A stretch of 64,000 nucleotides of DNA from Pseudoalteromonas flavipulchra NCIMB 2033 = ATCC BAA-314. GTDB taxonomy: Bacteria > Pseudomonadota > Gammaproteobacteria > Enterobacterales > Alteromonadaceae. Positions 1 through 64,000 of this stretch are shown here, one piece after another. Location: contig JWIH01000006.1 of the NCBI GenBank assembly GCA_000814665.1, positions 29,681-93,680 of the forward strand, read 5' to 3'. Numbering within the stretch: the first letter of the stretch is position 1; each line of letters begins with the position of its first letter. The position numbers and the translations under genes are program-made. Under the pieces are notes generated by a model. That model was not told the DNA's origin, did not search any database, and saw nothing but the letters and a program-made list of their open reading frames with translations.

Positions 1-159
1 GCGGTTACAACTATTAATAATGTCCCTTACAGATCCATGAGTGAATTTATCAACACTTGGTTTCATGCATTTACCATCGCGCTGCCTGTCGGGTTGTTAA
101 TTTCAGTTTTTATGACATTGACTGTGAAGCCTCGCCTTGAACGATTTATGGCTAGCTGA
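1..159 (+). CDS. DUF2798-type small membrane protein (C-terminal part)
   Basis: The frame is open from the window edge to a TGA at 157-159, giving 52 residues. It carries a hydrophobic stretch (TFAIALPVGLLISVFM-like) between a Trp/Phe-rich segment and a basic end, which matches my memory of the short two-helix DUF2798 proteins. The start and first helix lie outside the window. The function of this family is not established. The cupin gene follows 14 bases after the stop on the same strand, so co-transcription is plausible. Confidence 0.6.
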   Translation, partial: AVTTINNVPYRSMSEFINTWFHAFTIALPVGLLISVFMTLTVKPRLERFMAS

Positions 160-173
160 AAAAGAAGCTTGTT

Positions 174-611
174 ATGAGATACAAATACATTAAAGCTAAT
201 AGCGCAGAAACTCATCGTCTTGTTGGTGGAGAAATAACATCACTACTTGTTACGGGAGAAGATACCAACAATAGAGTCTCAATATTTGATAGCCTGATAC
301 CACAAGGCAATGCCGCACCTTGGCACTACCATGAAATAGATGATGAAATTTTCTATATCATCCACGGCTCTATAGAATTTGGTGTTGAAAATGAGGTTAT
401 TACTGCAGGTAAAGGTGACTTACTTGTGGCTGGTCCTAATGTTAAGAGGCGCTTTAAAGCGTTGACCGATAGCCATTTACTTGTCATAAATTTACCTTCA
501 GGACCGTCGGAAAGTTTTATTCGAGATATCGCAAGGTTGTCAGATGGAACAGCTTTGAGTAAACAAGACAGACTTAAGTTTGCCAAAAAGTACAAAATTC
601 ATTTTTGTTAG
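174..611 (+). CDS. Single-domain cupin protein
   Basis: The product has 145 residues and forms one small beta-barrel domain. The first cupin motif is visible around residues 46-65 (PWHYHEIDDEIFYIIHG), with two His and a Glu that normally bind a metal. The second motif is the Gly-rich segment with GDLLVAGPNVKRRF near residues 83-98; its usual His is not obvious, so metal binding may be incomplete. There is no signal peptide, so it is probably cytoplasmic. Cupins of this size range from sugar-binding to dioxygenase or regulatory proteins, and nothing here narrows the substrate. It lies 14 bases after the DUF2798 gene. Confidence 0.75.
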   Translation: MRYKYIKANSAETHRLVGGEITSLLVTGEDTNNRVSIFDSLIPQGNAAPWHYHEIDDEIFYIIHGSIEFGVENEVITAGKGDLLVAGPNVKRRFKALTDSHLLVINLPSGPSESFIRDIARLSDGTALSKQDRLKFAKKYKIHFC

Positions 612-1040
612 CTTGCGCTGCCACAGCTAATGATTGAAAAATATCAACTTTAAGTGCTATCCACAGAGTTACATTTAACACCTTACAAAAATCAATACAC
701 TCAAAACAAAAAAAGCTTGGCTATCAAGCCAAGCTTTGGGTGCGGTGCGAATAACCGCCTTACTCTTACCGACTATGATCCTTCACTTTACTTCCCTAAT
801 GACATCCAAACTCTCTATTTGGAGCTCAAAGATTCTGATAGCGATGCCTCGCTGTAAGTATTCCTTTATACCAGTTTGTTTAAACTTGCCCGAAAGAGGG
901 CGCTTAGTTGAACAAATCAGTAATGTTGCCTGTTACTCAACAACAATCATAATCTTTGAACTCTATTCCCTGCTCCCTGACATCAGTTCCTTTTCCCCTA
1001 TCACTCCTTTGCGCAGGTAAATTTACTTCTCCAGCTCTAA
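612..1040. other. Intergenic region without a supported gene
   Basis: This stretch separates the cupin gene from the convergent EF-hand array. Open frames here (for example 736-1020 on the plus strand) lack a ribosome binding site and any recognisable composition. The only clear structure is the hairpin at 712-737, listed separately. Confidence 0.6.
703..737 (-). terminator. Rho-independent terminator, minus strand
   Basis: A perfect 10-bp stem (712-721 with 728-737) encloses a 6-base loop. Read on the minus strand, the stem is followed at once by a T-rich run (711 down to 703). It would end transcription coming from the EF-hand array, about 300 bases beyond the last stop codon. On the plus strand there is no T run, so it does not serve the cupin gene. 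Confidence 0.7.
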
Positions 1041-1265
1041 TTAGCCTTTAAAGTTTGCAAATTCTGTTTCGCTTAGCTCGCCATTTGCATCAACGTCTAG
1101 CGCTTTAAATTGCTCTGCAAGTGCAGTATGCGCTTGTGCTTCACTCATGCTGATTGTGCCGCTTTGATCTGTATCTAGCGCAGTGAAGTCTTCACCCGCC
1201 ATTGCATTAACAGAAGCGAAAGATAAACCTGTGATTGATAGTGCAATTAGTACGTTTTTCATCAT
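1041..1265 (-). CDS. Exported EF-hand protein, array copy 6
   Basis: The product has 74 residues: a signal peptide (about 1-23, ending AMA before GEDF) and two EF-hand loops. The first loop, DTDQSGTISMSE, fits the canonical 12-residue Ca2+ loop with acidic residues at 1, 3 and 12. The second, DVDANGELSETE, also fits. It is probably a small periplasmic calcium-binding protein. The gene starts with two adjacent ATG codons; a GAGGAA element suits the second better. It is the last of six tandem paralogues and differs from copies 5 and 4 at only two to four residues. The function is unknown beyond Ca2+ binding inferred from the motif. Confidence 0.85.
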   Translation of the reverse strand: MMKNVLIALSITGLSFASVNAMAGEDFTALDTDQSGTISMSEAQAHTALAEQFKALDVDANGELSETEFANFKG

Positions 1266-1319
1266 TTATTCCTCAAAAATTTAAATACTGTTCGTTTCGT
1301 GAAATTGGAGGGCTATTAC

Positions 1320-1544
1320 TTAGCCTTTAAAATTTGCGAATTCTGTTTCGCTTAGCTCGCCATTAGCATCAACGTCTAATTCTTTAAATTGCTCTGCAAG
1401 TGCAGTGTGCGCTTGTGCTTCACTCATACTGATTGTGCCGCTTTGATCTGTATCTAGCGCAGCGAAGTCTTCACCCGCCATTGCATTAACAGAAGCGAAA
1501 GATAAACCTGTGATTGATAGTGCAATTAGTACGTTTTTCATCAT
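1320..1544 (-). CDS. Exported EF-hand protein, array copy 5
   Basis: The product is a 74-residue exported two-EF-hand protein, nearly identical to copies 6 and 4. It differs from copy 6 by Ala for Thr after GEDF and by Glu for Ala just before the second loop. Signal peptide, loop positions, double ATG and GAGGAA ribosome binding site are the same. The gap to copy 6 is 54 bases and is itself conserved between copies, showing that whole repeat units were duplicated and not only the coding part. Both loops keep all expected liganding positions. Confidence 0.85.
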   Translation of the reverse strand: MMKNVLIALSITGLSFASVNAMAGEDFAALDTDQSGTISMSEAQAHTALAEQFKELDVDANGELSETEFANFKG

Positions 1545-1599
1545 TTATTCCTCAAAAGTTTTAAACTCTGTTCGTTTTATGAAATTGGAGGGCTATTAC

Positions 1600-1824
1600 T
1601 TAGCCTTTAAAATTTGCGAATTCTGTTTCGCTTAGCTCGCCATTTGCATCAGCGTCTAATTCTTTAAATTGCTCTGCTAGTGCCGTGTGTGCTTGTGCTT
1701 CGCTCATGCTGATTGTGCCGCTTTGATCTGTGTCTAGCGCCGCAAAGTCTTCACCCGCCATTGCATTAACAGACGCGAAAGATAAACCTGTGATTGATAG
1801 TACAATTAGTACGTTTTTCATCAT
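1600..1824 (-). CDS. Exported EF-hand protein, array copy 4
   Basis: The product has 74 residues with the same layout as copies 5 and 6: signal peptide, then loops DTDQSGTISMSE and DADANGELSETE. It differs from copy 5 by Val for Ala in the signal peptide and Ala for Val at the second loop. Near-identity of protein, DNA and spacers points to recent duplication. A periplasmic location is inferred from the signal peptide. Confidence 0.85.
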   Translation of the reverse strand: MMKNVLIVLSITGLSFASVNAMAGEDFAALDTDQSGTISMSEAQAHTALAEQFKELDADANGELSETEFANFKG

Positions 1825-1878
1825 TTATTCCTCAAAAATTTAAATACTGTTCGTTTCATGAAATTAGAGGGCTATTAC

Positions 1879-2103
1879 TTAGCCTTTAAAATTTGCGAAT
1901 TCTGATTCACTTAACTCGCCGTCAGCGTTACCGTCTAGCTGAGTGAATTGCTCAACAAGATTTGGATTTACTTTCGCTTCGCTCATGCTAATTGTGCCAC
2001 TACCATCGGCATCGTATTTGGCAAAGTCGTCACCAGCCATTGCATTAACCGACGCCATTGACAGGCCAGCAAGGGATACTGCTACTAGTAGATTTTTCAT
2101 CAT
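1879..2103 (-). CDS. Exported EF-hand protein, array copy 3
   Basis: The product has 74 residues and the same architecture, but is clearly diverged from copies 4-6 (first loop DADGSGTISMSE, second DGNADGELSESE). The signal peptide MMKNLLVAVSLAGLSMASVNAMAG is related. A GGAGAA element precedes the double ATG. The last residues, EFANFKG, are shared with copies 4-6, so the homology extends through the C terminus. It is probably an older duplicate in the same operon-like array. Confidence 0.85.
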   Translation of the reverse strand: MMKNLLVAVSLAGLSMASVNAMAGDDFAKYDADGSGTISMSEAKVNPNLVEQFTQLDGNADGELSESEFANFKG

Positions 2104-2165
2104 ATTCTCCTTAAAGTTCAGTCTTGACGGAGAGTCCGAAGACTCACCGATATCGAACTTTTAAA

Positions 2166-2387
2166 TTAGCCTTCAAAGTGCTCGTACTCTGACTCGCTCA
2201 GCTCGCCGTTACCGTCAACATCCAGTGTCTTGAATTGCTCAGCTAACTTAGGATTAACCTGTGCTTCAGCCATGCTGATTGTGCCGCTGCCATCAGTGTC
2301 GTACTTTTCGAAGTCGTCCATCGCCATTGCCGATGCTGAAACCAATGTCATACTTGTGATTGATAGTACTGCTAATAAATTTTTCAT
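2166..2387 (-). CDS. Exported EF-hand protein, array copy 2
   Basis: The product has 73 residues when started at the ATG at 2387, which is preceded by a good AAGGAGA ribosome binding site. The longer open frame upstream would add a 21-residue tail before the signal peptide and was not used. The signal peptide ends near ASAMA. The two EF-hand loops are DTDGSGTISMAE and DVDGNGELSESE, both complete. It is a member of the six-gene array and is closer to copy 3 than to copies 4-6. Confidence 0.85.
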   Translation of the reverse strand: MKNLLAVLSITSMTLVSASAMAMDDFEKYDTDGSGTISMAEAQVNPKLAEQFKTLDVDGNGELSESEYEHFEG

Positions 2388-2430
2388 GATCTTCTCCTTA
2401 ACGATTAAAGTGATGTGATAACTCGGCAAA

Positions 2431-2652
2431 TTACCCTTCGTAGTTATCAAATTCTGCTTGGCTTAGTTGACCATCTTGGTCTGCGTCTAGCTCGTTAAAT
2501 TGAGCAAGAAGGCCTTCATCTGCTTTTGCTTCTTCAATAGAGATGTAACCGTCACCATTCATGTCTAGTTTGTCGAAATCAGTGTTTGCATGTGCACCTA
2601 CTGATGCCAAAGTCATTACTGCTGCTGATACTGCGATTGCTAGATTTTTCAT
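2431..2652 (-). CDS. Exported EF-hand protein, array copy 1 (promoter-proximal)
   Basis: The product has 73 residues with a signal peptide (MKNLAIAVSAAVMTLASVGAHA) and two EF-hand loops, DMNGDGYISIEE and DADQDGQLSQAE. It is the most diverged member of the array and the first gene from the divergent control region. A TGAGGAAAG element lies upstream of the ATG. The second loop has the acidic residues expected for Ca2+. The first has Asn at loop position 3, which is still common in functional loops. Confidence 0.85.
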   Translation of the reverse strand: MKNLAIAVSAAVMTLASVGAHANTDFDKLDMNGDGYISIEEAKADEGLLAQFNELDADQDGQLSQAEFDNYEG

Positions 2653-3026
2653 CGTGCTTTCCTCATAAGATTAAAAACTAAATTCTGTGTTAAACGTTTT
2701 GCTATTAAAGCTAAAAACTGATTTTGCATTTGTTGTTGCGTTTCGTTTTTCGCTTTCGAGATAACTATTCCAACTTTGATGCCAAAATTGAAAAAACACC
2801 ATTTATCAACAAGTTAAGGGAAATCACTTAAAAAGATTAAGGTTGGATTAAGGCAAGCTGTTGCTAAATGGCAACAGCTAAAAAAGCGAAAAATAAAAAG
2901 TCTTTATTTTTCTTAATGTTAGATTGTCGCAGCTTTGCAACAGGTAAATTTTTGGAGAGAAAATTTTGCAAATCTCGCAACGCCATTTGATTGAAATTTG
3001 TGCACCCTTATAAAGGATTTAGCATC
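2653..3026. promoter_or_regulatory. Divergent control region with 9-bp hairpin
   Basis: This AT-rich region lies between the EF-hand array (minus) and the sensor kinase operon (plus). It contains a perfect 9-bp inverted repeat, 2856-2864 with 2871-2879, with a 6-base loop. An A run follows on the plus strand, so it is not a plus-strand terminator. It may be an operator or a leader structure. No promoter could be assigned with certainty. Confidence 0.4.
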
Positions 3027-4397
3027 GTGAAAAAAATTTTTTCTCAGTCATTACAAAAACAGGCACTTATTGCCATGTTTATTGGTGTGCTTCCAATACT
3101 CACACTGACTTTGTGGTACGCCCAGGCACTGTCCAAAAACCAACAAAAAACCCAGGACATTTATAATAAAAATCAAAAACTTATCCTTGAATACAATTTT
3201 GTAAAAGCGGATATCAGTGCGCTTGAAAAAGCACTGCAAAATAATCAGCTGTTGCAAAGTGAAACACTGCAAGAAAGCATCGAGCAGAAGTGGCAAAACA
3301 CCAAAAAACGCATTCAATTATTAAAAATAAACCTACCCGATTCGCTGTTTGTTGCTAAATGGCGACAATTCGCTCCCGATGAGATCAATGCCACTTCAAA
3401 AGCTGAAGAGTTCCAACAATTGGTTAAGGTGCTTAATCAATTCGAGGAAAGCTTTCAGCAAACACTTAATAAGCGCTTATCTGATCAAGAAGCTCATTTC
3501 GTGCAACTGCAAACATGGTTTATGTTCGGTCTCGTTATCTTGCTACCCACCCTTATCGTGATCAGCATCTTTTTGATCAACCGGATTTGTCAGCAGCTTA
3601 ATCAGGTAGAATCTGCGGTATCTGAAGTAGGTAAAGGTAATTTTGATAAGTCGGTAGAACTCTCTGGCAGCCATGAATTGCAGCAGTTGGGTGACAGGTT
3701 AAATTGGCTACGGCTCGAACTTAAGCGTATTCAACAACAAAAAGAAACCTTCTTGCGCCATGTTACTCATGAACTTAAAACCCCTTTGGCATCGCTAAAC
3801 GAAGGAAGCAGCTTATTAAATAGTGGATTGCTTGGAGATGTTAACCCAAAACAACAACGTATTCTCATCATTATGGAAAACTCTGTTGCAAAGCTTGGAT
3901 CATTGATCGATGATTTGCTCAGCTATAGCGCGGCCAGTCACCCTGATAGCCTACATCACGACGCCGAAATGAATCTTATCCAAGAAGAAGTCTCAAAACA
4001 TCTTAGCGATAAGCTAGGAAAGACTGATGTGATAGTGAACTGGCAAAATCATGATGACCTAAAAGTACCTTATCTTCCGTGCAAATTAGTGTTAACTCAG
4101 TTAGTGAGCAATGCCATTGATCACGCTAAAAGCAATGTCACTATTTCAATTGAAGAACAAAATGGCGAAGTATTGTTGATAGTCCGTGACGACGGTGATG
4201 GCATCGACATCAATGAAGCCGATTCATTATTCCAGCCATTTGTTCGTGGTGAAAAAAATAAAAATAATAATGGCAGTGGCTTAGGTTTAGCCATTGTCTC
4301 TGAGTGTGTGAAGCAATTAAAAGGCTATGTGAAATGGCTATCAGTAGAATCTGGCGCCAGTATTCAAGTCGCCTTTCCAAAAAGGGATCCAAAATGA
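3027..4397 (+). CDS. glrK: Sensor histidine kinase, GlrK/QseE type
   Basis: This is an inner-membrane sensor kinase of about 456 residues. A first transmembrane helix near residues 15-37 is followed by a periplasmic coiled-coil-rich segment and a second helix near 160-185. Then come HAMP, a HisKA domain with the phospho-acceptor His in FLRHVTHELKTPLAS, and an ATPase domain with NAIDHA, DDGDGI and GSGLGLAIV. I chose the GTG at 3027 because AAAGGA lies just upstream; a TTG at 2991 would add 12 residues. The gene overlaps the next one by ATGA, and the kinase-lipoprotein-sigma54 regulator order is that of glrK-qseG-glrR in enterobacteria, where the kinase phosphorylates GlrR. The signal sensed here is unknown. 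Confidence 0.85.
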   Translation: MKKIFSQSLQKQALIAMFIGVLPILTLTLWYAQALSKNQQKTQDIYNKNQKLILEYNFVKADISALEKALQNNQLLQSETLQESIEQKWQNTKKRIQLLKINLPDSLFVAKWRQFAPDEINATSKAEEFQQLVKVLNQFEESFQQTLNKRLSDQEAHFVQLQTWFMFGLVILLPTLIVISIFLINRICQQLNQVESAVSEVGKGNFDKSVELSGSHELQQLGDRLNWLRLELKRIQQQKETFLRHVTHELKTPLASLNEGSSLLNSGLLGDVNPKQQRILIIMENSVAKLGSLIDDLLSYSAASHPDSLHHDAEMNLIQEEVSKHLSDKLGKTDVIVNWQNHDDLKVPYLPCKLVLTQLVSNAIDHAKSNVTISIEEQNGEVLLIVRDDGDGIDINEADSLFQPFVRGEKNKNNNGSGLGLAIVSECVKQLKGYVKWLSVESGASIQVAFPKRDPK

Positions 4398-4930
4398 AAT
4401 ACATCGCATTAAGTATCACGCTATTTTTGCTCGGTGGTTGTGCCACAACGGAGCAAAACGTCGAGCAAACAAAGCAATTTATTGGCCCTGTAAAAACAGA
4501 AACCAGCGCTAAGTTTGTACCTTTAGCTGAGGTGATCAAAGCCTTAGTCAGCCAATGCGCCAAAAAACATAACGTGACATTTAACGATTACTATAAAGGT
4601 GCACTGCACTTACAGGGCTTTATTCACACCTATTGCGGTACAGACTCAACCACCAAGCAACTTAAAGCCATTGAAGAAGTAAAACTACAAGATTATTGGC
4701 CAGACGATTACAACATTTGGTTTGAATCGCTAGCTTGGCACACTCAAAGCCTTCGTGAGCAAAAAATCAGTAATTATTACTCTGACAATAAGGCGCAACA
4801 GCACCAAGAGCAATTGTTACAAACCCAAAAGCAGCTTGCCGAGCTAAAACAAAAGCTTGCCGACATAGAAAAACAACGTTTAGAAACCGATCTTTCTGAA
4901 AACCCATCACTTGAGGAGGATTCACTATGA
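4394..4930 (+). CDS. qseG: QseG/YfhG-like lipoprotein
   Basis: The product has 178 residues starting at the ATG at 4394, which overlaps the kinase stop codon. The N terminus (MKYIALSITLFLLGGC) has a lipobox with Cys16, so it should be lipid-anchored. A compact middle part (about 50-130) contains Cys residues that may form disulfides. The last 45 residues are a Gln/Lys/Glu-rich coiled coil. In Escherichia coli the QseG lipoprotein sits between the kinase and regulator genes and modulates the kinase; position and layout support the same role here, although sequence similarity could not be measured. It overlaps glrR by ATGA, which suggests translational coupling. Confidence 0.75.
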   Translation: MKYIALSITLFLLGGCATTEQNVEQTKQFIGPVKTETSAKFVPLAEVIKALVSQCAKKHNVTFNDYYKGALHLQGFIHTYCGTDSTTKQLKAIEEVKLQDYWPDDYNIWFESLAWHTQSLREQKISNYYSDNKAQQHQEQLLQTQKQLAELKQKLADIEKQRLETDLSENPSLEEDSL

Positions 4931-6255
4931 GTCAAACACAACAAGGCGCAAAGTTACTTTTAGTGGATGACGATACGTCTTTAACTGAGCTACTGGCCAT
5001 GCGTTTAGAAAGTCACGGCTACGAAGTTGAAGTTGCGCACCGCGGTACGCAAGCGTTAAATATCCTCAAGCAAATGCCTATCGACTTGGTCATCACTGAT
5101 TTGAAGATGGCGCACATGAATGGCTTTGAACTTAATGAGCAAATAAAGAAGTATTATACCGGCATGCCCGTTGTGATGATGACCGCTCACGGCTCTATTC
5201 CTGACGCTGTTGACGCCATGCAGCAAGGCTTTGTGAGCTTTTTAACCAAGCCCATTGACTCTCAACAAATGCTCGATGTCATCAATGAGGCGCTTGCAGG
5301 AAAAGTGAGGACGGCACAAACTTCGGATCCAAATAACTTCCATGGATTGTTATTCCAAAGTGCCGCAATGCGTCAATTGGTACAACAAATTCAAGCGCTT
5401 GCCAGCAGTAATGCAAATATTCTTATCCAAGGCGAGAGCGGTACCGGTAAAGAAGTAACGGCAAAAGCAATCCATTTGGCCAGCAACCAAGCGCAAGGCC
5501 CATTTATTGCGATTAACTGTGGCGCAATGCCCGCTCACCTGTTGGAGTCTGAGCTATTCGGCCATAAAAAAGGCGCGTTTACCGGCGCGGTGAGCGACAA
5601 AGAAGGTTTAGTACAAGCGGCAGATGGCGGCACCTTATTCCTCGATGAAATTGGTGATATGCCGCTTGATTTGCAAGTTAAACTACTGCGTGTTTTACAA
5701 GAGCGAACCGTTCGTCCTGTGGGCGGCCAAACCGAGCACAAGGTCAATGTTCGTTTTGTCTCTGCAAGCCATAAGAACATTCAAAGCGCCGTTGCGGAAA
5801 AGCAATTTCGTGAAGATTTATACTATCGATTAAACGTAGTGTCTGTTGAAATCCCAAGCTTAAGAGAGCGATTGGAAGATATTCCACTACTTGCATCACG
5901 CTTCTTAAGTGCACTTAGCGATGGCGAAAAGCAATTTAACCAACAAAGTATTACGCATTTGTTGAATTACCATTGGCCGGGCAACATCCGTCAGCTCCAT
6001 AATATTGTGGAGCACTGTGTTGCTATTACGCCAGGTAAAATGATCACTGAAGATATCGTACAAAAAGCCTTGCCTAAAGATAAAGAGCAGAATGCGTTTA
6101 CAGGATTAAATGAAGCGAAACGCCAATTTGAGTATGACTACATCCAAAAAGTACTGGCACTTTGCGAAGGGAATGTGTCGGAAGCTGCAAAACTTGCACA
6201 ACGTAATCGCTCTGATTTTTACAAATTACTTAAAAAACATGAGATCCAATGCTAA
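4927..6255 (+). CDS. glrR: Sigma54-dependent response regulator GlrR/QseF
   Basis: The product is a 442-residue transcription activator. The receiver domain (about 8-122) has the acidic pair VDDD and phospho-acceptor Asp58 in VITDLKM. The AAA+ domain (about 145-370) has Walker A GESGTGKE, the sigma54-contact loop GAFTGA, and Walker [14 protein letters not shown] Fis-type helix-turn-helix ends the protein ([20 protein letters not shown]). It should activate sigma54 promoters when phosphorylated by the adjacent kinase. In E. coli GlrR drives small RNA genes for glucosamine-6-phosphate control; whether that holds here cannot be told from this window. No convincing paired TGTC-GACA operator was seen nearby. 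Confidence 0.9.
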
Positions 6256-6347
6256 ACCTATTAGAGGGGTAACATTAGCTTTAATTTCTAAAGTACGTTG
6301 CTTGGTCAAATTTACCATTGCAAAGTGCTTGTAATACGGACTTTAAC

Positions 6348-6401
6348 GAGCCACGCCCGTGGCTCAGGTTTGCCCTGAGAATATGCGCTCCTGCTAGGAG
6401 C
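6348..6401 (+). terminator. Hairpin cluster after glrR
   Basis: Three hairpins follow the glrR stop by about 90 bases: a 7-bp stem (6348-6354 with 6359-6365), an overlapping 6-bp stem (6363-6368 with 6374-6379), and a 6-bp stem (6387-6392 with 6396-6401). None has a strong T run, so this is a terminator-like or processing structure and not a textbook intrinsic terminator. Confidence 0.4.
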
Positions 6402-6437
6402 ATAATAAAAACACTCGGATAGTTAAGGGTTGTCTGT

Positions 6438-8390
6438 ATGAAAATGCGCAAAAAGCTCATTATTAGCTTTGTTCTCACTGTGATCATTCCTATATTAGCG
6501 ATTTCTGTGGTCAGCATTTCTCAGACCAAAAGCGACTCTCTTGATAAATTCCTTGATGCTTCTGGCAATGAAATAAGGCAAGCCGAGCAGTCTTTTGTAC
6601 TGTTTTTTGAGCAGATGAAGAAAAATGCGCGCTTCCTCGCCGAGTCCAAGGCTGTGCAACAAGTGGGTCAAGACACCACCACTTATTTTGGTGCAGAGAA
6701 ACCGATGACTCCGCTACAGAACGGCCAAACCGAAAGCAATATTTTTGAGCTTTATCGGGCATTTGGGCAAACCCACGAAGAATTATTGTTTGTATATCTT
6801 GGCACCGGATCCGGTGGTTTTATTCAGTATCCTGCGGAGCCCCTTGGCGATTACGACCCAAGAAAACGCCCTTGGTATCAAAACGCCTCTAAAGATCCCA
6901 GCAAGGTTATCCTTACTGAGCCTTATCAAGGAGTAACTGGACAAGCCATGGTTTCTGTTGCCACAGGTATAAAACGTGACGGCAAAGTGATTGGCGTGCA
7001 ATCATTAGATGTAACACTTGCTACACTGACCGATATCGTTAGCAATATTCGACTCGGGGAATCAGGATATTTAATCCTTCTTGATGCCGAAGGCACTGTA
7101 CTTGCCGATCCTAAAAATAAAAATCATAACTTTAAACACATTAAAGATCTCACCAGCCCACTTTACAAGGCCATTCGCAGCGCCACAAACGAACCCTACC
7201 TCACTATTGAAACTGATAATAAAACCTATGATGCTAAGATTTATCGCTCTGACACACTCGGTTGGCAATTTATCGCAGTGATCGATGAAGATGAAATCTT
7301 AGCTTCAGCTTACGATATGACGATTAGTATTACTATTATCGCAGTCATCATGGTGATTTTATTTATTATTATTGCAATTACACTTGCCAATAAAATCGTT
7401 GAACCTATTGAAATGGTGTCTGATGGTTTAAAAGAAATAGCACAAGGTGAAGGCAATCTATCCAAACGTTTAAAAGTCGTCACCAACGATGAAATTGGAG
7501 AGCTGGCCACGTGGTTCAATAAATTCTTGGACTCAATTAATTCGCTCGTGAAAGATATTCAAAGTAATGCCTCAACATTGAATGATGCTGCATTAGGATC
7601 ACAAAAGAGTATCAACGATATCCGTAATCAATGCCATACGCAGGCTGAAGACTCTGCCAGTGCTACCACGACCACTGAAACCGTAGAGCAACTTGCTGCA
7701 CAGATCAGTGAAAGCTGCGGTCACACTTTGGAGGATGTCGTCACTGCGGACGATCACGCTCAGCGTGGTAACAGCACAATAGAAAGTACAGTATCGCAGG
7801 TTGCGAGGCTTAATCATTCGTTAGCTGAGTCCGCCAACGCCATGAACCAGCTCGAAAGTGAAAGCCAAGATATCACTAATATTTTAGGCGTGATCCGTTC
7901 TATCGCAGAGCAAACTAATCTTTTGGCATTAAATGCCGCGATTGAGGCTGCCCGTGCAGGTGAACAAGGTAGGGGCTTTGCGGTGGTTGCTGATGAAGTA
8001 AGAACGCTTGCACAGCGCTCACATGACGCTACACAGGAAATAGAGCAAGTGTTAACCAACCTCATCGCTCAAACAAGGACGGTATCAGCCCAAATGACAT
8101 CAAGCGTAAGCGAATCTGAGACGACTATCAAACAATCACAAAGCGCGCAGCAAGCATTTACTGACATCGCTCAGGCTGTATCAAGGATTAAAACATCGGT
8201 TTCAAATATAGCGTCACAAGCTTCATTACAAGGAGAAAATGCAGGTCATACTCGACGTTTAATTGACTCGGTAGATATTTCTGTACGACAAGTCGGAGAA
8301 GAAACAGCCGCATTAAATGCAGGCGCTGACCAATTAGTTAACTTAGCTAAAGACTTAGAGCGTTTGGTTGGCCGCTTTGATATTGACTGA
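6438..8390 (+). CDS. Methyl-accepting chemotaxis protein with dCache sensor
   Basis: The product is a 650-residue chemoreceptor. A first transmembrane helix (about 8-28) precedes a periplasmic double-Cache-like domain (about 40-280, with [11 protein letters not shown] and [15 protein letters not shown] segments typical of dCache_1). A second helix lies at about 292-314. A HAMP domain follows, then the cytoplasmic signalling coiled coil with the hairpin tip [20 protein letters not shown], which contacts CheA and CheW. dCache domains often bind amino acids or other small ligands, but the ligand cannot be predicted here. The start ATG is preceded by an AAGGGT element. It is monocistronic by spacing. 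Confidence 0.92.
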
Positions 8391-8505
8391 ATAGAAAACT
8401 AATATCTTGTTTTTTGCAATTGTTACAAAATATCGTCTCAATTAGTTGTCCTTATAATAAGAACTAGTTAGACTCGATGAATTGATTTATTACAGAAGAA
8501 TAAAA

Positions 8506-10674
8506 ATGAAGAAATTTAAATTTACATTAATAGCAGCATCTTTGGTTGCTGTACTCGGTTGTCAAGAAGCGCCGTCACAACACACAAAGTCTGAAGCTAA
8601 CGCTGAGCAAACCGCAGCAGTTACGGCTCCTGTAGCTGAAAAGATCCCACACAAGACCACCATTCACGGTCAAGAACTTGTCGATAATTATCACTGGCTA
8701 CGTGACGATACTAGAAGTGACGAAAAGGTATTGTCACACTTAACCAAAGAAAATGCCTATACCGACAGTAAGCTTGTAAACACGGAGCAACTACAACAAA
8801 CCTTATTTGAAGAAATCAAAAACAAAGTGGTCAAAGATGACCGCAGTGTGCCGGTACTAAACGGCAGTTACTATTATTTTAGTGCCACTGAGGGTGACAA
8901 AGAATACTTCACTTATTACCGCAGTGAACACCAAGATGGTAAAAATGCAAAAGCTATCTTTGATGCGAATATCCGCGCTGAAGGTCAAAACTATTATGGT
9001 GTCGGTGGTCTTTCCATTTCAACCAACGAAAACCTGTTAGCTTTTGCTGAGGATACATTAAGTCGTCGAATTTATACGATTCGAATCAAAGATTTAACGA
9101 CAGGTAAGCTATTAGACGATACGATTGAAGGCGCTTCAGGTCCTATCGTTTGGGCAAATGACAACAAAACTATCTATTACATCAAAAAAGATCCTGTTAC
9201 TTTGCTTGGTTATCAAGTGTTTCGCCATACTCTAGGCACAGCACAAAGCACAGATGAATTAATTTACGAAGAAAAAGATAACAGCTATTACACGTATATC
9301 TCAAAGAGTAAAGACAAGAGCAAAATATACATTCACCATTCAAGTACCGAGGCGTCAGGTGTATCTTTACTAGACGCAGATAATGCAAAAGCAACTCCTG
9401 AGCGCTTTATCCCTAGAGAAAGAGGTCATGAATATAGCATTGCTAAACTTGGCGATTGGTATTACATCCACACCAATAAAGATGCCGTAAACTTTAAGCT
9501 TATGCGCGTTAAAGCCAGTGATGCAAGTGATATTTCAAAATGGCAAACCGTTGTACCGCACAATGCCGATGCAAAACTAGATAGCTTTGAGCTATTTAAT
9601 CAGCACCTAGTTTACGAAACGCGTGAAAATGGTCTTAGCCAAATCACCGTATTAAATTTAGATAATAACGAAAGCAAGCGTTTAACCTTTAATGACCCGG
9701 CTTATGCGGTTTATTTAACGAGTAATGAAAACCTAGATGCAAATGCGGTAAGAATTGGTTATCAGAGTATGACGACCCCGGCTTCTGTGTATGATGTCGA
9801 CCTTGCTAGTTTAAACAAAACACTATTAAAGCAAGACAAAGTATTGGGCGACTTTGCACCTGAAAACTACCAATCTGAACGTATTTTTATCACCGCACGT
9901 GACGGCATAAAAGTACCGGTTTCAATTGTTTATCGTAAAGATAAGTTCAAGCAAGATGGTTCAAACCCGTTACTACAATACGGTTATGGTTCATACGGTT
10001 CTAATGTTGAGCCAACCTTCTCAATAAGCCGATTAAGCCTTTTAGATCGTGGTTTTGTCTATGCTATTGCACACATTCGTGGTTCAGAAACGCTTGGCCG
10101 TCCTTGGTATGATAATGGCAAAAAGTTAAACAAAAAGAACACCTTTAACGACTTTGTTGATGTCACAAAAGCACTCGTTGAGCAAAAGTATGGGGATGCT
10201 TCACGTATTTATGCTAGAGGTGGCAGCGCAGGTGGCCTATTAATGGGTGCAGTCATTAACCAAGCGCCAGAGTTGTACGATGGTGTACATGCGGCAGTTC
10301 CATTTGTAGACGTGATCAATACCATGCTTGACGAAACGCTACCGCTGACCACAAATGAGTACGACGAATGGGGCAACCCAAATGAGAAGACGTATTTTGA
10401 TTACATGCTGTCTTACTCACCTTACGATCAAGTTAAAGCCCAAGCATATCCAAATCTGCTTGTAACCACGGGTTTGCATGATTCTCAGGTGCAGTACTTT
10501 GAGCCAGCGAAATGGGTCGCTAAGCTACGAGAATATAAAACAGATGATAATCTACTGCTGCTAAAAACCGACATGGAAGCTGGCCACGGTGGTGCGTCTG
10601 GTCGCTTTAAGCGTATTCACGATGTCGCATTAAGCTATAGTTTCTTTATCGCACTCGCTGAGAATAAACTGTAG
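8506..10674 (+). CDS. ptrB: Oligopeptidase B with lipoprotein signal
   Basis: The product is a serine oligopeptidase of family S9A, 722 residues from the ATG at 8506. The sequence follows oligopeptidase B closely (DNYHWLRDDTRS near the start, GGSAGG around the catalytic Ser574, TTGLHDSQVQYFEP with the catalytic Asp, and GHGG with the catalytic His). The N-terminal half should form the beta-propeller that limits substrates to short peptides. The family cleaves after Arg or Lys. Unlike the cytoplasmic E. coli enzyme, this protein begins with a hydrophobic segment ending LVAVLGC, a lipobox, so it is probably anchored in the envelope. A good terminator follows, and the gene appears to stand alone. 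Confidence 0.9.
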   Translation: MKKFKFTLIAASLVAVLGCQEAPSQHTKSEANAEQTAAVTAPVAEKIPHKTTIHGQELVDNYHWLRDDTRSDEKVLSHLTKENAYTDSKLVNTEQLQQTLFEEIKNKVVKDDRSVPVLNGSYYYFSATEGDKEYFTYYRSEHQDGKNAKAIFDANIRAEGQNYYGVGGLSISTNENLLAFAEDTLSRRIYTIRIKDLTTGKLLDDTIEGASGPIVWANDNKTIYYIKKDPVTLLGYQVFRHTLGTAQSTDELIYEEKDNSYYTYISKSKDKSKIYIHHSSTEASGVSLLDADNAKATPERFIPRERGHEYSIAKLGDWYYIHTNKDAVNFKLMRVKASDASDISKWQTVVPHNADAKLDSFELFNQHLVYETRENGLSQITVLNLDNNESKRLTFNDPAYAVYLTSNENLDANAVRIGYQSMTTPASVYDVDLASLNKTLLKQDKVLGDFAPENYQSERIFITARDGIKVPVSIVYRKDKFKQDGSNPLLQYGYGSYGSNVEPTFSISRLSLLDRGFVYAIAHIRGSETLGRPWYDNGKKLNKKNTFNDFVDVTKALVEQKYGDASRIYARGGSAGGLLMGAVINQAPELYDGVHAAVPFVDVINTMLDETLPLTTNEYDEWGNPNEKTYFDYMLSYSPYDQVKAQAYPNLLVTTGLHDSQVQYFEPAKWVAKLREYKTDDNLLLLKTDMEAGHGGASGRFKRIHDVALSYSFFIALAENKL

Positions 10675-10692
10675 TCAACGTTCACATTAAAC

Positions 10693-10714
10693 AAAGGAGG
10701 CTTCAGCCTCCTTT
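10693..10714 (+). terminator. Intrinsic terminator after ptrB
   Basis: A perfect 9-bp GC-containing stem (10693-10701 with 10706-10714) has a TTCA loop, ends in TTT, and is followed by a weakly T-rich stretch. It lies 18 bases after the ptrB stop. Confidence 0.7.
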
Positions 10715-10962
10715 GATTGCTCTTGCCTAACTATTCAACTGACTTTCTTTAGTACACATCTGCCCTAAAAAGATCTAAATATACTTTAGCAGTGTCAATA
10801 CCTAAGTGCTTCAATCTAAGCATTGATGAAGCATATCAAATACGTAAATACTGGGAATTTATAGCCCAAGTTCTTCGTAACATAAGTTTAGTACCCCCTC
10901 CTAACAAACTCGCTATTTGTTGGCTATATTTAAAAAATGACTACTAGTTACATAAGTGAAAA

Positions 10963-11760
10963 ATGAATTTATTTCGCTTTGTTTTTATTTGCTACTGTAT
11001 CTCTCTGCCGCTTTTATCTAGCGCTGCTCCCCATAAACCTGAATACTCGGCACCCATTAAAGTAACCATTTTGGTCGACGATGCTTACCCGCCTTATAGT
11101 TATCAAATTAACGGCGAGCTTTATGGCATCTATGTAGATATAGTAAAGCAAGCTGCACGTTTGCTGAGTCATGAATATCAAGTTAATTTGCAAGCGGTAC
11201 CTTGGAAGCGAGGTGTTTCCTCTATGGCATCCGGTGATGCAATGGCGTTAATGCCACCTTATATTCATATCAAAAAACGCCCCTATATCTGGCCGTATTC
11301 AATTCCTCTTCAAGAAGAGGTCGTGGTTGCCTTTTGCAATCAAGGGATAACGTTAAAGAACTTGCCTCATGTAACACCAGAAAAAGTACTTAATATTGGC
11401 ATTAATGCCGGTTATATCATCTTAGATGAAAGCCTAATGGAAGCGCAAAAACAAGGACTTATTCAACTTTGGGAAAACAAAAGCACACGTTCAAATATCG
11501 AAAAGCTCGCACGTGGGCGCATTGATTGTTACGTCAATGATCGGCTTTCCACTTTACTTGGTATCAATAAAATGTCGCAGATAACACCAAATCTAAGCAC
11601 CAGTAATATTGTTGAAGATAAAATAGTAATGCGTCGCACCGCCCACATTGGGTACTTAAAAGGGTTTGAAGAAAAATATCCATTTAAACAAGACTTTATC
11701 CTAAAGATGGATGCGGCATTGAGGCAGGTAATAGACAACGCAGCAGCGGCAGAAGAGTGA
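10963..11760 (+). CDS. Periplasmic solute-binding protein (SBP_bac_3-like)
   Basis: The product has 265 residues. A signal peptide (about 1-22, ending SSAAP) is followed by a domain with the bilobal binding-protein signature (VTILVDDAYPPYSYQINGELYGIYVDI, then WKRGVSSMASGDAMALMPP). Such proteins bind amino acids or similar small molecules for ABC uptake or for sensing. No transporter genes adjoin it, so it may be an orphan binding protein, common in this group of bacteria. The gene begins ten bases before the next open frame but has its own 240-base upstream region. The substrate is unknown. Confidence 0.75.
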   Translation: MNLFRFVFICYCISLPLLSSAAPHKPEYSAPIKVTILVDDAYPPYSYQINGELYGIYVDIVKQAARLLSHEYQVNLQAVPWKRGVSSMASGDAMALMPPYIHIKKRPYIWPYSIPLQEEVVVAFCNQGITLKNLPHVTPEKVLNIGINAGYIILDESLMEAQKQGLIQLWENKSTRSNIEKLARGRIDCYVNDRLSTLLGINKMSQITPNLSTSNIVEDKIVMRRTAHIGYLKGFEEKYPFKQDFILKMDAALRQVIDNAAAAEE

Positions 11761-11836
11761 ATCTGCACGCATGATAAAACTCCTTAAGCCACTGCTTTAT
11801 AGAAATAAACAAAAAATAGAACAAAAAGGATGGATC

Positions 11837-12696
11837 ATGATTAAATTAGCAAGAAATTCGTTCGCTGCCATTGCGTTTGGATTGATAAATACTTCAAACG
11901 CACAAGCTGATACCGTTGAGTTTAAGTTGCAAGAGGTAGCAAAGGGCCTTCACGTGCTATTTGGGCAAGGCGGTAATATTGCGATAAGTTCAGGCTCAGA
12001 TGGCGTTTACATTGTCGATGATCAGTTCGCTAAACTCAGCGAACAAATTAAAGCAAAAATCAAAACTATCCAACCCAACGCACCTGAGTTTGTGATTAAT
12101 ACCCATCACCATGGCGACCATACAGGAGGCAACGAAAATTTCGCACAAGCAGGCAGCCATGTTATCGCGCATCACAATGTATACAAGCGGTTAGAACAAA
12201 AACACGGTGATGGTTCTGACTACTTGCCAACTTTGACTTTTGGCAGTGATATGAAGCTCCACTTTAACCAAGAGCATGCTCACTTATGGCATTATCATCA
12301 CGCCCATACCGATGGCGACGCAGTGATTTTTTTGACCGAGCAAATGCCGTACATATGGGCGATATCTATTTTAATTTAGGCAGCTTACCTTTTGTCGATG
12401 TCGACAGCGGCGGCTCCTTAGATGGAGTAATTAAAGCTATACAAGATGTGATAATGAAAATAGACGACAAGACCACCGTCATACCAGGCCATGGCCCTGT
12501 AACAGATAAACAAAATTTACAAGATTATCTGGCACTATTACAAAAAGCTAAAACGATTATGCTAGATGCAATGAAAAATAATACAAGCTTGGAAGAAGTT
12601 GTAGCCGCTCGCCCACTACAGGTACTTAATCTTAACTATGCTAATTGGCTACCAGAAGAGCGCGTTACCACTTTATTCTATCGAAGTTTAAAATAA
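11837..12696 (+). pseudogene. Metallo-beta-lactamase-fold hydrolase, frameshifted
   Basis: The start ATG at 11837 follows an AAAAGGA element. The first part (to 12379) has a signal peptide and the zinc motif THHHGDH (about residues 90-96). Near 12340-12345 the frame is lost. The downstream frame continues with the expected fold (NAVHMGDIYFNLGSLPFVDVDSGG, then VIPGHGP) to 12696. Adding one A to the AAA run at about 12343 restores one continuous protein of about 286 residues. It is therefore a recently inactivated gene, a phase-variable homopolymer or a sequencing error. Intact relatives are periplasmic hydrolases of uncertain substrate. Confidence 0.8.
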
Positions 12697-12853
12697 GCAA
12701 GCTGGAAAACACAGAATGCGATGGACAGTTTGGTAATAATAAAGCGAAGAAAACACATGTTTCAAATTCGTCCATCCCAATCAAAGTTACACCAATAAAT
12801 CCGCTCAATACTTATTACCGCTCACTTTTTAAACAAAAAAGTTGCAAACTTCA

Positions 12854-12881
12854 TTGGACAGCGCCTTAAGAACGCTATACT
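12854..12881 (+). promoter_or_regulatory. Probable sigma70 promoter of the cold-shock gene
   Basis: A -35 element TTGGAC (12854-12859) and a -10 element TATACT (12876-12881) are spaced by 16 bases. Transcription would start near 12889 and leave a leader of about 165 bases before the csp start, similar in length to the regulated leader of E. coli cspA. Confidence 0.6.
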
Positions 12882-13055
12882 ATATGCAGGCTTTAGATAC
12901 TTAGAGCACTTACTACTGCTGCACTGTTTTTTCTTGATACTCTTTTTTTTAAAAAGTCGTTTATAGATATACCAATGCGTTACTAGCTAAGTTTTATCTA
13001 TCGCTTTATCGGTGATTTTCACCACACAATTAATTTTTTGAAAAAGGTTTCAATT

Positions 13056-13268
13056 ATGTCTAACACAGTAAACGGCACAGTTAAGTGGTTCAACGAAGAG
13101 AAAGGTTTTGGTTTCATCACTCAAGAAAACGGCGGTAAAGATGTATTCGTACACTTCCGTGCTATCGTTTCTGACGGTTTCAAAACCTTAACTGAAGGCC
13201 AATCAGTGTCTTTCACAGTTGAAGAAGGCCAGAAAGGTCCTCAAGCAAGCAACGTAGTAGTTAACTAA
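13056..13268 (+). CDS. Cold-shock protein, CspA family
   Basis: The product has 70 residues and forms a single OB-fold cold-shock domain. The RNA-binding motifs KGFGFI and DVFVHF are intact. These proteins bind single-stranded RNA and act as RNA chaperones. I used the ATG at 13056, preceded by AAAAAGG, because family members begin within a few residues of VNGTVKWFN; an upstream TTG would add six residues. The long leader after the predicted promoter, T-rich and A-rich, suggests post-transcriptional control as in other csp genes. A strong hairpin follows the stop. Confidence 0.95.
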
Positions 13269-13280
13269 TACGTATTGCCC

Positions 13281-13304
13281 AGAGCTAGTGCCTGCACTAG
13301 CTCT
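13281..13304 (+). terminator. Hairpin terminator after csp
   Basis: A near-perfect inverted repeat of 11 bases per arm (13281-13291 with 13294-13304) is followed by AATTTT after five bases. It lies 12 bases after the csp stop. It may also block read-through from the convergent MgtE operon, although no T run is present on that side. Confidence 0.65.
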
Positions 13305-13325
13305 ACGAATTTTCCCACTCCTCAC

Positions 13326-14660
13326 TTAGCCTTTCGGCAACATATCTGACAGCAACAATGCAATCCCCAAAAATGACATAAAACCCGCTATATCTGTAAT
13401 TGTCGTAAGTACAATTGATGAAGATTGCGCAGGGTCGAGTCCAAATTTTTTCAATGCAATTGGTACAATGGCGCCTGAGCTTCCCGCAATGACAAGAGAT
13501 GATATCATCGCAAGCGCAATAACAAGTGCAAGACCGAGTGATTGACTCCACAAATATACGCCAATGCCACAAGTAACGGCTATTGCTATGCCATTTAGCA
13601 GACCAACCATCATTTCTTTTAGCATCACCTGATACCAGTGTCGCGTTGAAATTTCTCGTAGTGTTAAGCCTCGCATTGTTACAGCCAAAGCTTGAGCCCC
13701 TGCGTTGCCCGACTGTCCAGCAGCTACTGGCAGCAAAATAGCTAAAGCGGTAACTTGAGCAATCAATCCCTCAAATGCCCCCACGACGGCTGCGGCTGCA
13801 AATGCGGTTAACAAGTTAATTTGTAACCACGGGAGCCGTTTCTTTACTGCAAACCAGCTACTTGATAGAGCTTTTTCGTCTTTACTCGCACCTACCATGG
13901 TCTGCATATCACTCGCTAAATCTTCTTTGGTTGACTGATAGGCGTCAAAAAATCGGATCTGCCCAACTAGCTGTTGCTGCGCATCAAGTACCGGAATTGC
14001 TCGCACTTTGTGCCCTTCAAACGCTTCCACGACCTGATCTTTATGATCCATTACATTTAGCGTGACTCGGATCGGTGTCGCAACCTGCATTAGGGTTTTA
14101 CTTGAGGAGCTTCCCACTAAAATATTGAGTGTTGTTTCGCCCACTAAATCCTGCTGTTCGTTTAACACATAGATGACATCTGGCACTTTACCGTCTAATC
14201 GCTTCAGCTGCGCAAGTACTTCTCGTAGTGTTGTATCTGAGTAAAACGCTTGAACCTTTTTGTTCATCATTCTCGCAGCGGTATTTTCAGGAAAAACCAG
14301 CAACTCACTAAGTTCATCCGCTATGGTTGAATGCTGCTCCTTTAATTTAGCAAGTAGTACCTGCTGCGCTTCCTGCGACTGTTTGTTCAAAAGCCCGACC
14401 GCAATATGGCTATCTAGGCTCGCGATAAATTGTGCTTGATAATCCACAGGGAATTGCTGGAAAATTTGTTCAGCGGCTCCCGGCGGCAAATATTTCCATA
14501 AACGATAAATGATATGTTGTGCCTGCTGTTGTAATAATTCCGCGGCTTCGTCTGGAGGTAAAGTGCCAAGGAGCTGCGCACTTTTGAGCGGAAACTTACT
14601 TAAAAACTCATCACTGAGCTGCTCTACCGCTGAATCTAATGTATCTTTCGCTACGCTCAT
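13326..14660 (-). CDS. mgtE: MgtE-family magnesium transporter
   Basis: The product is a 444-residue divalent cation channel or transporter. The N-terminal helical MgtE_N domain (about 15-125) and a CBS pair (about 130-250) sense cytoplasmic Mg2+. The C-terminal membrane domain (about 280-440) has five predicted helices, including the conserved stretch PVAAGQSGNAGAQALAVTMRG and the Asp in TTITDIAGF that lines the ion path. It is the third gene of a tight operon: 3 bases after the soluble MgtE-like gene, which itself follows an MscS channel gene. Mg2+ transport is the well-supported family role; Co2+ or other ions are possible. Confidence 0.9.
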   Translation of the reverse strand: MSVAKDTLDSAVEQLSDEFLSKFPLKSAQLLGTLPPDEAAELLQQQAQHIIYRLWKYLPPGAAEQIFQQFPVDYQAQFIASLDSHIAVGLLNKQSQEAQQVLLAKLKEQHSTIADELSELLVFPENTAARMMNKKVQAFYSDTTLREVLAQLKRLDGKVPDVIYVLNEQQDLVGETTLNILVGSSSSKTLMQVATPIRVTLNVMDHKDQVVEAFEGHKVRAIPVLDAQQQLVGQIRFFDAYQSTKEDLASDMQTMVGASKDEKALSSSWFAVKKRLPWLQINLLTAFAAAAVVGAFEGLIAQVTALAILLPVAAGQSGNAGAQALAVTMRGLTLREISTRHWYQVMLKEMMVGLLNGIAIAVTCGIGVYLWSQSLGLALVIALAMISSLVIAGSSGAIVPIALKKFGLDPAQSSSIVLTTITDIAGFMSFLGIALLLSDMLPKG

Positions 14661-14663
14661 CGC

Positions 14664-15485
14664 TTATTTCCCCTTGACCTTAACTGGCACCAATGTATCT
14701 AACATACTGACAAACGAACTGGTATAGGCATCTAATAAATCTAAAGATTCACTTGGCTTGTCTTGTGTTTCGTCCATTCGGCCAAGTGCACTTCTCACTC
14801 TGTAATGTGGCAATACCCCAATAAAATCACCACTTCGATTGGCAACTGCAACCTGATCTTGTTGCGCCCAAACGGGCGATTTCAATGCACTATGCAACTC
14901 GGTATAACCACTTAGAGAAACGACGTGAGTATCCATCAAATCTGCAATTTTCTGTTGCGGCGCTTTTCGAAGCAAATGAGTTAGTGACAACTGACCGACC
15001 ACATGGCGATGCTGATTTACCACATAAACTAGCGCAAACCCGATATAGTCACGCTTTTTTAAGCGCAGTAGTGACTCCTCAACTGTCATTGTTTCTTCAA
15101 GAATTAATACGTCCGTCTCAACCCACGCTCCCACTGTATAATCAGGGTAGCTAATTAACATCTTACAGAGAGTTTGTCGTCTTACTGAAATGAGATTAAG
15201 AAAACGAGCAAGTTCTTCGTCCTGTAAATGCCTTAAGATAGCAGCAATATCAGCCAACTTCATTTTACCTAGCCACCTAGCAATATCCACATCCGTTTGC
15301 GTTATCAGAATTTCCGCTGCACTGCGAGGCTGCATGACTTTAAGTACGTTTAAAGCAACTTCATTTGGTAACGTTTTTAGTAACTCAGCAGCGACATCTG
15401 GCGTTTGCAAAGAAAGTAAGCGCGCGGCGCCTGCAGGCTCTTCTTGTAAAAAGTGTTTCGCAATTTTGAGGTTTAACGCTGACAT
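14664..15485 (-). CDS. Soluble MgtE-like protein (MgtE_N plus CBS pair, no channel)
   Basis: The product has 273 residues. Residues about 10-115 resemble MgtE_N (repeated LL-P-E-A helices such as AARLLSLQTPDVAAELLKTLP). Residues about 118-240 resemble a CBS pair. No hydrophobic helices follow, so the pore domain is absent. The protein ends normally and the next gene begins a complete MgtE with its own N domain, so this is not a simple frameshift split. It may act as a regulatory subunit or Mg2+ sensor for the adjacent MgtE. It lies 10 bases after the MscS gene and 3 bases before mgtE. Confidence 0.75.
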   Translation of the reverse strand: MSALNLKIAKHFLQEEPAGAARLLSLQTPDVAAELLKTLPNEVALNVLKVMQPRSAAEILITQTDVDIARWLGKMKLADIAAILRHLQDEELARFLNLISVRRQTLCKMLISYPDYTVGAWVETDVLILEETMTVEESLLRLKKRDYIGFALVYVVNQHRHVVGQLSLTHLLRKAPQQKIADLMDTHVVSLSGYTELHSALKSPVWAQQDQVAVANRSGDFIGVLPHYRVRSALGRMDETQDKPSESLDLLDAYTSSFVSMLDTLVPVKVKGK

Positions 15486-15495
15486 AGAGCCCTCC

Positions 15496-16353
15496 CTACT
15501 GCTTACTTGAATGACTGTGTGTCGCGGTAATATGTGCCGAGTCCTTTAAAAATTGCCTTGCCGGTATTAGGGTTCTCCCTTTTTGGGTTTCAATCACTAA
15601 CATCGTTGCCGTGATTTCGGTGAGCGTGCCTGAAACGCCTGCAATTTCAATTTGATCGTTAATTCGACAGTGACGCAGCGCTTGTTTTGCCGCAACAGTA
15701 TTTGCGATTAGCTCTCGACTCCCAAGACCAAAAGCCAATGCAACTCCCGCACACAGTACGCCTGTCAGCACCACCACCATATTGGTCACAAATTGAATAT
15801 TGATCCCTAATTGCTCAATACCTATTACCGTTGCGGTAAATAGGATCGCGAGCTTGGCTATGTTACCCGCGACTTCGACTCGCGCAAACCCTACAGACTG
15901 CGCACCAGCTCTTGCCATGGCACTGGCCAGATTGCCAAGCAGATAACCACCAACAATAATAAATATCCCAGCGAGGAGGTTTGGTAGGTAACTAAGTAAC
16001 GAAGAGATCCAATCACTGAAGAAGTTTAAGCCAAGGCTGGATGTGGCTGCTGCGATAAAAAACATCATCGTGACCCAAAACACGGTTTTCCCTATTAATC
16101 GAGCGTGTTTTAGATTTAGCTGAAGCGTTTGTTCGGTTTGCACTCGTTGACTTAAACCCGCCAATGCACGATTGCAAAGCTTAAATAACGAAATAGTCAG
16201 TTTGCTCAATAGCCAAGCCACCACCCAACCGACAAGCAGCATGAGTGCCGCGCCCAATAGTTGCGGCGTGTGAGTAACAAATTGATTAATTAATTGCTCA
16301 TAACTGGCAGATAAGGCGTGTTGCCAATTATCAAAGGTATCCTCGGTGGCCAT
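15496..16353 (-). CDS. Small MscS-type mechanosensitive channel
   Basis: The product has 285 residues from the ATG at 16353, chosen because AGGAG lies five bases upstream; a GTG six codons earlier overlaps that element. Predicted membrane helices lie at about 30-55, 70-100 and 110-135, then a longer helical region to about 190. The MscS core follows with GLGSRELIANTVA and the small beta domain (INDQIEIAGVSGTLTEITATMLVIETQKGRTLIPA). Such channels release solutes when the membrane is stretched. Being first in an operon with MgtE genes suggests a link between ion balance and turgor, which is inference. Confidence 0.85.
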   Translation of the reverse strand: MATEDTFDNWQHALSASYEQLINQFVTHTPQLLGAALMLLVGWVVAWLLSKLTISLFKLCNRALAGLSQRVQTEQTLQLNLKHARLIGKTVFWVTMMFFIAAATSSLGLNFFSDWISSLLSYLPNLLAGIFIIVGGYLLGNLASAMARAGAQSVGFARVEVAGNIAKLAILFTATVIGIEQLGINIQFVTNMVVVLTGVLCAGVALAFGLGSRELIANTVAAKQALRHCRINDQIEIAGVSGTLTEITATMLVIETQKGRTLIPARQFLKDSAHITATHSHSSKQ

Positions 16354-16569
16354 GTAAACTCCTGAATTCACTGAAACAGCTCACTTTAAAATCAATACAT
16401 TTATTGTTATCACAGTGTTAGCCGTTGTCCAGAGAATTCCCCAAAGTCCTAAATATTTAAACTACTAACAATACATTTGGGAACATTTTCACGTGAGTGG
16501 AAGCAATGAAGGCGCAAAAACAAGTACCGTCTTTGCGCCCTAGTGACTGCTTCAAATTGAGTAATGTGA

Positions 16570-17034
16570 TTATCTAAACTGGACCGTTTCTCGCTCACCC
16601 ATCTCTTCCGGTTCTACATTTTTGCCCACGGCTAGTTTTAATAAGCCGCTCAAGTCGGGGCTAACATGCCAAATTTCAGCATCGTCCAGTTCGAAACGGA
16701 GCATGATAAGCTCGGGGTCATCTTTACCCTTTTCAAACCAGCTCTCGGCTTGTCTTGACCAATGGGCATCAAGTACGTCTTGTCGCGTTTCTTCAATTAA
16801 GTGTCCGCGAATGCAAGCGAATACGTTGTGCCCTTTACTGGAAAATTGAGCAGTCGCTTTACCACACTTGGCAATACGATTTGTTTTACTGGTAAAAAAC
16901 CAAAACTCGCCATTGGCGTCTTTATCCAACTGTGCGCGCATTGGCTCATGGTGATTATTGTCATCACTCAAACCAATCATCACATTGGGGCTGCTGTCTA
17001 GCGCCTCCCAAAAAGTTTTCTTTATGTCTGACAT
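16570..17034 (-). CDS. PPOX-fold general stress protein (Gsp26-like)
   Basis: The product has 154 residues from the ATG at 17034, preceded by GGAGAGG. It has the split-barrel flavin-binding fold of pyridoxamine-5-phosphate oxidase-like proteins (FWFFTSKTNRIAKCG, then HNVFACIRGHLIEE and HWSRQAESWFEKGKDDPELIMLRF). General stress protein 26 homologues bind FMN or FAD; their substrate is not established. It is followed in the array by a DJ-1/PfpI gene 62 bases upstream in the same direction, so both are probably induced by stress together. Confidence 0.85.
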   Translation of the reverse strand: MSDIKKTFWEALDSSPNVMIGLSDDNNHHEPMRAQLDKDANGEFWFFTSKTNRIAKCGKATAQFSSKGHNVFACIRGHLIEETRQDVLDAHWSRQAESWFEKGKDDPELIMLRFELDDAEIWHVSPDLSGLLKLAVGKNVEPEEMGERETVQFR

Positions 17035-17096
17035 TATCCTCTCCTTATTTATACCAATTAGTGTCTGTTTGAAACGGCACAAACCCACTCTTTCGA

Positions 17097-17654
17097 TTAA
17101 TTGATAGTATCTTGTTGCAGAGCCTCAATTATTGCTTCATTAAAAGCATCAAGATCATTTGGATTGCGACTCGTGATCAAGTTGTCGTCTACTGCAACTT
17201 TTAGGTCAATCCAGTCTGCGCCTGCATTTTTAAGATCGGTTTTGATACTTGGGAAAGAGGTAAGCGTTTTGCCCTCAACCAACTGGGCTTCGATTAGCAG
17301 CCAAGGACCGTGGCATATCGCCGCGATTGGGCGCTTATTCCCAAACTGTGAAAAGGCTTGAATAAATTTAACCGCCGATTTTTCCTGCCTTAGCCTGTCG
17401 GGGTTGAACAACCCGCCAGGTAAAACGAGCCCTGCATATTTACTGGGTATGGCTTCATCCAAGGTTAAATCAACGGCGACTTTCTCACCCCAACGGTCTT
17501 CATCCCAAGCGGTAATACCCCCCTTCTTTAATGAAATAATATCAACATTAAATCCAGCGCTTTCAAGCGCCTGCTTAGGTTTAATCAGCTCACTTTGTTC
17601 GAATCCGTCAGTGGCTAAGATCGCGACTGAAATATTGTCTGACTCCGTCATCAT
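17097..17654 (-). CDS. DJ-1/PfpI family protein
   Basis: The product has 185 residues from the ATG at 17654, chosen because GAAGGAGAG lies directly upstream. The fold markers are VAILATDGFEQSEL near the start, a Glu-rich turn, and the nucleophile elbow AAICHGPW with the catalytic Cys. The GYW-type triad would act as a chaperone, peptidase or protein deglycase, and which of these applies in vivo is debated for the family. It is likely cytoplasmic. It precedes the PPOX-fold gene on the same strand, consistent with a two-gene stress operon. Confidence 0.88.
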   Translation of the reverse strand: MMTESDNISVAILATDGFEQSELIKPKQALESAGFNVDIISLKKGGITAWDEDRWGEKVAVDLTLDEAIPSKYAGLVLPGGLFNPDRLRQEKSAVKFIQAFSQFGNKRPIAAICHGPWLLIEAQLVEGKTLTSFPSIKTDLKNAGADWIDLKVAVDDNLITSRNPNDLDAFNEAIIEALQQDTIN

Positions 17655-17830
17655 TCTCTCCTTCAATACGTTGCTGATGTAGAGGTAGATGCGAAGACTT
17701 ATGCAGAATCAATACCACCACATAACATCATGAAATATATGAACATTAAAGATTAGTGTATTGGTTGGATGTAATTTTTACAGCACTGAGGAGTGTAAAT
17801 CTGGACTAGGTTAGCCCTAGTCCATCTTTG

Positions 17831-19834
17831 TTATAATGACGAAATAGAGACTGAGTTTGTGCCAAACTCAAACACGTTCAACTTTCCGCATTGAGCAAAG
17901 TGATTATTGCTCGTATATGGCGTGTCTTGTTGGTTAATATCCCCTTCCCAACCTTGACCATTTTTAACGAATGCTTTTACTTCAAACCAACCGTTGAATG
18001 TTTTGCTACAGTCCATTTCTACTTCCAGCAACCAGTAATGTGCTCCCCATTGATTGAGTGACATGACGCCAAAACCATCGCTGTCGTAACGTTTTTCCGC
18101 GCCCCAGTTAGCAGGCCAAATATTGGTTGTCCAATCCAGCGGACTCCCTTGGGCATCACTAGACTGCCCAGTTTCAGCCGCTAGCCAATCCAATCTGGTA
18201 TCAGCCACTTTCCAAGCCGAAGTTGTCATGTTTCGCATGTTCAAATGCTTGATAGGTAAAGAGCAAAGAGTAGGATCGGCGCCGCAATCAATCCCGCGCT
18301 GCAATGCTGCGACATGATCAAGACCACCTCGAACGAACATATCCTGACCAGATTGAGTTTCCGCTTTAATAAAGACTAATGTGCGTTGCCAATCACCAGT
18401 CTCTGGTGGCGTTGCCAGTTTACTTTGATGATGAATGGCTACGGCATCCATAGCAGCTAAATTAATTTGTGCGTAACCATTGGTATCAACTTCGATGCTT
18501 CTACCCGCGCAGTTTTCTTGGCCGATACCTCCGCTTAGCACATCACAATAGATTCCGGCAGAGAGCCCTGTTTGCAGGCTTTGACCCATACTAGAAGATT
18601 CTCGGTTAATGGCAACAAAGCCTAAATCACCTCGAGAAAATGCAATTTGGTTATTACCATTATCCCACCAATTTGCCACAGTCCAATTGCCATTAGTATG
18701 ATTTCTAAACTGCATTGCACCTGCAATCATTGGGCGACGATGCTCACACTGCCATAATTGACTGGAACAATTGAGGTTACCACTTTGATGAACAGGCACC
18801 GTAGGGCCACCAGCATCAGTGTCGCCATTAAATTCATAACTAGACATCACTTTAGGATAACCATAAGGATATGCCAGCATAAATACATTCGCTAAATCAT
18901 ACAGTTTACCATCATGAAAAGTAACGATGGACCCTGCTCCACCGTGCCCGCGTTGGTTGTCATGGTTGTCTGTAAATATCACGGCTTTATAACTTGGCAT
19001 CATACCCCAAGCTTCGCCAAAGCTTTTTAACCAAGCCAATTTGCCTTGCTTAAATGTCTCGCTCAGTTTAATGCTGTATTTAAACTCGGTGACTAAACCA
19101 TTTTGATGATATTCAGAAGCAGAAACCGCCTCACCTCCTTGATCAATCACCTCTTGGAAAACGACCGCTGGTCGATTTAGCTTGGCTAACACATCGCCAA
19201 TATCACTTGCGGGCATGTGCTTGCTTGCATCCAACCTAAACCCTGCCACGCCCAGAGACTGTAAATCGTTCAAAAAGCCCGCGAGGGTATTTTGTACGTA
19301 GCTCGCATCGGTGTCTAAATCATGAAGCCCTACAAGTTCGCAGTGCTGTACTCGCCATGCATTATTACCGTAGTCTTCAGGGTTTATTGCACAGGTTTCA
19401 TGAAAATCTTGTGGACTATAGATAGGATATTGTTTGTTGCCAAAAGTGTTATCCGCAACTCCAGTCCCGCTGCCATGAGCCATGTGGTTTATAACGGCAT
19501 CAACATAGATATCTACTCCGGCAGATTTACACCTCGCGACCATATCGGCAAATTCGGCTCGACTGCCACTACGACTCGCAATCTCATAACTGACTGGCTG
19601 ATAACGAGTCCACCATTGATCCCCTGTAATATGCTCATTGGGTGGTGATACTTGCACTGCCGCGTAGCCATTTGGCCCCAAAAACGTTTCACACTCCATA
19701 GCAACATCAGCCCAAGACCATTCGAATAAATGAACGAATGTTGTTGGGTCGCCGTCAACAGCATGTGCAGGTGTAACGCAACTGGATGCTAACAACACTC
19801 CCGCTGCAATTTGGTTTAGTTTTATATTTTTCAT
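17831..19834 (-). CDS. amyA: Secreted alpha-amylase, GH13, with C-terminal secretion domain
   Basis: The product has 667 residues, close to the length of the P. haloplanktis precursor as I recall it. A signal peptide ends at THAVDG. The GH13 barrel (about 28-475) has the nucleophile Asp in GFRLDASKH, the acid Glu in [13 protein letters not shown], and the third Asp in [10 protein letters not shown]. It resembles chloride-dependent animal-like amylases (subfamily 32). The last 190 residues match the region that helps outer-membrane passage in the Pseudoalteromonas enzyme and is later removed. It hydrolyses internal alpha-1,4 bonds of starch or glycogen outside the cell. It is divergent from the gene at 20102, with a palindrome in the shared upstream region. 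Confidence 0.93.
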
Positions 19835-19981
19835 TATTGCGCCTCTTATTCACACAAGATTAACAATATAGAATTCCTAGCTAAACAATCTATTGAATAC
19901 GTATGCATAAGAGCATCGATGATCGACTACTGAACGATAATATGAGGCTTAAAAAAGCGAGTTTAATAAGGTGACACGCTT

Positions 19982-20005
19982 GCTTACACTTTACGCAGCG
20001 TAAGC
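19982..20005. promoter_or_regulatory. Palindromic operator candidate upstream of amylase
   Basis: A 13-base palindrome, TTACGCAGCGTAA (19991-20003), lies inside a wider inverted repeat, GCTTAC (19982-19987) with GTAAGC (20000-20005). The site is between the divergent amylase and metallo-hydrolase genes, about 150 bases from the amylase start. A LacI-family sugar repressor is a plausible binder, but no regulator gene is present nearby. Confidence 0.4.
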
Positions 20006-20101
20006 GCTTGAACTCATTTTGGAGAAAATGTTAGTTTCAATTGGGCCATTGAAGTGAGCAGCTTCAAGTACTGATATAAATAATAACAATAATATGGATA
20101 A

Positions 20102-21073
20102 ATGATGCTAAATCGAATTAAATCAGGGCTCATGATTGTTGGGTTCTTCTGTGCTCACGTCAATGCACAATCTCAATCACTTGAGTTAGAAGCCGTTTCA
20201 GTCTCAAAGAATGTCTATAGCGTCACCTCTCCTTTTTATGGCAGACCAACAGTTGAGAATAAAGGGTGGAATTCAAACAGTCATTTTATTGTTACAACTC
20301 AAGGTGTATTAGTGTTCGATACTGGTTCATCCGAGCACATTGGTAACGCTATTATCGCAGCAGTTAAACGTGTAACTGAACAGCCAATTCGCTGGGTAGT
20401 CAACTCTCATAGCCATGCCGATCATTGGCTTGGCAATGCCGCTTTTGCAAAGCTCGGTGCAGAGCTTATCTCCACCTCTTTGTCCGCTGAGACGATGAAA
20501 AGCGATGGGTCGGTTGATGTTAAAGCGTTTTTTAATATGACTAAAGGCGCAACTGGTGAGAGCACACTCGCCATCCCTACCTCAACCATTTTACATCAAC
20601 AAGCCCGTACTTTTGGTGATACTGAAGTTGAATTTGTGCTCGCCAACGATGGCCATTCGCCAGGTGATGTTATGCTTTGGCTACCCAAACAACGCATTCT
20701 AATTGGAGGTGACGTAGTGAACTCCAACTTTATGCCCATCATGACACCTAGAGGTAACATTACCCAGCTCATTTCAGTACTCAAAGAAGTGAAGCAACTA
20801 AGCCCTCTCCTAGTACTAACCGGACACGGGGAAAATACCTCGGTGAAATCAGTTTCTAGAGATATTCAATTTTTAACTTTTGCCTGGAATGCAGTACATG
20901 AAGCGCTAGCAAAAGGTACAACGCCAGCAAAGATACAAGAATCATTACAAGTTACATTGCGTAAAAAGTTCGGCAAAGCGTATCAAGATTTTGATGCCAG
21001 CATTTCGTACCTATTGGAAATGATGATAGATAAACAGCAGCTTCAGTTTGCCCCAATTACACAAATAATATAA
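20102..21073 (+). CDS. Exported metallo-beta-lactamase-fold hydrolase
   Basis: The product has 323 residues. A signal peptide (about 1-22, ending VNAQ) is followed by the alpha-beta-beta-alpha fold with the zinc motif HSHADHWLGN (about residue 101), a further His in NDGHSPGD, Asp in LIGGDVVNS, and His in LTGHGE. It is therefore probably an active periplasmic di-zinc hydrolase. The family includes beta-lactamases and many hydrolases with other substrates, and nothing here fixes the substrate. It is a distant relative of the frameshifted gene at 11837. It is divergent from the amylase. Confidence 0.8.
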   Translation: MMLNRIKSGLMIVGFFCAHVNAQSQSLELEAVSVSKNVYSVTSPFYGRPTVENKGWNSNSHFIVTTQGVLVFDTGSSEHIGNAIIAAVKRVTEQPIRWVVNSHSHADHWLGNAAFAKLGAELISTSLSAETMKSDGSVDVKAFFNMTKGATGESTLAIPTSTILHQQARTFGDTEVEFVLANDGHSPGDVMLWLPKQRILIGGDVVNSNFMPIMTPRGNITQLISVLKEVKQLSPLLVLTGHGENTSVKSVSRDIQFLTFAWNAVHEALAKGTTPAKIQESLQVTLRKKFGKAYQDFDASISYLLEMMIDKQQLQFAPITQII

Positions 21074-21458
21074 CAGCGGAGGAAGTTGATGTAGCTTTGA
21101 AAGTAACAACACAGCCAGCCTCCTCTAATCAAAAATGAACGTCAACCCAATAATTGACATTAATAAAACAAGCAACATTAAATCCGACAGATTGATAACT
21201 TTATTTTATCAAACCACATTGAAAAGCTTGTTAAAAAATGCGTCCCTCTAAACCTTTCACGAAAAACAATTGCAAAAATAAAAACAAAAACCCTATAAGT
21301 CCCTGTTTTAGGTGACGGTTTTTAATAACTGTCGATACTAGGTTTTAAAACATCAACTACACTCAAATGACATCTTTGTATAAAAAACCCACAAAGTTGC
21401 ATCCAAAGCAGTTCTATAAATGTTATCAACCTAGTAACTGAATCACTCAGGGGTCATT
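21074..21458 (+). promoter_or_regulatory. Leader region of the giant surface protein
   Basis: This region is AT-rich with several short A and T runs and no open frame worth calling. An AGGGG element lies six bases before the start at 21459. I could not assign a promoter or a known riboswitch fold. Confidence 0.4.
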
Positions 21459-24400
21459 ATGATTACACAGCGCTCACTTTTAAGCCGTGTTCGTAAGATT
21501 GTCTCTAACAGCTGCATAGCTGGCAGTATATTTTTCGCCTTAACCTCATCCGCATTTGCTCTCGAAAATTGGCAAAAAGTCGAAAGGCTCACACCAACTG
21601 ACGAAACAACAAATGCTGATGAATTAGTCTTTAAAGTCACGTTTGTTAACGCACATACCGTTGCGCCAACCGCCAGTGACTTTACGATCCTTGGCGATGA
21701 AAAAAACACCGACAACGAACCGGATATTGATACAGGCAGTAAAACAACCGCATCAATCACCCAAGTCACCGTCGACTCAGGTAACAGCTCAATTTACCAT
21801 GTTACGCTCTCTGGAGGTGATCTTGCCAGCTACAACGGCGTCGTTGCGTTATTGCCTGCGAGTAACTCGATAAGACCAGAAGTGTTCGAAGCCTACTACG
21901 TTAGTAACGGCACTGAACTCCCTGCCTCTAATAAGCTCATTGTATATGATTACGCGGATCAAACCAGTGAACTGGGCAATGGCTACTTTGGAGCAACTGC
22001 TGCAGAAGCAAGAACCACAGCAGATGCCTTATGCAAAAGCAAATTTCTACGCAAGCATAACCGCCTAAACAATATTATTAACGGTGCAACATCAACAGCC
22101 GTAAGTAATGGCCCGGTTAGAGCCCGTGCAGTAATTTCATTCTCTGCATCCGATGACATCGCCAGTCTTGACACGAATTACAGCCTACCCAGTGTCAATG
22201 TTTATAATAGCGGAGGCACTAAGCTTGCTGACGCCAATTGGGACGACTTTGTCAACGGCACACTCAGCGCCCTTAATAGCAATGCGTCCGACATGCTAGA
22301 AAACTCGGGCAACGTTAAGTATTTTTGGAGTTTCTCCGATTCGGGAGGCACTTTTAACGCTGCGAATAACTGTTCGGGCGGAACCTCACCTTCTAACACT
22401 GTCAAAGGTGTTGCCAACCAAAATGGCAGTTGGTATACCCTAATAGGCAGTGTGCCCTGTAACAACGCACTGAATTTAATTTGCGTCGCATGGCATGAAT
22501 CAGCCTATTTAGATGCCAATATTTCCAATACCGCACCTACAATTAGTAACTTACCAGCAAGCTTTACTGTGACAGAAGATATCGCAACAACGGTTGATCT
22601 TTCAGCAGTCGTCTTAGCGGATGATGAAGATGACAACTTAACGGTTACCTTGGCACTGGACAGCGGCACCATCGCAAGCACCGATGGTAATGGTACAGTG
22701 AGCAGCGTCACAGTGGCGGGGAGTGGCACAGCGAGTATGACATTAAGTGGGTCAGCGACTGCGCTTAATAGCTACCTTGATGTGACGACTAAACTCAACA
22801 TAACCACAGCAACAGACAACACAACGGCAATGACGCTCACGGTTACGCCAAATGATGGTACCGTTGATGGTGATGCAGCAACTAGCACAGTGAACGTCAC
22901 GGCTGTCAACGATAAGCCAACGTTTACTTCCACAGCAGTCACTGCATCGACTGAGGATTCAGTGTACAAATATTCAGTAACAACCAGCGACCCTGACAAA
23001 GATGACGTCACCGTTTCCGTCTCGGCTAATACCCCGCTTCCAAGTTGGCTAAGCTTGAACACAAGCACAGAAGCAACGGTGTCTACATTTGCAGGTCAAA
23101 GCTCTGGTTATACCGATGGAACTGGGACTGCCGCCTCATTTAAATCTCCTTATGACGTTGCAACCGACAGCAACAACAATGTGTATGTCGCCGATTACAG
23201 TAACCATGTGATCCGTAAAATTACACCCGAGGGCGTTGTCACTACACTAGCGGGGTCTGGAACTGCTGGTTCTGATGAAGGCACTGGTAGTGCTGCTTCA
23301 TTTAACTTTCCCAAAGCCGTAACGGTTGACGCTTCTGGCAATGTTTATGTTGCAGATTCTTCAAACAATAAAATCCGTAAGATCACTCCAGCAGGAGTCG
23401 TAACCACCTTTGCAGGTAGTGGTTCACCTGGCAGCACGGACGGAACTGGCACAGCAGCCACCTTTGCCGCACCAACGGGTATCACCATTGATAGCAACGG
23501 AAATCTTTTTGTTGTAGAAACCAACCCTCATATCGTTCGCAAAATAACCCCTGCAGGCGTTGTAACTACGTTTGCTGGCACCAAAGGCTCTTCTGGCTTT
23601 ACCGATGCAACAGGCACATCGGCAAAATTCAACTTCCCCTATAATGGGGGTAGTAGTAGCAATAACGACCTGTTCATAGCTGACCGCAATAATCACGCTA
23701 TTCGTAAAGTCACTTCAGCAAGTGTGGTAACGACTTTTGCAGGAACGGGATCGGCGGGCTCGGCGAATGGCACAGGAACGCAAGCAAGCTTTAATAAGCC
23801 GTATGATGTTGCACTAGACAGCGCTGATAACCTTTATGTATCAGAGCAAACGGGGCACACCATTCGTAAGATAACGACTGCTGGCGTAGTAACCACTTTC
23901 GCAGGAAGTGCAGGAGCCTCAGGAAGCACCGATGGTTTAGCGAGTGTGGCACGCTTCAGCCAACCCTTTGGTATTGCAGTAGACAGCAATGGCATCGTTT
24001 ATGTTGCAGATACCGGCAACCATCGAATTCGAAAAATATCACCGGCAGCGACGACCTTAACGGGTACGCCTACCAATGACGATGTTGGCGATCACTATAT
24101 TTGTTTAATTGTTTCCGATGGTACTGAGACCAGCGAGCAGTGCTTCACCATTACGGTTACAAATATCAATGATGCCCCCGTAGTCGCAACGAATACAGGT
24201 TTAACGCTTGATGTAGGCACAACGATAAACATCACGAATTCTGCTCTGTCTGCAAGCGATGTGGATGATAGCGGTACAGGTTTAACGTATACGGTAACTA
24301 CCTTGCCAAGTCACGGAAGCCTCTTTGTAGATGCCAACAGTAACGGCAGCTTAGACAGTGGTGAAGCACTCGGCAGTAATGGCACATTCACACAAGCTGA

Positions 24401-27400
24401 TATTGAGAGCGGTAATCTCTTTTATACCCACGACAACTCTCAAAATGCGAGTGATAGTTTTGTCTTTTCACTAGAGGATGGCTTGGAAGACGGTGTTACC
24501 GCTATTACCAACCAAACCTTTAGTTTTGTAGTTGAGCTAAATAAAGCACCTGTTATTAGCGGTACCCCAGCGGCTACCGTTAACGAAAATGTTGCATATA
24601 GCTTTACACCTACCGCGACTGACGAAGATAACGACACCTTAACATTTAGCATCACTAATAAACCAAGCTGGGCAACCTTTAGCACCTCAACCGGTAGTTT
24701 AACGGGAACACCTAGTTATACCGATGCTGGTGCATACAATGGTATTGTTATTACAGTGAGTGATGGTACAGCCAGCGATACCTTGAATTTTGATATTACT
24801 GTCGTCAATGTGAATCGCACACCAAGTATTAGTGGAACACCAGCGACCAGCGTGGATGAAAATAGTAGTTATAGCTTCACTCCAACCGCCTCTGATCCTG
24901 ATGGAGATACCCTTGCTTTTAGTATCACCAATAAACCAAGTTGGGCTACTTTCAGTACTAGCACAGGAGCCCTGAGCGGCACGCCAAGTTTTACTGATGC
25001 TGGCGACTACAACGGCATTGTAATAACGGCCAGCGATGGCAGCGCAACACAAACGCTAAGCTTTAATATTAATGTTGTAAATGTGAATCGGGCACCATCT
25101 ATCAGTGGCACACCGTCTACTTCGGTACTTGAAGGCAATGTTTATAATTTCACACCAACGGCAAGCGACTCCGATAATGACAACCTGAGTTTCTCCATTA
25201 CTAATCAGCCGGATTGGGCATCATTTAGCTCGACGACTGGAGCACTAACGGGAATTCCCGACTTCAATCAGTCAGGTACTTACAGTGATATTGTCATCAC
25301 GGTAAGTGATGGTAGTGCCACTCAAAACCTGACATTTTCTATCACCGTAAACGATGTGAATCGAGCTCCTATAATAAGTGGAACACCTGCTCCCACGGTA
25401 AATGAAGGAGTAAGTTATAGCTTTACCCCAAGCGCTTCCGATGAGGATAATGATAATCTTACCTTTAGCATTACTAATGCGCCTGATTGGGCAACATTCA
25501 GTAGTACAACGGGTACAATAACTGGTACTCCTACCTTTAATGATGGAGGTGAGCAATACAACATCACAATTCGTGTTAGCGATGGTATTGAAGGTGCAAA
25601 TCTTAACTTCACGCTAAGTGTGGTCAACATCAATCGCTTGCCAACTATCAGTGGTACACCAGGTGTGAAAATCACTGTAGGAGAAAACTATAGTTTTATA
25701 CCCGCTGCAACAGATGAAGATGAGGACACGCTAAACTTTACGATCACGAATAAGCCAAGCTGGGCAATATTCTCAGCATCAACCGGTGAACTCTCTGGTA
25801 CACCATCAGAGACAGATATTGGTACGACTAGCGGTATTCAAATCAGTGTTAGTGATGGCACTGACAATGCAAACCTACCAGCATTTAACCTTGAAGTAGT
25901 TGCTGAAAATACAGCACCAACGGGTGAAAACCTTTCGCTCAGCGTTAAAGAAGATACTTCTTTAACTATTCTGCCGACATTACAAGATGCTGAAGATGAT
26001 ACCTTAACGCTGACAATTGGTAGTCAGCCAGCAAATGGGTTATTAACCAATAATGGTACAGGCTGGGTATATCAACCAGGAGCTGACTTCAACGGTGACG
26101 ATAGCTTTACCTATTCAGTAAGCGATGGAGAGCTGCAAAGTGATAGCTATACAGTTACATTAACTATCACAGCTGTAAATGACTTACCCATTGCAAATAA
26201 CGATAACTTCCAGCTTGATGGTAGTGCCAATAATACGTTCACTCTGAATGTATTAGCCAATGATACGGATGTTGATGGAGATACCCTCATTATTGAAGGC
26301 GTCAAGGCAAGTTTAGGTAGCGCAAGTGTGGTTGGCAGTGCACTACAGTACACCGCTCCAAGTAACTTCGCAGGCGCTGTTACTCTGAATTACGCTATTC
26401 GTGATGGTCATGGTGGTCGAGCTAAAGCGAGTGCGCTGTTAGAAATAAGTGGTGCAGTCAATGGTGAACCTCCTGTTGTCACCGCCCCTGCCGATCTAGA
26501 AGTTAATGCTAAGGGTCTATTCACTAAAGTGAACTTGGGTACTGCGACAGCACTCAATAGCAGCGGAGAGCCTTTACCCGTTACGCTAACAGAAGGTAAA
26601 ACCATTTTTGCACCGGGAGTACATAACGTCTACTGGCAAGCAACAGATGCAAACGGTAATTTAGGAACCGATCAACAGCTGTTGAGAGTTAATCCGCTAG
26701 TATCGTTGAGTAAAGATAAAACGATTGCTGAAGGCACTAGGATAGATATTCAAGTGCTGCTAAATGGCCCTGCTCCACAATATCCGGTAACCGTCGACTA
26801 CACGGTGACGGGCAGCGCAACATCTGGTGTGGATCATGACTTGAATAGTGGCTCAGTAACGATAAGCTCAGGTACAAAAGCCAATATTTCAATTCAAACT
26901 GTTGCAGATGGGGAGTTTGAGGGTGATGAGACGATCACTGTCAGCTTGAATAGCGGTGTTAATCTTGGTGCAAAACGGGAAACCACTATTACGGTGAGTG
27001 AACAAAATATTGCGCCTGAAGTCTCGCTAGTTGTCACTCAGAACGACCAAAACCGGTTAACCGTTAGCCAAGATGAAGGAACGGTATCTGTCGTTGCAAC
27101 GGTAAGTGATCCAAATGTTGGTGATACTGTGGCGAGCACATGGAAAGTAACGGGCATGACTTCCGACCAATATACGGAAGATACACTGCAACTGAGCTTT
27201 AACCCTCAGGATCTACAACCAGGCACTTACAAGGTGACACACACCGCGACAGATTCAAGTAGTGCACAAGATAGTGATAGCGTATTTATCCAAGTGACCC
27301 AATCATTGCAGCAATTATCTGATACGGAAGATACCGATGGCGATCTCATTCCTGATAGCCAAGAAGGTTATGCCGATGACGACGGTGACGGGATCCCTGA

Positions 27401-28601
27401 TTTCCAAGATGCGATCACCGAGTGTAATGTTATGCCTCAAGAAGTGGTTACACAGGATGGCTTCTTAGTTGAAGGTAACCCTGGAGTCTGTTTACGTAAA
27501 GGCGAGTTTACCGCGAGCGGTGAAACTGGCGGCCTACTGATGACAGATGATGAGGGTAACTCACAACTGGGCAACGATGATGATGCGCAAATCACTGGCG
27601 GTTTATTCGACTTTATCGCTTATGGATTACCTAAAGCAGGTCAAGTGTATCAATTAGTGATGCCACAGCGCTTACCTATCCCAAGAGATGCCGTTTACCG
27701 TAAGTTTAAGGCGTCATCAGGCCTTTGGGTGAACTTTGTGGAAGACGCAAATAACCTTGTCTTTAGTGCAGAAGGTGAACCTGGTATTTGTCCTCCTCCA
27801 GGAGATGAAAATTGGTCGTCAGGATTGACTGAAGGTCATTGGTGTGTACAACTTCAGATAGAAGATGGTGGTATCAATGATGACGATGGTGAAGCAAATG
27901 GCAGTATCGTAGATCCAGGAGGTGTGGGTGTACTACTTTCAAATAATCAGATGCCTGTAGCCCTAGACGATACAATTAGTATGAAGTGGAACACCAATAT
28001 TACTATTGACGTCTTAGCGAATGACACTGATGCTGATGGAGATATGCTTACCATAGCAAATGCTTCAGCCAGTTTTGGCGAAGTACAGATCAATTCAGAT
28101 AATACCCTGTATTACACACCAAACGCAGGCTATGTAGGAGTTGATACTTTGAATTACGCCATAACTGATGGTAATGGAGGAACCGCTGGAGCAAGCGTTA
28201 TAATTACTGTAATTGCCAATACAGCTCCCATAACGGTTTCCGATGTTGCAACGGTTGTTTCAGGAAAGCCAATTACCATTAATGTGCTAGCAAACGACAG
28301 TGATAGTGATGGCGATACGCTGCAAGTAACTGAAGCAACGGCACAGCACGGTAGTGTCGCAGTTAATGCTGATTACAGCATAACCTATCAGTCAAATTCT
28401 GGGTTTGTTGGCAGTGAAACCGTTACCTACACAATCACAGATGGTGAGACAAGTGTCCAAGGTAGTGTGAGTATTACTGTCAACAAAGCACCTACCGATA
28501 CCGTCACGAACAAGAGTGATGGAGGTAGTATGCCATTATGGTTGATTTGGGCCAGTCTAGCACTTGCTGTAGTTCGCCGTTGGCAAGCTACTGCGCATTA
28601 A
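21459..28601 (+). CDS. Giant modular surface protein with NHL propeller and GlyGly-CTERM
   Basis: The product has 2380 residues with a signal peptide (1 to about 36). Rough layout: a Cys-containing lectin-like region (160-345); Ig/cadherin-like domains; six NHL-type repeats of about 54 residues (540-864, each with FAG...A-F--P and IRKIT); a cadherin-3-like repeat (908-1027); five SGTP-type putative Ig domains (1030-1481); two tandem-95-like domains; an HYR-like domain; Calx-beta (about 1748-1850); a thrombospondin type 3-like acidic segment (DTDGDLIPDSQEG); a choice-of-anchor U-like domain (1990-2160); two more tandem-95 domains; and a GlyGly-CTERM tail (GGSMPLWLIWASLALAVVRR). The tail predicts rhombosortase processing and type II secretion to the surface. 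It is likely an adhesin or matrix protein. A strong terminator follows. Confidence 0.85.
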   Translation: MITQRSLLSRVRKIVSNSCIAGSIFFALTSSAFALENWQKVERLTPTDETTNADELVFKVTFVNAHTVAPTASDFTILGDEKNTDNEPDIDTGSKTTASITQVTVDSGNSSIYHVTLSGGDLASYNGVVALLPASNSIRPEVFEAYYVSNGTELPASNKLIVYDYADQTSELGNGYFGATAAEARTTADALCKSKFLRKHNRLNNIINGATSTAVSNGPVRARAVISFSASDDIASLDTNYSLPSVNVYNSGGTKLADANWDDFVNGTLSALNSNASDMLENSGNVKYFWSFSDSGGTFNAANNCSGGTSPSNTVKGVANQNGSWYTLIGSVPCNNALNLICVAWHESAYLDANISNTAPTISNLPASFTVTEDIATTVDLSAVVLADDEDDNLTVTLALDSGTIASTDGNGTVSSVTVAGSGTASMTLSGSATALNSYLDVTTKLNITTATDNTTAMTLTVTPNDGTVDGDAATSTVNVTAVNDKPTFTSTAVTASTEDSVYKYSVTTSDPDKDDVTVSVSANTPLPSWLSLNTSTEATVSTFAGQSSGYTDGTGTAASFKSPYDVATDSNNNVYVADYSNHVIRKITPEGVVTTLAGSGTAGSDEGTGSAASFNFPKAVTVDASGNVYVADSSNNKIRKITPAGVVTTFAGSGSPGSTDGTGTAATFAAPTGITIDSNGNLFVVETNPHIVRKITPAGVVTTFAGTKGSSGFTDATGTSAKFNFPYNGGSSSNNDLFIADRNNHAIRKVTSASVVTTFAGTGSAGSANGTGTQASFNKPYDVALDSADNLYVSEQTGHTIRKITTAGVVTTFAGSAGASGSTDGLASVARFSQPFGIAVDSNGIVYVADTGNHRIRKISPAATTLTGTPTNDDVGDHYICLIVSDGTETSEQCFTITVTNINDAPVVATNTGLTLDVGTTINITNSALSASDVDDSGTGLTYTVTTLPSHGSLFVDANSNGSLDSGEALGSNGTFTQADIESGNLFYTHDNSQNASDSFVFSLEDGLEDGVTAITNQTFSFVVELNKAPVISGTPAATVNENVAYSFTPTATDEDNDTLTFSITNKPSWATFSTSTGSLTGTPSYTDAGAYNGIVITVSDGTASDTLNFDITVVNVNRTPSISGTPATSVDENSSYSFTPTASDPDGDTLAFSITNKPSWATFSTSTGALSGTPSFTDAGDYNGIVITASDGSATQTLSFNINVVNVNRAPSISGTPSTSVLEGNVYNFTPTASDSDNDNLSFSITNQPDWASFSSTTGALTGIPDFNQSGTYSDIVITVSDGSATQNLTFSITVNDVNRAPIISGTPAPTVNEGVSYSFTPSASDEDNDNLTFSITNAPDWATFSSTTGTITGTPTFNDGGEQYNITIRVSDGIEGANLNFTLSVVNINRLPTISGTPGVKITVGENYSFIPAATDEDEDTLNFTITNKPSWAIFSASTGELSGTPSETDIGTTSGIQISVSDGTDNANLPAFNLEVVAENTAPTGENLSLSVKEDTSLTILPTLQDAEDDTLTLTIGSQPANGLLTNNGTGWVYQPGADFNGDDSFTYSVSDGELQSDSYTVTLTITAVNDLPIANNDNFQLDGSANNTFTLNVLANDTDVDGDTLIIEGVKASLGSASVVGSALQYTAPSNFAGAVTLNYAIRDGHGGRAKASALLEISGAVNGEPPVVTAPADLEVNAKGLFTKVNLGTATALNSSGEPLPVTLTEGKTIFAPGVHNVYWQATDANGNLGTDQQLLRVNPLVSLSKDKTIAEGTRIDIQVLLNGPAPQYPVTVDYTVTGSATSGVDHDLNSGSVTISSGTKANISIQTVADGEFEGDETITVSLNSGVNLGAKRETTITVSEQNIAPEVSLVVTQNDQNRLTVSQDEGTVSVVATVSDPNVGDTVASTWKVTGMTSDQYTEDTLQLSFNPQDLQPGTYKVTHTATDSSSAQDSDSVFIQVTQSLQQLSDTEDTDGDLIPDSQEGYADDDGDGIPDFQDAITECNVMPQEVVTQDGFLVEGNPGVCLRKGEFTASGETGGLLMTDDEGNSQLGNDDDAQITGGLFDFIAYGLPKAGQVYQLVMPQRLPIPRDAVYRKFKASSGLWVNFVEDANNLVFSAEGEPGICPPPGDENWSSGLTEGHWCVQLQIEDGGINDDDGEANGSIVDPGGVGVLLSNNQMPVALDDTISMKWNTNITIDVLANDTDADGDMLTIANASASFGEVQINSDNTLYYTPNAGYVGVDTLNYAITDGNGGTAGASVIITVIANTAPITVSDVATVVSGKPITINVLANDSDSDGDTLQVTEATAQHGSVAVNADYSITYQSNSGFVGSETVTYTITDGETSVQGSVSITVNKAPTDTVTNKSDGGSMPLWLIWASLALAVVRRWQATAH

Positions 28602-28630
28602 CCACCTTAACAGGTTAACAACCTCACGAT

Positions 28631-28668
28631 AAGGGGTGATGAAGTTAAGCTTCATCACCCCTTCTTTT
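28631..28668 (+). terminator. Strong intrinsic terminator
   Basis: A 13-bp stem (28631-28643 with 28651-28663) is followed by CTTTTT. It ends the giant surface-protein gene 30 bases after its stop. Confidence 0.9.
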
Positions 28669-28712
28669 TGCGATAAAACACAGTGCTAACAGAAGCGAGT
28701 ATGCTCGGTTAT

Positions 28713-29447
28713 TCACTCATCTAATTGATACTTTTTAAGTGTTGCCTGATAAATACCATTCGTCTTAAGTTGTATCAAACCCTTATTGAACAATTCAATA
28801 ATTGCTATTGCATTCGGATGAGATTTGCTAACGCCAATATGAAGCGGCCATTGTGCTATGGTCGGTTGATGTACTTTGAAGCTGCGAAATTCAGCGTGTT
28901 GAGATTGTAAATACACAAAAGCAAGCTCGTCGCTAACTACAGCATCTACTCGCGCTTTATTGAGAAGCGACAAACAGGAAGTCAGGTTTGTGAGCTTTTC
29001 TAGGCGAATTTGTGGGATCTGAGCGAGTGCAATTTCAGAACGAAAGCCCCGAATAGCACATACACTTAGCCCTTTAAGATCGTCCAACTCTTTAAAATGA
29101 ATGGTTGGCTCTGTACGTGAAATAAGTACCAGCCGATTACTGTAAAAAGCTTTGCTAAAAATAAAGCGTTCATCGCGACTTTCAGAACGCCATAAAGCGG
29201 GGATCATATCGACCTGCCCTTTTTCAACCATTCGCATGGCACGACTGAATGGCATAATGAGCATTTCAAAATCTTGATTCTCGGCCTTAAATGCCGCGCG
29301 AACTAAATCAACAGTAAAACCGGAATGTTCGTTAATGACGTAGGGAGGCCAAACATTATGTGCTCCCACTATGGCATCATTTGCCGATGATGTGCATGAC
29401 AGGGCAATAAACAGAAGGCATGACTGTTTTAAACTCTTTATCGCCAT
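28713..29447 (-). CDS. Periplasmic solute-binding protein (SBP_bac_3-like)
   Basis: The product has 244 residues with a signal peptide (1 to about 22, ending SSANDA) and a bilobal binding fold: WPPYVINEHSGFTVDLVRAAF, MPFSRAMRMVEKGQVDMIPALW and later DAVVSDELAFVY. It belongs to the amino-acid-type binding proteins, but no permease or ATPase is adjacent. Such orphan proteins are abundant in Alteromonadales. It is a distant paralogue of the protein at 10963. The ligand is unknown. Confidence 0.75.
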   Translation of the reverse strand: MAIKSLKQSCLLFIALSCTSSANDAIVGAHNVWPPYVINEHSGFTVDLVRAAFKAENQDFEMLIMPFSRAMRMVEKGQVDMIPALWRSESRDERFIFSKAFYSNRLVLISRTEPTIHFKELDDLKGLSVCAIRGFRSEIALAQIPQIRLEKLTNLTSCLSLLNKARVDAVVSDELAFVYLQSQHAEFRSFKVHQPTIAQWPLHIGVSKSHPNAIAIIELFNKGLIQLKTNGIYQATLKKYQLDE

Positions 29448-29699
29448 GTTTACGCACTCCCGCCTTCACTTTCAAACTAAGTTGACTGGCAACTTTGCTA
29501 CAAATATTTGCTCCGATCCTAATTGAGTATAGCGCAACCGTTGCATCTCGAAATATACACATAATTGCTCACAGGCAACGTTTGAATATGGCATAAAATT
29601 CAACGACTTTTGTCCTTCAACACACAATTTAGTGTAAACCAATGTAAACAAACAGTGAAGTTTAATTGAATTGTCATCAATAGCGCTTAAAATACTGCG

Positions 29700-29717
29700 T
29701 CCGAATAAAAATTCGGA
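29700..29717 (+). promoter_or_regulatory. Short hairpin in the nuclease leader
   Basis: A perfect 7-bp stem (29700-29706 with 29711-29717) has an AAAA loop and lies 28 bases before the nuclease start. It could affect message stability or translation. There is no direct evidence of function. Confidence 0.3.
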
Positions 29718-29744
29718 TAATTCTAATACACGGGAAAATAAAAA

Positions 29745-32351
29745 ATGATTAAAAAATCTATCCTAGCTTCAGCTATTGCATTAGCTTGCCTAAATGCACA
29801 AGCAGAGGTGATTATCTCTGAGTATGTTGAAGGTAGCAGTTATAACAAAGCCATTGAGCTCTACAATGGTAGTGACGAAGCTGTCGATCTAACTGGTTAC
29901 TCAGTCAATTTTTTCTTTAATGGCGCAACAGAAGCTCGCACGAATATAGAACTAAGTGGTGAACTTGCGGCTAAATCAACTTATGTTATTGCTCATGCTG
30001 ACTCCGCAGCAGAGATCATCGCAAAGGCACAGTTAACAAACACAAGTAGCTGGTTTAATGGTGATGACGCCGTTACGCTTACGCTCAATGGTGCAGTTGT
30101 TGATAGCCTAGGTCAGGTTGGTGTCGACCCAGGTAGTGAATGGATTGATGGCGATATTAGAACAAAAGATAAAACGCTTGTCAGAGATCCTGCAATAACC
30201 ACTGGCCGCACCGATGCAACTTCTGCATTTGTTGGCGCTGGACAATGGCTTGCACTTGCTAAAGACGATTTTAGCAACCTAGGTATCCACATTAATGGCG
30301 GTGACGTACCTGAGCCAGAGCCTGTTATCTGTGGCGAAAATAATACCTTGATCAGTGCCATTCAGGGCGCAGGCGATGCAAGCCCATTAGCTGGAGAAAC
30401 GGTTGAAGTTCAAGCTGTTGTCACTGCAAGCCTACAATCAGATGCAGGGCTTGGCGGCTTCTTCATTCAAGAAGAAAGCGCTGACTATGATGCTGATAGT
30501 AATACGTCCGAAGGTATTTTTGTCGTATATACTGCAACACCAGTAAGCACAGGCGATGTGGTTAAATTACGTGGTAAAGTTGAAGAGAAGTATGGTCAAA
30601 CTCAACTTATTAACGTCGACGCAATTGAGTTATGTGGTTCTGCAACGGCTTCAGCGACTACCGTTACTTTACCTGCAGAGAATGGTCTTGAAGCCTACGA
30701 AGGCATGTTGGTTTCGATTTCAAATGAGTTGGTCGTTAACGATACATACGGACTTGCACGCTACGGCGAAGTACGCTTAGGTACTGAACGTTTATACCAG
30801 AGCACTCAAGTAGCAACTCCTGGTGATGCAGCAAACCAGCTAGAAGCTGAGAACAAGCGCAAAGAAATTTTACTCGATGATGGTTCATCAGTACAAAACC
30901 CTGACGTTATTCCTTACCCATCACCCACACTAGATGCCTATAACACTTTACGACTGGGCGATTCTGTGACAGGCCTTGAGGGGGTAATGGGATATGGTTA
31001 TAGCCAATACCGTATTCACCCAACAACAACACCAAACTTTGTCCATACTAATCTACGTACAGAAGCACCTCAGGTAGAAGTCCGTGGAGATTTACGTATT
31101 GCTAGCTTCAACGTATTAAACTACTTCAATGGTGATGGTCAAGGTGCAGGTTTCCCAACGTCACGTGGTGCAGACAATCTAGAAGAGTTTGAACGCCAAA
31201 AAGCAAAAACGGTTGCTGCAATATCGGCGCTCGATGCCGATATTATCGGTCTGCTAGAAGTAGAAAATGATGGCTTTGGTGAGTTTAGTGCGATTGCCGA
31301 TCTCGTTAACGCTTTAAATGCAGCAGACTCTGCTAATACTTACGCATTTGTAAACCTAAATGTTGACCAAGTGGGTGGGGACGCAATTACATCCGGTATC
31401 ATCTATCGTAGTAACAAAGTAGCTGAAGTAGGCACGCCTGCATTTACCGAAGCCGTACCATTTGATTACGGTAACCGTCCTCCTGTCGTACAAACTTTCA
31501 AAGAGGCAAACGGCGAAGAAATCTTCACTGTGGTAATGGCTCACTTACGCTCTAAAGGCAGTTGCTCAAAAGCTGAGGGCTTAGATCAAGACCAAAATGA
31601 TGGTCAAGGTTGTTGGAACCAAACTCGAGTCACAGCGGTTAATACCCTAGCGACTTGGCTTGGCACAAATCCGACAGGAGTTGCAGAAGATGATGTGATT
31701 ATTCTAGGCGACATGAATGCATACGCTCAGGAAGATCCAATCAACACCTATGTCGAGAATGGTTATGCCAACATCAAGCAAACGCTTCATGGCAATAGCT
31801 TAGATTATTCATACGTGTATCAAGGACGTATCGGTAGCCTAGATCACGCCTTTGCTTCAAACACGATGATGGAGAAAGTAAAGTCAGTAACGGATTGGCA
31901 TATCAATGCTGACGAACCCGTTGCGCTAGATTACAACACTGAGTACAAGTCAGATACTCACAAAGCAAGTCTTTACGCAACACACGCTTATCGCGCATCA
32001 GATCATGACCCTGTGGTTATCGACCTTAACCTTGCTAAAGAGCCGACGATTATTGAAGGCGAGTTTACAGGCCTTGCAGGTTGGTTCTGGTGGCAACATC
32101 GCTCAATCGAGCTACCAGCGGGCTTTGATAAACTAGAAGTATCAATCACAGGTCAAGGCGAAGCAGACCTATATGTGCGCCATAAGAAAATGCCAAACTT
32201 CTTCAAGTACGACTGTCGTCCATACCTTTGGGGGAGTGAAGAAAGCTGTGTATTTGACGAGCCTGCAGAAGGTAAATGGAATTTCCGCCTACGCGGCCTA
32301 TTCCCTTACTACAATGTAACTATCAAATATAAAGCGACAAAAGCGAATTAA
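29745..32351 (+). CDS. ExeM/NucH-type extracellular nuclease
   Basis: The product has 868 residues with a signal peptide (1-20, ending NAQA). Residues about 22-155 form a lamin-tail-like domain (VIISEYVEGSSYNKAIELYN). Residues about 195-300 look like an OB-fold domain. Residues about 450-765 form the endonuclease/exonuclease/phosphatase catalytic domain (RIASFNVLNYF, GLLEVENDGFGE, LGDMNAYAQEDPI, and YRASDHDPVVIDL with the terminal catalytic Asp-His). A C-terminal beta domain (about 775-868) replaces the GlyGly-CTERM seen in many relatives. It should degrade extracellular DNA, for nutrient gain or biofilm turnover. The -GGGAAAA- leader and a bidirectional terminator bracket a single-gene unit. 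Confidence 0.88.
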   Translation: MIKKSILASAIALACLNAQAEVIISEYVEGSSYNKAIELYNGSDEAVDLTGYSVNFFFNGATEARTNIELSGELAAKSTYVIAHADSAAEIIAKAQLTNTSSWFNGDDAVTLTLNGAVVDSLGQVGVDPGSEWIDGDIRTKDKTLVRDPAITTGRTDATSAFVGAGQWLALAKDDFSNLGIHINGGDVPEPEPVICGENNTLISAIQGAGDASPLAGETVEVQAVVTASLQSDAGLGGFFIQEESADYDADSNTSEGIFVVYTATPVSTGDVVKLRGKVEEKYGQTQLINVDAIELCGSATASATTVTLPAENGLEAYEGMLVSISNELVVNDTYGLARYGEVRLGTERLYQSTQVATPGDAANQLEAENKRKEILLDDGSSVQNPDVIPYPSPTLDAYNTLRLGDSVTGLEGVMGYGYSQYRIHPTTTPNFVHTNLRTEAPQVEVRGDLRIASFNVLNYFNGDGQGAGFPTSRGADNLEEFERQKAKTVAAISALDADIIGLLEVENDGFGEFSAIADLVNALNAADSANTYAFVNLNVDQVGGDAITSGIIYRSNKVAEVGTPAFTEAVPFDYGNRPPVVQTFKEANGEEIFTVVMAHLRSKGSCSKAEGLDQDQNDGQGCWNQTRVTAVNTLATWLGTNPTGVAEDDVIILGDMNAYAQEDPINTYVENGYANIKQTLHGNSLDYSYVYQGRIGSLDHAFASNTMMEKVKSVTDWHINADEPVALDYNTEYKSDTHKASLYATHAYRASDHDPVVIDLNLAKEPTIIEGEFTGLAGWFWWQHRSIELPAGFDKLEVSITGQGEADLYVRHKKMPNFFKYDCRPYLWGSEESCVFDEPAEGKWNFRLRGLFPYYNVTIKYKATKAN

Positions 32352-32366
32352 TTGCTGCTTTAACGT

Positions 32367-32397
32367 AAAACCCAAGAGCCAAGGCTCTTGGGTTTTT
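32367..32397. terminator. Bidirectional intrinsic terminator
   Basis: A 14-bp stem (32367-32380 with 32383-32396) has a tight AA loop, T residues follow on the plus strand, and A residues precede it, giving a T run on the minus strand. It serves both the nuclease gene and the convergent SDR gene. Confidence 0.9.
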
Positions 32398-32417
32398 CTT
32401 AGCATTGTAGGCCGCCC

Positions 32418-33089
32418 CTACACGAGCATAGCCCCACCATCACTCACTATCGTTGCGCCCGTTATATAACTGTCATTCATCAAAAACAAATATGAATTGG
32501 AAATTTGAGAATCACTTCCAAGGCCTAGAGGAATTTTTTCCTCCAACTCTTTCAATGTTTTAAATCCTGGTGAAACGGTATTGACCCGAATAGGAGCAAG
32601 CTCAATTGCTAAAGCCTTCCCAAGTGACTCAACTGCACCGCTTATCGTACTTAATGTTGAGTACCCATTGTAAGGCCGCTTACCTAATGTTCCCGACGAA
32701 AACACAATACTCCCGCCATCGTTAATATATTCGTGAGCCAATTTAGCAAAGCTATACTGCCCCCAAAACTTAGTATCGAAAGCATGACGAACCTCTTTGA
32801 GATCGAGTTCTAAAAATGGAGAAACAATGAGTGGAGACTTAACAGTAAAAATTAGATGATCAATTTTTCCTATTTTCTCAAGTAGGTTTTTAATCTCACT
32901 TTCAACTGTGATATCAACCGAATAACAAGTACAACTTTCAAGATATGGCTGACTTTTAATGCTAGCTTGTTTGTCAAATGCAGATCTCGAGGCTATTAAT
33001 ACCTCACCGCCATCTTCACTTACGCGTTTTGCCAATGCGAGACCAATACCTGTACTCCCACCAACAATTAATATCTTTTTTCCTTTCAT
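32418..33089 (-). CDS. Atypical short-chain dehydrogenase/reductase
   Basis: The product has 223 residues and forms a Rossmann-fold protein. The cofactor loop GGSTGIGLALA and the following basic residue (IASRS) suggest NADP(H). The Ser of the catalytic centre is present (IVFSSGTLGKRP). Where the active-site YxxxK should stand, alignment of the SGAVESLGKALAIELAPIRVN segment gives LSTIS, so the catalytic Tyr and Lys seem to be missing. It may be a non-catalytic or differently acting SDR. It stands alone, convergent to the nuclease and upstream of a GrpB gene in the same direction (116-base gap). Confidence 0.8.
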   Translation of the reverse strand: MKGKKILIVGGSTGIGLALAKRVSEDGGEVLIASRSAFDKQASIKSQPYLESCTCYSVDITVESEIKNLLEKIGKIDHLIFTVKSPLIVSPFLELDLKEVRHAFDTKFWGQYSFAKLAHEYINDGGSIVFSSGTLGKRPYNGYSTLSTISGAVESLGKALAIELAPIRVNTVSPGFKTLKELEEKIPLGLGSDSQISNSYLFLMNDSYITGATIVSDGGAMLV

Positions 33090-33205
33090 TCCTTTTCTTC
33101 AACTCCTCTAACGTAAAAATCACAACAGAGCAAAGCCTCACCTATTTAATACTCGACTACTGCTTTACGTTATATTGGGCTCAGAACCAAAAAATCAACA
33201 TTAAA

Positions 33206-33706
33206 TTAACAACCCAATACCCGTTTAATAAACGGCCATTTTTGTTGAGTATATTGCTCGCGGTCATCTTTGTATTCTTGTGCTAACCTCTGCTTTAACA
33301 CACAGTACTCAGCTCTTAAATCTGATGATGCTCTTAATTTTTCCCTAAAAGAAATACGCTCTTGCCAAAGTAGGCTGTTGAAAGGAACAAGATGTAAGTG
33401 ATGGGTTCTAAACTCAGGCGTTGGTTTGCAAAACCAGTGCATTACGTCAGCTTTATAAGGGTAATAACAATAACCGTATTGAGTGAGAACTTGAATGGCT
33501 TCTTTTGACGCTTCGAGTGACTTAACACCCACCATAATATCTATCACCGGCTTAGCAACCATACCAACCACCGCTGTACTACCCACATGCTCAATACCAC
33601 CTTCAATCCAAGGGCGTAGCAAAGGCGCTAACCTTATCTTTTCATCTTGGAACATCCGTGGCCAATCTTGATTATATTTAGAAAGTGAAATAGCTTGGTC
33701 TGCCAT
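33206..33706 (-). CDS. GrpB/UPF0157 family nucleotidyltransferase-fold protein
   Basis: The product has 166 residues. The hallmark stretch IEHVGSTAVVGMVAKPVIDIMVGV is present, with the Gly-Ser and Asp residues of the nucleotidyltransferase fold, followed by THHLHLVPFNSLLWQERI. GrpB domains are found alone or fused to CoaE. The biochemical role of the stand-alone form is not settled. No clear ribosome binding site precedes the ATG. Confidence 0.9.
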   Translation of the reverse strand: MADQAISLSKYNQDWPRMFQDEKIRLAPLLRPWIEGGIEHVGSTAVVGMVAKPVIDIMVGVKSLEASKEAIQVLTQYGYCYYPYKADVMHWFCKPTPEFRTHHLHLVPFNSLLWQERISFREKLRASSDLRAEYCVLKQRLAQEYKDDREQYTQQKWPFIKRVLGC

Positions 33707-33831
33707 TGGAAGGAGGATCCCATAGTTGCGTCAGGTTCGGTTTGGAACAGTATACAGCTAAAGCAAAGCTATAATCTTCACTACCACTTAAACGCCGCGA
33801 TAAATGCACTATTGAAGTACGGCCTAACACT

Positions 33832-33871
33832 GACATCCACCATAATTTGTATTTATGTTATGGTGGGTGTC
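33832..33871. repeat. 14-bp inverted repeat
   Basis: The arms 33832-33845 and 33858-33871 pair over 14 positions with a single G-T wobble and a 12-base AT-rich loop. There is no T run, so it is unlikely to be a terminator. It could be a small palindromic mobile-element remnant or a protein-binding site. Confidence 0.6.
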
Positions 33872-33890
33872 TGCTATCTGCACATACCTA

Positions 33891-33932
33891 GCGGTCGTTC
33901 AGCCAACTCATTCCTGCCCCAAAATGAGTTGT
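33891..33932 (+). repeat. Dispersed intergenic repeat, copy A
   Basis: This copy begins GCGGTCGTTCAGCCAACTCA and ends in a 9-bp inverted repeat (33904-33912 with 33923-33931). Related copies lie at 36081-36120 (opposite strand) and 42758-42800. All are intergenic. Confidence 0.65.
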
Positions 33933-34149
33933 GATCGATTGAGAACTAGCTTAGCCAAATAGTCGACTTACTATTAATAATGTCAGTAACGTTTCAACAG
34001 GATTGGAATGGAAAAATACAGGTAACTATTAAGCTGCTGATATAGTGAGCATCACAGTTTTAGCTAGTTTAGACCATTAGTATATGTGACTTATGGATAT
34101 AAAGTGAATACAAATTCTCAATGCGTTAGTATGTTGTGAAATTAATTTA

Positions 34150-35892
34150 ATGGCGCGCGCTATGTCAGAAAATGTCTTGAGTTCAAGGGCTCTTGAGGAG
34201 CTGTCAATGAAGGCTGATGAGTTTTTGATAGCTAATGATCATGAAAAGATTAAAACGCTCTTAGAGTCGTTGTTAGGCGTTGATTATAAGTTTGAAAGTC
34301 TCATTGATGAAGCTAGTTTTTACTATCTATTGGGTAATTGTTCAGCAGCGATTTTTAGCTACCATAAACTAGATTGGTTTTCTGATGAACTAAGTAAATC
34401 CGTTATATTTTTCAGAAAAGCTCTATACATCATACGACAAATCAACTTCCCAACTGATGGAGAACTTTTTCTCCAAAGCTGCATTGAAACAAATTTAGGT
34501 AATTTTTTAAGTTCTCAAGGTCGTGCCTTTTGCTGTATTCCATTATGGGATAATGCCTTTAATTGCATACAAAATCCTGCGTCTATAATATCTAAAGCAA
34601 ACAATGAGCTTTTTCTTGCGAGTAATGTTTACGATCCTGGTCATAAGAACTACCACTACTTTACTGCATACCTGCTCATAAATTTAGGCCTTGAAAGTCT
34701 TGAACAGCTCCATCCTGAGCAAAAAAATGCTTATTCAGAAAATAGCGACTTTATGAATTTTAAAGCATGGTTTGAAGATACTTTTAAATCAGAAGATTTT
34801 GACTATTTTGAGTCATTTGAAGAGGAAGTTGAGACGAGAAAACAGGGGGAGTATTTAAAGTGGTGTGGAGATAATAGACTTTTTATCAATGACTTAAATG
34901 ACGTTTGCGTATCTAAAATTGTCTATCAGGACATTATGACTCTCCCCTCTTTTTCTCAACAAATAAACTTCGCTTTATCGATGCATGAAGAGCTTATGTA
35001 TCATGGGAACTTCGATGAATTAAAGAACGATTATTGCTATGCGCGTTATTTATTTTTTTCGGCTAGAAACATACCTAGTGACCATACACATTTCTTCAAC
35101 AAAACATACCCTCACGTTGATGATATGTCGCACTCGATTACCAATCTAAAAGCTAGTCATTATAAAAGTGCGTTCAGAACACTCTACTCGCTATTTGATA
35201 AAATTGCTTACTTTATCAATCGCTTTTTTGATCTGAATGATATCAAATATGATCATAAAATCAGCTTTGATAGTATCTTTAGTGAGCTGAAAGACAGTAA
35301 GGGCTGGAAACCACACAGTAAGCTTAAGGATAGTAAGAACTGCTTTATCCATGCTTTATTCTATATCCTGAAAGACATTCGAGATGTGAAAGACTCGACT
35401 TCTGTCAGTCGGTGGCTTGATCCTGATGCAAAGGCGTTTTCTGAAATTAGAAATGCTATAGAACATCGCTCTTTAAAAATTGTTGATGATTTTGGATATA
35501 CCTTAACTCAATCAGATAAAGCTTTTAAGCAATTAGAGATTGAAAAGCTTAATGGTGATATAGATTACTATGAAGAACAACTTCAAGAGTTGTATGGTGA
35601 AATTGCTTTGGCGAAAAAGTCTCAAAATATTACTCTTAAAGCCGAACTAGAAACCAAAAAGCAAATACTTGATGAAGGCTTGCGTCAAGCACAGTCAAAA
35701 ATTTATGAGCAACAAAAACTTTCAGGTCATTCTGTCCTGGTAAAAGAGAGTGAATTTGAATCAAGGCTCATGACGTTGATGAAGCTCGCCCGAAATTCGA
35801 TTATGTACCTTTCACTCGCAATTCATGTAGAAGAGAAAAATAAGCCAGACAATGGTGAAGTGATGATGCCTATCGAAGTACCTTTGAAGTAG
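34150..35892 (+). CDS. Probable HEPN-domain protein (LA2681-like), N-terminal helical repeats
   Basis: The product has 580 residues, with no signal peptide or membrane helix. The N-terminal 200 residues are helical and TPR-like (ASFYYLLGNCSAAIFSY, VIFFRKALYIIRQ, CIETNLGNFLSSQG). The region about 335-450 contains LYSLFDKIAYFINRFFD and an Rx4H motif, RNAIEH (about 436-441), the RNase signature of HEPN domains; I recall this arrangement from the LA2681-like HEPN family. The last 130 residues form a charged coiled coil. HEPN proteins often cleave RNA in anti-phage or toxin systems, so a defence role is possible but unproven. The gene is AT-rich, isolated, and bracketed by palindromic repeats. A second ATG at 34162 is an alternative start. 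Confidence 0.6.
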   Translation: MARAMSENVLSSRALEELSMKADEFLIANDHEKIKTLLESLLGVDYKFESLIDEASFYYLLGNCSAAIFSYHKLDWFSDELSKSVIFFRKALYIIRQINFPTDGELFLQSCIETNLGNFLSSQGRAFCCIPLWDNAFNCIQNPASIISKANNELFLASNVYDPGHKNYHYFTAYLLINLGLESLEQLHPEQKNAYSENSDFMNFKAWFEDTFKSEDFDYFESFEEEVETRKQGEYLKWCGDNRLFINDLNDVCVSKIVYQDIMTLPSFSQQINFALSMHEELMYHGNFDELKNDYCYARYLFFSARNIPSDHTHFFNKTYPHVDDMSHSITNLKASHYKSAFRTLYSLFDKIAYFINRFFDLNDIKYDHKISFDSIFSELKDSKGWKPHSKLKDSKNCFIHALFYILKDIRDVKDSTSVSRWLDPDAKAFSEIRNAIEHRSLKIVDDFGYTLTQSDKAFKQLEIEKLNGDIDYYEEQLQELYGEIALAKKSQNITLKAELETKKQILDEGLRQAQSKIYEQQKLSGHSVLVKESEFESRLMTLMKLARNSIMYLSLAIHVEEKNKPDNGEVMMPIEVPLK

Positions 35893-35945
35893 ATCATTGT
35901 ATCCTATAAATATTCTATTTAACGCGGTAAGTCGGGTTGGTTCTA

Positions 35946-36022
35946 GTCGGATGGCGGCGCTACCTGCTTTACACCGACCTACGTCAAACGGTAGGTTGGT
36001 TAAGCCGAAGGCGCCACCCAAC
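35946..36022. repeat. REP pair (BIME) with GTAG heads
   Basis: Two imperfect palindromes lie in opposite orientation. One reads on the minus strand from GTAGGTCGG (35974-35982) to CCGAC (35946-35950). The other reads on the plus strand from GTAGGTTGG (35991-35999) to CCCAAC (36017-36022). The two GTAG heads face each other across eight bases. This is the form of bacterial REP/BIME elements mobilised by RAYT transposases. It lies just downstream of the HEPN gene. Confidence 0.75.
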
Positions 36023-36080
36023 AGAGTTACAGATTCACACATTGAAGGTCTGCTATTGGTACAAAACCGTCCTCAGAATC

Positions 36081-36120
36081 TAACTCATTTCTGTCCAAAT
36101 ACAAGTTGGGTAAACGTCCG
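36081..36120 (-). repeat. Dispersed intergenic repeat, copy B
   Basis: Read on the minus strand it matches copy A at its head (CGG-CGTT-A-CCAACT) and at its end (AAATGAGTT), with a diverged middle. It lies close to the REP pair. Confidence 0.55.
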
Positions 36121-36235
36121 TTATAGCAATTGGATTTAAGATAATAAGTTGCTGATGAACGGTCTAGTTTTGCACATATGAGACTATCGGATTTTATTAA
36201 GCCTTATACCTGAGCTTATAATCTAGCTTGTTTAA

Positions 36236-36700
36236 CTAAACTACTGTTTTACTCATCACTACCACATCAACGCCTCGGTAATTGACGTTTTCGAGCGGTT
36301 GCCAGCCGAGTTTCCGATAAAGTCCACCTTCTGGGTGTTCCGTTTGTAAATATAACTTGGTGACACCGAATGTTGAGGCTAATCGCTCCGCTTCCGTCAC
36401 TAAGCGTGACGCCAACTGCTTTCCACGATAGGGCTTGTCCACATAGACACCACCAATCCAGTGCTCTTTATCTGTATAGATACTCATTTCATGAAATTTA
36501 AGCTGCACGACTCCTGCGATTGTGTCGCCATCAAGTGCAACGATTACACAAGGAATGGCTGACTCGTTAAGGTAGTCTAAAAGCTTTTGCTCAAAACGCT
36601 CTACAGAAGCCTCCTCAACAATGCTTCCCCACTCGTCAAAATACCATTTTGCAATGATTGGTATCAGCGCTTTGTACTGCGCTAAAAGTTCAAATTCCAT
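36236..36700 (-). CDS. GNAT-family N-acetyltransferase
   Basis: The product has 154 residues. The acetyl-CoA binding motif A is seen as VYVDKPYRGKQLASRLVTEAERLA, followed by LYLQTEHPEGGLYRKLGWQPLE, the usual end of a GNAT fold. The substrate is not predictable. It sits upstream of a TonB-domain lipoprotein gene on the same strand, but a gap and a separate start region argue for independent expression. Confidence 0.88.
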   Translation of the reverse strand: MEFELLAQYKALIPIIAKWYFDEWGSIVEEASVERFEQKLLDYLNESAIPCVIVALDGDTIAGVVQLKFHEMSIYTDKEHWIGGVYVDKPYRGKQLASRLVTEAERLASTFGVTKLYLQTEHPEGGLYRKLGWQPLENVNYRGVDVVVMSKTVV

Positions 36701-36764
36701 TTTAATTGCCTCAAATCATAAAAGCGCGGATACGTTCGCGCGCTATGCAGTAAAACTGCTACAC

Positions 36765-37235
36765 TTAACGCCCCGGAATGGAGGTGAATTCACAGTTTCG
36801 CTTTGCTTCATCCAAATTTTTTTGCCCTTGAATTACAAAATAATCAAGCTTCGCATCGATTAATATAGCCTGACGCGCAGGGTTATTATCATCGGGGTTC
36901 CAACGCCACTTTCTTACAGCCTGAAGTGCGCTGATATCAAAAACGCCCTCGGGATAACTGCTGGTAATTTTATAGCTTCCCACTCTCCCATCAGGGGTTA
37001 TACCTAACGTCAAAGAAACACATCCCGATATCCCACCTTTGGCCGCCTCTATTGGATATATGGGTTCTATCCGGCGTTTTTGAATCCAATAACCATCCGC
37101 TTGAGTTTTGATGGGTAAATGTCGCATATCTACATAGCGAATATGTTTTAGCTCTTCAGCTGTTAACGGTACAGAAGTGTTACTAGTTTGACATCCAGAG
37201 AGTAGCAGCAACGCCAGAACGGTTATTCTTTTCAT
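36765..37235 (-). CDS. Lipoprotein with TonB C-terminal domain
   Basis: The product has 156 residues. The N terminus MKRITVLALLLLSGCQTS has a lipobox (Cys15). Residues about 55-135 form a TonB C-terminal-like domain (RIEPIYPIEAAKGGISGCVSLTLGITPDG, then ALQAVRKWRWNP). It lacks the membrane anchor helix and Pro-rich linker of true TonB, so it is unlikely to energise transport by itself; family members of this kind are often periplasmic envelope proteins of unknown role. Two extra Cys residues may form a disulfide. Confidence 0.8.
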   Translation of the reverse strand: MKRITVLALLLLSGCQTSNTSVPLTAEELKHIRYVDMRHLPIKTQADGYWIQKRRIEPIYPIEAAKGGISGCVSLTLGITPDGRVGSYKITSSYPEGVFDISALQAVRKWRWNPDDNNPARQAILIDAKLDYFVIQGQKNLDEAKRNCEFTSIPGR

Positions 37236-37377
37236 GCCACATTTAATCCTTTAAAATCAAGCACTGTAATTAGTTCCCTTTTATAGGTCAAGCTTCATAA
37301 ACTCAAGTTAATTTCTATTTAACTGGTAGTTTAGAGCTAACTCATTGTTTTAAAATCACCTTAAATTATTTACTTAT

Positions 37378-37905
37378 CTAGTAACTCAGGTTATTTAATT
37401 GATAGATATAGATATCGTGCTTTTCACCGCCTATATCCAAAAAGGCTTTTAAACGAGTTTTGCGTCTCATCCCTAATTTCAGCATCAACCGCTGCGACCG
37501 CAGATTTTCAACGGCGCATATGGCCTGAATTGTATCTACAGAGAGACTTTGAAAAGCCTCCTTTATCAGTGCTGTTGCAGCTTCTTCCCCATAACCTTTA
37601 CCAATCTCTGCCTCTGCTAATCGGAAGCCAATCTCACCGACCCGTTTTCCTGCATCTACATATTTAAAAACGAGTTCACCAATAAGTTGAGCCTGTGGCT
37701 TTTTAACGATCGCAAGGATCAAACGCTCATCGACCGCGCCTTTCCAAGGTTGGCAAGCTTGAATAAGCCTCTCTTTTGCCGACTCGAGTGTGGCAGGCGC
37801 ACCGATATATTTTGACGTATTTGGGTTTTTCCGATGGCTGTAAACCGCATCTAAGTCGTCCATTGTCATTCGCCTTATGGATAAACGTTCTGTTTCAAAC
37901 TGCAT
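37378..37905 (-). CDS. RimJ/RimL-type GNAT acetyltransferase
   Basis: The product has 175 residues. It starts with the family pattern (FETERLSIRRMTMDDLDAVYSHR), has the acetyl-CoA loop near EAEIGKGYGEEAATALIKEAF, and ends with IQAICAVENLRSQRLMLKLGMRRKT. RimJ/L-type enzymes acetylate N-terminal amines of ribosomal or other proteins, or small molecules. It is not paired in an operon with its neighbours. Confidence 0.88.
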   Translation of the reverse strand: MQFETERLSIRRMTMDDLDAVYSHRKNPNTSKYIGAPATLESAKERLIQACQPWKGAVDERLILAIVKKPQAQLIGELVFKYVDAGKRVGEIGFRLAEAEIGKGYGEEAATALIKEAFQSLSVDTIQAICAVENLRSQRLMLKLGMRRKTRLKAFLDIGGEKHDIYIYQLNNLSY

Positions 37906-37988
37906 TATTATTTTTCCCTACCCTAAGATCACATACATAGCCATCAGTCTCATAGATAAACGCTATGTAGCAGAAACCCTGCATTCTA

Positions 37989-39155
37989 TTACTCTTTACA
38001 AATCGGAATAAGGACAGTGCGTAAATGCCGCCAGGTTATAAACAGTAACAGCGCACAACCAAAAACGAGTGCCGCGAGTGACTCAACGCCACTCAGTAGC
38101 CATCGGTTGACTAACCAAGCCACGCAAGAAAAAAATAACAGCTCAACCGCGCCGACTAGCGCATTTGCTGTTCCTGCTTTCTCTGGATGTAAAACGCCAA
38201 TAAGGTGCATGTAACTTGGAAAATAAGCGCCAAATACAAACATAATCGCAGCATAAGCAAGCAAAACAGCAAGCGCACTACCACTTGCAAATAGCAGCAA
38301 TAACACGCTGACAACGAGCGCCGGCCAAGTCCAAATCACGATATCTAAATAAGCGCGCTTACGCTGCAATACCTTAGTTAAAATTGACCCTATGAGTAAA
38401 CCAAACATGGGGATCATCATCGCCTGACCTATTGCATTGGCTTCCAAGCCAAACTGCCTTGCCAATAAAAATGGCAGATACAGTTGAATGGTGAGGTACA
38501 AAAAAGTAGGCAACCACTTGAGCGACGCGAGGGAAATAAACGAGCGGTTTAACAATAGACTTTGATATTCATTAAAGAGCGCTTTTGGCCGTAATGACAT
38601 GGTAATTTTACTGCTCTGCTGCATAGTTTTATAGCCATAAATCAGTATCAAAATATAGTAAGCGAATGCAAACCATGACATCCCCTGCCACCCTACCCAG
38701 CCTGATAAAACGCCAGCTAAAAAAGGGCTGCAAATAGCAGTAACACTCACCGACATTGATAGCGTCGCCATCGCGCTTTTAAGTTCACCACCCGATAATC
38801 TTGCAGCAAGAAGCGTTCTACCAATTAACACCGGCGACGCAGCACCAATGCCTTGCAACACTCGACCGATAAAAAATACCTCGGCGCTAGATGCAATCGA
38901 ACAAAAAACTGTGCCTAACAGTAAAATACCCAGCCCACTAAAAAATAAAGGTCTATCACCAAACTTATCTCGTAGCGGCCCAACCAGCAGTTGCGCAGCT
39001 CCTAGTGTAGTGAAATAGCTAATTACTGCTGCTTGTCCTTGACTAGGCGTAAGCTGTAAGGAATCCGTGATATTAGGTAAAACAGGGATGTAGATTTGGC
39101 TTGCGATTTGAGAACAAGACATCAGCAAAACAGCTAAAAACACAACTTGAAACAC
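37989..39155 (-). CDS. MFS drug/metabolite exporter, Bcr/CflA-EmrD type
   Basis: The product is a 388-residue inner-membrane transporter with 12 predicted helices. The motif-A loop is GPLRDKFGDRPLFFSG between helices 2 and 3, and GRVLQGIGAASPVLIGRTL matches the drug:H+ antiporter-1 subgroup. The start is GTG at 39155, preceded by AAGGGG at a good distance. It is divergent from a LysR regulator gene 100 bases away, the usual arrangement for an effector-controlled efflux pump. The substrate is unknown. Confidence 0.87.
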   Translation of the reverse strand: MFQVVFLAVLLMSCSQIASQIYIPVLPNITDSLQLTPSQGQAAVISYFTTLGAAQLLVGPLRDKFGDRPLFFSGLGILLLGTVFCSIASSAEVFFIGRVLQGIGAASPVLIGRTLLAARLSGGELKSAMATLSMSVSVTAICSPFLAGVLSGWVGWQGMSWFAFAYYILILIYGYKTMQQSSKITMSLRPKALFNEYQSLLLNRSFISLASLKWLPTFLYLTIQLYLPFLLARQFGLEANAIGQAMMIPMFGLLIGSILTKVLQRKRAYLDIVIWTWPALVVSVLLLLFASGSALAVLLAYAAIMFVFGAYFPSYMHLIGVLHPEKAGTANALVGAVELLFFSCVAWLVNRWLLSGVESLAALVFGCALLLFITWRHLRTVLIPICKE

Positions 39156-39255
39156 GTCAACCCCCTTGAATTTACTGAGGATGATTTTATCGAGCTTTTA
39201 ATATCCAAAAAACAAGGTAATAATAAAAACACTTATTCTTGCTAGGAAATAATTA

Positions 39256-40143
39256 ATGGATTGGCTAACCGGAGTGCGGAGTTTTAGCAAAGTTGTAGAG
39301 TTTGGCAGTTTTACTCGTGCCGCAGATGAAGAGGGTGTTTCAGCGTCTGCAGTGAGCAAAAGAATTGACTGGTTAGAACAACAACTTGGCTTAACGCTAT
39401 TTATTCGCACTACTCGCCAAGTCAATCTCACTGAGGCTGGTGAACACTTCTTACCGAAGGCTTCTCTATGGCTAGCGCAGTTTGAATGTTTAACTGATCA
39501 CGGACAAACACTGAATCAAGCGCCATCTGGTAGCTTAAAAATCGCTTCAACACTCGCGGTGGGCAGCACCATTTTAATGCCAAATATCGCCTCATTTTTA
39601 GCCAAATATCCCAAACTAAAAATTCATCTTAATGTCATCGCCCCCGGCGCACACCCTGATCTTACTCACGATTTAGTGATCACACGTTACTATGAAGCTT
39701 TTGACTCAGCCTCTCATAAAGGCAGCAGACTTATTGATTATCAAATGCAGATCTTTGGTGCTCCTCACTATCTCAAACAGCATAAGTCTATCAAGTCCCT
39801 TGATGATCTGCGCCAACATAAAATGTTGTTAAGCAGTTATTACCACAAACTAGGCGGGATTATTTTAGAAAATGGCGACGTCTTCCAGTTTGACAACTAT
39901 AACTTCGTCTCTGATCAACTCGACGCTATGCTGACAGCAGCAGTACAAGGTTTGGGACTGGTATTTATTGCGCCTAGCTATGTGAAAAGGGAACTTGATC
40001 AAGGTTTACTCATACCTGTATTACCTGAAGTAAAATCCGAAACAAAACAATTATGGGCATATTATCCCAAGACAAACTACACCCCCTATAAAACCCAACT
40101 TTTTATCGAACATCTTAAAAATCACCTTAACTCAACAAAGTAG
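39256..40143 (+). CDS. LysR-family transcription regulator
   Basis: The product has 295 residues. The N-terminal winged helix-turn-helix is GSFTRAADEEGVSASAVSKRIDWLEQQLGL, followed by FIRTTRQVNLTEAGE. The rest is the effector-binding domain. The length is normal for the family. The divergent MFS gene is the likely target, so the 100-base gap between them should hold the operator. It is followed by a gap before the exported protein gene at 40310. Confidence 0.92.
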   Translation: MDWLTGVRSFSKVVEFGSFTRAADEEGVSASAVSKRIDWLEQQLGLTLFIRTTRQVNLTEAGEHFLPKASLWLAQFECLTDHGQTLNQAPSGSLKIASTLAVGSTILMPNIASFLAKYPKLKIHLNVIAPGAHPDLTHDLVITRYYEAFDSASHKGSRLIDYQMQIFGAPHYLKQHKSIKSLDDLRQHKMLLSSYYHKLGGIILENGDVFQFDNYNFVSDQLDAMLTAAVQGLGLVFIAPSYVKRELDQGLLIPVLPEVKSETKQLWAYYPKTNYTPYKTQLFIEHLKNHLNSTK

Positions 40144-40309
40144 GGAAAACTGGCTTTCACATTTGTTCACAATTTAAGTACAAAAAATCCTCTAAAGATT
40201 TAGAGCCATATGGTAATTTAGGATGTTTACTCAATTTTGTAGTGCTAAACGGTACTAACCGAGTATTTCGCTAAATAGTGCTATACGCAATAACTTTAAA
40301 GGACTAACA

Positions 40310-42601
40310 ATGAGTTTTAATCTCTTTAAGAAAACCACACTGGCAACGCTAGTCTCTGGGCTAGCAGCAATGAATGCACAAGCAAGCCAACCGCTTAGTT
40401 TAGATACCATCACTAACCCAAAAATAAACTGTGACACAAAAATCGAATTATTGATGGCAAATGCAGCTAATGGCGCAAGTGACAATTTATTGCCCGCCGA
40501 AGCTATGTTGGATGTGCTCAATACCCACTGCTACCAAGAACAAAAAACGACAACTGAAACCGAACGAAATCCACCAGAGTTAAAATCAATCCAGTTGAGC
40601 TCCAACTCAGTTAATGTCAACGACGGTGACAAAACCGTTGATATTACATTAAGGTTTTATGATGAAAGCGGTGTAAAAGCCGCACGCGTTTATTTATCAC
40701 CACCAACAGGCTTCAGTTGGGGTGGCAATAAATCTGCAGCCGCTGTTAATTGGCAAAAAACGGACGAGCCGGGAGTTTACGAAAGTAAGGTCAGTTTCAC
40801 TTTCACTGATGCCGACCTAAATGGTAAATGGTTTTTAACCCTAGGCCATATACTTGATGTAAACAACGCTGTTCGCTTTTGGCTGCGCGAGAGTGAAATT
40901 GAAGCTGCAGGCTTTAACCCACATATCATCGTCGCGAATGATAAAGTCTCAGAGGGCGTTAACCCTGAAATAAAATCTATTACGATTTCTGACACTGAAG
41001 TTGATGTAAATACAGGTGATAAAACGGTAAATATAGCCATAGAAGCTTATGACCACTCAACGATGTCTAAAGGTGTAATTAGAGTTTCACCACCTAGCCA
41101 GTATAAGTCACTTGCGATAAAACAGGCTGAGTCATCTGATTGGCAAGAAACTGACGTCGAAGGGGTGTATCGTTCAAATTATTCATTTACTTTTACAGAT
41201 AAAGCGTTACCAGGTGAGTGGTTTGTTGCTTCTGCGATGCTCACTGATAGCAATGGAAATATTGGGGCTTACAATCGAGGCCACTTTAATAAACTAGGCT
41301 TGCCTTCCGCTATCAATGTTAAAAATAAAACTGAACTAGATATTGTGCCGCCAAGCATCGACAATGTCGCTTTTTCGTCACATCAATTGACCGCAACTAA
41401 TAATGAGCAAAACGTTACCTTAACTGTCACTGCATCAGATATTTCTGGTATGGCCAAAGGCTACTACTCTCTCAGGGCACCGGACGGCTCCGAGGCAAAA
41501 GATAAACTATTTACCATAGAACAGTGGCAACAAGGCAGTGATCAGAATACGTTTGTTGGCACTACAAGCCTAAATTTCAGCACAGATGACTTGCAAAAAG
41601 GTCAAGGTGTTTGGCAGTTAGATGCCAACATTCAAATAGATTCTGCTGGCATTTATAGCCAAGGTGCAAAAGCGCGAGAATTAACAACGTTAGGCGCCAC
41701 GCCTTATATCTTTGTTGACGAAGAACAGATCAGTAAAATCTCAGTGAAAGATATAACGGGAGCAAAACAGGTAAAAACTGGAGCCAGCAATCGTGTTACG
41801 CTGGAAATAACTGAAAACACATTGTCCAGTTTACCGCGTCGATTTGATCTCTACCTCGATGCTGACGCCGCAGTCAAATTGGATTTCCATTCTATAGATC
41901 AAGGATATACAGTTAACTGCATCGACCTGAGTAACAGTCACTTATGTAGTTTTTCTGGCGCGTCTGATATTAAGTCAGTCCAAGTTTCATTTACTGTAAC
42001 GCCTAGCGAAGCTGGCGTGTTTACACCCAGTGTTCGCTTTTCATCAGAAGCCCCTGAATTAGACTACACAGACAACAAAGTCGCATTTCAGGTAACAGGC
42101 TATGAACCACAACAATTTAGTGTCGTGTTTAAGAACTGGGATGGAAGCGTGCTTTCTACTCAAACTATTGAAGAAAGTAGTGCTGCAACGGCTCCTCAAG
42201 TTCCGCCCCGGGAAGGTTATACATTTACAGGCTGGAATACCGACTTTAATGATGTCAATCAAGATCTTACCATTACGGCACAATTTGAGATTAACAAGTA
42301 TCAAGTGAAGTTTGTGGATTGGAATGACACCGTCATCAAAGCAGCAGAAGTTGCTCATGGACAAGCAGCAACGCCGCCCACTGAGCCAAAACGAGATGGT
42401 TATACATTTACCGGTTGGGATCTAGCTTTTGACCAAGTCACCAGTGAGCTGGTTGTAAAAGCACAGTACAAAGCGAGCTCAACTCCAACGACGACCGATA
42501 AGGAAGATAAAGGCAGTTCAGGTGGTGCGTTCGGCTACTTGTTTATTCTACTAAGTAGCGTCATGGTTGCAATTAGACGCAGAACATTACGCTCGCGCTA
42601 A
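40310..42601 (+). CDS. Exported repeat protein with InlB B-repeats and GlyGly-CTERM
   Basis: The product has 763 residues with a signal peptide (1 to about 25, ending NAQAS). Three Ig-like repeats of about 110 residues follow (each starting with PPELKSIQLS, NPEIKSITIS or PPSIDNVAFS and containing a V-L-SPP or SLRAPDG strand). A CARDB-like region lies at about 475-600. Two InlB B-repeat-like units follow (about 603-722, each with REGYTFTGWN or RDGYTFTGWD). The end is a GlyGly-CTERM signal (GSSGGAFGYLFILLSSVMVAIRRR). It is probably surface-attached after rhombosortase processing. The function could be adhesion. A terminator follows at 42621. Confidence 0.83.
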   Translation: MSFNLFKKTTLATLVSGLAAMNAQASQPLSLDTITNPKINCDTKIELLMANAANGASDNLLPAEAMLDVLNTHCYQEQKTTTETERNPPELKSIQLSSNSVNVNDGDKTVDITLRFYDESGVKAARVYLSPPTGFSWGGNKSAAAVNWQKTDEPGVYESKVSFTFTDADLNGKWFLTLGHILDVNNAVRFWLRESEIEAAGFNPHIIVANDKVSEGVNPEIKSITISDTEVDVNTGDKTVNIAIEAYDHSTMSKGVIRVSPPSQYKSLAIKQAESSDWQETDVEGVYRSNYSFTFTDKALPGEWFVASAMLTDSNGNIGAYNRGHFNKLGLPSAINVKNKTELDIVPPSIDNVAFSSHQLTATNNEQNVTLTVTASDISGMAKGYYSLRAPDGSEAKDKLFTIEQWQQGSDQNTFVGTTSLNFSTDDLQKGQGVWQLDANIQIDSAGIYSQGAKARELTTLGATPYIFVDEEQISKISVKDITGAKQVKTGASNRVTLEITENTLSSLPRRFDLYLDADAAVKLDFHSIDQGYTVNCIDLSNSHLCSFSGASDIKSVQVSFTVTPSEAGVFTPSVRFSSEAPELDYTDNKVAFQVTGYEPQQFSVVFKNWDGSVLSTQTIEESSAATAPQVPPREGYTFTGWNTDFNDVNQDLTITAQFEINKYQVKFVDWNDTVIKAAEVAHGQAATPPTEPKRDGYTFTGWDLAFDQVTSELVVKAQYKASSTPTTTDKEDKGSSGGAFGYLFILLSSVMVAIRRRTLRSR

Positions 42602-42620
42602 CTAGAAATACCTTAAGGGA

Positions 42621-42658
42621 AGAGTAGACTCAACCAAGTAGCCGATTGAGTCTATTCT
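42621..42658 (+). terminator. Hairpin terminator
   Basis: A 13-bp stem with wobble pairs (42621-42633 with 42646-42658) has a 12-base loop, and AT-rich sequence follows. It is 20 bases after the stop of the InlB-repeat protein gene. Confidence 0.6.
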
Positions 42659-42671
42659 ATTTAGCTATAGC

Positions 42672-42732
42672 AGTGTGATTACCAAGAGATACTGACGGTA
42701 TAAGTACCAAGCGATTTTGACGTAATCACACT
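42672..42732. repeat. Perfect 11-bp inverted repeat, 39-bp spacer
   Basis: AGTGTGATTAC (42672-42682) and GTAATCACACT (42722-42732) are exact inverse complements. The 61-base unit has the form of a terminal-inverted-repeat remnant or a binding site for two dimers. It has no coding content. Confidence 0.5.
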
Positions 42733-42757
42733 ATCAATGTTACCTTCATTCTACAAA

Positions 42758-42800
42758 GCGGCCGTTCATCCAACCATTTCTGGCCCATTTTAATTTAACG
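42758..42800 (+). repeat. Dispersed intergenic repeat, copy C
   Basis: GCGGCCGTTCATCCAACCAT and the following CTGGCCCA match copy A at 33891 over about 27 of 31 positions. It lacks the terminal inverted repeat of copy A, since its end is diverged. Confidence 0.6.
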
Positions 42801-42932
42801 TAATTACTCAATAGCAGATCGTAGTATAGAAATCACAGTACATTTCCTTATGACTGATAGCTATGGAGTGGTGTTTGAAAGCTCACCAACTTTTTTTCGT
42901 TTCTTTGTTTGTAGTGGCATGGAAGCTTTGCT

Positions 42933-43133
42933 TTACGAGCTTGTTGAGTTCGTGAGCGCTAGAGTTGCCCCAAACGCTACAAGTCCGACACCGCAGGTTT
43001 GATTAACTCTGTTTCCAACTCTTTGAAAAACAGATAATACTTTTTCAGAAGTGACAAGAAATGCGATCAAACAGAACCACAAGATATGTAATACAGAAAT
43101 GTATAGCCCATAAATCAACGCAAAGTATGAACT
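42933..43133 (-). pseudogene. LysE/RhtB-family exporter, 3-prime fragment
   Basis: The last 60 or so residues of a LysE-type amino-acid exporter are visible: a helix IYGLYISVLHILWFCLIAFL, then KVLSVFQRVGNRVNQTCG and a final helix ending ALTNS. The family pattern RVGNRxNxxxGxxxxxFGxxLAL is clear. Nothing of the first five helices is present. The frame runs into the IS66 remnant at about 43134. The gene was therefore cut off by insertion or deletion. Confidence 0.7.
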
Positions 43134-43134
43134 A

Positions 43135-43425
43135 TTATCATTGTTCGGTGTCCACTACACCCTAAGACAATGGCCGAAACTCATCCGCTACCTCGATGAC
43201 GGACACCTAAAAATAGACAACAACCGAGCAGAGAGTAGCGCAATCCTCTATAGTGTAATCGAAACAGCCAGAGCAAACGGCCTAACGCCATTCGACTATG
43301 TGATGCATTGCTTAAACGCCTTGGCTCAACCACAGTGCGATATCGACAGTTTACTGCCCTGGAATGTTAATCTCCAGGAGTGGTTCGCTGCACGCTTACC
43401 TTCTAAACACCACCAGAGCTTAAAA
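43135..43425 (+). mobile_element. IS66-family transposase remnant (C-terminal part, internal deletion)
   Basis: The frame begins within a TnpC-like domain (YTLRQWPKLIRYLDDGHLKIDNNRAE) and ends with NALAQPQCDIDSLLPWNV. In intact IS66 transposases about 25-30 residues (ERAIKPFVIGRKNWLF and more) lie between NNRAE and ASAILYS; here NNRAE is followed at once by SSAILYSVIETARANGL. It is thus a doubly degenerate copy: the 5-prime part is lost and an internal in-frame piece is missing. No terminal inverted repeat was recognised. It lies between the LysE fragment and the end of the NRPS cluster. Confidence 0.85.
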
Positions 43426-43436
43426 ATAAAGCCCCT

Positions 43437-45032
43437 CTATTCTATAAACTCAGAGTATTTACCTTCTAATAATTCTATAGAGACCCCTCTGTCTCTACAG
43501 TAATTAAGCATCATATTTGTTTGAATCAATTGCTCTGAGTTTTCTGTGTATTCAAGACCCATAAAATATCGAAACCAAGGTTCGATGCCTAACGCATAAA
43601 TAAACATTTGATTCGGTTTAAATATGTCTAACATCACTCTAACTTTGTCAAAATCAGAGCCATTTAAACGCCTTGACTCTTTGATTTCTTTGCTAACCGT
43701 AGAAGTTGTTAACGCACCATAGCACCAAGTGTAAGGTGCACCTACACACTCCATCCCTATAGCTAGCACATCTATATTGCCAACATATTCTTTAATTTGC
43801 CTGTAAAGCGCAGATTCTAAATTAACCGAATCAGCTCCAACAAAAATAGACTTCCCAGCTATTTCTACGAACCAAGCCGATTTACTTCGAATATTTAAAT
43901 CCCCATGTTCACCCAAAAATGGTAGTGCAATAATACGCCCGCCTACAAGCTCTATTTCTTCCATATCTTCAACGGCTACAACATTAAAATTTAAATTTTG
44001 TAGAATTAGTTTTAGTGACGGATCAGCTAAAGAGCCTCCGTTATTAGTTGGGACTATAACTTTACCGATCTTATGACGTAGCTGTAAAAGCGTTTCAAAC
44101 TGTACATGATCAGAATGATTATGAGTGATCAAAACATAATCTATATAATCTGGGAGTTCGCTAAAGCTGACCACATCGTTATGGTTGCTCTGTATTCTCG
44201 ACGGAATAATCGGATCGACTAGCACACTCACATCAGGCGACTCAATAAGAAGGCCAGCATGTCCCGTATATGTAAATTTAACCCCACTTGCCACTTTTTG
44301 GTGACGTTTACTAGGGGCCTCTTCCGTAAATAATTCTTCAACAGACAAACCACCTTTTAGTAATCTATCTTCGAATAAAGTTCTAATTTTCTCTTCAGTT
44401 AAAGGCGTTGTACGTGCTGAAAACACATCATCCCAAATATCGGAATCAAATGAAGCTTGCACTAATAGATTATTACTTTGTGGCAATATAGGAGTATTAA
44501 ATATGAATGGGCGTTTATAATCTTCATTTAGCAACCCAAACGAAATTGATTGCAAGTCTTTACGATAATATGGCCCCTTATAAAGCAACCCCTCAATTAG
44601 TCTAAAGGAGGGCTGATGATACAAATCCATATTTAGCTCAACATAGCCTTTTAAAGGTTCCGGAATTTGTTCATACAACGCTTCAATACATAGCCCAGTA
44701 TTGTGCTGCATAAGCATACTGTTCAGTTTATCAACAGCATTCGCTATCTCTTGCAGAAACGGTAATTGTTCATCCAGATTAGCCAATAATTGTTTGACTT
44801 CCTCAACTTGCTCAAGGCTACAATCAACGAACTCTCCACCAACTAACTCGCTATTTTGGCTAGCCATAATATGTATTTCGCTATTATTGACAAACGAGTT
44901 CATTAGCCTTTTATGTGTTTTACTCGCGTACATTGCAAATGTAACAGGGGGTAGCAAATAAGGCCAAGCATACCAACTATTTACCAGAGGATTGATAAAA
45001 ACATTTTCCTTTAAATAATATTGTTTAGTCAT
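43437..45032 (-). CDS. Two-domain metallo-beta-lactamase-fold enzyme of the NRPS cluster
   Basis: The product has 531 residues. The N-terminal 225 residues have no recognised domain. The C-terminal part (about 250-500) is a metallo-hydrolase fold with YTGHAGLLIES, THNHSDH as the HxHxDH motif (about residue 310), FLGEHGDL with a further His, and VGADSVN with Asp. The size and the domain order resemble CmlA-type diiron beta-hydroxylases that act on carrier-bound amino acids, but as I recall those have Glu for the middle His, so a hydrolase role is equally likely. It lies 27 bases after the luciferase-like gene. It is the last gene of the cluster before the IS66 scar. Confidence 0.65.
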   Translation of the reverse strand: MTKQYYLKENVFINPLVNSWYAWPYLLPPVTFAMYASKTHKRLMNSFVNNSEIHIMASQNSELVGGEFVDCSLEQVEEVKQLLANLDEQLPFLQEIANAVDKLNSMLMQHNTGLCIEALYEQIPEPLKGYVELNMDLYHQPSFRLIEGLLYKGPYYRKDLQSISFGLLNEDYKRPFIFNTPILPQSNNLLVQASFDSDIWDDVFSARTTPLTEEKIRTLFEDRLLKGGLSVEELFTEEAPSKRHQKVASGVKFTYTGHAGLLIESPDVSVLVDPIIPSRIQSNHNDVVSFSELPDYIDYVLITHNHSDHVQFETLLQLRHKIGKVIVPTNNGGSLADPSLKLILQNLNFNVVAVEDMEEIELVGGRIIALPFLGEHGDLNIRSKSAWFVEIAGKSIFVGADSVNLESALYRQIKEYVGNIDVLAIGMECVGAPYTWCYGALTTSTVSKEIKESRRLNGSDFDKVRVMLDIFKPNQMFIYALGIEPWFRYFMGLEYTENSEQLIQTNMMLNYCRDRGVSIELLEGKYSEFIE

Positions 45033-45059
45033 GTGTTTATACTCTATGCTCCAATGAAT

Positions 45060-46058
45060 TTATTGCTTTTCTTTATTATGCTTTTGCATGATTTTATGGA
45101 TTGCTTGGTATGAAAATAGTTGTTCTATTTCTTTTTCAACCAGTGTTAATACAACTAACTCATCACATTGGGTTTGCGTCAATAAGGCTTTTAGTTTTGG
45201 TTCCACGGTATCAGGGCTACCTATTAGCGAAGAATTCAAAATATGCGTTAGCATATGATTCTGAGATTCGCTGAAGTCATATAGTTTGGCTTCTTCCAGT
45301 GTAGGAAAACTTCCTTCATAACCGTCAGTTCTGCTTCGAATAAAAAAATTAATGGCCGGTAAAGCCAACTCCTGCGCTATATCGTCACTCTCAGCAACGA
45401 TAGCGTTGACAGCCAAAGAAACTCTAGGTTTATCGAAAAGCTTAGATGGGACAAAATTCGAACGATAATACTCTATCGCTTCCTGACAGTGAGTAGGGTT
45501 AACAAACATAGCGTAGGCCAATGGTAATCCATTTTGAGCTGCGTATTTAACTGCACCTCCCATACTTCCACATAATATGCAGTAACTGTCAAAAGAGTCT
45601 GGTACTGGAACTGCACTTAAAGAGTTCATGTCACTCAAATATGAAATAATTTCATCACTTTTTCTATCAAGCTCTTCGGGGGTGAAAGTTTCACCACCTA
45701 ACTCTTTAGTGACATCAGGCATTGCGCCTGGGGTACGTCCGATACCAAAATCAAATCGACCATTACCTATCGCATTTAACAACGCAATATTTTCGGCTAC
45801 TTTTAAAGGTGAGTAATGCCCAATCAGGATACCAGCAACCCCAACTCTAATTTTATTAGTTTGCGCCAATATATTCGCAGCTAATATCTCTGGAGATGCA
45901 CAACCAAAAGCTTTCATAGAGTGTTGTTCTGTTACCCAATATGCATCATAGCCAATTTCCTCTGCATAGCGGGCGCATGCTATGCTCCTTCTTACTGCAT
46001 CAACACCGCTTTGTGTGCCAAAAACAGGGGTTTGATCAAGAATTGTAAGTTTAGTCAT
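45060..46058 (-). CDS. Luciferase-like flavin-dependent monooxygenase
   Basis: The product has 332 residues and belongs to the LLM TIM-barrel class. It shows YAEEIGYDAYWVTEQHS, VGVAGILIGHYSPLKVAENIALLNAIGNGRFDFGIGR, and AYAMFVNPTHCQEAIEYYR, the MsnO8-like subgroup as I recall. These enzymes use FMNH2 and O2 to oxidise small molecules. In peptide gene clusters they hydroxylate or N-oxidise building blocks. A terminator hairpin lies only 20 bases upstream of the start, so this gene and the next may depend on read-through or a separate promoter. Confidence 0.85.
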   Translation of the reverse strand: MTKLTILDQTPVFGTQSGVDAVRRSIACARYAEEIGYDAYWVTEQHSMKAFGCASPEILAANILAQTNKIRVGVAGILIGHYSPLKVAENIALLNAIGNGRFDFGIGRTPGAMPDVTKELGGETFTPEELDRKSDEIISYLSDMNSLSAVPVPDSFDSYCILCGSMGGAVKYAAQNGLPLAYAMFVNPTHCQEAIEYYRSNFVPSKLFDKPRVSLAVNAIVAESDDIAQELALPAINFFIRSRTDGYEGSFPTLEEAKLYDFSESQNHMLTHILNSSLIGSPDTVEPKLKALLTQTQCDELVVLTLVEKEIEQLFSYQAIHKIMQKHNKEKQ

Positions 46059-46077
46059 ATTATATACCCACGAAAAA

Positions 46078-46097
46078 ACAGCCCTATTTAGGGCTGT
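46078..46097 (-). terminator. Intrinsic terminator within the cluster
   Basis: A 9-bp stem (46078-46086 with 46089-46097) is followed on the minus strand by six T residues. It lies just after the second permease gene and before the luciferase-like gene. It would end or attenuate transcription from the NRPS and exporter operon. Confidence 0.8.
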
Positions 46098-46104
46098 AAA
46101 TTTT

Positions 46105-47307
46105 TTATATCAACAATTCAGATGGCTGACGTTTAACTGTTTTTCTAACAGAAATAGTCACGGCTATCGCGTTAAGTAAACATATAACGACAGCTACAAC
46201 CAACGCATAAATCAAATCAGCTGCTACTAAACCATTAAATTCTCTAAACATTGAAGAAATAACTACCGTAAAGAGCAAACCAAATAGAATACCTACGACA
46301 GTAATCACCATATTTTCAGTTATAAATTCCCATATAATACGGCTCACTTTCGCGCCTAATGCCCTTCTTGTTGCGATTTGTCCCTTGCGAGTAGAGACTA
46401 TAAAATTAATCAATCCTATAAGGCCGCAAAATGTAATGATTAATAATAAGGCACTTATCGTCATATACATGAGAAATGTACCCACTCTTTCAAAGAAAAC
46501 TTGCCACTTTACGTCAGCAAGTGAATCAGGCCTACCACCAGTTCTCCCTACTATTTGGGCGTAATGGTCACTTATTGCATTCTTTACAGAGCCAGCGGTT
46601 CCAGGTTCTACCCGTATTATGTAACTTTGCGCATTTTCTCTATGCCAAACAACTTTAGGCTGTAAAATGCTGCGATAAGGCATCCCTTTAGCCGCCAAGA
46701 ATTGACTACTAATAAAATTACTGTAAATCCCAATAACCTCAACTGGACTTGAATCCTCAGCTAGCCATATAGTTTTGCCTATTGCATCGCTGTCAGAAAA
46801 CAACTCTTCAGCCATAGCTTCACTCAACATAACCACATTAGGTTGCTCTGAACCATCGCTATACTTGACGTCAATACTATTGAAGTTTCGCCCTTCTATT
46901 AATTTTAGGCCTAAGACATTAAGACCATTGCTGTCGACATTAAAGATATGCGTTTGCAAACTAGTCTTATTTTCGCCTTCACTATCATAAATAGTATTTG
47001 GCCATCCGGCTGCGATAGGGGTTAAGTTGATTGGAGTAACGCCTTTTACACCTTTAATTTTACTCAGCTCATCAAGATCCTCTGTTAATAAGCTTTGAAA
47101 GTTGGCACCTGGTTGATAAGTTTTCGCACTAATAGTGATTAATTCTTCTGGGACTATTCCCTCTGCTAGAGACCACTCTTTGTATACTTTTAACCCCAAA
47201 AAGAAAGAGTTGCTAACAACACTCATGGATAAAGTAACTTGCAAAATAATCACTAGTGCAAAAAACTTATGGAATTTTATCATTTTGAGAATGTGTTTTA
47301 AGTTCAT
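46105..47307 (-). CDS. MacB/FtsX-type ABC permease, second subunit
   Basis: The product has 400 residues. One helix lies near the N terminus (about 15-38), then a periplasmic MacB_PCD-like domain (about 45-270), then three helices in the C-terminal FtsX domain (about 282-390). The family loop RRALGAK is present between helices 2 and 3. With the neighbouring ATPase, adaptor and second permease it forms a MacAB-type efflux pump. MacB has its ATPase and permease on one chain; here they are split, with two permeases. Export of the cluster product is inferred. The gene starts 9 bases after the first permease gene. Confidence 0.85.
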   Translation of the reverse strand: MNLKHILKMIKFHKFFALVIILQVTLSMSVVSNSFFLGLKVYKEWSLAEGIVPEELITISAKTYQPGANFQSLLTEDLDELSKIKGVKGVTPINLTPIAAGWPNTIYDSEGENKTSLQTHIFNVDSNGLNVLGLKLIEGRNFNSIDVKYSDGSEQPNVVMLSEAMAEELFSDSDAIGKTIWLAEDSSPVEVIGIYSNFISSQFLAAKGMPYRSILQPKVVWHRENAQSYIIRVEPGTAGSVKNAISDHYAQIVGRTGGRPDSLADVKWQVFFERVGTFLMYMTISALLLIITFCGLIGLINFIVSTRKGQIATRRALGAKVSRIIWEFITENMVITVVGILFGLLFTVVISSMFREFNGLVAADLIYALVVAVVICLLNAIAVTISVRKTVKRQPSELLI

Positions 47308-47316
47308 CTTGTTATC

Positions 47317-48669
47317 CTATTCCATCGTAAGGTTACGACTAACCTTTACCTGACAGACTCTTAAAATCGGGGTAATACTCACTAGAATTGAACTAATGAT
47401 TGCAATGAAAATTCCAGTTCCAACCATGACAGCATCTAGCTTAAACAACAAATCTAAATCCGCGATGTCAGCATAAAAACCTACACTGTGAAACATTTTG
47501 AGCTTCATAAGGTGAAGGGATCCAAAACTTATAAATATACCTAATACACCACCAATAAACCCTACTACCGCAACTTCGCTAATATATTGGCCAATCAGTA
47601 CTTTTCGCTTCGCACCTAATGCACGTCTAATGCAAACTTCTCTAGTTTTGCTCATAAAATTAGCCAACATAATACCTACAGCGCTAAATATGCACGCGGC
47701 CATAAACATGCTGCCAATAATGAAATAGAACTGGTAATCAACATTCTTGTTATGTACATAGGCCATCACCTCATCGAGGCTTGTCAACAGATGACCACCT
47801 TCTCGCGGAAAACGACCTGAAGCACGCTGTCCATCTACATAATCATCTAGGACATTTCTAAATTCAGCTAAATCGTCTTTGCTGTCTAATAACGACCAAA
47901 CTGTAATCCAGCCACACTCTGAAGCCAAAAGCTCCTCAGTGCCACTCGATTGATAACGCATGCTAGTGTTATCCCAACATTCAAAGCGTGCATTACGTGA
48001 TAAATTTGCATCTAAAGCATATCGGTACGGTAGGTACGCATCATCAGAGAGGCCTTTCATGAAAGTACGATCATAAAATCGATATCTCACATGCCACTCA
48101 TCAATTACACCAACGATAGTTACGGCTTTATCATCTAAACGAATTTGCTTACCAACACTATTTTCACCGTTAAACAATAAATCGTTTCTCGCCTTTGTTA
48201 TAACTACAACTGGCGCACCACTTATTTCTTGCTCTTGGCTCCAAGCAGAGCCATATAAAAATGGAATATCCATTATTGAAAAAAAAGCTCTATTAGTTAC
48301 AAATGAAAAGCCTCTATATGGCATTACATTTTTATTCTCGACATTTACGAGCTGGTCGGTAAGCCAGCCAAATGTTATTTGAGATTTTGGGTAATCAATT
48401 TGACTGACATTAACCGTGTCAATGTAAGTCATATCAATCATCTTGTTAAAATTATCTACAGGTTCGCTTGCCAGATTCCTGCTATCTAGTTGAACTAAAA
48501 ATAGTCGATCAGATTTATGTGGTAAGTCTGTTTGGCTTCCTTGATAGACCATTGTGATTGCTGCAGTAAATATACCAATACCAATACCAATAGCCATTAC
48601 CATTAAAAGATTTAATACAGGGCGACGGCGAATCGAAAGCCACGCCATTTTCATATTATATTTAAGCAT
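47317..48669 (-). CDS. MacB/FtsX-type ABC permease, first subunit
   Basis: The product has 450 residues, with the same layout as the second permease: helix (about 18-40), long periplasmic domain with two Cys (about 50-310), then three helices with the RRALGAKRK loop. It overlaps the ATPase gene by 8 bases (start at 48669, stop of the ATPase at 48662), which suggests translational coupling and equal amounts. It is likely to form a heterodimer with the next permease. Confidence 0.85.
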   Translation of the reverse strand: MLKYNMKMAWLSIRRRPVLNLLMVMAIGIGIGIFTAAITMVYQGSQTDLPHKSDRLFLVQLDSRNLASEPVDNFNKMIDMTYIDTVNVSQIDYPKSQITFGWLTDQLVNVENKNVMPYRGFSFVTNRAFFSIMDIPFLYGSAWSQEQEISGAPVVVITKARNDLLFNGENSVGKQIRLDDKAVTIVGVIDEWHVRYRFYDRTFMKGLSDDAYLPYRYALDANLSRNARFECWDNTSMRYQSSGTEELLASECGWITVWSLLDSKDDLAEFRNVLDDYVDGQRASGRFPREGGHLLTSLDEVMAYVHNKNVDYQFYFIIGSMFMAACIFSAVGIMLANFMSKTREVCIRRALGAKRKVLIGQYISEVAVVGFIGGVLGIFISFGSLHLMKLKMFHSVGFYADIADLDLLFKLDAVMVGTGIFIAIISSILVSITPILRVCQVKVSRNLTME

Positions 48670-49381
48670 ATGACGCTTCCTGCTCTTTTAGAAGTTCTGT
48701 CTCAGTATCGCATTGTTTAACAACGCCATCCGTCACTTGAATTTGTCGCTGAGTTTTTGATGCTAATTCATCATCATGCGTTACCATAACAATGGTATTG
48801 CCCATTTCATTGATTTGATACAGTAAGTCCATAACTGATGCAGCCATTTCGCTATCTAGATTACCTGTTGGTTCATCCGCCAAAATGAGTGAAGGCTTGC
48901 CAGCTAAAGCTCTAGCGATAGCGACACGTTGACGTTGACCACCCGACAATTGATCTGGCCGATGCTCTTTACGGCCCCAAAGTCCAACTAAACGCAAAGA
49001 CTCTTCAACACGTTGTTTACGTTCCTGACTTGTCATGCCACGATATATAAGAGGTACTTCTATATTGTCATAAAGTGACAATTCAGCGATCAAATTAAAG
49101 TTTTGAAAAATGAAACCGATTTTTTCGTTTCTAAGTTCTGAAGCCTGATCATCATTCAGACTACTAGCTTCAACACCATCAAGTTTATAACTACCAGATT
49201 CATAATCTTCTAACAAACCTATTATATTTAATAGCGTTGATTTACCTGAACCAGATGGTCCCTTGATCGACACGAACTCACCTTTATTTATTGTTAAATC
49301 AACGTCTCTGAGTGCATTAGTCGCTACGGTCCCAGTCTTAAATACTTTGCGAATTTTTTTTATTTCTATTAAGTGTTCCAT
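48662..49381 (-). CDS. ABC transporter ATPase, LolD/MacB type
   Basis: The product has 239 residues. Walker A is GPSGSGKST, the signature LSGGQRQRVAIARA, Walker B LILADEPTGNLD, and the switch His is in MVTHDDELA. Such ATPases power extrusion from the periplasm across the outer membrane with a TolC-like channel, through an adaptor. No outer-membrane channel gene is in the window, so a housekeeping TolC may serve. It lies 17 bases after the adaptor gene. Confidence 0.93.
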   Translation of the reverse strand: MEHLIEIKKIRKVFKTGTVATNALRDVDLTINKGEFVSIKGPSGSGKSTLLNIIGLLEDYESGSYKLDGVEASSLNDDQASELRNEKIGFIFQNFNLIAELSLYDNIEVPLIYRGMTSQERKQRVEESLRLVGLWGRKEHRPDQLSGGQRQRVAIARALAGKPSLILADEPTGNLDSEMAASVMDLLYQINEMGNTIVMVTHDDELASKTQRQIQVTDGVVKQCDTETELLKEQEASYA

Positions 49382-49398
49382 ATTTATCTCTTTAAGTT

Positions 49399-50682
49399 TT
49401 ATTTATATAAATATATTTGTTTTGCTTGAGCAAACAGTTCGACATTTGAAGCAATTACCACTTCACCTTCTTTAAGACCGCTAATAACTTCAACCTCTCC
49501 AGCGTTTCTCATTCCAAAATTGACTTCACGTTTGACAGCGTGTTGATCCTTAACAACATAAACGTACTTTCCTCCGGATGAATCCAAATAAGCCCCAGAT
49601 TTAAGTTTTAAGACATCCCTCTTTGACTCAATAAAAATTTGTGCACTAACACGTTGATTTTGTCTGAGTCCAATAGAATTATCAGCAAAACGGAGTCTCC
49701 CTTTAACTTGGCCATCGACTACCTCTGGTGAAATTCCTACAAGCTGAGCATTTTTATATTCTCCATTCACAAATACCTTCGACTCCATCATATGTGTCAT
49801 TTCATCCGCATAGATTTCAGGTATGTAAACTTCAACTTCATAATTATCCAATTCGATTACTGTTAATAAAGGTTGATGATCTTCAACTTGATCAAAATCT
49901 TTAAAGCTTGTCACCCCCACCACACCGTTAATTGGGGAGTGGGAAACTAACTCCGTTAACTGGCGCTCAGCATCTTCTAAAATTAATTTTTGCCGTTGAA
50001 GCTCAAAATTGCGTGTATCCAGTTCAAATTTCTCTTCGTCCTTAACATTTCCATACTCTATAATTGAGTGTTTATGGTTAAGTAAAGCTACCTCGCGCTC
50101 TGCTACAGTTACCTCTAATGCTTCTTTGCTAATAATCTGAGCTTCAAAGGATTTTTCTGCACGTTCTTTTTGTTTTTCAGCCAAAACCAAGTTAACCTTC
50201 GCTAAATCAATCTCTTTTTGCGCATCTGACAGCGCTGATTTAAGTTCAAGCTCTTGGCGCTCAACTGCAAGCTCTAGTTCAGATAGTCTTGTACGTTCTT
50301 GGTTAACTAGATTGTTTAACTCAGGAGATTCTATTGTCGCTAGCACTTGCCCTTTACTAACAGCATCTCCAGCCTTTACCGAGTAGCGAACGATACCAGG
50401 AGAACCTGAATATATGGTTGGGCTATTGGCCGCTACAACGACACCTTGTACTGTGACTTGCCGTATGAAGTCACCTTTGCCCACTTCGATAAAGCTCAAT
50501 TGATCAACCGAAACTCCTTTCTCCCCAGACAGAATGGAATACACTCTGCCCCAAACGCTAAAAGCAACAACTAAACAAATGATTATGACAATTGCCCATT
50601 TCACTATTGGCCCACGGCTCTTTTTTGTTACGATAACTTCATCTTGTGCTGAAGTGTCTCTGATCCCAGATTCAATATTCAT
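49399..50682 (-). CDS. Periplasmic adaptor (HlyD/MacA-like membrane fusion protein)
   Basis: The product has 427 residues. A membrane anchor helix (about 27-47) is followed by a biotinyl-lipoyl-like barrel (around KAGDAVSKGQVLATIESPE), a long alpha-hairpin of about 100 residues rich in Glu, Lys and Leu, the second lipoyl half (LVSHSPINGVVGVTSFKDFDQVEDHQPLLTV) and a beta-barrel. Length and order are typical of MacA-type adaptors that join the pump to an outer-membrane channel. It lies 12 bases after the second oxygenase gene. Confidence 0.9.
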   Translation of the reverse strand: MNIESGIRDTSAQDEVIVTKKSRGPIVKWAIVIIICLVVAFSVWGRVYSILSGEKGVSVDQLSFIEVGKGDFIRQVTVQGVVVAANSPTIYSGSPGIVRYSVKAGDAVSKGQVLATIESPELNNLVNQERTRLSELELAVERQELELKSALSDAQKEIDLAKVNLVLAEKQKERAEKSFEAQIISKEALEVTVAEREVALLNHKHSIIEYGNVKDEEKFELDTRNFELQRQKLILEDAERQLTELVSHSPINGVVGVTSFKDFDQVEDHQPLLTVIELDNYEVEVYIPEIYADEMTHMMESKVFVNGEYKNAQLVGISPEVVDGQVKGRLRFADNSIGLRQNQRVSAQIFIESKRDVLKLKSGAYLDSSGGKYVYVVKDQHAVKREVNFGMRNAGEVEVISGLKEGEVVIASNVELFAQAKQIYLYK

Positions 50683-50694
50683 TATTCACCAAGC

Positions 50695-51723
50695 CTAGAT
50701 TTCTAATACCATCATTTCTTTATCTTGCACATCGCTCCACAATGTTGGTTCACTCAACCCTGTTAGCACTCTTCGGTTTCCTTGAAATGGTTCTCGACCA
50801 TGACTTGAAAGCATGTTGTCTACCATTAACACATCAGAAGACTCCCACTTAAAACTCACTTTTTCCGCTAAATAAGCTTGTTGCAATTGAATAATTTCAG
50901 AGTGAGAGAAAGGAGTTCCGTCTCCAAAGCAAGTCTGGTTTGGCACATTTTTCATGTCGAAAATAGCACTCAAAGAAGATTGCACTTGCTCTGACAAAGT
51001 TTTGAAATTGAAAAATGTGCAGTGATTAAACCAGCACCTTTCTTTTGTAAAAGGATGGATAGCAATAACTGCTCGTTTTTGCCTCGTACGCAGCTCTATA
51101 TCTCCGTCCGCCCATTCAAACTGAATGTCGTTTTGTGTACAGTAACTTTCAACCTCATTACGATCTCTGGTTTGATATGCTTCTTGCCATGTTAAGCCAA
51201 AAAGCTCAGAAAAATTCCTTTGATACTGGTATCCTTTCTCTACGAGTTTTAATTTTAACGGCTCTGGAATTCTCTCAAGTATTTTTCGGGTATCAGCTAA
51301 CGGTGTTTCGCCACCAACTGCTGCAGGCACTTCGCAATAAAAGTAAATATTACGAGAAAAGTTAAGATTGTAAGACTGCTCATTGTGCAAAAATATAGAT
51401 TGATCTGCTCGTTGGCTTGTCGACGTATAAATATTACCCTCCACCTGTTCTCTTGGAGATGAGCGTTCATGATATGATAACGCGCCTGCTGAAGTTAGCC
51501 TAATATAGCGTTCAAAATCCTTATGGCTTTTTACTACGAAGCCTCGACATAATACTGCACCATACTTGAATACACATTGCTTAATCACTTCACTATTATT
51601 TGATGCCCATTCTATTAACGAAATACTATTAGAGGTATCAGTTATGACTAAAGGAAGTGGTTTGTTCTGATCAAAAAAGGAAGTCGTTACGCTCCCCTGG
51701 TTTAACAATGCTAAGTAATCCAT
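50695..51723 (-). CDS. TauD/SyrP-like Fe(II)/2-oxoglutarate oxygenase, copy 2
   Basis: The product has 342 residues and forms a double-stranded beta-helix oxygenase. The iron facial triad is HNE (about residues 113-115) and the distal His in SSHGR (about 308), and the 2-oxoglutarate Arg is likely in GNRRVLTG. Because the second ligand is Glu and not Ala or Gly, it should be a hydroxylase or desaturase and not a halogenase. SyrP-like members beta-hydroxylate amino acids tethered to carrier domains, and AmbC/AmbD-like members modify a peptide intermediate. It is a paralogue of the gene at 54261. It lies 12 bases after the SufS-like gene. Confidence 0.85.
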   Translation of the reverse strand: MDYLALLNQGSVTTSFFDQNKPLPLVITDTSNSISLIEWASNNSEVIKQCVFKYGAVLCRGFVVKSHKDFERYIRLTSAGALSYHERSSPREQVEGNIYTSTSQRADQSIFLHNEQSYNLNFSRNIYFYCEVPAAVGGETPLADTRKILERIPEPLKLKLVEKGYQYQRNFSELFGLTWQEAYQTRDRNEVESYCTQNDIQFEWADGDIELRTRQKRAVIAIHPFTKERCWFNHCTFFNFKTLSEQVQSSLSAIFDMKNVPNQTCFGDGTPFSHSEIIQLQQAYLAEKVSFKWESSDVLMVDNMLSSHGREPFQGNRRVLTGLSEPTLWSDVQDKEMMVLEI

Positions 51724-51735
51724 TTGCTTCCCCCT

Positions 51736-52983
51736 CTACGCTGAAACCGAACTTATATTCAGCATGCTCGTGCAGATTTCATCTAATGCAGAAAAGAAAG
51801 TTTTAATGTCTTCCTCACTGTTGTAGATATACCCTGATACACGAAGTACCTGCCCATCAGTTTGGCTTTGAGTATATGGTTGAGCACATAAGTGACCATT
51901 TCTCACAATGATTCCATACGAGTCACTTAAGTATCTAGATACGTCATCTAAGTCATCCAATCCTCTGATAGCAAAACTTAGCACCGCACCTCTATCAAGG
52001 CTCTCATCATCGCAAATGACCTTTATATAGTCCCTTTTTTTAGCCTCTTTTAATATAAAGTGGCCTAAACGTCTGTCATGCTCACTTATTACGTCAATTC
52101 CAACTCTATTTAAATAGTCAATTGACGCACCGAAACCAATCACTCCGGCTATATTTGGTGTCCCTGCTTCAAACCTGTGCGGTATTTTACGTAATCTAAA
52201 AGAATCATACTCAACCCAATCAACCATCCCCCCACCTAAAGTTTGAGGAACTAATGATTCAAGCATGTCTGCTTTACCATACAGCACACCGACACCGTTT
52301 GGACCCAACATCTTGTGCGCTGAGAAGCACATAAAATCAATGTTGCCACTTTTCACTGACACTTTTCGATGAGGTATAGACTGAGCAGCATCAACCAGGA
52401 CAATGGCGCCTACTGATTTAGCCAAAGCAGCCATGCGCTCTAAGTCAATATATATACCAGTCACATTCGAGCAATGAGTCAAAGCTACAACTTTTGGTTT
52501 TTGCTGTAAAAGCCTTTCATACTGTTCAATGTCAATAGCGCCATTGGGTAAGCTCACTATAATTTCCGTCTTAGCTTTACTTGACCAAGGAAGTAAATTT
52601 GAATGGTGTGCGTTCTCACTTACTAACACTAAATCATCTTTTTGCAGCTCTAGACCAGAAGCAACCATATTAATTGCTTCTGTTGTATTGCTAACAAAGA
52701 CGACCTCGTTTCCATGACATTGAATCAGATTAGCGACGTTATAACGAACTTGCTCGTATTGATTAGATACTTCTTCCATCGCGAAATGCTTGCCTCTATG
52801 TACGTTACAGGCAACTCCACTGTAATATCGACTTATGGCGTCAATCATTACTTTGGGTTTTAATGAGGTTGCTGCACTATCTAAATACAAGACAGGTTCA
52901 CCATCTATCTCCGCATTCAATCCAGGAAATTCATTTGTTATGTTATTCATGTTGGTTTCTTTATTAATCACAAGGCTACCCAT
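51736..52983 (-). CDS. Class V aminotransferase/SufS-like PLP enzyme
   Basis: The product has 415 residues if started at the ATG at 52983, which overlaps the PaaK-like gene; the ATG at 52950 is an alternative that fits SufS N termini better. The N terminus EFPGLNAEIDGEPVLYLDSAA is SufS-like. The PLP Lys is in SAHKMLGPNGVGVL. The loop RNGHLCAQPY holds the Cys used by SufS-type desulfurases. It is therefore predicted to act on cysteine or a related thiol-containing residue, either as a sulfur donor for tailoring or as a beta-lyase. An aminotransferase role is less likely but possible. Confidence 0.8.
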   Translation of the reverse strand: MGSLVINKETNMNNITNEFPGLNAEIDGEPVLYLDSAATSLKPKVMIDAISRYYSGVACNVHRGKHFAMEEVSNQYEQVRYNVANLIQCHGNEVVFVSNTTEAINMVASGLELQKDDLVLVSENAHHSNLLPWSSKAKTEIIVSLPNGAIDIEQYERLLQQKPKVVALTHCSNVTGIYIDLERMAALAKSVGAIVLVDAAQSIPHRKVSVKSGNIDFMCFSAHKMLGPNGVGVLYGKADMLESLVPQTLGGGMVDWVEYDSFRLRKIPHRFEAGTPNIAGVIGFGASIDYLNRVGIDVISEHDRRLGHFILKEAKKRDYIKVICDDESLDRGAVLSFAIRGLDDLDDVSRYLSDSYGIIVRNGHLCAQPYTQSQTDGQVLRVSGYIYNSEEDIKTFFSALDEICTSMLNISSVSA

Positions 52984-54241
52984 TTAAATCTGTTTTTATT
53001 ATTTGAAATTTTCCAGATCGCTCCGTCGCTATATAGTCAACATAACTAATATCCAAATGACTATTTAATCCAAGCAAAGATTTTAATTTAGCCAAGCTAG
53101 CTGATAGCTGCGTTTGCTCAAAGTCTTTTTCAGCTATTAGCTTCAATGAAAAATAATCATTGGTATGCTGGTGCAACTGATACATTTTTAGACCTTTGGG
53201 TGCACCAATTAAGCTATCTAGCGTACTGGCCCAAACCTGTGTTCCATCGCCCAACGCAATACAATTGGAAGCACGACCAATTACTGACACTTTTCGATGT
53301 GAGTGACCACATCGACATGGCGTTTCATCAAGGCGAAGATAGTCTCCCGTTTTATATCTAATATGCGGAACAGCTCCTTGATCTATACTACTAATTACTA
53401 GCTCTCCAATTTCTCCGTGTTCAACTTGTTCGCCATTATCATTTAAAATTTCTATATGGAACGAACTATCATTGAGATGAAGTGCACCATGGCAACATTC
53501 CATTGCAACCCATCCCATCTCGGAGCAAGACAAGAGTTCGGAAAAGGTAACGGCTTGGTCAAACCCAGATAATATACGTCGACGATTTAACGCGGTTACC
53601 GACGAGTAAGAACAAATAATAGGCGCTTTTGGGGGGATTATGCCGCGCTTTTGAAATTCTCCAATTAAGAAAGCAAAATGTGTTGGATCCACATAATATA
53701 GGTCAGGTTGATATTCAATAATCTCTTTAATTGCCGTTTCTATAAGATGCTCAGATGTTGTCAAAAGATCATGATAGACAGGCAAAACCAGTGTACCATC
53801 TGATAACGTTCTATCTTCTTTACTACTATTGGGATTCGCACACTCGACGTCGGAGCAATTTGGTGCAGCGTAGCGTACTATTTTTCTCTGTGTTTTTACA
53901 AAAGCGTGTTCAACTTCTGCATTCACTTCAGTACAAGCAACGGCTCGCCCTATTAACAGCATACCTAGCTCAAAAGTAACTAACCTATCACCTGTTGTTC
54001 CGGAACTTTGCGAACGAGTTAATAATGGAGAGCCCATACTATACCCTTGGGCAAATACACCAACGGGAAAGTGTTTCCTGAAATCTCGCTTCTCCGTCAA
54101 AGGCAAAAGTGAAATATCTTTACTATCCATTATTTGATTAATGCTTACTCCGCTTTTATCTATATGCTTTTTAAAAAATGGTACTTTGTTGTACGCATAA
54201 TAGACTTCATCGAGCAAAGCTTCTGATGTGCTTGTCGTCAT
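52976..54241 (-). CDS. PaaK-like adenylate-forming ligase
   Basis: The product has 421 residues, related to phenylacetate-CoA ligases. The nucleotide loop is SQSSGTTGD, the acid motif SEMGW, and the late motif YKTGDYLRL. A Zn-type cluster CRCGHSHR lies near residue 307. These enzymes activate carboxylic acids to acyl-adenylates and pass them to CoA or a carrier. Its substrate is unknown. Its stop overlaps the start of the SufS-like gene by 8 bases, so the two are tightly coupled and may act in one step. It could load a starter acid or activate a residue for modification. Confidence 0.8.
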   Translation of the reverse strand: MTTSTSEALLDEVYYAYNKVPFFKKHIDKSGVSINQIMDSKDISLLPLTEKRDFRKHFPVGVFAQGYSMGSPLLTRSQSSGTTGDRLVTFELGMLLIGRAVACTEVNAEVEHAFVKTQRKIVRYAAPNCSDVECANPNSSKEDRTLSDGTLVLPVYHDLLTTSEHLIETAIKEIIEYQPDLYYVDPTHFAFLIGEFQKRGIIPPKAPIICSYSSVTALNRRRILSGFDQAVTFSELLSCSEMGWVAMECCHGALHLNDSSFHIEILNDNGEQVEHGEIGELVISSIDQGAVPHIRYKTGDYLRLDETPCRCGHSHRKVSVIGRASNCIALGDGTQVWASTLDSLIGAPKGLKMYQLHQHTNDYFSLKLIAEKDFEQTQLSASLAKLKSLLGLNSHLDISYVDYIATERSGKFQIIKTDLNG

Positions 54242-54260
54242 TTATGTTAACTCCATTAGA

Positions 54261-55232
54261 TTAAGTACACTCCGTCCACCCTGTCTTACCTGTCATTCCA
54301 ACTAAAACTTTCCTCGCACCAGTGAACGGCAAACGACCATGACTAAAGCGCATGTTGTCTAATAGCAACACATCATTTTGTTCCCACTTGAATACAATCA
54401 TTTGACGCTCATACACAGCTAAAATTTCAGCTATCATGTCATCTGGAATATAACTACCATCCCCAAATGTACAATTGCGAGGTAAATTGCACTCCCCGTA
54501 CACGCTGATTAAGTTCTCTCTAACCTTTTTGGGCAATGCACTCACGTGGAACAAATGCGCTTGGTTGAACCAAACCTTCTTGTTTAACTTAGGGTGAATA
54601 ACAACAGCGGGATTTAATTGAGTCGTTCGTAAGCCACCTTCAGTCCAGTCAAAATCTAAATTATTTTCTATGCAAGAAGCTTCTACGACAGCCTTATCTT
54701 CTGTTTGAAATACTTCTTGCCATGGTAGATCGACCAAGCCGTAATTTCTGACATAACGCAACCCCTTACGTTCAAACTCTTCCCGAATTTCTTGCGGTAT
54801 CAATTCGTAGACTTTTAAACTGTCTGCGATTGGCGTTTCGCCTCCTGATTTGGAAGGTTGCTGACAGTAAAACCCTAAACGACTTGCCCAACAATTAGAG
54901 TAAGAGCTTTCGTTGTGTTGAACGATTGTAAGCTCTGAGTGATACTCAGATGCCGTGTAAACATTACCACGTAAATGCGTTCGAGGTGTTGAGCGGTAGG
55001 TGTAATCGAGTAATGGCCCAGCAAAAAGCTGCTCCAAAATTCCGGAGAACTGTGACGAAGTCATCCGTTTTAAACCTCGTATTAAGATTACACCACTTTC
55101 ATTAATTACAGCTTGAATCAGGCGTTGATTGTCATCAACCCAATCTTTAAGTTTTCGGCCATCTAAGTTAGCGTGAAACAACATTTTGTTTCCCGCTAAC
55201 TCATGTAATGTTATTTCACTATTTAGAGTCAT
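54261..55232 (-). CDS. TauD/SyrP-like Fe(II)/2-oxoglutarate oxygenase, copy 1
   Basis: The product has 323 residues and is a paralogue of the enzyme at 50695, with the same order of motifs: HNE (about 106-108), then GGETPIADS, and a distal His in FSHGR (about 298). Iron ligands are complete, so an oxidative role is expected (hydroxylation or desaturation of a tethered or free residue). It lies 12 bases after the terminal NRPS gene and 19 bases before the PaaK-like gene. Two such enzymes in one cluster suggest two oxidation steps, or two sites on one residue. Confidence 0.87.
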   Translation of the reverse strand: MTLNSEITLHELAGNKMLFHANLDGRKLKDWVDDNQRLIQAVINESGVILIRGLKRMTSSQFSGILEQLFAGPLLDYTYRSTPRTHLRGNVYTASEYHSELTIVQHNESSYSNCWASRLGFYCQQPSKSGGETPIADSLKVYELIPQEIREEFERKGLRYVRNYGLVDLPWQEVFQTEDKAVVEASCIENNLDFDWTEGGLRTTQLNPAVVIHPKLNKKVWFNQAHLFHVSALPKKVRENLISVYGECNLPRNCTFGDGSYIPDDMIAEILAVYERQMIVFKWEQNDVLLLDNMRFSHGRLPFTGARKVLVGMTGKTGWTECT

Positions 55233-55244
55233 AACTTAGTCAGC

Positions 55245-58200
55245 TTACCCTTTCACTTTGGTTAAATCTGACTTCAACGGCTCGATTAGCGAGTCAACGT
55301 AAGGTCTTTCAATCATATTACTATGGTTGCCAGCGACTCTCATTACTGAAATGTCACCCGAAGTAATTTGATCCCAATTGTAATATTGGTTTAACTCATA
55401 CCTGTCTGCTTCTTCTTGATCTAATACCTTATATAGATGAAGGTTCAAACTTGATTGTTTCATCTTTAGCTTATCCATAGCATGTGGGAAAGTAACTAAG
55501 AAGCGTATGTAATTCTCCACTTGTTCAATACTTAACCCTTTATGCGCTAATCCCTGTGTTTTAGCAGCAAGAGCTAACTGTTTAATCGCTTGCTCAGTAG
55601 AAAGTTGCGTAACTTCATTCCAATCAATTTCCAATGTATTGCCAAAGAAGCTCTGTACTTTTGCAAATTCATTCTTATCTTCTGAAGTCTGGCTTTCTGT
55701 AGGAGGTTGATCTAGCAGCCCAACCAAACCGATTTCATCCCCTAACTTATCCAACTGAGTTGCCATCTCATAAGCTAGTCTTGCTCCGGCTGACCACCCT
55801 AACAAATGATAAGGACCTTTAGGCTGTACACGCTTAATTAGCTGGATATATTGCTCCACTAAGCTTTCTATCTTCTCTGTATGATAATCAACGAATATAT
55901 CAGGTGCTTGTAAGCCAAAGACTTTGCATGTGTCCGCCAAGCTAGCAGCCATTGACTCATAATGGTTTGCATAGCCACCAATCGGATGAATGCAGAATAA
56001 GTTTGTGTCTGCATTAGATTGATTAAGTTCAATTAAGATATTATCTTGCCCAGCCGCAATTTGAGCATTCAAGCCATGGTTTGTGTTCAGTTGATCGTTT
56101 CTTAATAATGATTGCAACGCTTGACTAACATTTTCAGATAGAGTCTGAGCTTTCTCTAAACTGTATTCAACGTTGCTATAGTTAAATTGAATATGTAATA
56201 CACCATCTGCAATAAAGGACAAGATATTAAACTGATAAGGAGTGACACGATTAAGATCATACTGAGGACCCACCGCCTCAGGTGCTACTTCTATTTCTTG
56301 TTCACTAGAAGAAGAACTCAAACTTTCACTCAAGAAGTTAAATACAACATTTGAACTGCGGCCCTTTAATTGGTCACGCATTTGGAAGTCATTAGCGAAA
56401 TACTTAAATAAACCAAAACCTATTCCACTGTTTGGTATGTTTGAGCGCTGAGCTCTTACAATGTTAAATACTTGCTCGGGACTTTGCTGCGCTACCTTTA
56501 CACTTAAAGGGTATACAGAGGTAAACCACCCAGCTGTTTCAGATACATCAGGAGCACCATCCAAATTAATACGGCCGTGGCTTTCTAAATCAATATGCTG
56601 GGTATCTTGTCCACTCCATTTCGCCAGCCCATGCATTAAAGAACTCAACAACATGTCTTCTATTGCTGACTTGTCCATAGAAGCGATTGCCGGAAAAAGC
56701 TCCTTTGAAAGTTGCAGTTCAACAAATTCAAAGTTGTTTGGATCAGGCTCTGTGATAAATGCAGATTCATCAGGCAATTTGTCTTCAACAGGGATATAAT
56801 TATTAAGCCAATATTCTCTATCCTCTGCGAATTTTCCTTCATCCATTGCTGTAGTAAGATATTCAGCCCACTGTTGATACGATGCGGCTTTACTTTTAAG
56901 AACTATTTCTTCACCTTTTTCCAAACTTTTTAAGGCTTGACTTATGTCTAACATCATCACCCATCTAGAAACTGCATCAGTGACTAAGTGATGGAAGCAA
57001 AATAGCACACGACCTGAGTTCTCTTGACCCCTATTGAAGTAATAGACCTTAAACAATATACCAGCTTCAATATCTAGACTTTTTTGTACTTCAGACCCTC
57101 TAGACCACATGAATTCAGCAAGCTCGGTATCAGAAATATGGCTAATATCTTCTTCTATACATTGTTGCTTTAACTTAAAGTTATTCGATGGGTTGTATTT
57201 GCTATACCATTTGTTGTCATCTTTAAAGAACTTTAGTCGTAATACATCGTGCCGCTCAACAATTGCTTGGACAGCTTTTTCTAAGTGGGAGAAGTTAAAG
57301 TTTCCTGATACTTTCAACAAAGAGCTTTGATTGTAGTGGTTCACGTGATCAGAATCGATATCGAAAAAACGATGCTGAATAGGCAATAGCTTTTGAAACC
57401 CTTCACTTTCTGACTGTTTAGATGTTTCTTGATGATCTGTTTCAATCATCTTAGCCAACCCTCTAATTGACTGCCCTATTAATAACTGTCTAACACTAAA
57501 GACTATGCCACTACGCTTAGCCATTGCCATGATTTGCATTGACATAATCGAGTCACCACCAATACTGAAAAAGTTATCGGTGAGGCCAATGCTTTCATGG
57601 CCAAGAACTTCACACCATATTTTCAGCAATGTCTTTTCTACTTCCGACTGAGGATCAGTTTCCAGATCAGACTTCTTCGCGTCGAGAGGGTTTGGCAAAC
57701 TCGCCTTGTTTACCTTACCACCTGGTGTTTTGGGCAATTCACTAAGCAATATGATATAGCTCGGTAGCATGTATTCAGGTATTAACTTCGAAAGACTTCT
57801 ACGAATTTCCTCTGTCTGTTCACTCTCTTCCCCCTGCTCATCCGCGTTTAATTGACAATACGCTACATGATGGTTGATGCCAGCAGAGTCACTAAATACA
57901 GATAAGTATGACTCTCTGATTGAGGGAACTTGTGTAAGTGCCTCTCTGACCTCGTCTAGTTCAATTCTAAAACCACGAATTTTAACTTGATCATCGGTAC
58001 GACCTATAAATTGCATCGTGTCATCGTGATTTAGAACGACTCTATCACCCGTACGGTAGAAGCGACTAGGTTCATGAAGCAGATTATATTCTGCATACGC
58101 CAATTCGTTGTACTCTGGGTTGTTTATGTAACCTATGCTGACACTCGCGCCAGAGACACAAAGTTGACCAGGAATACCTTTTGGTAAAATCGCCCCAAAC

Positions 58201-60824
58201 GGAGAAATAACGATCGGGTAGTTTCCTTCAACAACCTTACCAATCACATTATTTGCCACATTTTCTTCAATTAGCCCATATGAGATATTGACAGATAATT
58301 CAGTCGGCCCATATGCATTAATTGCTTTCTTATCTACTCTACTAATATATTCAAGCGTATTTGAGTGGATTTTTTTAGAAATGGTATCGCCACTTAAAAT
58401 AAGGTGATAACGATCCTGTTCTTCAAACTCTTCAATCATTAGCTCAACTAACTGAGGAATACCGTTGAATACTTGAATGTCTCCTTCGCGCATAAGACGA
58501 AGTAAAGAAGCCGTATCTTGATACTGACTCTCGGCAGCGATAGTGACAGCCCCACCCAAAGAAAGTGCGGCCATACCTTTTAAAGACGCATCAAATGTAT
58601 AACTAACATGCCATAACCAAGAACTGTGAGAAGGCAGGTCTAAATCTGCCATTTGACTAGCAAATACGTCACGGAAATGGCAAATATTACTGTGAGTAAC
58701 CTCTACGCCTTTTGGTTTGCCACGTGAGCCAGATGTAAAAATCACGTATGCTGTTTCACCGAACTCAGCAGTTGCGTTAATGTTTGTATTTGGTAACGAC
58801 ACTAAACGATCCAAAGTGTCAGGGTGGTCAATAGCAATGGCTTCAGGTCCCTCTAAACCAGGTAACATACATAAATTGTTATGGACAATTAAATGCTTAA
58901 CATTGGCCTCAACAAAAATATTCTGAAATCGTTGGCTTGGATAGAAGCGATCAACAGGCACATACGCTGCACCAATTTTCATAATTGCCAAAATACTTAT
59001 AGGAATATCTTCACATCGCTCTAAGCACAAAGCAACATTATCACCTGGCTTAACCCCTTTTTCTCTTAATAGGTGCGCAAACTGATTAGCTTTACCATTT
59101 AACTCTTCATAACTTAATGTTCGATCTAAAAACCTTATTGCGAGTGCGTGAGGTGATTTCTCAACTTGTCGCTCGAATAACTCATTAAACCTAGTTTTTG
59201 ATTTCGAAATAGAATGCACACTTTGAAGATCTTCAGCAATCAATCCTAACTCTTGAGAGCTCAACAACTGTAATTCACTTAGCTTTTGTTCAAACCCATT
59301 ACTCATTGAGATAAGCAAATTACATATATGGTCTCCCAAAGGCGCAAGTACATCTTCAGAAAATCGATTCCGTGGGTAGGTAATACGAACTGACAAGGTG
59401 TCTGACATCGTTACCATAAACGTAAGGCCGTAATTTGTATATTCATCTGTTTGTACAGAATCTAATGTAAGCGAGTTTGCAGCTTGTACATCAACCCCCT
59501 TTTGATCTAACTCTGCAAAATTTGAAAATATGACTAACGAATCAAATAGAGATGCTCCATTACTCACTTCGCTATTTTTCTGGATTTCATTGAGTGGACA
59601 ATAACTATAAGCGTTTGAGTTTGAGTACGAAGCACTTAAGTTTTCGAGTACATCTAACACAGATGTCAGATTGTTAAAGTTCACTCTAACAGGCAATGAG
59701 TTAATGAATAAGCCAACGATTGACTCGACACCTTTAACTTCTGCTGGCCTACCTGAAACCGTCGCGCCAAAAACGATATCTTTTTCACCGCTGTAACTCG
59801 CTAACAATAACGACCAAGCAGCTTGAAACACAGTATTGATTGTTACGCCATATTGATTCGCCAACGAGGCAAGCTTTTTCGTAGTGTCTCTATCTACATT
59901 AAAATAATAACGACCAACAGAATCTTCATTTTCAGCCAATTCAATCTGCTTATCTACAACGAGTGGTGTGGGGTAACTAAAACCTTGTAGGTAATCTTGC
60001 CAATATGTTTTCGCTTTCGTTTGGTCTTGCTCAACAAACCATTCAATATAGCTCTGATAAGGCGGTGTATCGGTAAGTTGAAGAGGTGAACCAATAGTTA
60101 AATGATCATAACATTGCATCACTTCTTTAAAGACAATACTTTGGCACCAACCATCTAACAAGGAGTGGTGTCTTGTCCAAACCAAATAAAATTCATCGTC
60201 TCTCCCCATGACTTTTGTCAATCGCATGAGAGGAGCTACGGCAAAATCGAAACCTTTATTTTTGTCTGCTTTTTTAAACTCATTCAATTTTCTCTGAAAT
60301 TCATCTCTATCTAAATCTTTCCACTCTAGTGTGTTAAAAGGAATATTGGCTTTTTCCAGAACAACTTGATTAATAGTATGAGTTTCAAATCCTACAAAAC
60401 AAGTTCGAAAAGTATCATGCCGCTGCGCTACCATTTGCCAAGCTTTTTGAAATTGTATGTCGTCCAAATTACCAAACAACTTATATACAGTTTGGCTGGT
60501 ATAAGACTCACCAGTTCCATCTTCAAACCCATGGAACAACATCCCCTGCTGCATGGGTACTGCTGGATAAATATTTTCTACTTCGGTGTAATTCTTCTCT
60601 ATTGCGTCTAGTTGTTCTTGAGTTAAATTTGCGAATGGAAAATCACTTGGTGTAAACCCCTTACTTTGGCTGAAAATAGCGAGTAAGTCTTCCTTATAAG
60701 TCCTTAGTTCAGAAAGTATTGTGTTATCTAAGTTACCATCGACATCAAATACTTTAAGTTTACCTTCTAGAACTTGAAGTTTGATATTCCGTTCATGTAA
60801 AGTTTGCAACAAATTGTTTAACAT
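55245..60824 (-). CDS. Terminal NRPS: docking-C-A-T-E-TE
   Basis: The product has 1859 residues. It has a TubC-like N-terminal docking domain (1 to about 55); C domain (about 65-510; HHSLLDG near 223; the entry motif PAVPMQQGMLFHG fits a DCL type that accepts an upstream D-residue); A domain (about 530-1040; TSGSRGKPKG, NAYGPTE, and the final Lys in GGKVNK); carrier domain (GGDSI near 1088); E domain (HHLVTDAVS near 1283, ESHGR and GWFTSVYP); and TE (about 1600-1859; GWSAG near 1675). The A-domain lining residues, aligned by eye to GrsA, read D-A-K-N-I-S-A-V-N and match no code I recall. The start shares one base with the upstream NRPS stop (TAATG). The TE should release the peptide by hydrolysis or cyclisation. 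Confidence 0.93.
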   Translation of the reverse strand: MLNNLLQTLHERNIKLQVLEGKLKVFDVDGNLDNTILSELRTYKEDLLAIFSQSKGFTPSDFPFANLTQEQLDAIEKNYTEVENIYPAVPMQQGMLFHGFEDGTGESYTSQTVYKLFGNLDDIQFQKAWQMVAQRHDTFRTCFVGFETHTINQVVLEKANIPFNTLEWKDLDRDEFQRKLNEFKKADKNKGFDFAVAPLMRLTKVMGRDDEFYLVWTRHHSLLDGWCQSIVFKEVMQCYDHLTIGSPLQLTDTPPYQSYIEWFVEQDQTKAKTYWQDYLQGFSYPTPLVVDKQIELAENEDSVGRYYFNVDRDTTKKLASLANQYGVTINTVFQAAWSLLLASYSGEKDIVFGATVSGRPAEVKGVESIVGLFINSLPVRVNFNNLTSVLDVLENLSASYSNSNAYSYCPLNEIQKNSEVSNGASLFDSLVIFSNFAELDQKGVDVQAANSLTLDSVQTDEYTNYGLTFMVTMSDTLSVRITYPRNRFSEDVLAPLGDHICNLLISMSNGFEQKLSELQLLSSQELGLIAEDLQSVHSISKSKTRFNELFERQVEKSPHALAIRFLDRTLSYEELNGKANQFAHLLREKGVKPGDNVALCLERCEDIPISILAIMKIGAAYVPVDRFYPSQRFQNIFVEANVKHLIVHNNLCMLPGLEGPEAIAIDHPDTLDRLVSLPNTNINATAEFGETAYVIFTSGSRGKPKGVEVTHSNICHFRDVFASQMADLDLPSHSSWLWHVSYTFDASLKGMAALSLGGAVTIAAESQYQDTASLLRLMREGDIQVFNGIPQLVELMIEEFEEQDRYHLILSGDTISKKIHSNTLEYISRVDKKAINAYGPTELSVNISYGLIEENVANNVIGKVVEGNYPIVISPFGAILPKGIPGQLCVSGASVSIGYINNPEYNELAYAEYNLLHEPSRFYRTGDRVVLNHDDTMQFIGRTDDQVKIRGFRIELDEVREALTQVPSIRESYLSVFSDSAGINHHVAYCQLNADEQGEESEQTEEIRRSLSKLIPEYMLPSYIILLSELPKTPGGKVNKASLPNPLDAKKSDLETDPQSEVEKTLLKIWCEVLGHESIGLTDNFFSIGGDSIMSMQIMAMAKRSGIVFSVRQLLIGQSIRGLAKMIETDHQETSKQSESEGFQKLLPIQHRFFDIDSDHVNHYNQSSLLKVSGNFNFSHLEKAVQAIVERHDVLRLKFFKDDNKWYSKYNPSNNFKLKQQCIEEDISHISDTELAEFMWSRGSEVQKSLDIEAGILFKVYYFNRGQENSGRVLFCFHHLVTDAVSRWVMMLDISQALKSLEKGEEIVLKSKAASYQQWAEYLTTAMDEGKFAEDREYWLNNYIPVEDKLPDESAFITEPDPNNFEFVELQLSKELFPAIASMDKSAIEDMLLSSLMHGLAKWSGQDTQHIDLESHGRINLDGAPDVSETAGWFTSVYPLSVKVAQQSPEQVFNIVRAQRSNIPNSGIGFGLFKYFANDFQMRDQLKGRSSNVVFNFLSESLSSSSSEQEIEVAPEAVGPQYDLNRVTPYQFNILSFIADGVLHIQFNYSNVEYSLEKAQTLSENVSQALQSLLRNDQLNTNHGLNAQIAAGQDNILIELNQSNADTNLFCIHPIGGYANHYESMAASLADTCKVFGLQAPDIFVDYHTEKIESLVEQYIQLIKRVQPKGPYHLLGWSAGARLAYEMATQLDKLGDEIGLVGLLDQPPTESQTSEDKNEFAKVQSFFGNTLEIDWNEVTQLSTEQAIKQLALAAKTQGLAHKGLSIEQVENYIRFLVTFPHAMDKLKMKQSSLNLHLYKVLDQEEADRYELNQYYNWDQITSGDISVMRVAGNHSNMIERPYVDSLIEPLKSDLTKVKG

Positions 60825-63800
60825 TATATTTCTAATCCTATAATCTCTTCTAATTTTATTAAGGAAGCTGAGTCGCTACTTTCTAACTCTAATAAATCTA
60901 GGTTTTTAATTTTATTCTTAAGATCGTTGCGTTGATTTACTTCTTCGCAAAAATCAACAACTTCTAATAACGCTTGCTGAAAATAAGTCAAAAGTAATTC
61001 CACTTTGTTCGCATCCTCATCAGATGAAAATACGATTGCAGTTACCTCGAACTGTTTATTTACAATACGAGCATTAAAAATAACGCTTCTACTCGTGTCA
61101 TGCTCTAATGTCTCTTGGCCTCTTGACTCTGGTGCTATAGAGAATGAACTATCCAGATCCGATAACACGTTATCGAACTGCCCCAAATAGTTAAATACAA
61201 TAGATCTATCAACTTGGCCTTGTAATTTTGCTCTGACATCTTCTTCTGGTGAAAAATAAGATAACGCCCCAAAACTTAATCCCTTGTTAGGAACGTTGCG
61301 AATCGTTTCTTTTGTATACTTGACCCAGCTTTCAACATTATCCAATTCGGAATTAATCAATATCAAAGGGTAGAAAGTCGTAAACCAGCCTATTGTTTCT
61401 GATACATCCAAATCTTTCGATAACATTTCACGCCCATGACCTTCCAAATTGATCTGAACTGCATCCAAGCCTAAACCTTGATTACAAGCTCTAAATAATG
61501 AGGCTAGCATCAATTCTTCTGGACGAGTACGAAAGGCATCATTGGCAGATCCCAAAAGTCGAGAGGTAATCAACGGCTTTAAGGTAAATGTGCTTTGACG
61601 AACTTGTTTTGTATAACTATTTTCAATATATATCCGATTACTTTTTGAAACGCAAGCGTATTCAGATAATTTATCGAGCCAATATTCCTGGTCACTTGAG
61701 AACCCTTTTTCTTTTGTAAAATGCTTTATAAATTGAGACCAGTCTTTATAGGAGCTTGTCTTCGCCGCTAGTTTCGGTGCACTGCCATTCTTTATTTGTT
61801 CGACTGCCACTTGGAGGTCTCTAAGTAAAATCCTCCAAGACACACCGTCTATCACCAAATGATGCGCTAGGATTAGTAACTTCTGCTTACCATCAGGTAA
61901 TTTGATACAAACCACCTTAAATAATGGTCCTTGCTGTAAATCCAAAGACCGTTGCATCTGCTCACATGTCGATACGATGTATTCATACGAGGACAGCTCT
62001 ATCATTTCTACCGAATTACAAACCATTGCAGAATCTAGCTCTTGATAGAAGTTTGTCCCAGACTCAAGGTCTTTAAAACGCATTCTAAAAACATCATGCC
62101 TTGTTAGTATCGCTTCAACTATCTGATGTAGATCACTTTCAGACATGCCATTTTTAACATTCAATAATAATGACTGATTAAAATGATGAGGGTTTTTACG
62201 GTTTTCATCAAAAAACATCCTCTGTACAGGTAATAATGGAGTGCGCCCTTCAACGGGTGCTTGCTCTAATAATGCGATACTCTCAGTGTGTTGCAGTATT
62301 AATGACAACTGCGCAACGGTTGGGGCATTAAAGATGTCTTTTACCTGACAAACATAACCGGCCTGACGCAGACGTGATACCAACTGTATACATACAATAG
62401 AGTCCCCACCCAAGCGGAAGAAGTTATCCTCTATGCCCACCTGCGCTAACCCCAACACATCTTGCCACACCTGACACAATGCTTGCTCTGTCTCATTACG
62501 AGGCGCCACAAACTCTTCGCTGTCTATCTCCGGGGCCGGTAATGCGCGTCTATCTAACTTGCCGTTTAACGTCAGCGGTAGTGTGCTTAACGTGACTATG
62601 TGGCTCGGTATCATATACTCTGGCAGTGTTGCGCCTAACTGCGACACTAAGTGTGTCGAGTCACACGTCTGCCCTTCTTGCATCACCACATACGCCACTA
62701 AATACACACTACCATCATCTCTGGCTCGGTCTATCACAGCTGCTTGACGTACTGATGTCTCCTCACACAACACCGCTTCTATCTCACCTAACTCTATGCG
62801 ATAGCCGCGGATCTTTACTTGGAAATCGTTACGCCCTAAATACTCTATATTGCCATCCTCTCGACGACGTACCACATCCCCCGTTTTATATAACCGGGTA
62901 TAGCCCAATGCCCTTGCCGCATCATCTACAAACGGGTTGTCAATAAAGCGCTCCGCCGTGAGCTCTGCTCGATTTAAATACCCTCGAGCCAGTCCTGCGC
63001 CCCCTATGTACAATTCACCTTGCGTACCATTGGGCATTGGCTGTAATTGTTTGTTAAGGATATAGAGTTGCGTGTTATCTATCGCTTTGCCTATCGGTAC
63101 ATGGCTCGTAAACGCTTCTCGTGTGTCAAAATAACTCACATCCACTGACGCTTCCGTTGGGCCATATAAATTGTGTAATACCGCATCATGCTGCCCTAAA
63201 CCATAAAAAGCATCCACATGACTCACCTGCAGTGCCTCTCCACTACTAAAAACTTGCTTAACACTGCGCGGTAATACCTTACCTTCACTCGACATCTCTG
63301 CACAAAATGCCGCTAACATCGAAGGCACGAAGTGTAATGTTGTCACTCCTGCCTCTTCTATCAATGTATGCAAGGCTTCTGGCTGTCTATGCACATCAGG
63401 TGCTGCCATCACCAACGAGGCGCCTGCCCAGTGCGCCCAAAATAACTCCCATACTGATACATCAAAAATGTAAGGCGTCTTTTGTAATACTTTGTCTTCA
63501 CTACTTAACGGGTAGCGTTTTTGCATCCAGTTGATACGATTAACTATTGCACGATGCGCTATCATTACCCCTTTCGGCTGCCCTGTCGTTCCTGAGGTAT
63601 AAATAACATATGCTAGATCTTCTGGCCCTGCTTTCAACGGCAGTGCTGTATCGCTGGCCACAGTATGCTTCATCACTTGTTCAACGGCTAACCATTCTGC
63701 TGCGCACTCTTGCTCTGCTAATCCGCCTTGCAAGGCTTCTGCACCTGCCGCATGCGTTAAGACAAACGGACACCCCGTATCTTTTAGGATAAAGGCCGTT

Positions 63801-64000
63801 CGCTCTGCTGGAAATTCTGGTGAAATTGGCACATATGCCCCCCCTGCTTTCAGCACAGCTAACACCGCAACCATCATTTCGACGCTTCTGTCCATATACA
63901 GACCAATCAAGGTATTCGCTGGCATCGCTTGCCTATGGCGCTGCTGATACCTATCACGCAACTCTCGTGCAAGCTGATTCGCCTGCGCATCAAGTTGCTG
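60824..64000 (-). CDS. NRPS, partial at window edge: A-T-E, serine-type A domain
   Basis: The frame is open to the edge, so the start and any earlier domains are missing; the visible part has 1058 residues. The A domain begins at the A1 region (ANQLARE), continues with YTSGTTGQPKG and NLYGPTEA, and ends with NGKLDRRALP. Its lining residues aligned to GrsA read D-V-W-H-F-S-L-V-D plus the conserved Lys, the serine code of EntF as I recall. A carrier domain with GGDSI follows (about residue 530), then an E domain (HHLVIDGVSWRILL, EGHGRE, GWFTTFYP, IVFNYLG). It should hand D-Ser to the next C domain. The A domain is visibly richer in G+C than the E domain. Confidence 0.93.
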   Translation of the reverse strand, partial: QQLDAQANQLARELRDRYQQRHRQAMPANTLIGLYMDRSVEMMVAVLAVLKAGGAYVPISPEFPAERTAFILKDTGCPFVLTHAAGAEALQGGLAEQECAAEWLAVEQVMKHTVASDTALPLKAGPEDLAYVIYTSGTTGQPKGVMIAHRAIVNRINWMQKRYPLSSEDKVLQKTPYIFDVSVWELFWAHWAGASLVMAAPDVHRQPEALHTLIEEAGVTTLHFVPSMLAAFCAEMSSEGKVLPRSVKQVFSSGEALQVSHVDAFYGLGQHDAVLHNLYGPTEASVDVSYFDTREAFTSHVPIGKAIDNTQLYILNKQLQPMPNGTQGELYIGGAGLARGYLNRAELTAERFIDNPFVDDAARALGYTRLYKTGDVVRRREDGNIEYLGRNDFQVKIRGYRIELGEIEAVLCEETSVRQAAVIDRARDDGSVYLVAYVVMQEGQTCDSTHLVSQLGATLPEYMIPSHIVTLSTLPLTLNGKLDRRALPAPEIDSEEFVAPRNETEQALCQVWQDVLGLAQVGIEDNFFRLGGDSIVCIQLVSRLRQAGYVCQVKDIFNAPTVAQLSLILQHTESIALLEQAPVEGRTPLLPVQRMFFDENRKNPHHFNQSLLLNVKNGMSESDLHQIVEAILTRHDVFRMRFKDLESGTNFYQELDSAMVCNSVEMIELSSYEYIVSTCEQMQRSLDLQQGPLFKVVCIKLPDGKQKLLILAHHLVIDGVSWRILLRDLQVAVEQIKNGSAPKLAAKTSSYKDWSQFIKHFTKEKGFSSDQEYWLDKLSEYACVSKSNRIYIENSYTKQVRQSTFTLKPLITSRLLGSANDAFRTRPEELMLASLFRACNQGLGLDAVQINLEGHGREMLSKDLDVSETIGWFTTFYPLILINSELDNVESWVKYTKETIRNVPNKGLSFGALSYFSPEEDVRAKLQGQVDRSIVFNYLGQFDNVLSDLDSSFSIAPESRGQETLEHDTSRSVIFNARIVNKQFEVTAIVFSSDEDANKVELLLTYFQQALLEVVDFCEEVNQRNDLKNKIKNLDLLELESSDSASLIKLEEIIGLEI

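Follow-up and report, generated by a model that had tools for sequence, protein, structure and literature searches.

Gene content of the locus

The window, i.e. the whole stretch of 64,000 nucleotides that was analyzed, ends in a run of NRPS and accessory genes (Table 1). All the genes named in the original prediction are present on the minus strand, and the one-strand, operon-like arrangement between 46105 and 64000 holds, with gaps of 9, -8, 17, 12, 12, -8, 19, 12 and -1 bases. Pfam finds NRPS domains, two TauD proteins, a class-V aminotransferase fold, a HlyD-type adaptor, an ABC ATPase and two FtsX/MacB_PCD permeases; together with NCBIfam and motif searches it bears out the NRPSs, the paired HxE oxygenases, the PaaK-like ligase, the SufS-like enzyme with its catalytic Cys and the split MacB exporter. 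Both TauD-family proteins carry HNE (HxE) and a distal HGR. The two permeases map to the N- and C-terminal halves of the duplicated-permease model ADOP (NCBIfam), and in five relative loci the permease is a single protein of 798-832 amino acids.

Table 1. Features at the right end of the window and the basis of their assignment.
Feature	Position	Strand	Basis
CmlA-type diiron beta-hydroxylase	43437..45032	-	Pfam, PDB matches, motif
MsnO8-family luciferase-like monooxygenase, pathway membership uncertain	45060..46058	-	263.9 bits, cut-off 166.95
Terminator-like hairpin, symmetrical, between last permease gene and luciferase-like gene	46078..46097	both	pattern match only
C-terminal half of split MacB/ADOP-type permease, 400 aa	46105..47307	-	Pfam, NCBIfam
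N-terminal half of split MacB/ADOP-type permease, 450 aa	47317..48669	-	Pfam, NCBIfam
ABC ATPase, MacB/DarD kind	48662..49381	-	Pfam, NCBIfam
Periplasmic adaptor (MFP) of exporter	49399..50682	-	Pfam, NCBIfam
Second TauD-family 2-OG oxygenase, HxE at 113	50695..51723	-	Pfam, motif
SufS-like cysteine desulfurase, catalytic Cys366, PLP Lys224	51736..52983	-	NCBIfam, motifs
PaaK-like adenylating enzyme, APNCSDVEC block, 8-base overlap with next gene	52976..54241	-	profile models, structure matches
TauD-family 2-OG oxygenase, HxE at 106, putative beta-hydroxylase	54261..55232	-	Pfam, motif
Last NRPS, TubC docking-C-A(code DAKNISAVNK)-T-E-TE	55245..60824	-	Pfam, A-domain code
3' part of NRPS gene, A(Ser-type code)-T-E, truncated 5' at contig end	60824..64000	-	Pfam, A-domain code
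Stretch common to C22 and right end of C17, 1,697 bp, 2 mismatches, inside Ser module	62304..64000	-	probable contig overlap

The hairpin upstream of the luciferase-like gene means that this gene and the CmlA-type gene may form a separate transcription unit; a single hairpin is a hint only, since 15 such sites are observed against 9.4 (sd 3.1) in shuffled sequences. The product of the CmlA-type gene, described in the original prediction as a metallo-fold enzyme, is a CmlA-type diiron monooxygenase and not a plain metallo-hydrolase. It matches PF18456 (CmlA_N) with 260.6 bits (cut-off 25), and the MBL core motif HxHxDH is present as HNHSDH at residue 304. Like the CmlA-type diiron beta-hydroxylases in the PDB, which it matches over the full length (8a90, which we take to be FrsH, E=1.8e-112; CmlA, 4jo0, E=2.6e-99), it thus combines the CmlA_N domain with HxHxDH. 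Relatives of this protein occur in other clusters that carry the PaaK-like/SufS-like pair.

Extent of the cluster

Contig C22 (93,680 bases) ends at position 64000, so the most 5' NRPS gene is truncated. The window probably comprises about the last third of a ~58-kb NRPS cluster of a marine Pseudoalteromonas, and the remainder closes the right end of another contig of this genome, C17. Judged from the sequences, the two contigs are probably parts of one cluster, their ends overlapping within one Ser module. The first part of the C17 end is equal to the C22 copy (949 of 949 bases, and the first three of five variant sites), while in the remainder the last two variant sites and 697 of 697 bases equal the module-7 copy of C17 itself. 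The C17 end is therefore chimeric (C22 copy, then module-7 copy), which is the pattern of a mis-extended contig end. In the assembly of this genome no third contig end matches the end of C22 or C17 at 90% identity.

The gene order in relatives points the same way. In three of the eight relative loci examined (G124, G137 and G095) the acylase, exporter, NRPSs, PaaK, SufS, adaptor, ATPase and permease follow in the same order, unbroken. In G061, G082 and the second G231 locus the acylase and exporter directly adjoin the pair, but at the opposite end of the NRPSs; the G025 locus has an exporter of the same kind without an acylase, and the first G231 locus has neither within the stretch examined. 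That C17 and C22 belong to two separate clusters with a recently copied module in common is very improbable: a 748-bp part of the repeat is present a second time within C17, and NRPS repeats break this assembly at several contig ends, but the chimeric end, the synteny in the three relatives and the lack of a further matching contig end all speak against it. An extra Ser module lost between the contigs (a tandem repeat with a 4,524-bp unit and a 2,130-bp gap) is possible, with the chimeric C17 end favoring the simple overlap. The present case calls for caution, as clusters cut by contig ends lead to wrong product sizes.

Assembly line and proposed peptide maturation

If the contigs overlap, the assembly line has about nine modules over C17 and C22, with the TE in the last one (Pfam). 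The A-domain codes read, in order, Ala-Gly-Thr-?-Cys-Asp-like-Tyr-Ser-Glu-like, where residue readings such as Ser-type presume the code table as we know it. Epimerase domains are found in the last four modules. The first NRPS on C17 opens directly with a C domain, a candidate acyl-accepting starter, hence the peptide is probably N-acylated. The cluster probably makes a modified, lipid-carrying peptide. The expected "short oxidised peptide with a D-Ser" stands as far as D-Ser is concerned (a Ser-type A code followed by an epimerase). It does not stand as to length, because just two of the roughly nine modules, the last ones, lie in the window; the modules before them sit on C17, as do the acylase, the exporter and further enzymes. 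The two TauD enzymes, the CmlA-type hydroxylase and a GntB-like hydroxylase (C17) would oxidize residues at presumed sites.

The acylase on C17 is of the penicillin-amidase type (PF01804, 681.5 bits) and the 568-residue exporter of that contig is of the cyclic-peptide kind (TIGR01194, 361.7 bits, above the cut-off of 286.2). These genes suggest a route in which an N-acylated pro-peptide would reach the periplasm through the TIGR01194-type exporter, be trimmed there of its acyl chain by the acylase, and finally leave through the MacAB-like exporter, following the logic of pyoverdine maturation. Pyoverdine is matured by PvdE, PvdQ and PvdRT, i.e. a cyclic-peptide-type ABC exporter, an Ntn acylase and a MacAB-like final exporter, and the same exporter, acylase and final-export types are found here. 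The acylase differs, reaching only 71.7 bits with the PvdQ model NF051460 (cut-off 950). PvdN differs too, being another PLP branch, with whose model the SufS-like protein scores 40.9 bits. The wider cluster suggests a pyoverdine-like scheme of pro-peptide maturation in marine bacteria.

This likeness to pyoverdine, the HxE TauD enzymes and the Cys- and Asp-type codes would also suit a siderophore or chalkophore system, in which hydroxylated acids, a thiol and perhaps a thiocarboxylate would bind the metal and export would be pyoverdine-like. We regard it as unlikely: no receptor gene is found among the cluster genes scanned, and Pfam does not identify a nearby 763-residue protein as a TonB receptor.

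The PaaK-like and SufS-like pair

The 421-residue PaaK-like protein has no Pfam match at 0.001, but PaaK models and structures do match it. Foldseek places it in the PaaK fold (2y27, E=2.5e-26), and with TIGR02155 it scores 86.3 bits, below the cut-off of 646.3; by these matches it is an enzyme of PaaK-like fold, not PaaK. Its SufS-like partner carries the motifs GHLCAQP (with the Cys) and SAHK and scores 412 bits with the SufS model TIGR01979 (cut-off 475.1), compared with 78.3 for EgtE, so that on profile grounds it is desulfurase-like but outside the curated SufS subfamily. It is an extra paralogue, because the genome has another SufS at 490.4 bits. In a tree with four other class-V enzymes of this genome the SufS proteins of the pair form a monophyletic clade, but with a support of only 0.686 under thin sampling, so that we place no weight on it.

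The pair was found at 25 distinct loci, spread over gammaproteobacteria, myxobacteria and actinobacteria, and each of them has NRPS-type genes alongside; SufS adjoins PaaK at 24 of them and lies one gene apart at the other. Cys366 and Lys224 of SufS are kept in 22/22 sequences, as are Lys411, Arg295 and Asp300 of the PaaK-like enzyme. The NCSDVEC block is invariant by construction at 21 loci, since it was the pattern of the contig scan. Cys129 and Cys134 are nevertheless present in 9/9 sequences gathered without use of the block and absent from 12/12 more distant relatives (those of 37 weaker matches having loci). The predicted PaaK-like model is uncertain exactly at residues 80-86 and 127-132. 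The PaaK and SufS trees agree (mirror-tree r=0.96, with none of 2,000 permutations as high), which can also stem from joint inheritance of adjacent genes. In a class-wide sample the PaaK-like enzyme occurs in 1 of 369 genomes, that one being the present genome, and frequency tests beyond the family are therefore not useful. The NRPSs, hydroxylases and sulfotransferases that accompany the pair differ widely from locus to locus, so that no shared residue hints at what the pair makes, and none of the 25 loci is linked to a known product.

These observations lead to the following proposal. The PaaK-like enzyme would adenylate a carboxylate, and the dedicated SufS-like desulfurase would hand it a cysteine-derived persulfide, perhaps by way of the two invariant cysteines of PaaK, in the manner of MnmA; the adenylate and the persulfide sulfur would then give a thiocarboxylate. 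Among the 12 cluster genes of the window and 9 genes of C17 that were scanned there is no Pfam family of a type III CoA-transferase (PtmU4-type) and no sulfur-carrier protein. We tentatively suggest that the pair is a self-contained thiocarboxylate synthase, in which the persulfide goes directly to an ANL-fold adenylating enzyme with its own relay cysteines, independent of a CoA-transferase or sulfur carrier, and that it marks a so far unrecognized group of thiocarboxylate or thiocarboxylate-derived peptides. The explanation of the whole, a ~58-kb cluster of about nine modules over C22 and C17 with acyl-peptide maturation and a PaaK/SufS thiocarboxylate step, seems to us somewhat probable.

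Two other roles of the pair were weighed. The PaaK-like protein could be an ordinary acyl-/aryl-CoA or carrier-protein ligase providing a building block, on which the SufS-like protein performs another PLP reaction, with no thiocarboxylate made. The fold matches PaaK1 and other ligases, and in Pseudoalteromonas luteoviolacea H33-S the pair lies between Dpg-type genes; the PaaK-like enzyme may pass its acyl group to CoA instead. We nevertheless consider this role doubtful, given that the desulfurase Cys, dispensable for a repurposed PLP enzyme, is fully kept, and that the SufS score lies far above those of EgtE and PvdN.

It is improbable that the pair makes a sulfur-containing amino acid loaded by the DAKNISAVNK A domain of the last module. 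The code is identical in this cluster and five others that bear the pair, though over the whole A domain these share no more than 29-35% identity with the window's, and it recurs at L143, L146 and L151 (eight other pair-bearing clusters in all). Codes were then read in a sample of 295 genomes over a 120-residue pocket segment, from the 30 of 31 listed matches that came with loci. The exact code also turned up in G267, a genome lacking any PaaK-like match, which leaves the idea as a weak rival only. With one unread position it occurs in G073, also lacking a PaaK match, and near-identical codes (DAKNISAINK, DAKNIGAINK, DAKNMGLINK, DAKNLGCINK and DAKNISVINK) lie away from the pair in several genomes. 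Conversely, the pair is present and the code absent within the stretch examined in G061, G082 and the second G231 locus.

Comparison with known systems

In the open-access literature searched, no description of the PaaK/SufS pair, the DAKNISAVNK code or the whole cluster was found. The available text on flavipulchrin (PMC12819058) describes a TauD-containing lipopeptide cluster with no sign of the pair, and that on turnercyclamycin (PMC10714751) does not contain the term "biosynthetic gene". The desulfurase in a study of Entotheonella (PMC12858407) is, in the portion available, only a reagent for iron-sulfur reconstitution. The corramycin cluster of Corallococcus shares an N-acylated peptide precursor with hypothesized deacylation and transport into the periplasm, but starts with a FAAL, and its description, as far as accessible, mentions no PaaK/SufS pair (PMC10099666).

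Few known natural products are thiocarboxylic acids, and the accessible part of one report argues that the class is under-represented (PMC6006322). As a compact two-gene marker of NRPS clusters, the pair would let genome searches locate such compounds, and it could serve as a simple enzyme system for making thioacids.

A close parallel in a natural-product cluster is offered by thioplatensimycin, whose thioacid cassette PtmA3/PtmU4 has homologues in the clusters for thioquinolobactin, PDTC and yatakemycin (PMC6006322, available text). In both cases a carboxylate-activating enzyme stands beside a dedicated sulfur-transfer step, the predicted activity of the ANL enzyme here following from its fold and Lys411, Arg295 and Asp300. 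As far as that text goes, the present system differs in having a SufS-like desulfurase in place of the type III CoA-transferase, no sulfur-carrier protein seen in the cluster, a PaaK-like activating enzyme with two extra invariant cysteines, and a modular NRPS setting. A precedent for joining adenylation with a persulfide is given by the 6-thioguanine enzymes YcfA/YcfC and by the tRNA thiolase MnmA, whose reaction employs two cysteines together with an adenylate and a persulfide (PMC6225789, in the part available). ATP-dependent activation of the substrate and sulfur supplied by a PLP enzyme are common to these systems and to the proposed one; the two differ in that MnmA and YcfA belong to the PP-loop ATPases and work on nucleobases or nucleosides, whereas the substrate of the ANL-fold enzyme proposed here would be a carboxylate.

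Gene content of the cluster

Gene calling and family searches confirmed the genes listed on the minus strand by the original prediction. From 46105 to 64000 no gap between adjacent genes exceeds 19 bases, and some of the genes overlap (gene order in table). The hairpin that follows them is one of 15 such sites in the region, compared with 9.4 (sd 3.1) in shuffled sequences. One label had to be replaced: the last protein, previously described as a metallo-fold enzyme, is a diiron beta-hydroxylase of the CmlA type. Among solved structures it matches best 8a90 ("Non-heme diiron monooxygenase", FrsH; E=1.8e-112) and CmlA (4jo0, E=2.6e-99), and the CmlA_N domain scores 260.6 bits in Pfam. The window part alone contains three putative beta-hydroxylases.

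Features of the cluster on contigs C22 (window coordinates) and C17 (upstream part, same genome)
Feature	Contig	Position or order	Strand	Remarks
Sulfotransferase	C17	first in direction of right end		
GntB-like fatty-acid-desaturase-fold hydroxylase	C17			275.6 bits, under cut-off of 380
Penicillin-amidase-type acylase	C17			PF01804, 681.5 bits
Cyclic-peptide export ABC transporter	C17			TIGR01194, 361.7 bits, cut-off 286.2
NRPSs of 2,095, 2,146, 2,650 and 2,877+ aa	C17			last one runs past contig end
1,413-aa protein	C17	405534-409775 (L131:13535-17776)		between first two C17 NRPSs
NRPS, A-T-E	C22	1st in transcription order	minus	5' end missing
NRPS, C-A-T-E-TE	C22	2nd; 55245..60824	minus	weak TubC_N docking match
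TauD	C22	after NRPSs	minus	
PaaK-like	C22	52976..54241	minus	421 aa
SufS-like	C22	51736..52983	minus	
TauD	C22	after SufS-like	minus	
Periplasmic adaptor, ABC ATPase, two half-size MacB/ADOP-type permeases	C22	after second TauD, in this order	minus	
Terminator-like hairpin	C22	46078-46097		between permease and luciferase-like genes
MsnO8-family luciferase-like monooxygenase	C22	beyond hairpin	minus	
CmlA-type diiron beta-hydroxylase	C22	43437-45032	minus	structure matches, CmlA_N

The permease, present as two ORFs in the window, is a single protein of 798-832 aa in five related loci (G124, G137, G095, G231 and G025). The halves are too diverged for end-to-end BLAST alignment; each of the two ORFs maps onto one half of the NCBIfam duplicated-permease model. 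Elsewhere in the window, a 580-aa protein (34150-35892) carries an LA2681-like HEPN domain (135.3 bits) with a possible defence role, and a 2,380-aa protein (21459-28601) with NHL and cadherin/Ig-like repeats is probably surface-located or secreted.

The 1,413-aa protein of C17 has no NCBIfam match and, in Pfam, only a weak GSP_synth preATP-grasp match under the cut-off. It aligns threefold to proteins of 473-481 aa found at the same site, after the first NRPS, in G124, G137 and G095. The third A domain of that NRPS in these three relatives has the code IRWVFSLSDK, in which Asp235, normally present, is missing; its substrate may therefore have no alpha-amino group (a beta-amino or hydroxy acid), and the code resembles those for beta-alanine. 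Free-standing sulfotransferase-like genes occur in the C17 part and also in G061, G082 and G231. In Thalassomonas sp. RHCl1 (G095, L106/L107) an NRPS of 4,373 aa has two stretches of ~370 aa between T and C domains, each following a module with the code DIPRVGHVGK and each with a sulfotransferase-like P-loop, PRSGST, as judged by eye.

Joining of the two contigs

The window corresponds to bases 29681-93680 of contig C22, which terminates at window base 64000, and the last 1,697 bases of the window recur near the right end of C17. Contig ends were compared all against all at 90% identity, with 500 bases at the left and ~2 kb at the right end of most contigs, longer stretches for NRPS ends, and three small contigs in full; the right end of C22 matches only that of C17, and the right end of C17 only that of C22 and C17 itself. 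A 748-base stretch is present in three copies with five variant sites among them. The copy at the C17 end agrees with C22 at the first three sites and with module 7 of C17 at the last two; before the variant stretch the C17 end is identical to C22 (949/949 bases), and beyond it to module 7 (697/697 bases). Such a pattern is expected where assembly carried a contig on into the wrong copy of a repeat. A true extra serine module between the contigs is possible; the simplest reading of the repeat copies is an overlap of C17 and C22 within one serine module.

In G124, G137 and G095 the acylase, exporter, NRPSs with TE, PaaK, SufS, adaptor, ATPase and permease genes are contiguous in this order, in G095 with TauD genes around PaaK as in the window. 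The C17 acylase is 46, 40 and 48% identical to those of G124, G137 and G095, respectively, and the exporter 47, 44 and 52%. In G061, G082 and the second G231 locus, three of the other five relative loci read, the acylase and exporter adjoin the PaaK/SufS pair, but at the opposite end of the NRPSs. The G025 locus, as far as it was read, has an exporter of the TIGR01194 kind and no acylase, and the stretch read of the first G231 locus has neither.

With the overlap assumed, the cluster comprises nine modules and spans ~58 kb from the sulfotransferase to the CmlA-type gene. Repeats also break NRPS stretches on other contigs of the genome (C1, C6, C7, C11, C15, C21, C24), whose ends overlap one another, so that further clusters are cut, and the 64 Condensation matches (Pfam) in the genome are an upper bound.

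Predicted product

The domain models give the architecture C-A-T-C-A-T, C-A-T-C-A-T, C-A-T-C-A-T-E, C-A-T-E-C-A-T-E and C-A-T-E-TE, the fourth NRPS being read across C17 and C22. The short peptide originally predicted was thus too small, owing to the contig end. From codes taken from the alignment, we read the modules in order as Ala, Gly, Thr, unclear, Cys, Asp-like, Tyr, Ser and Glu-like. The last four residues would be D by virtue of the epimerase domains, the last of which has the motif HHLVTDAVSR, deviating from the usual HHxxxDxxSW.

A C domain opens the first NRPS, and genes for an Ntn-type acylase and for a cyclic-peptide exporter are present in the cluster. In pyoverdine maturation an acylated pro-peptide is deacylated in the periplasm and released by a MacAB-like system. 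By this analogy and that of corramycin, we infer that an N-acylated pro-peptide would be moved to the periplasm, where it would lose its acyl chain before leaving through the MacAB-like system. The scheme proposed for corramycin has an N-acylated precursor, transport into the periplasm and deacylation (PMC10099666).

Occurrence and conservation of the PaaK-like/SufS-like pair

The cluster is of an ordinary kind, that of an NRPS lipopeptide, with one uncommon component, and the earlier statement that it fits no named pathway is supported within the open-access literature searched. Of 295 genomes in a family-wide sample, 8 have a PaaK-like match at E<1e-100 (9 loci, including the present one); the following group of 37 matches starts at E ~1e-27 and 25% identity. 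The enzyme occurs in 1 of 369 genomes of a class-wide sample, and the SufS-like partner (E up to 1e-130) in 5 of 108 genomes of the genus. Two short patterns from the profile of the nine proteins, scanned against 84,980 species genomes, gave 21 loci, in gammaproteobacteria, three Corallococcus, an Actinomadura and a Pseudonocardiales MAG. Five coincide with earlier loci, leaving 25 distinct ones. The SufS-like gene is directly adjacent in 24 of these and one gene away, across a TauD gene, in the other (L148/G095). NRPS-type genes lie near the pair at all 25, although at L154, L155 and L156 the sequence covers such a gene only as far as its FAAL start, and at L150 they are visible only in the longer stretch G231. 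The distance matrices of the two proteins (22 each) correlate with r=0.96, a value reached by none of 2,000 permutations; shared inheritance may partly explain it.

The PLP lysine and persulfide cysteine are kept in all 22 SufS-like proteins, and Arg295, Asp300 and Lys411 in all 22 PaaK-like ones, with roles that we assign by analogy. The PaaK-like family has a fixed block with two cysteines, APNCSDVEC. Being a scan pattern, it is invariant in the 21 scan loci by construction; it is also invariant in the nine sequences gathered through whole-protein similarity, and both cysteines are absent from 12 of 12 more distant relatives (those of the 37 weaker matches with loci).

Proposed function of the pair

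Modelled with AlphaFold2 (mean pLDDT 88.1), the PaaK-like protein adopts the PaaK fold (2y27, E=2.5e-26). The model is uncertain in two places, the P-loop (80-86) and residues 127-132; this would be compatible with mobile loops of an active site and does not prove that the block lies there. The two proteins score below the NCBIfam cut-offs for SufS and PaaK, and a role of the PaaK-like enzyme as a CoA ligase is possible. A second SufS is encoded in the genome (490.4 bits), the cluster copy being an extra one.

Comparison of the pair-bearing clusters identified no carboxylate substrate, since they differ widely in residues and tailoring genes. Those of G061, G082 and G231 are FAAL-started, with a His-type code and a sulfotransferase; those of Thalassolituus and Corallococcus have free-standing A, T-C or C, and KAS III-like proteins; that of P. 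luteoviolacea H33-S has Dpg-type and PALP/OCD-type genes. In this last strain, type III PKS, enoyl-CoA-hydratase-like, PALP and ornithine-cyclodeaminase-like genes flank the pair (L152, 5576-15496), a set that looks as if it supplied dihydroxyphenylglycine and diaminopropionate in this marine strain. A link of the pair to the substrate of the last NRPS (A-domain code DAKNISAVNK) did not survive testing.

In the known thioacid cassette an acyl-CoA synthetase works with a CoA-transferase and with sulfur-carrier proteins (PMC6006322), whereas a Pfam scan of the cluster genes in the window and on C17 found no CoA-transferase or sulfur-carrier protein. From this, the observed pairing, the conserved motifs and the precedents below, we propose adenylation plus sulfur delivery: the PaaK-like enzyme would adenylate a carboxylate, and the SufS-like enzyme would deliver sulfur to give a thiocarboxylate. 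The precedents (PMC6225789) are MnmA, whose reaction involves adenylation of the substrate, a persulfide and two cysteines, and YcfA/YcfC, an ATPase with a desulfurase-like partner.
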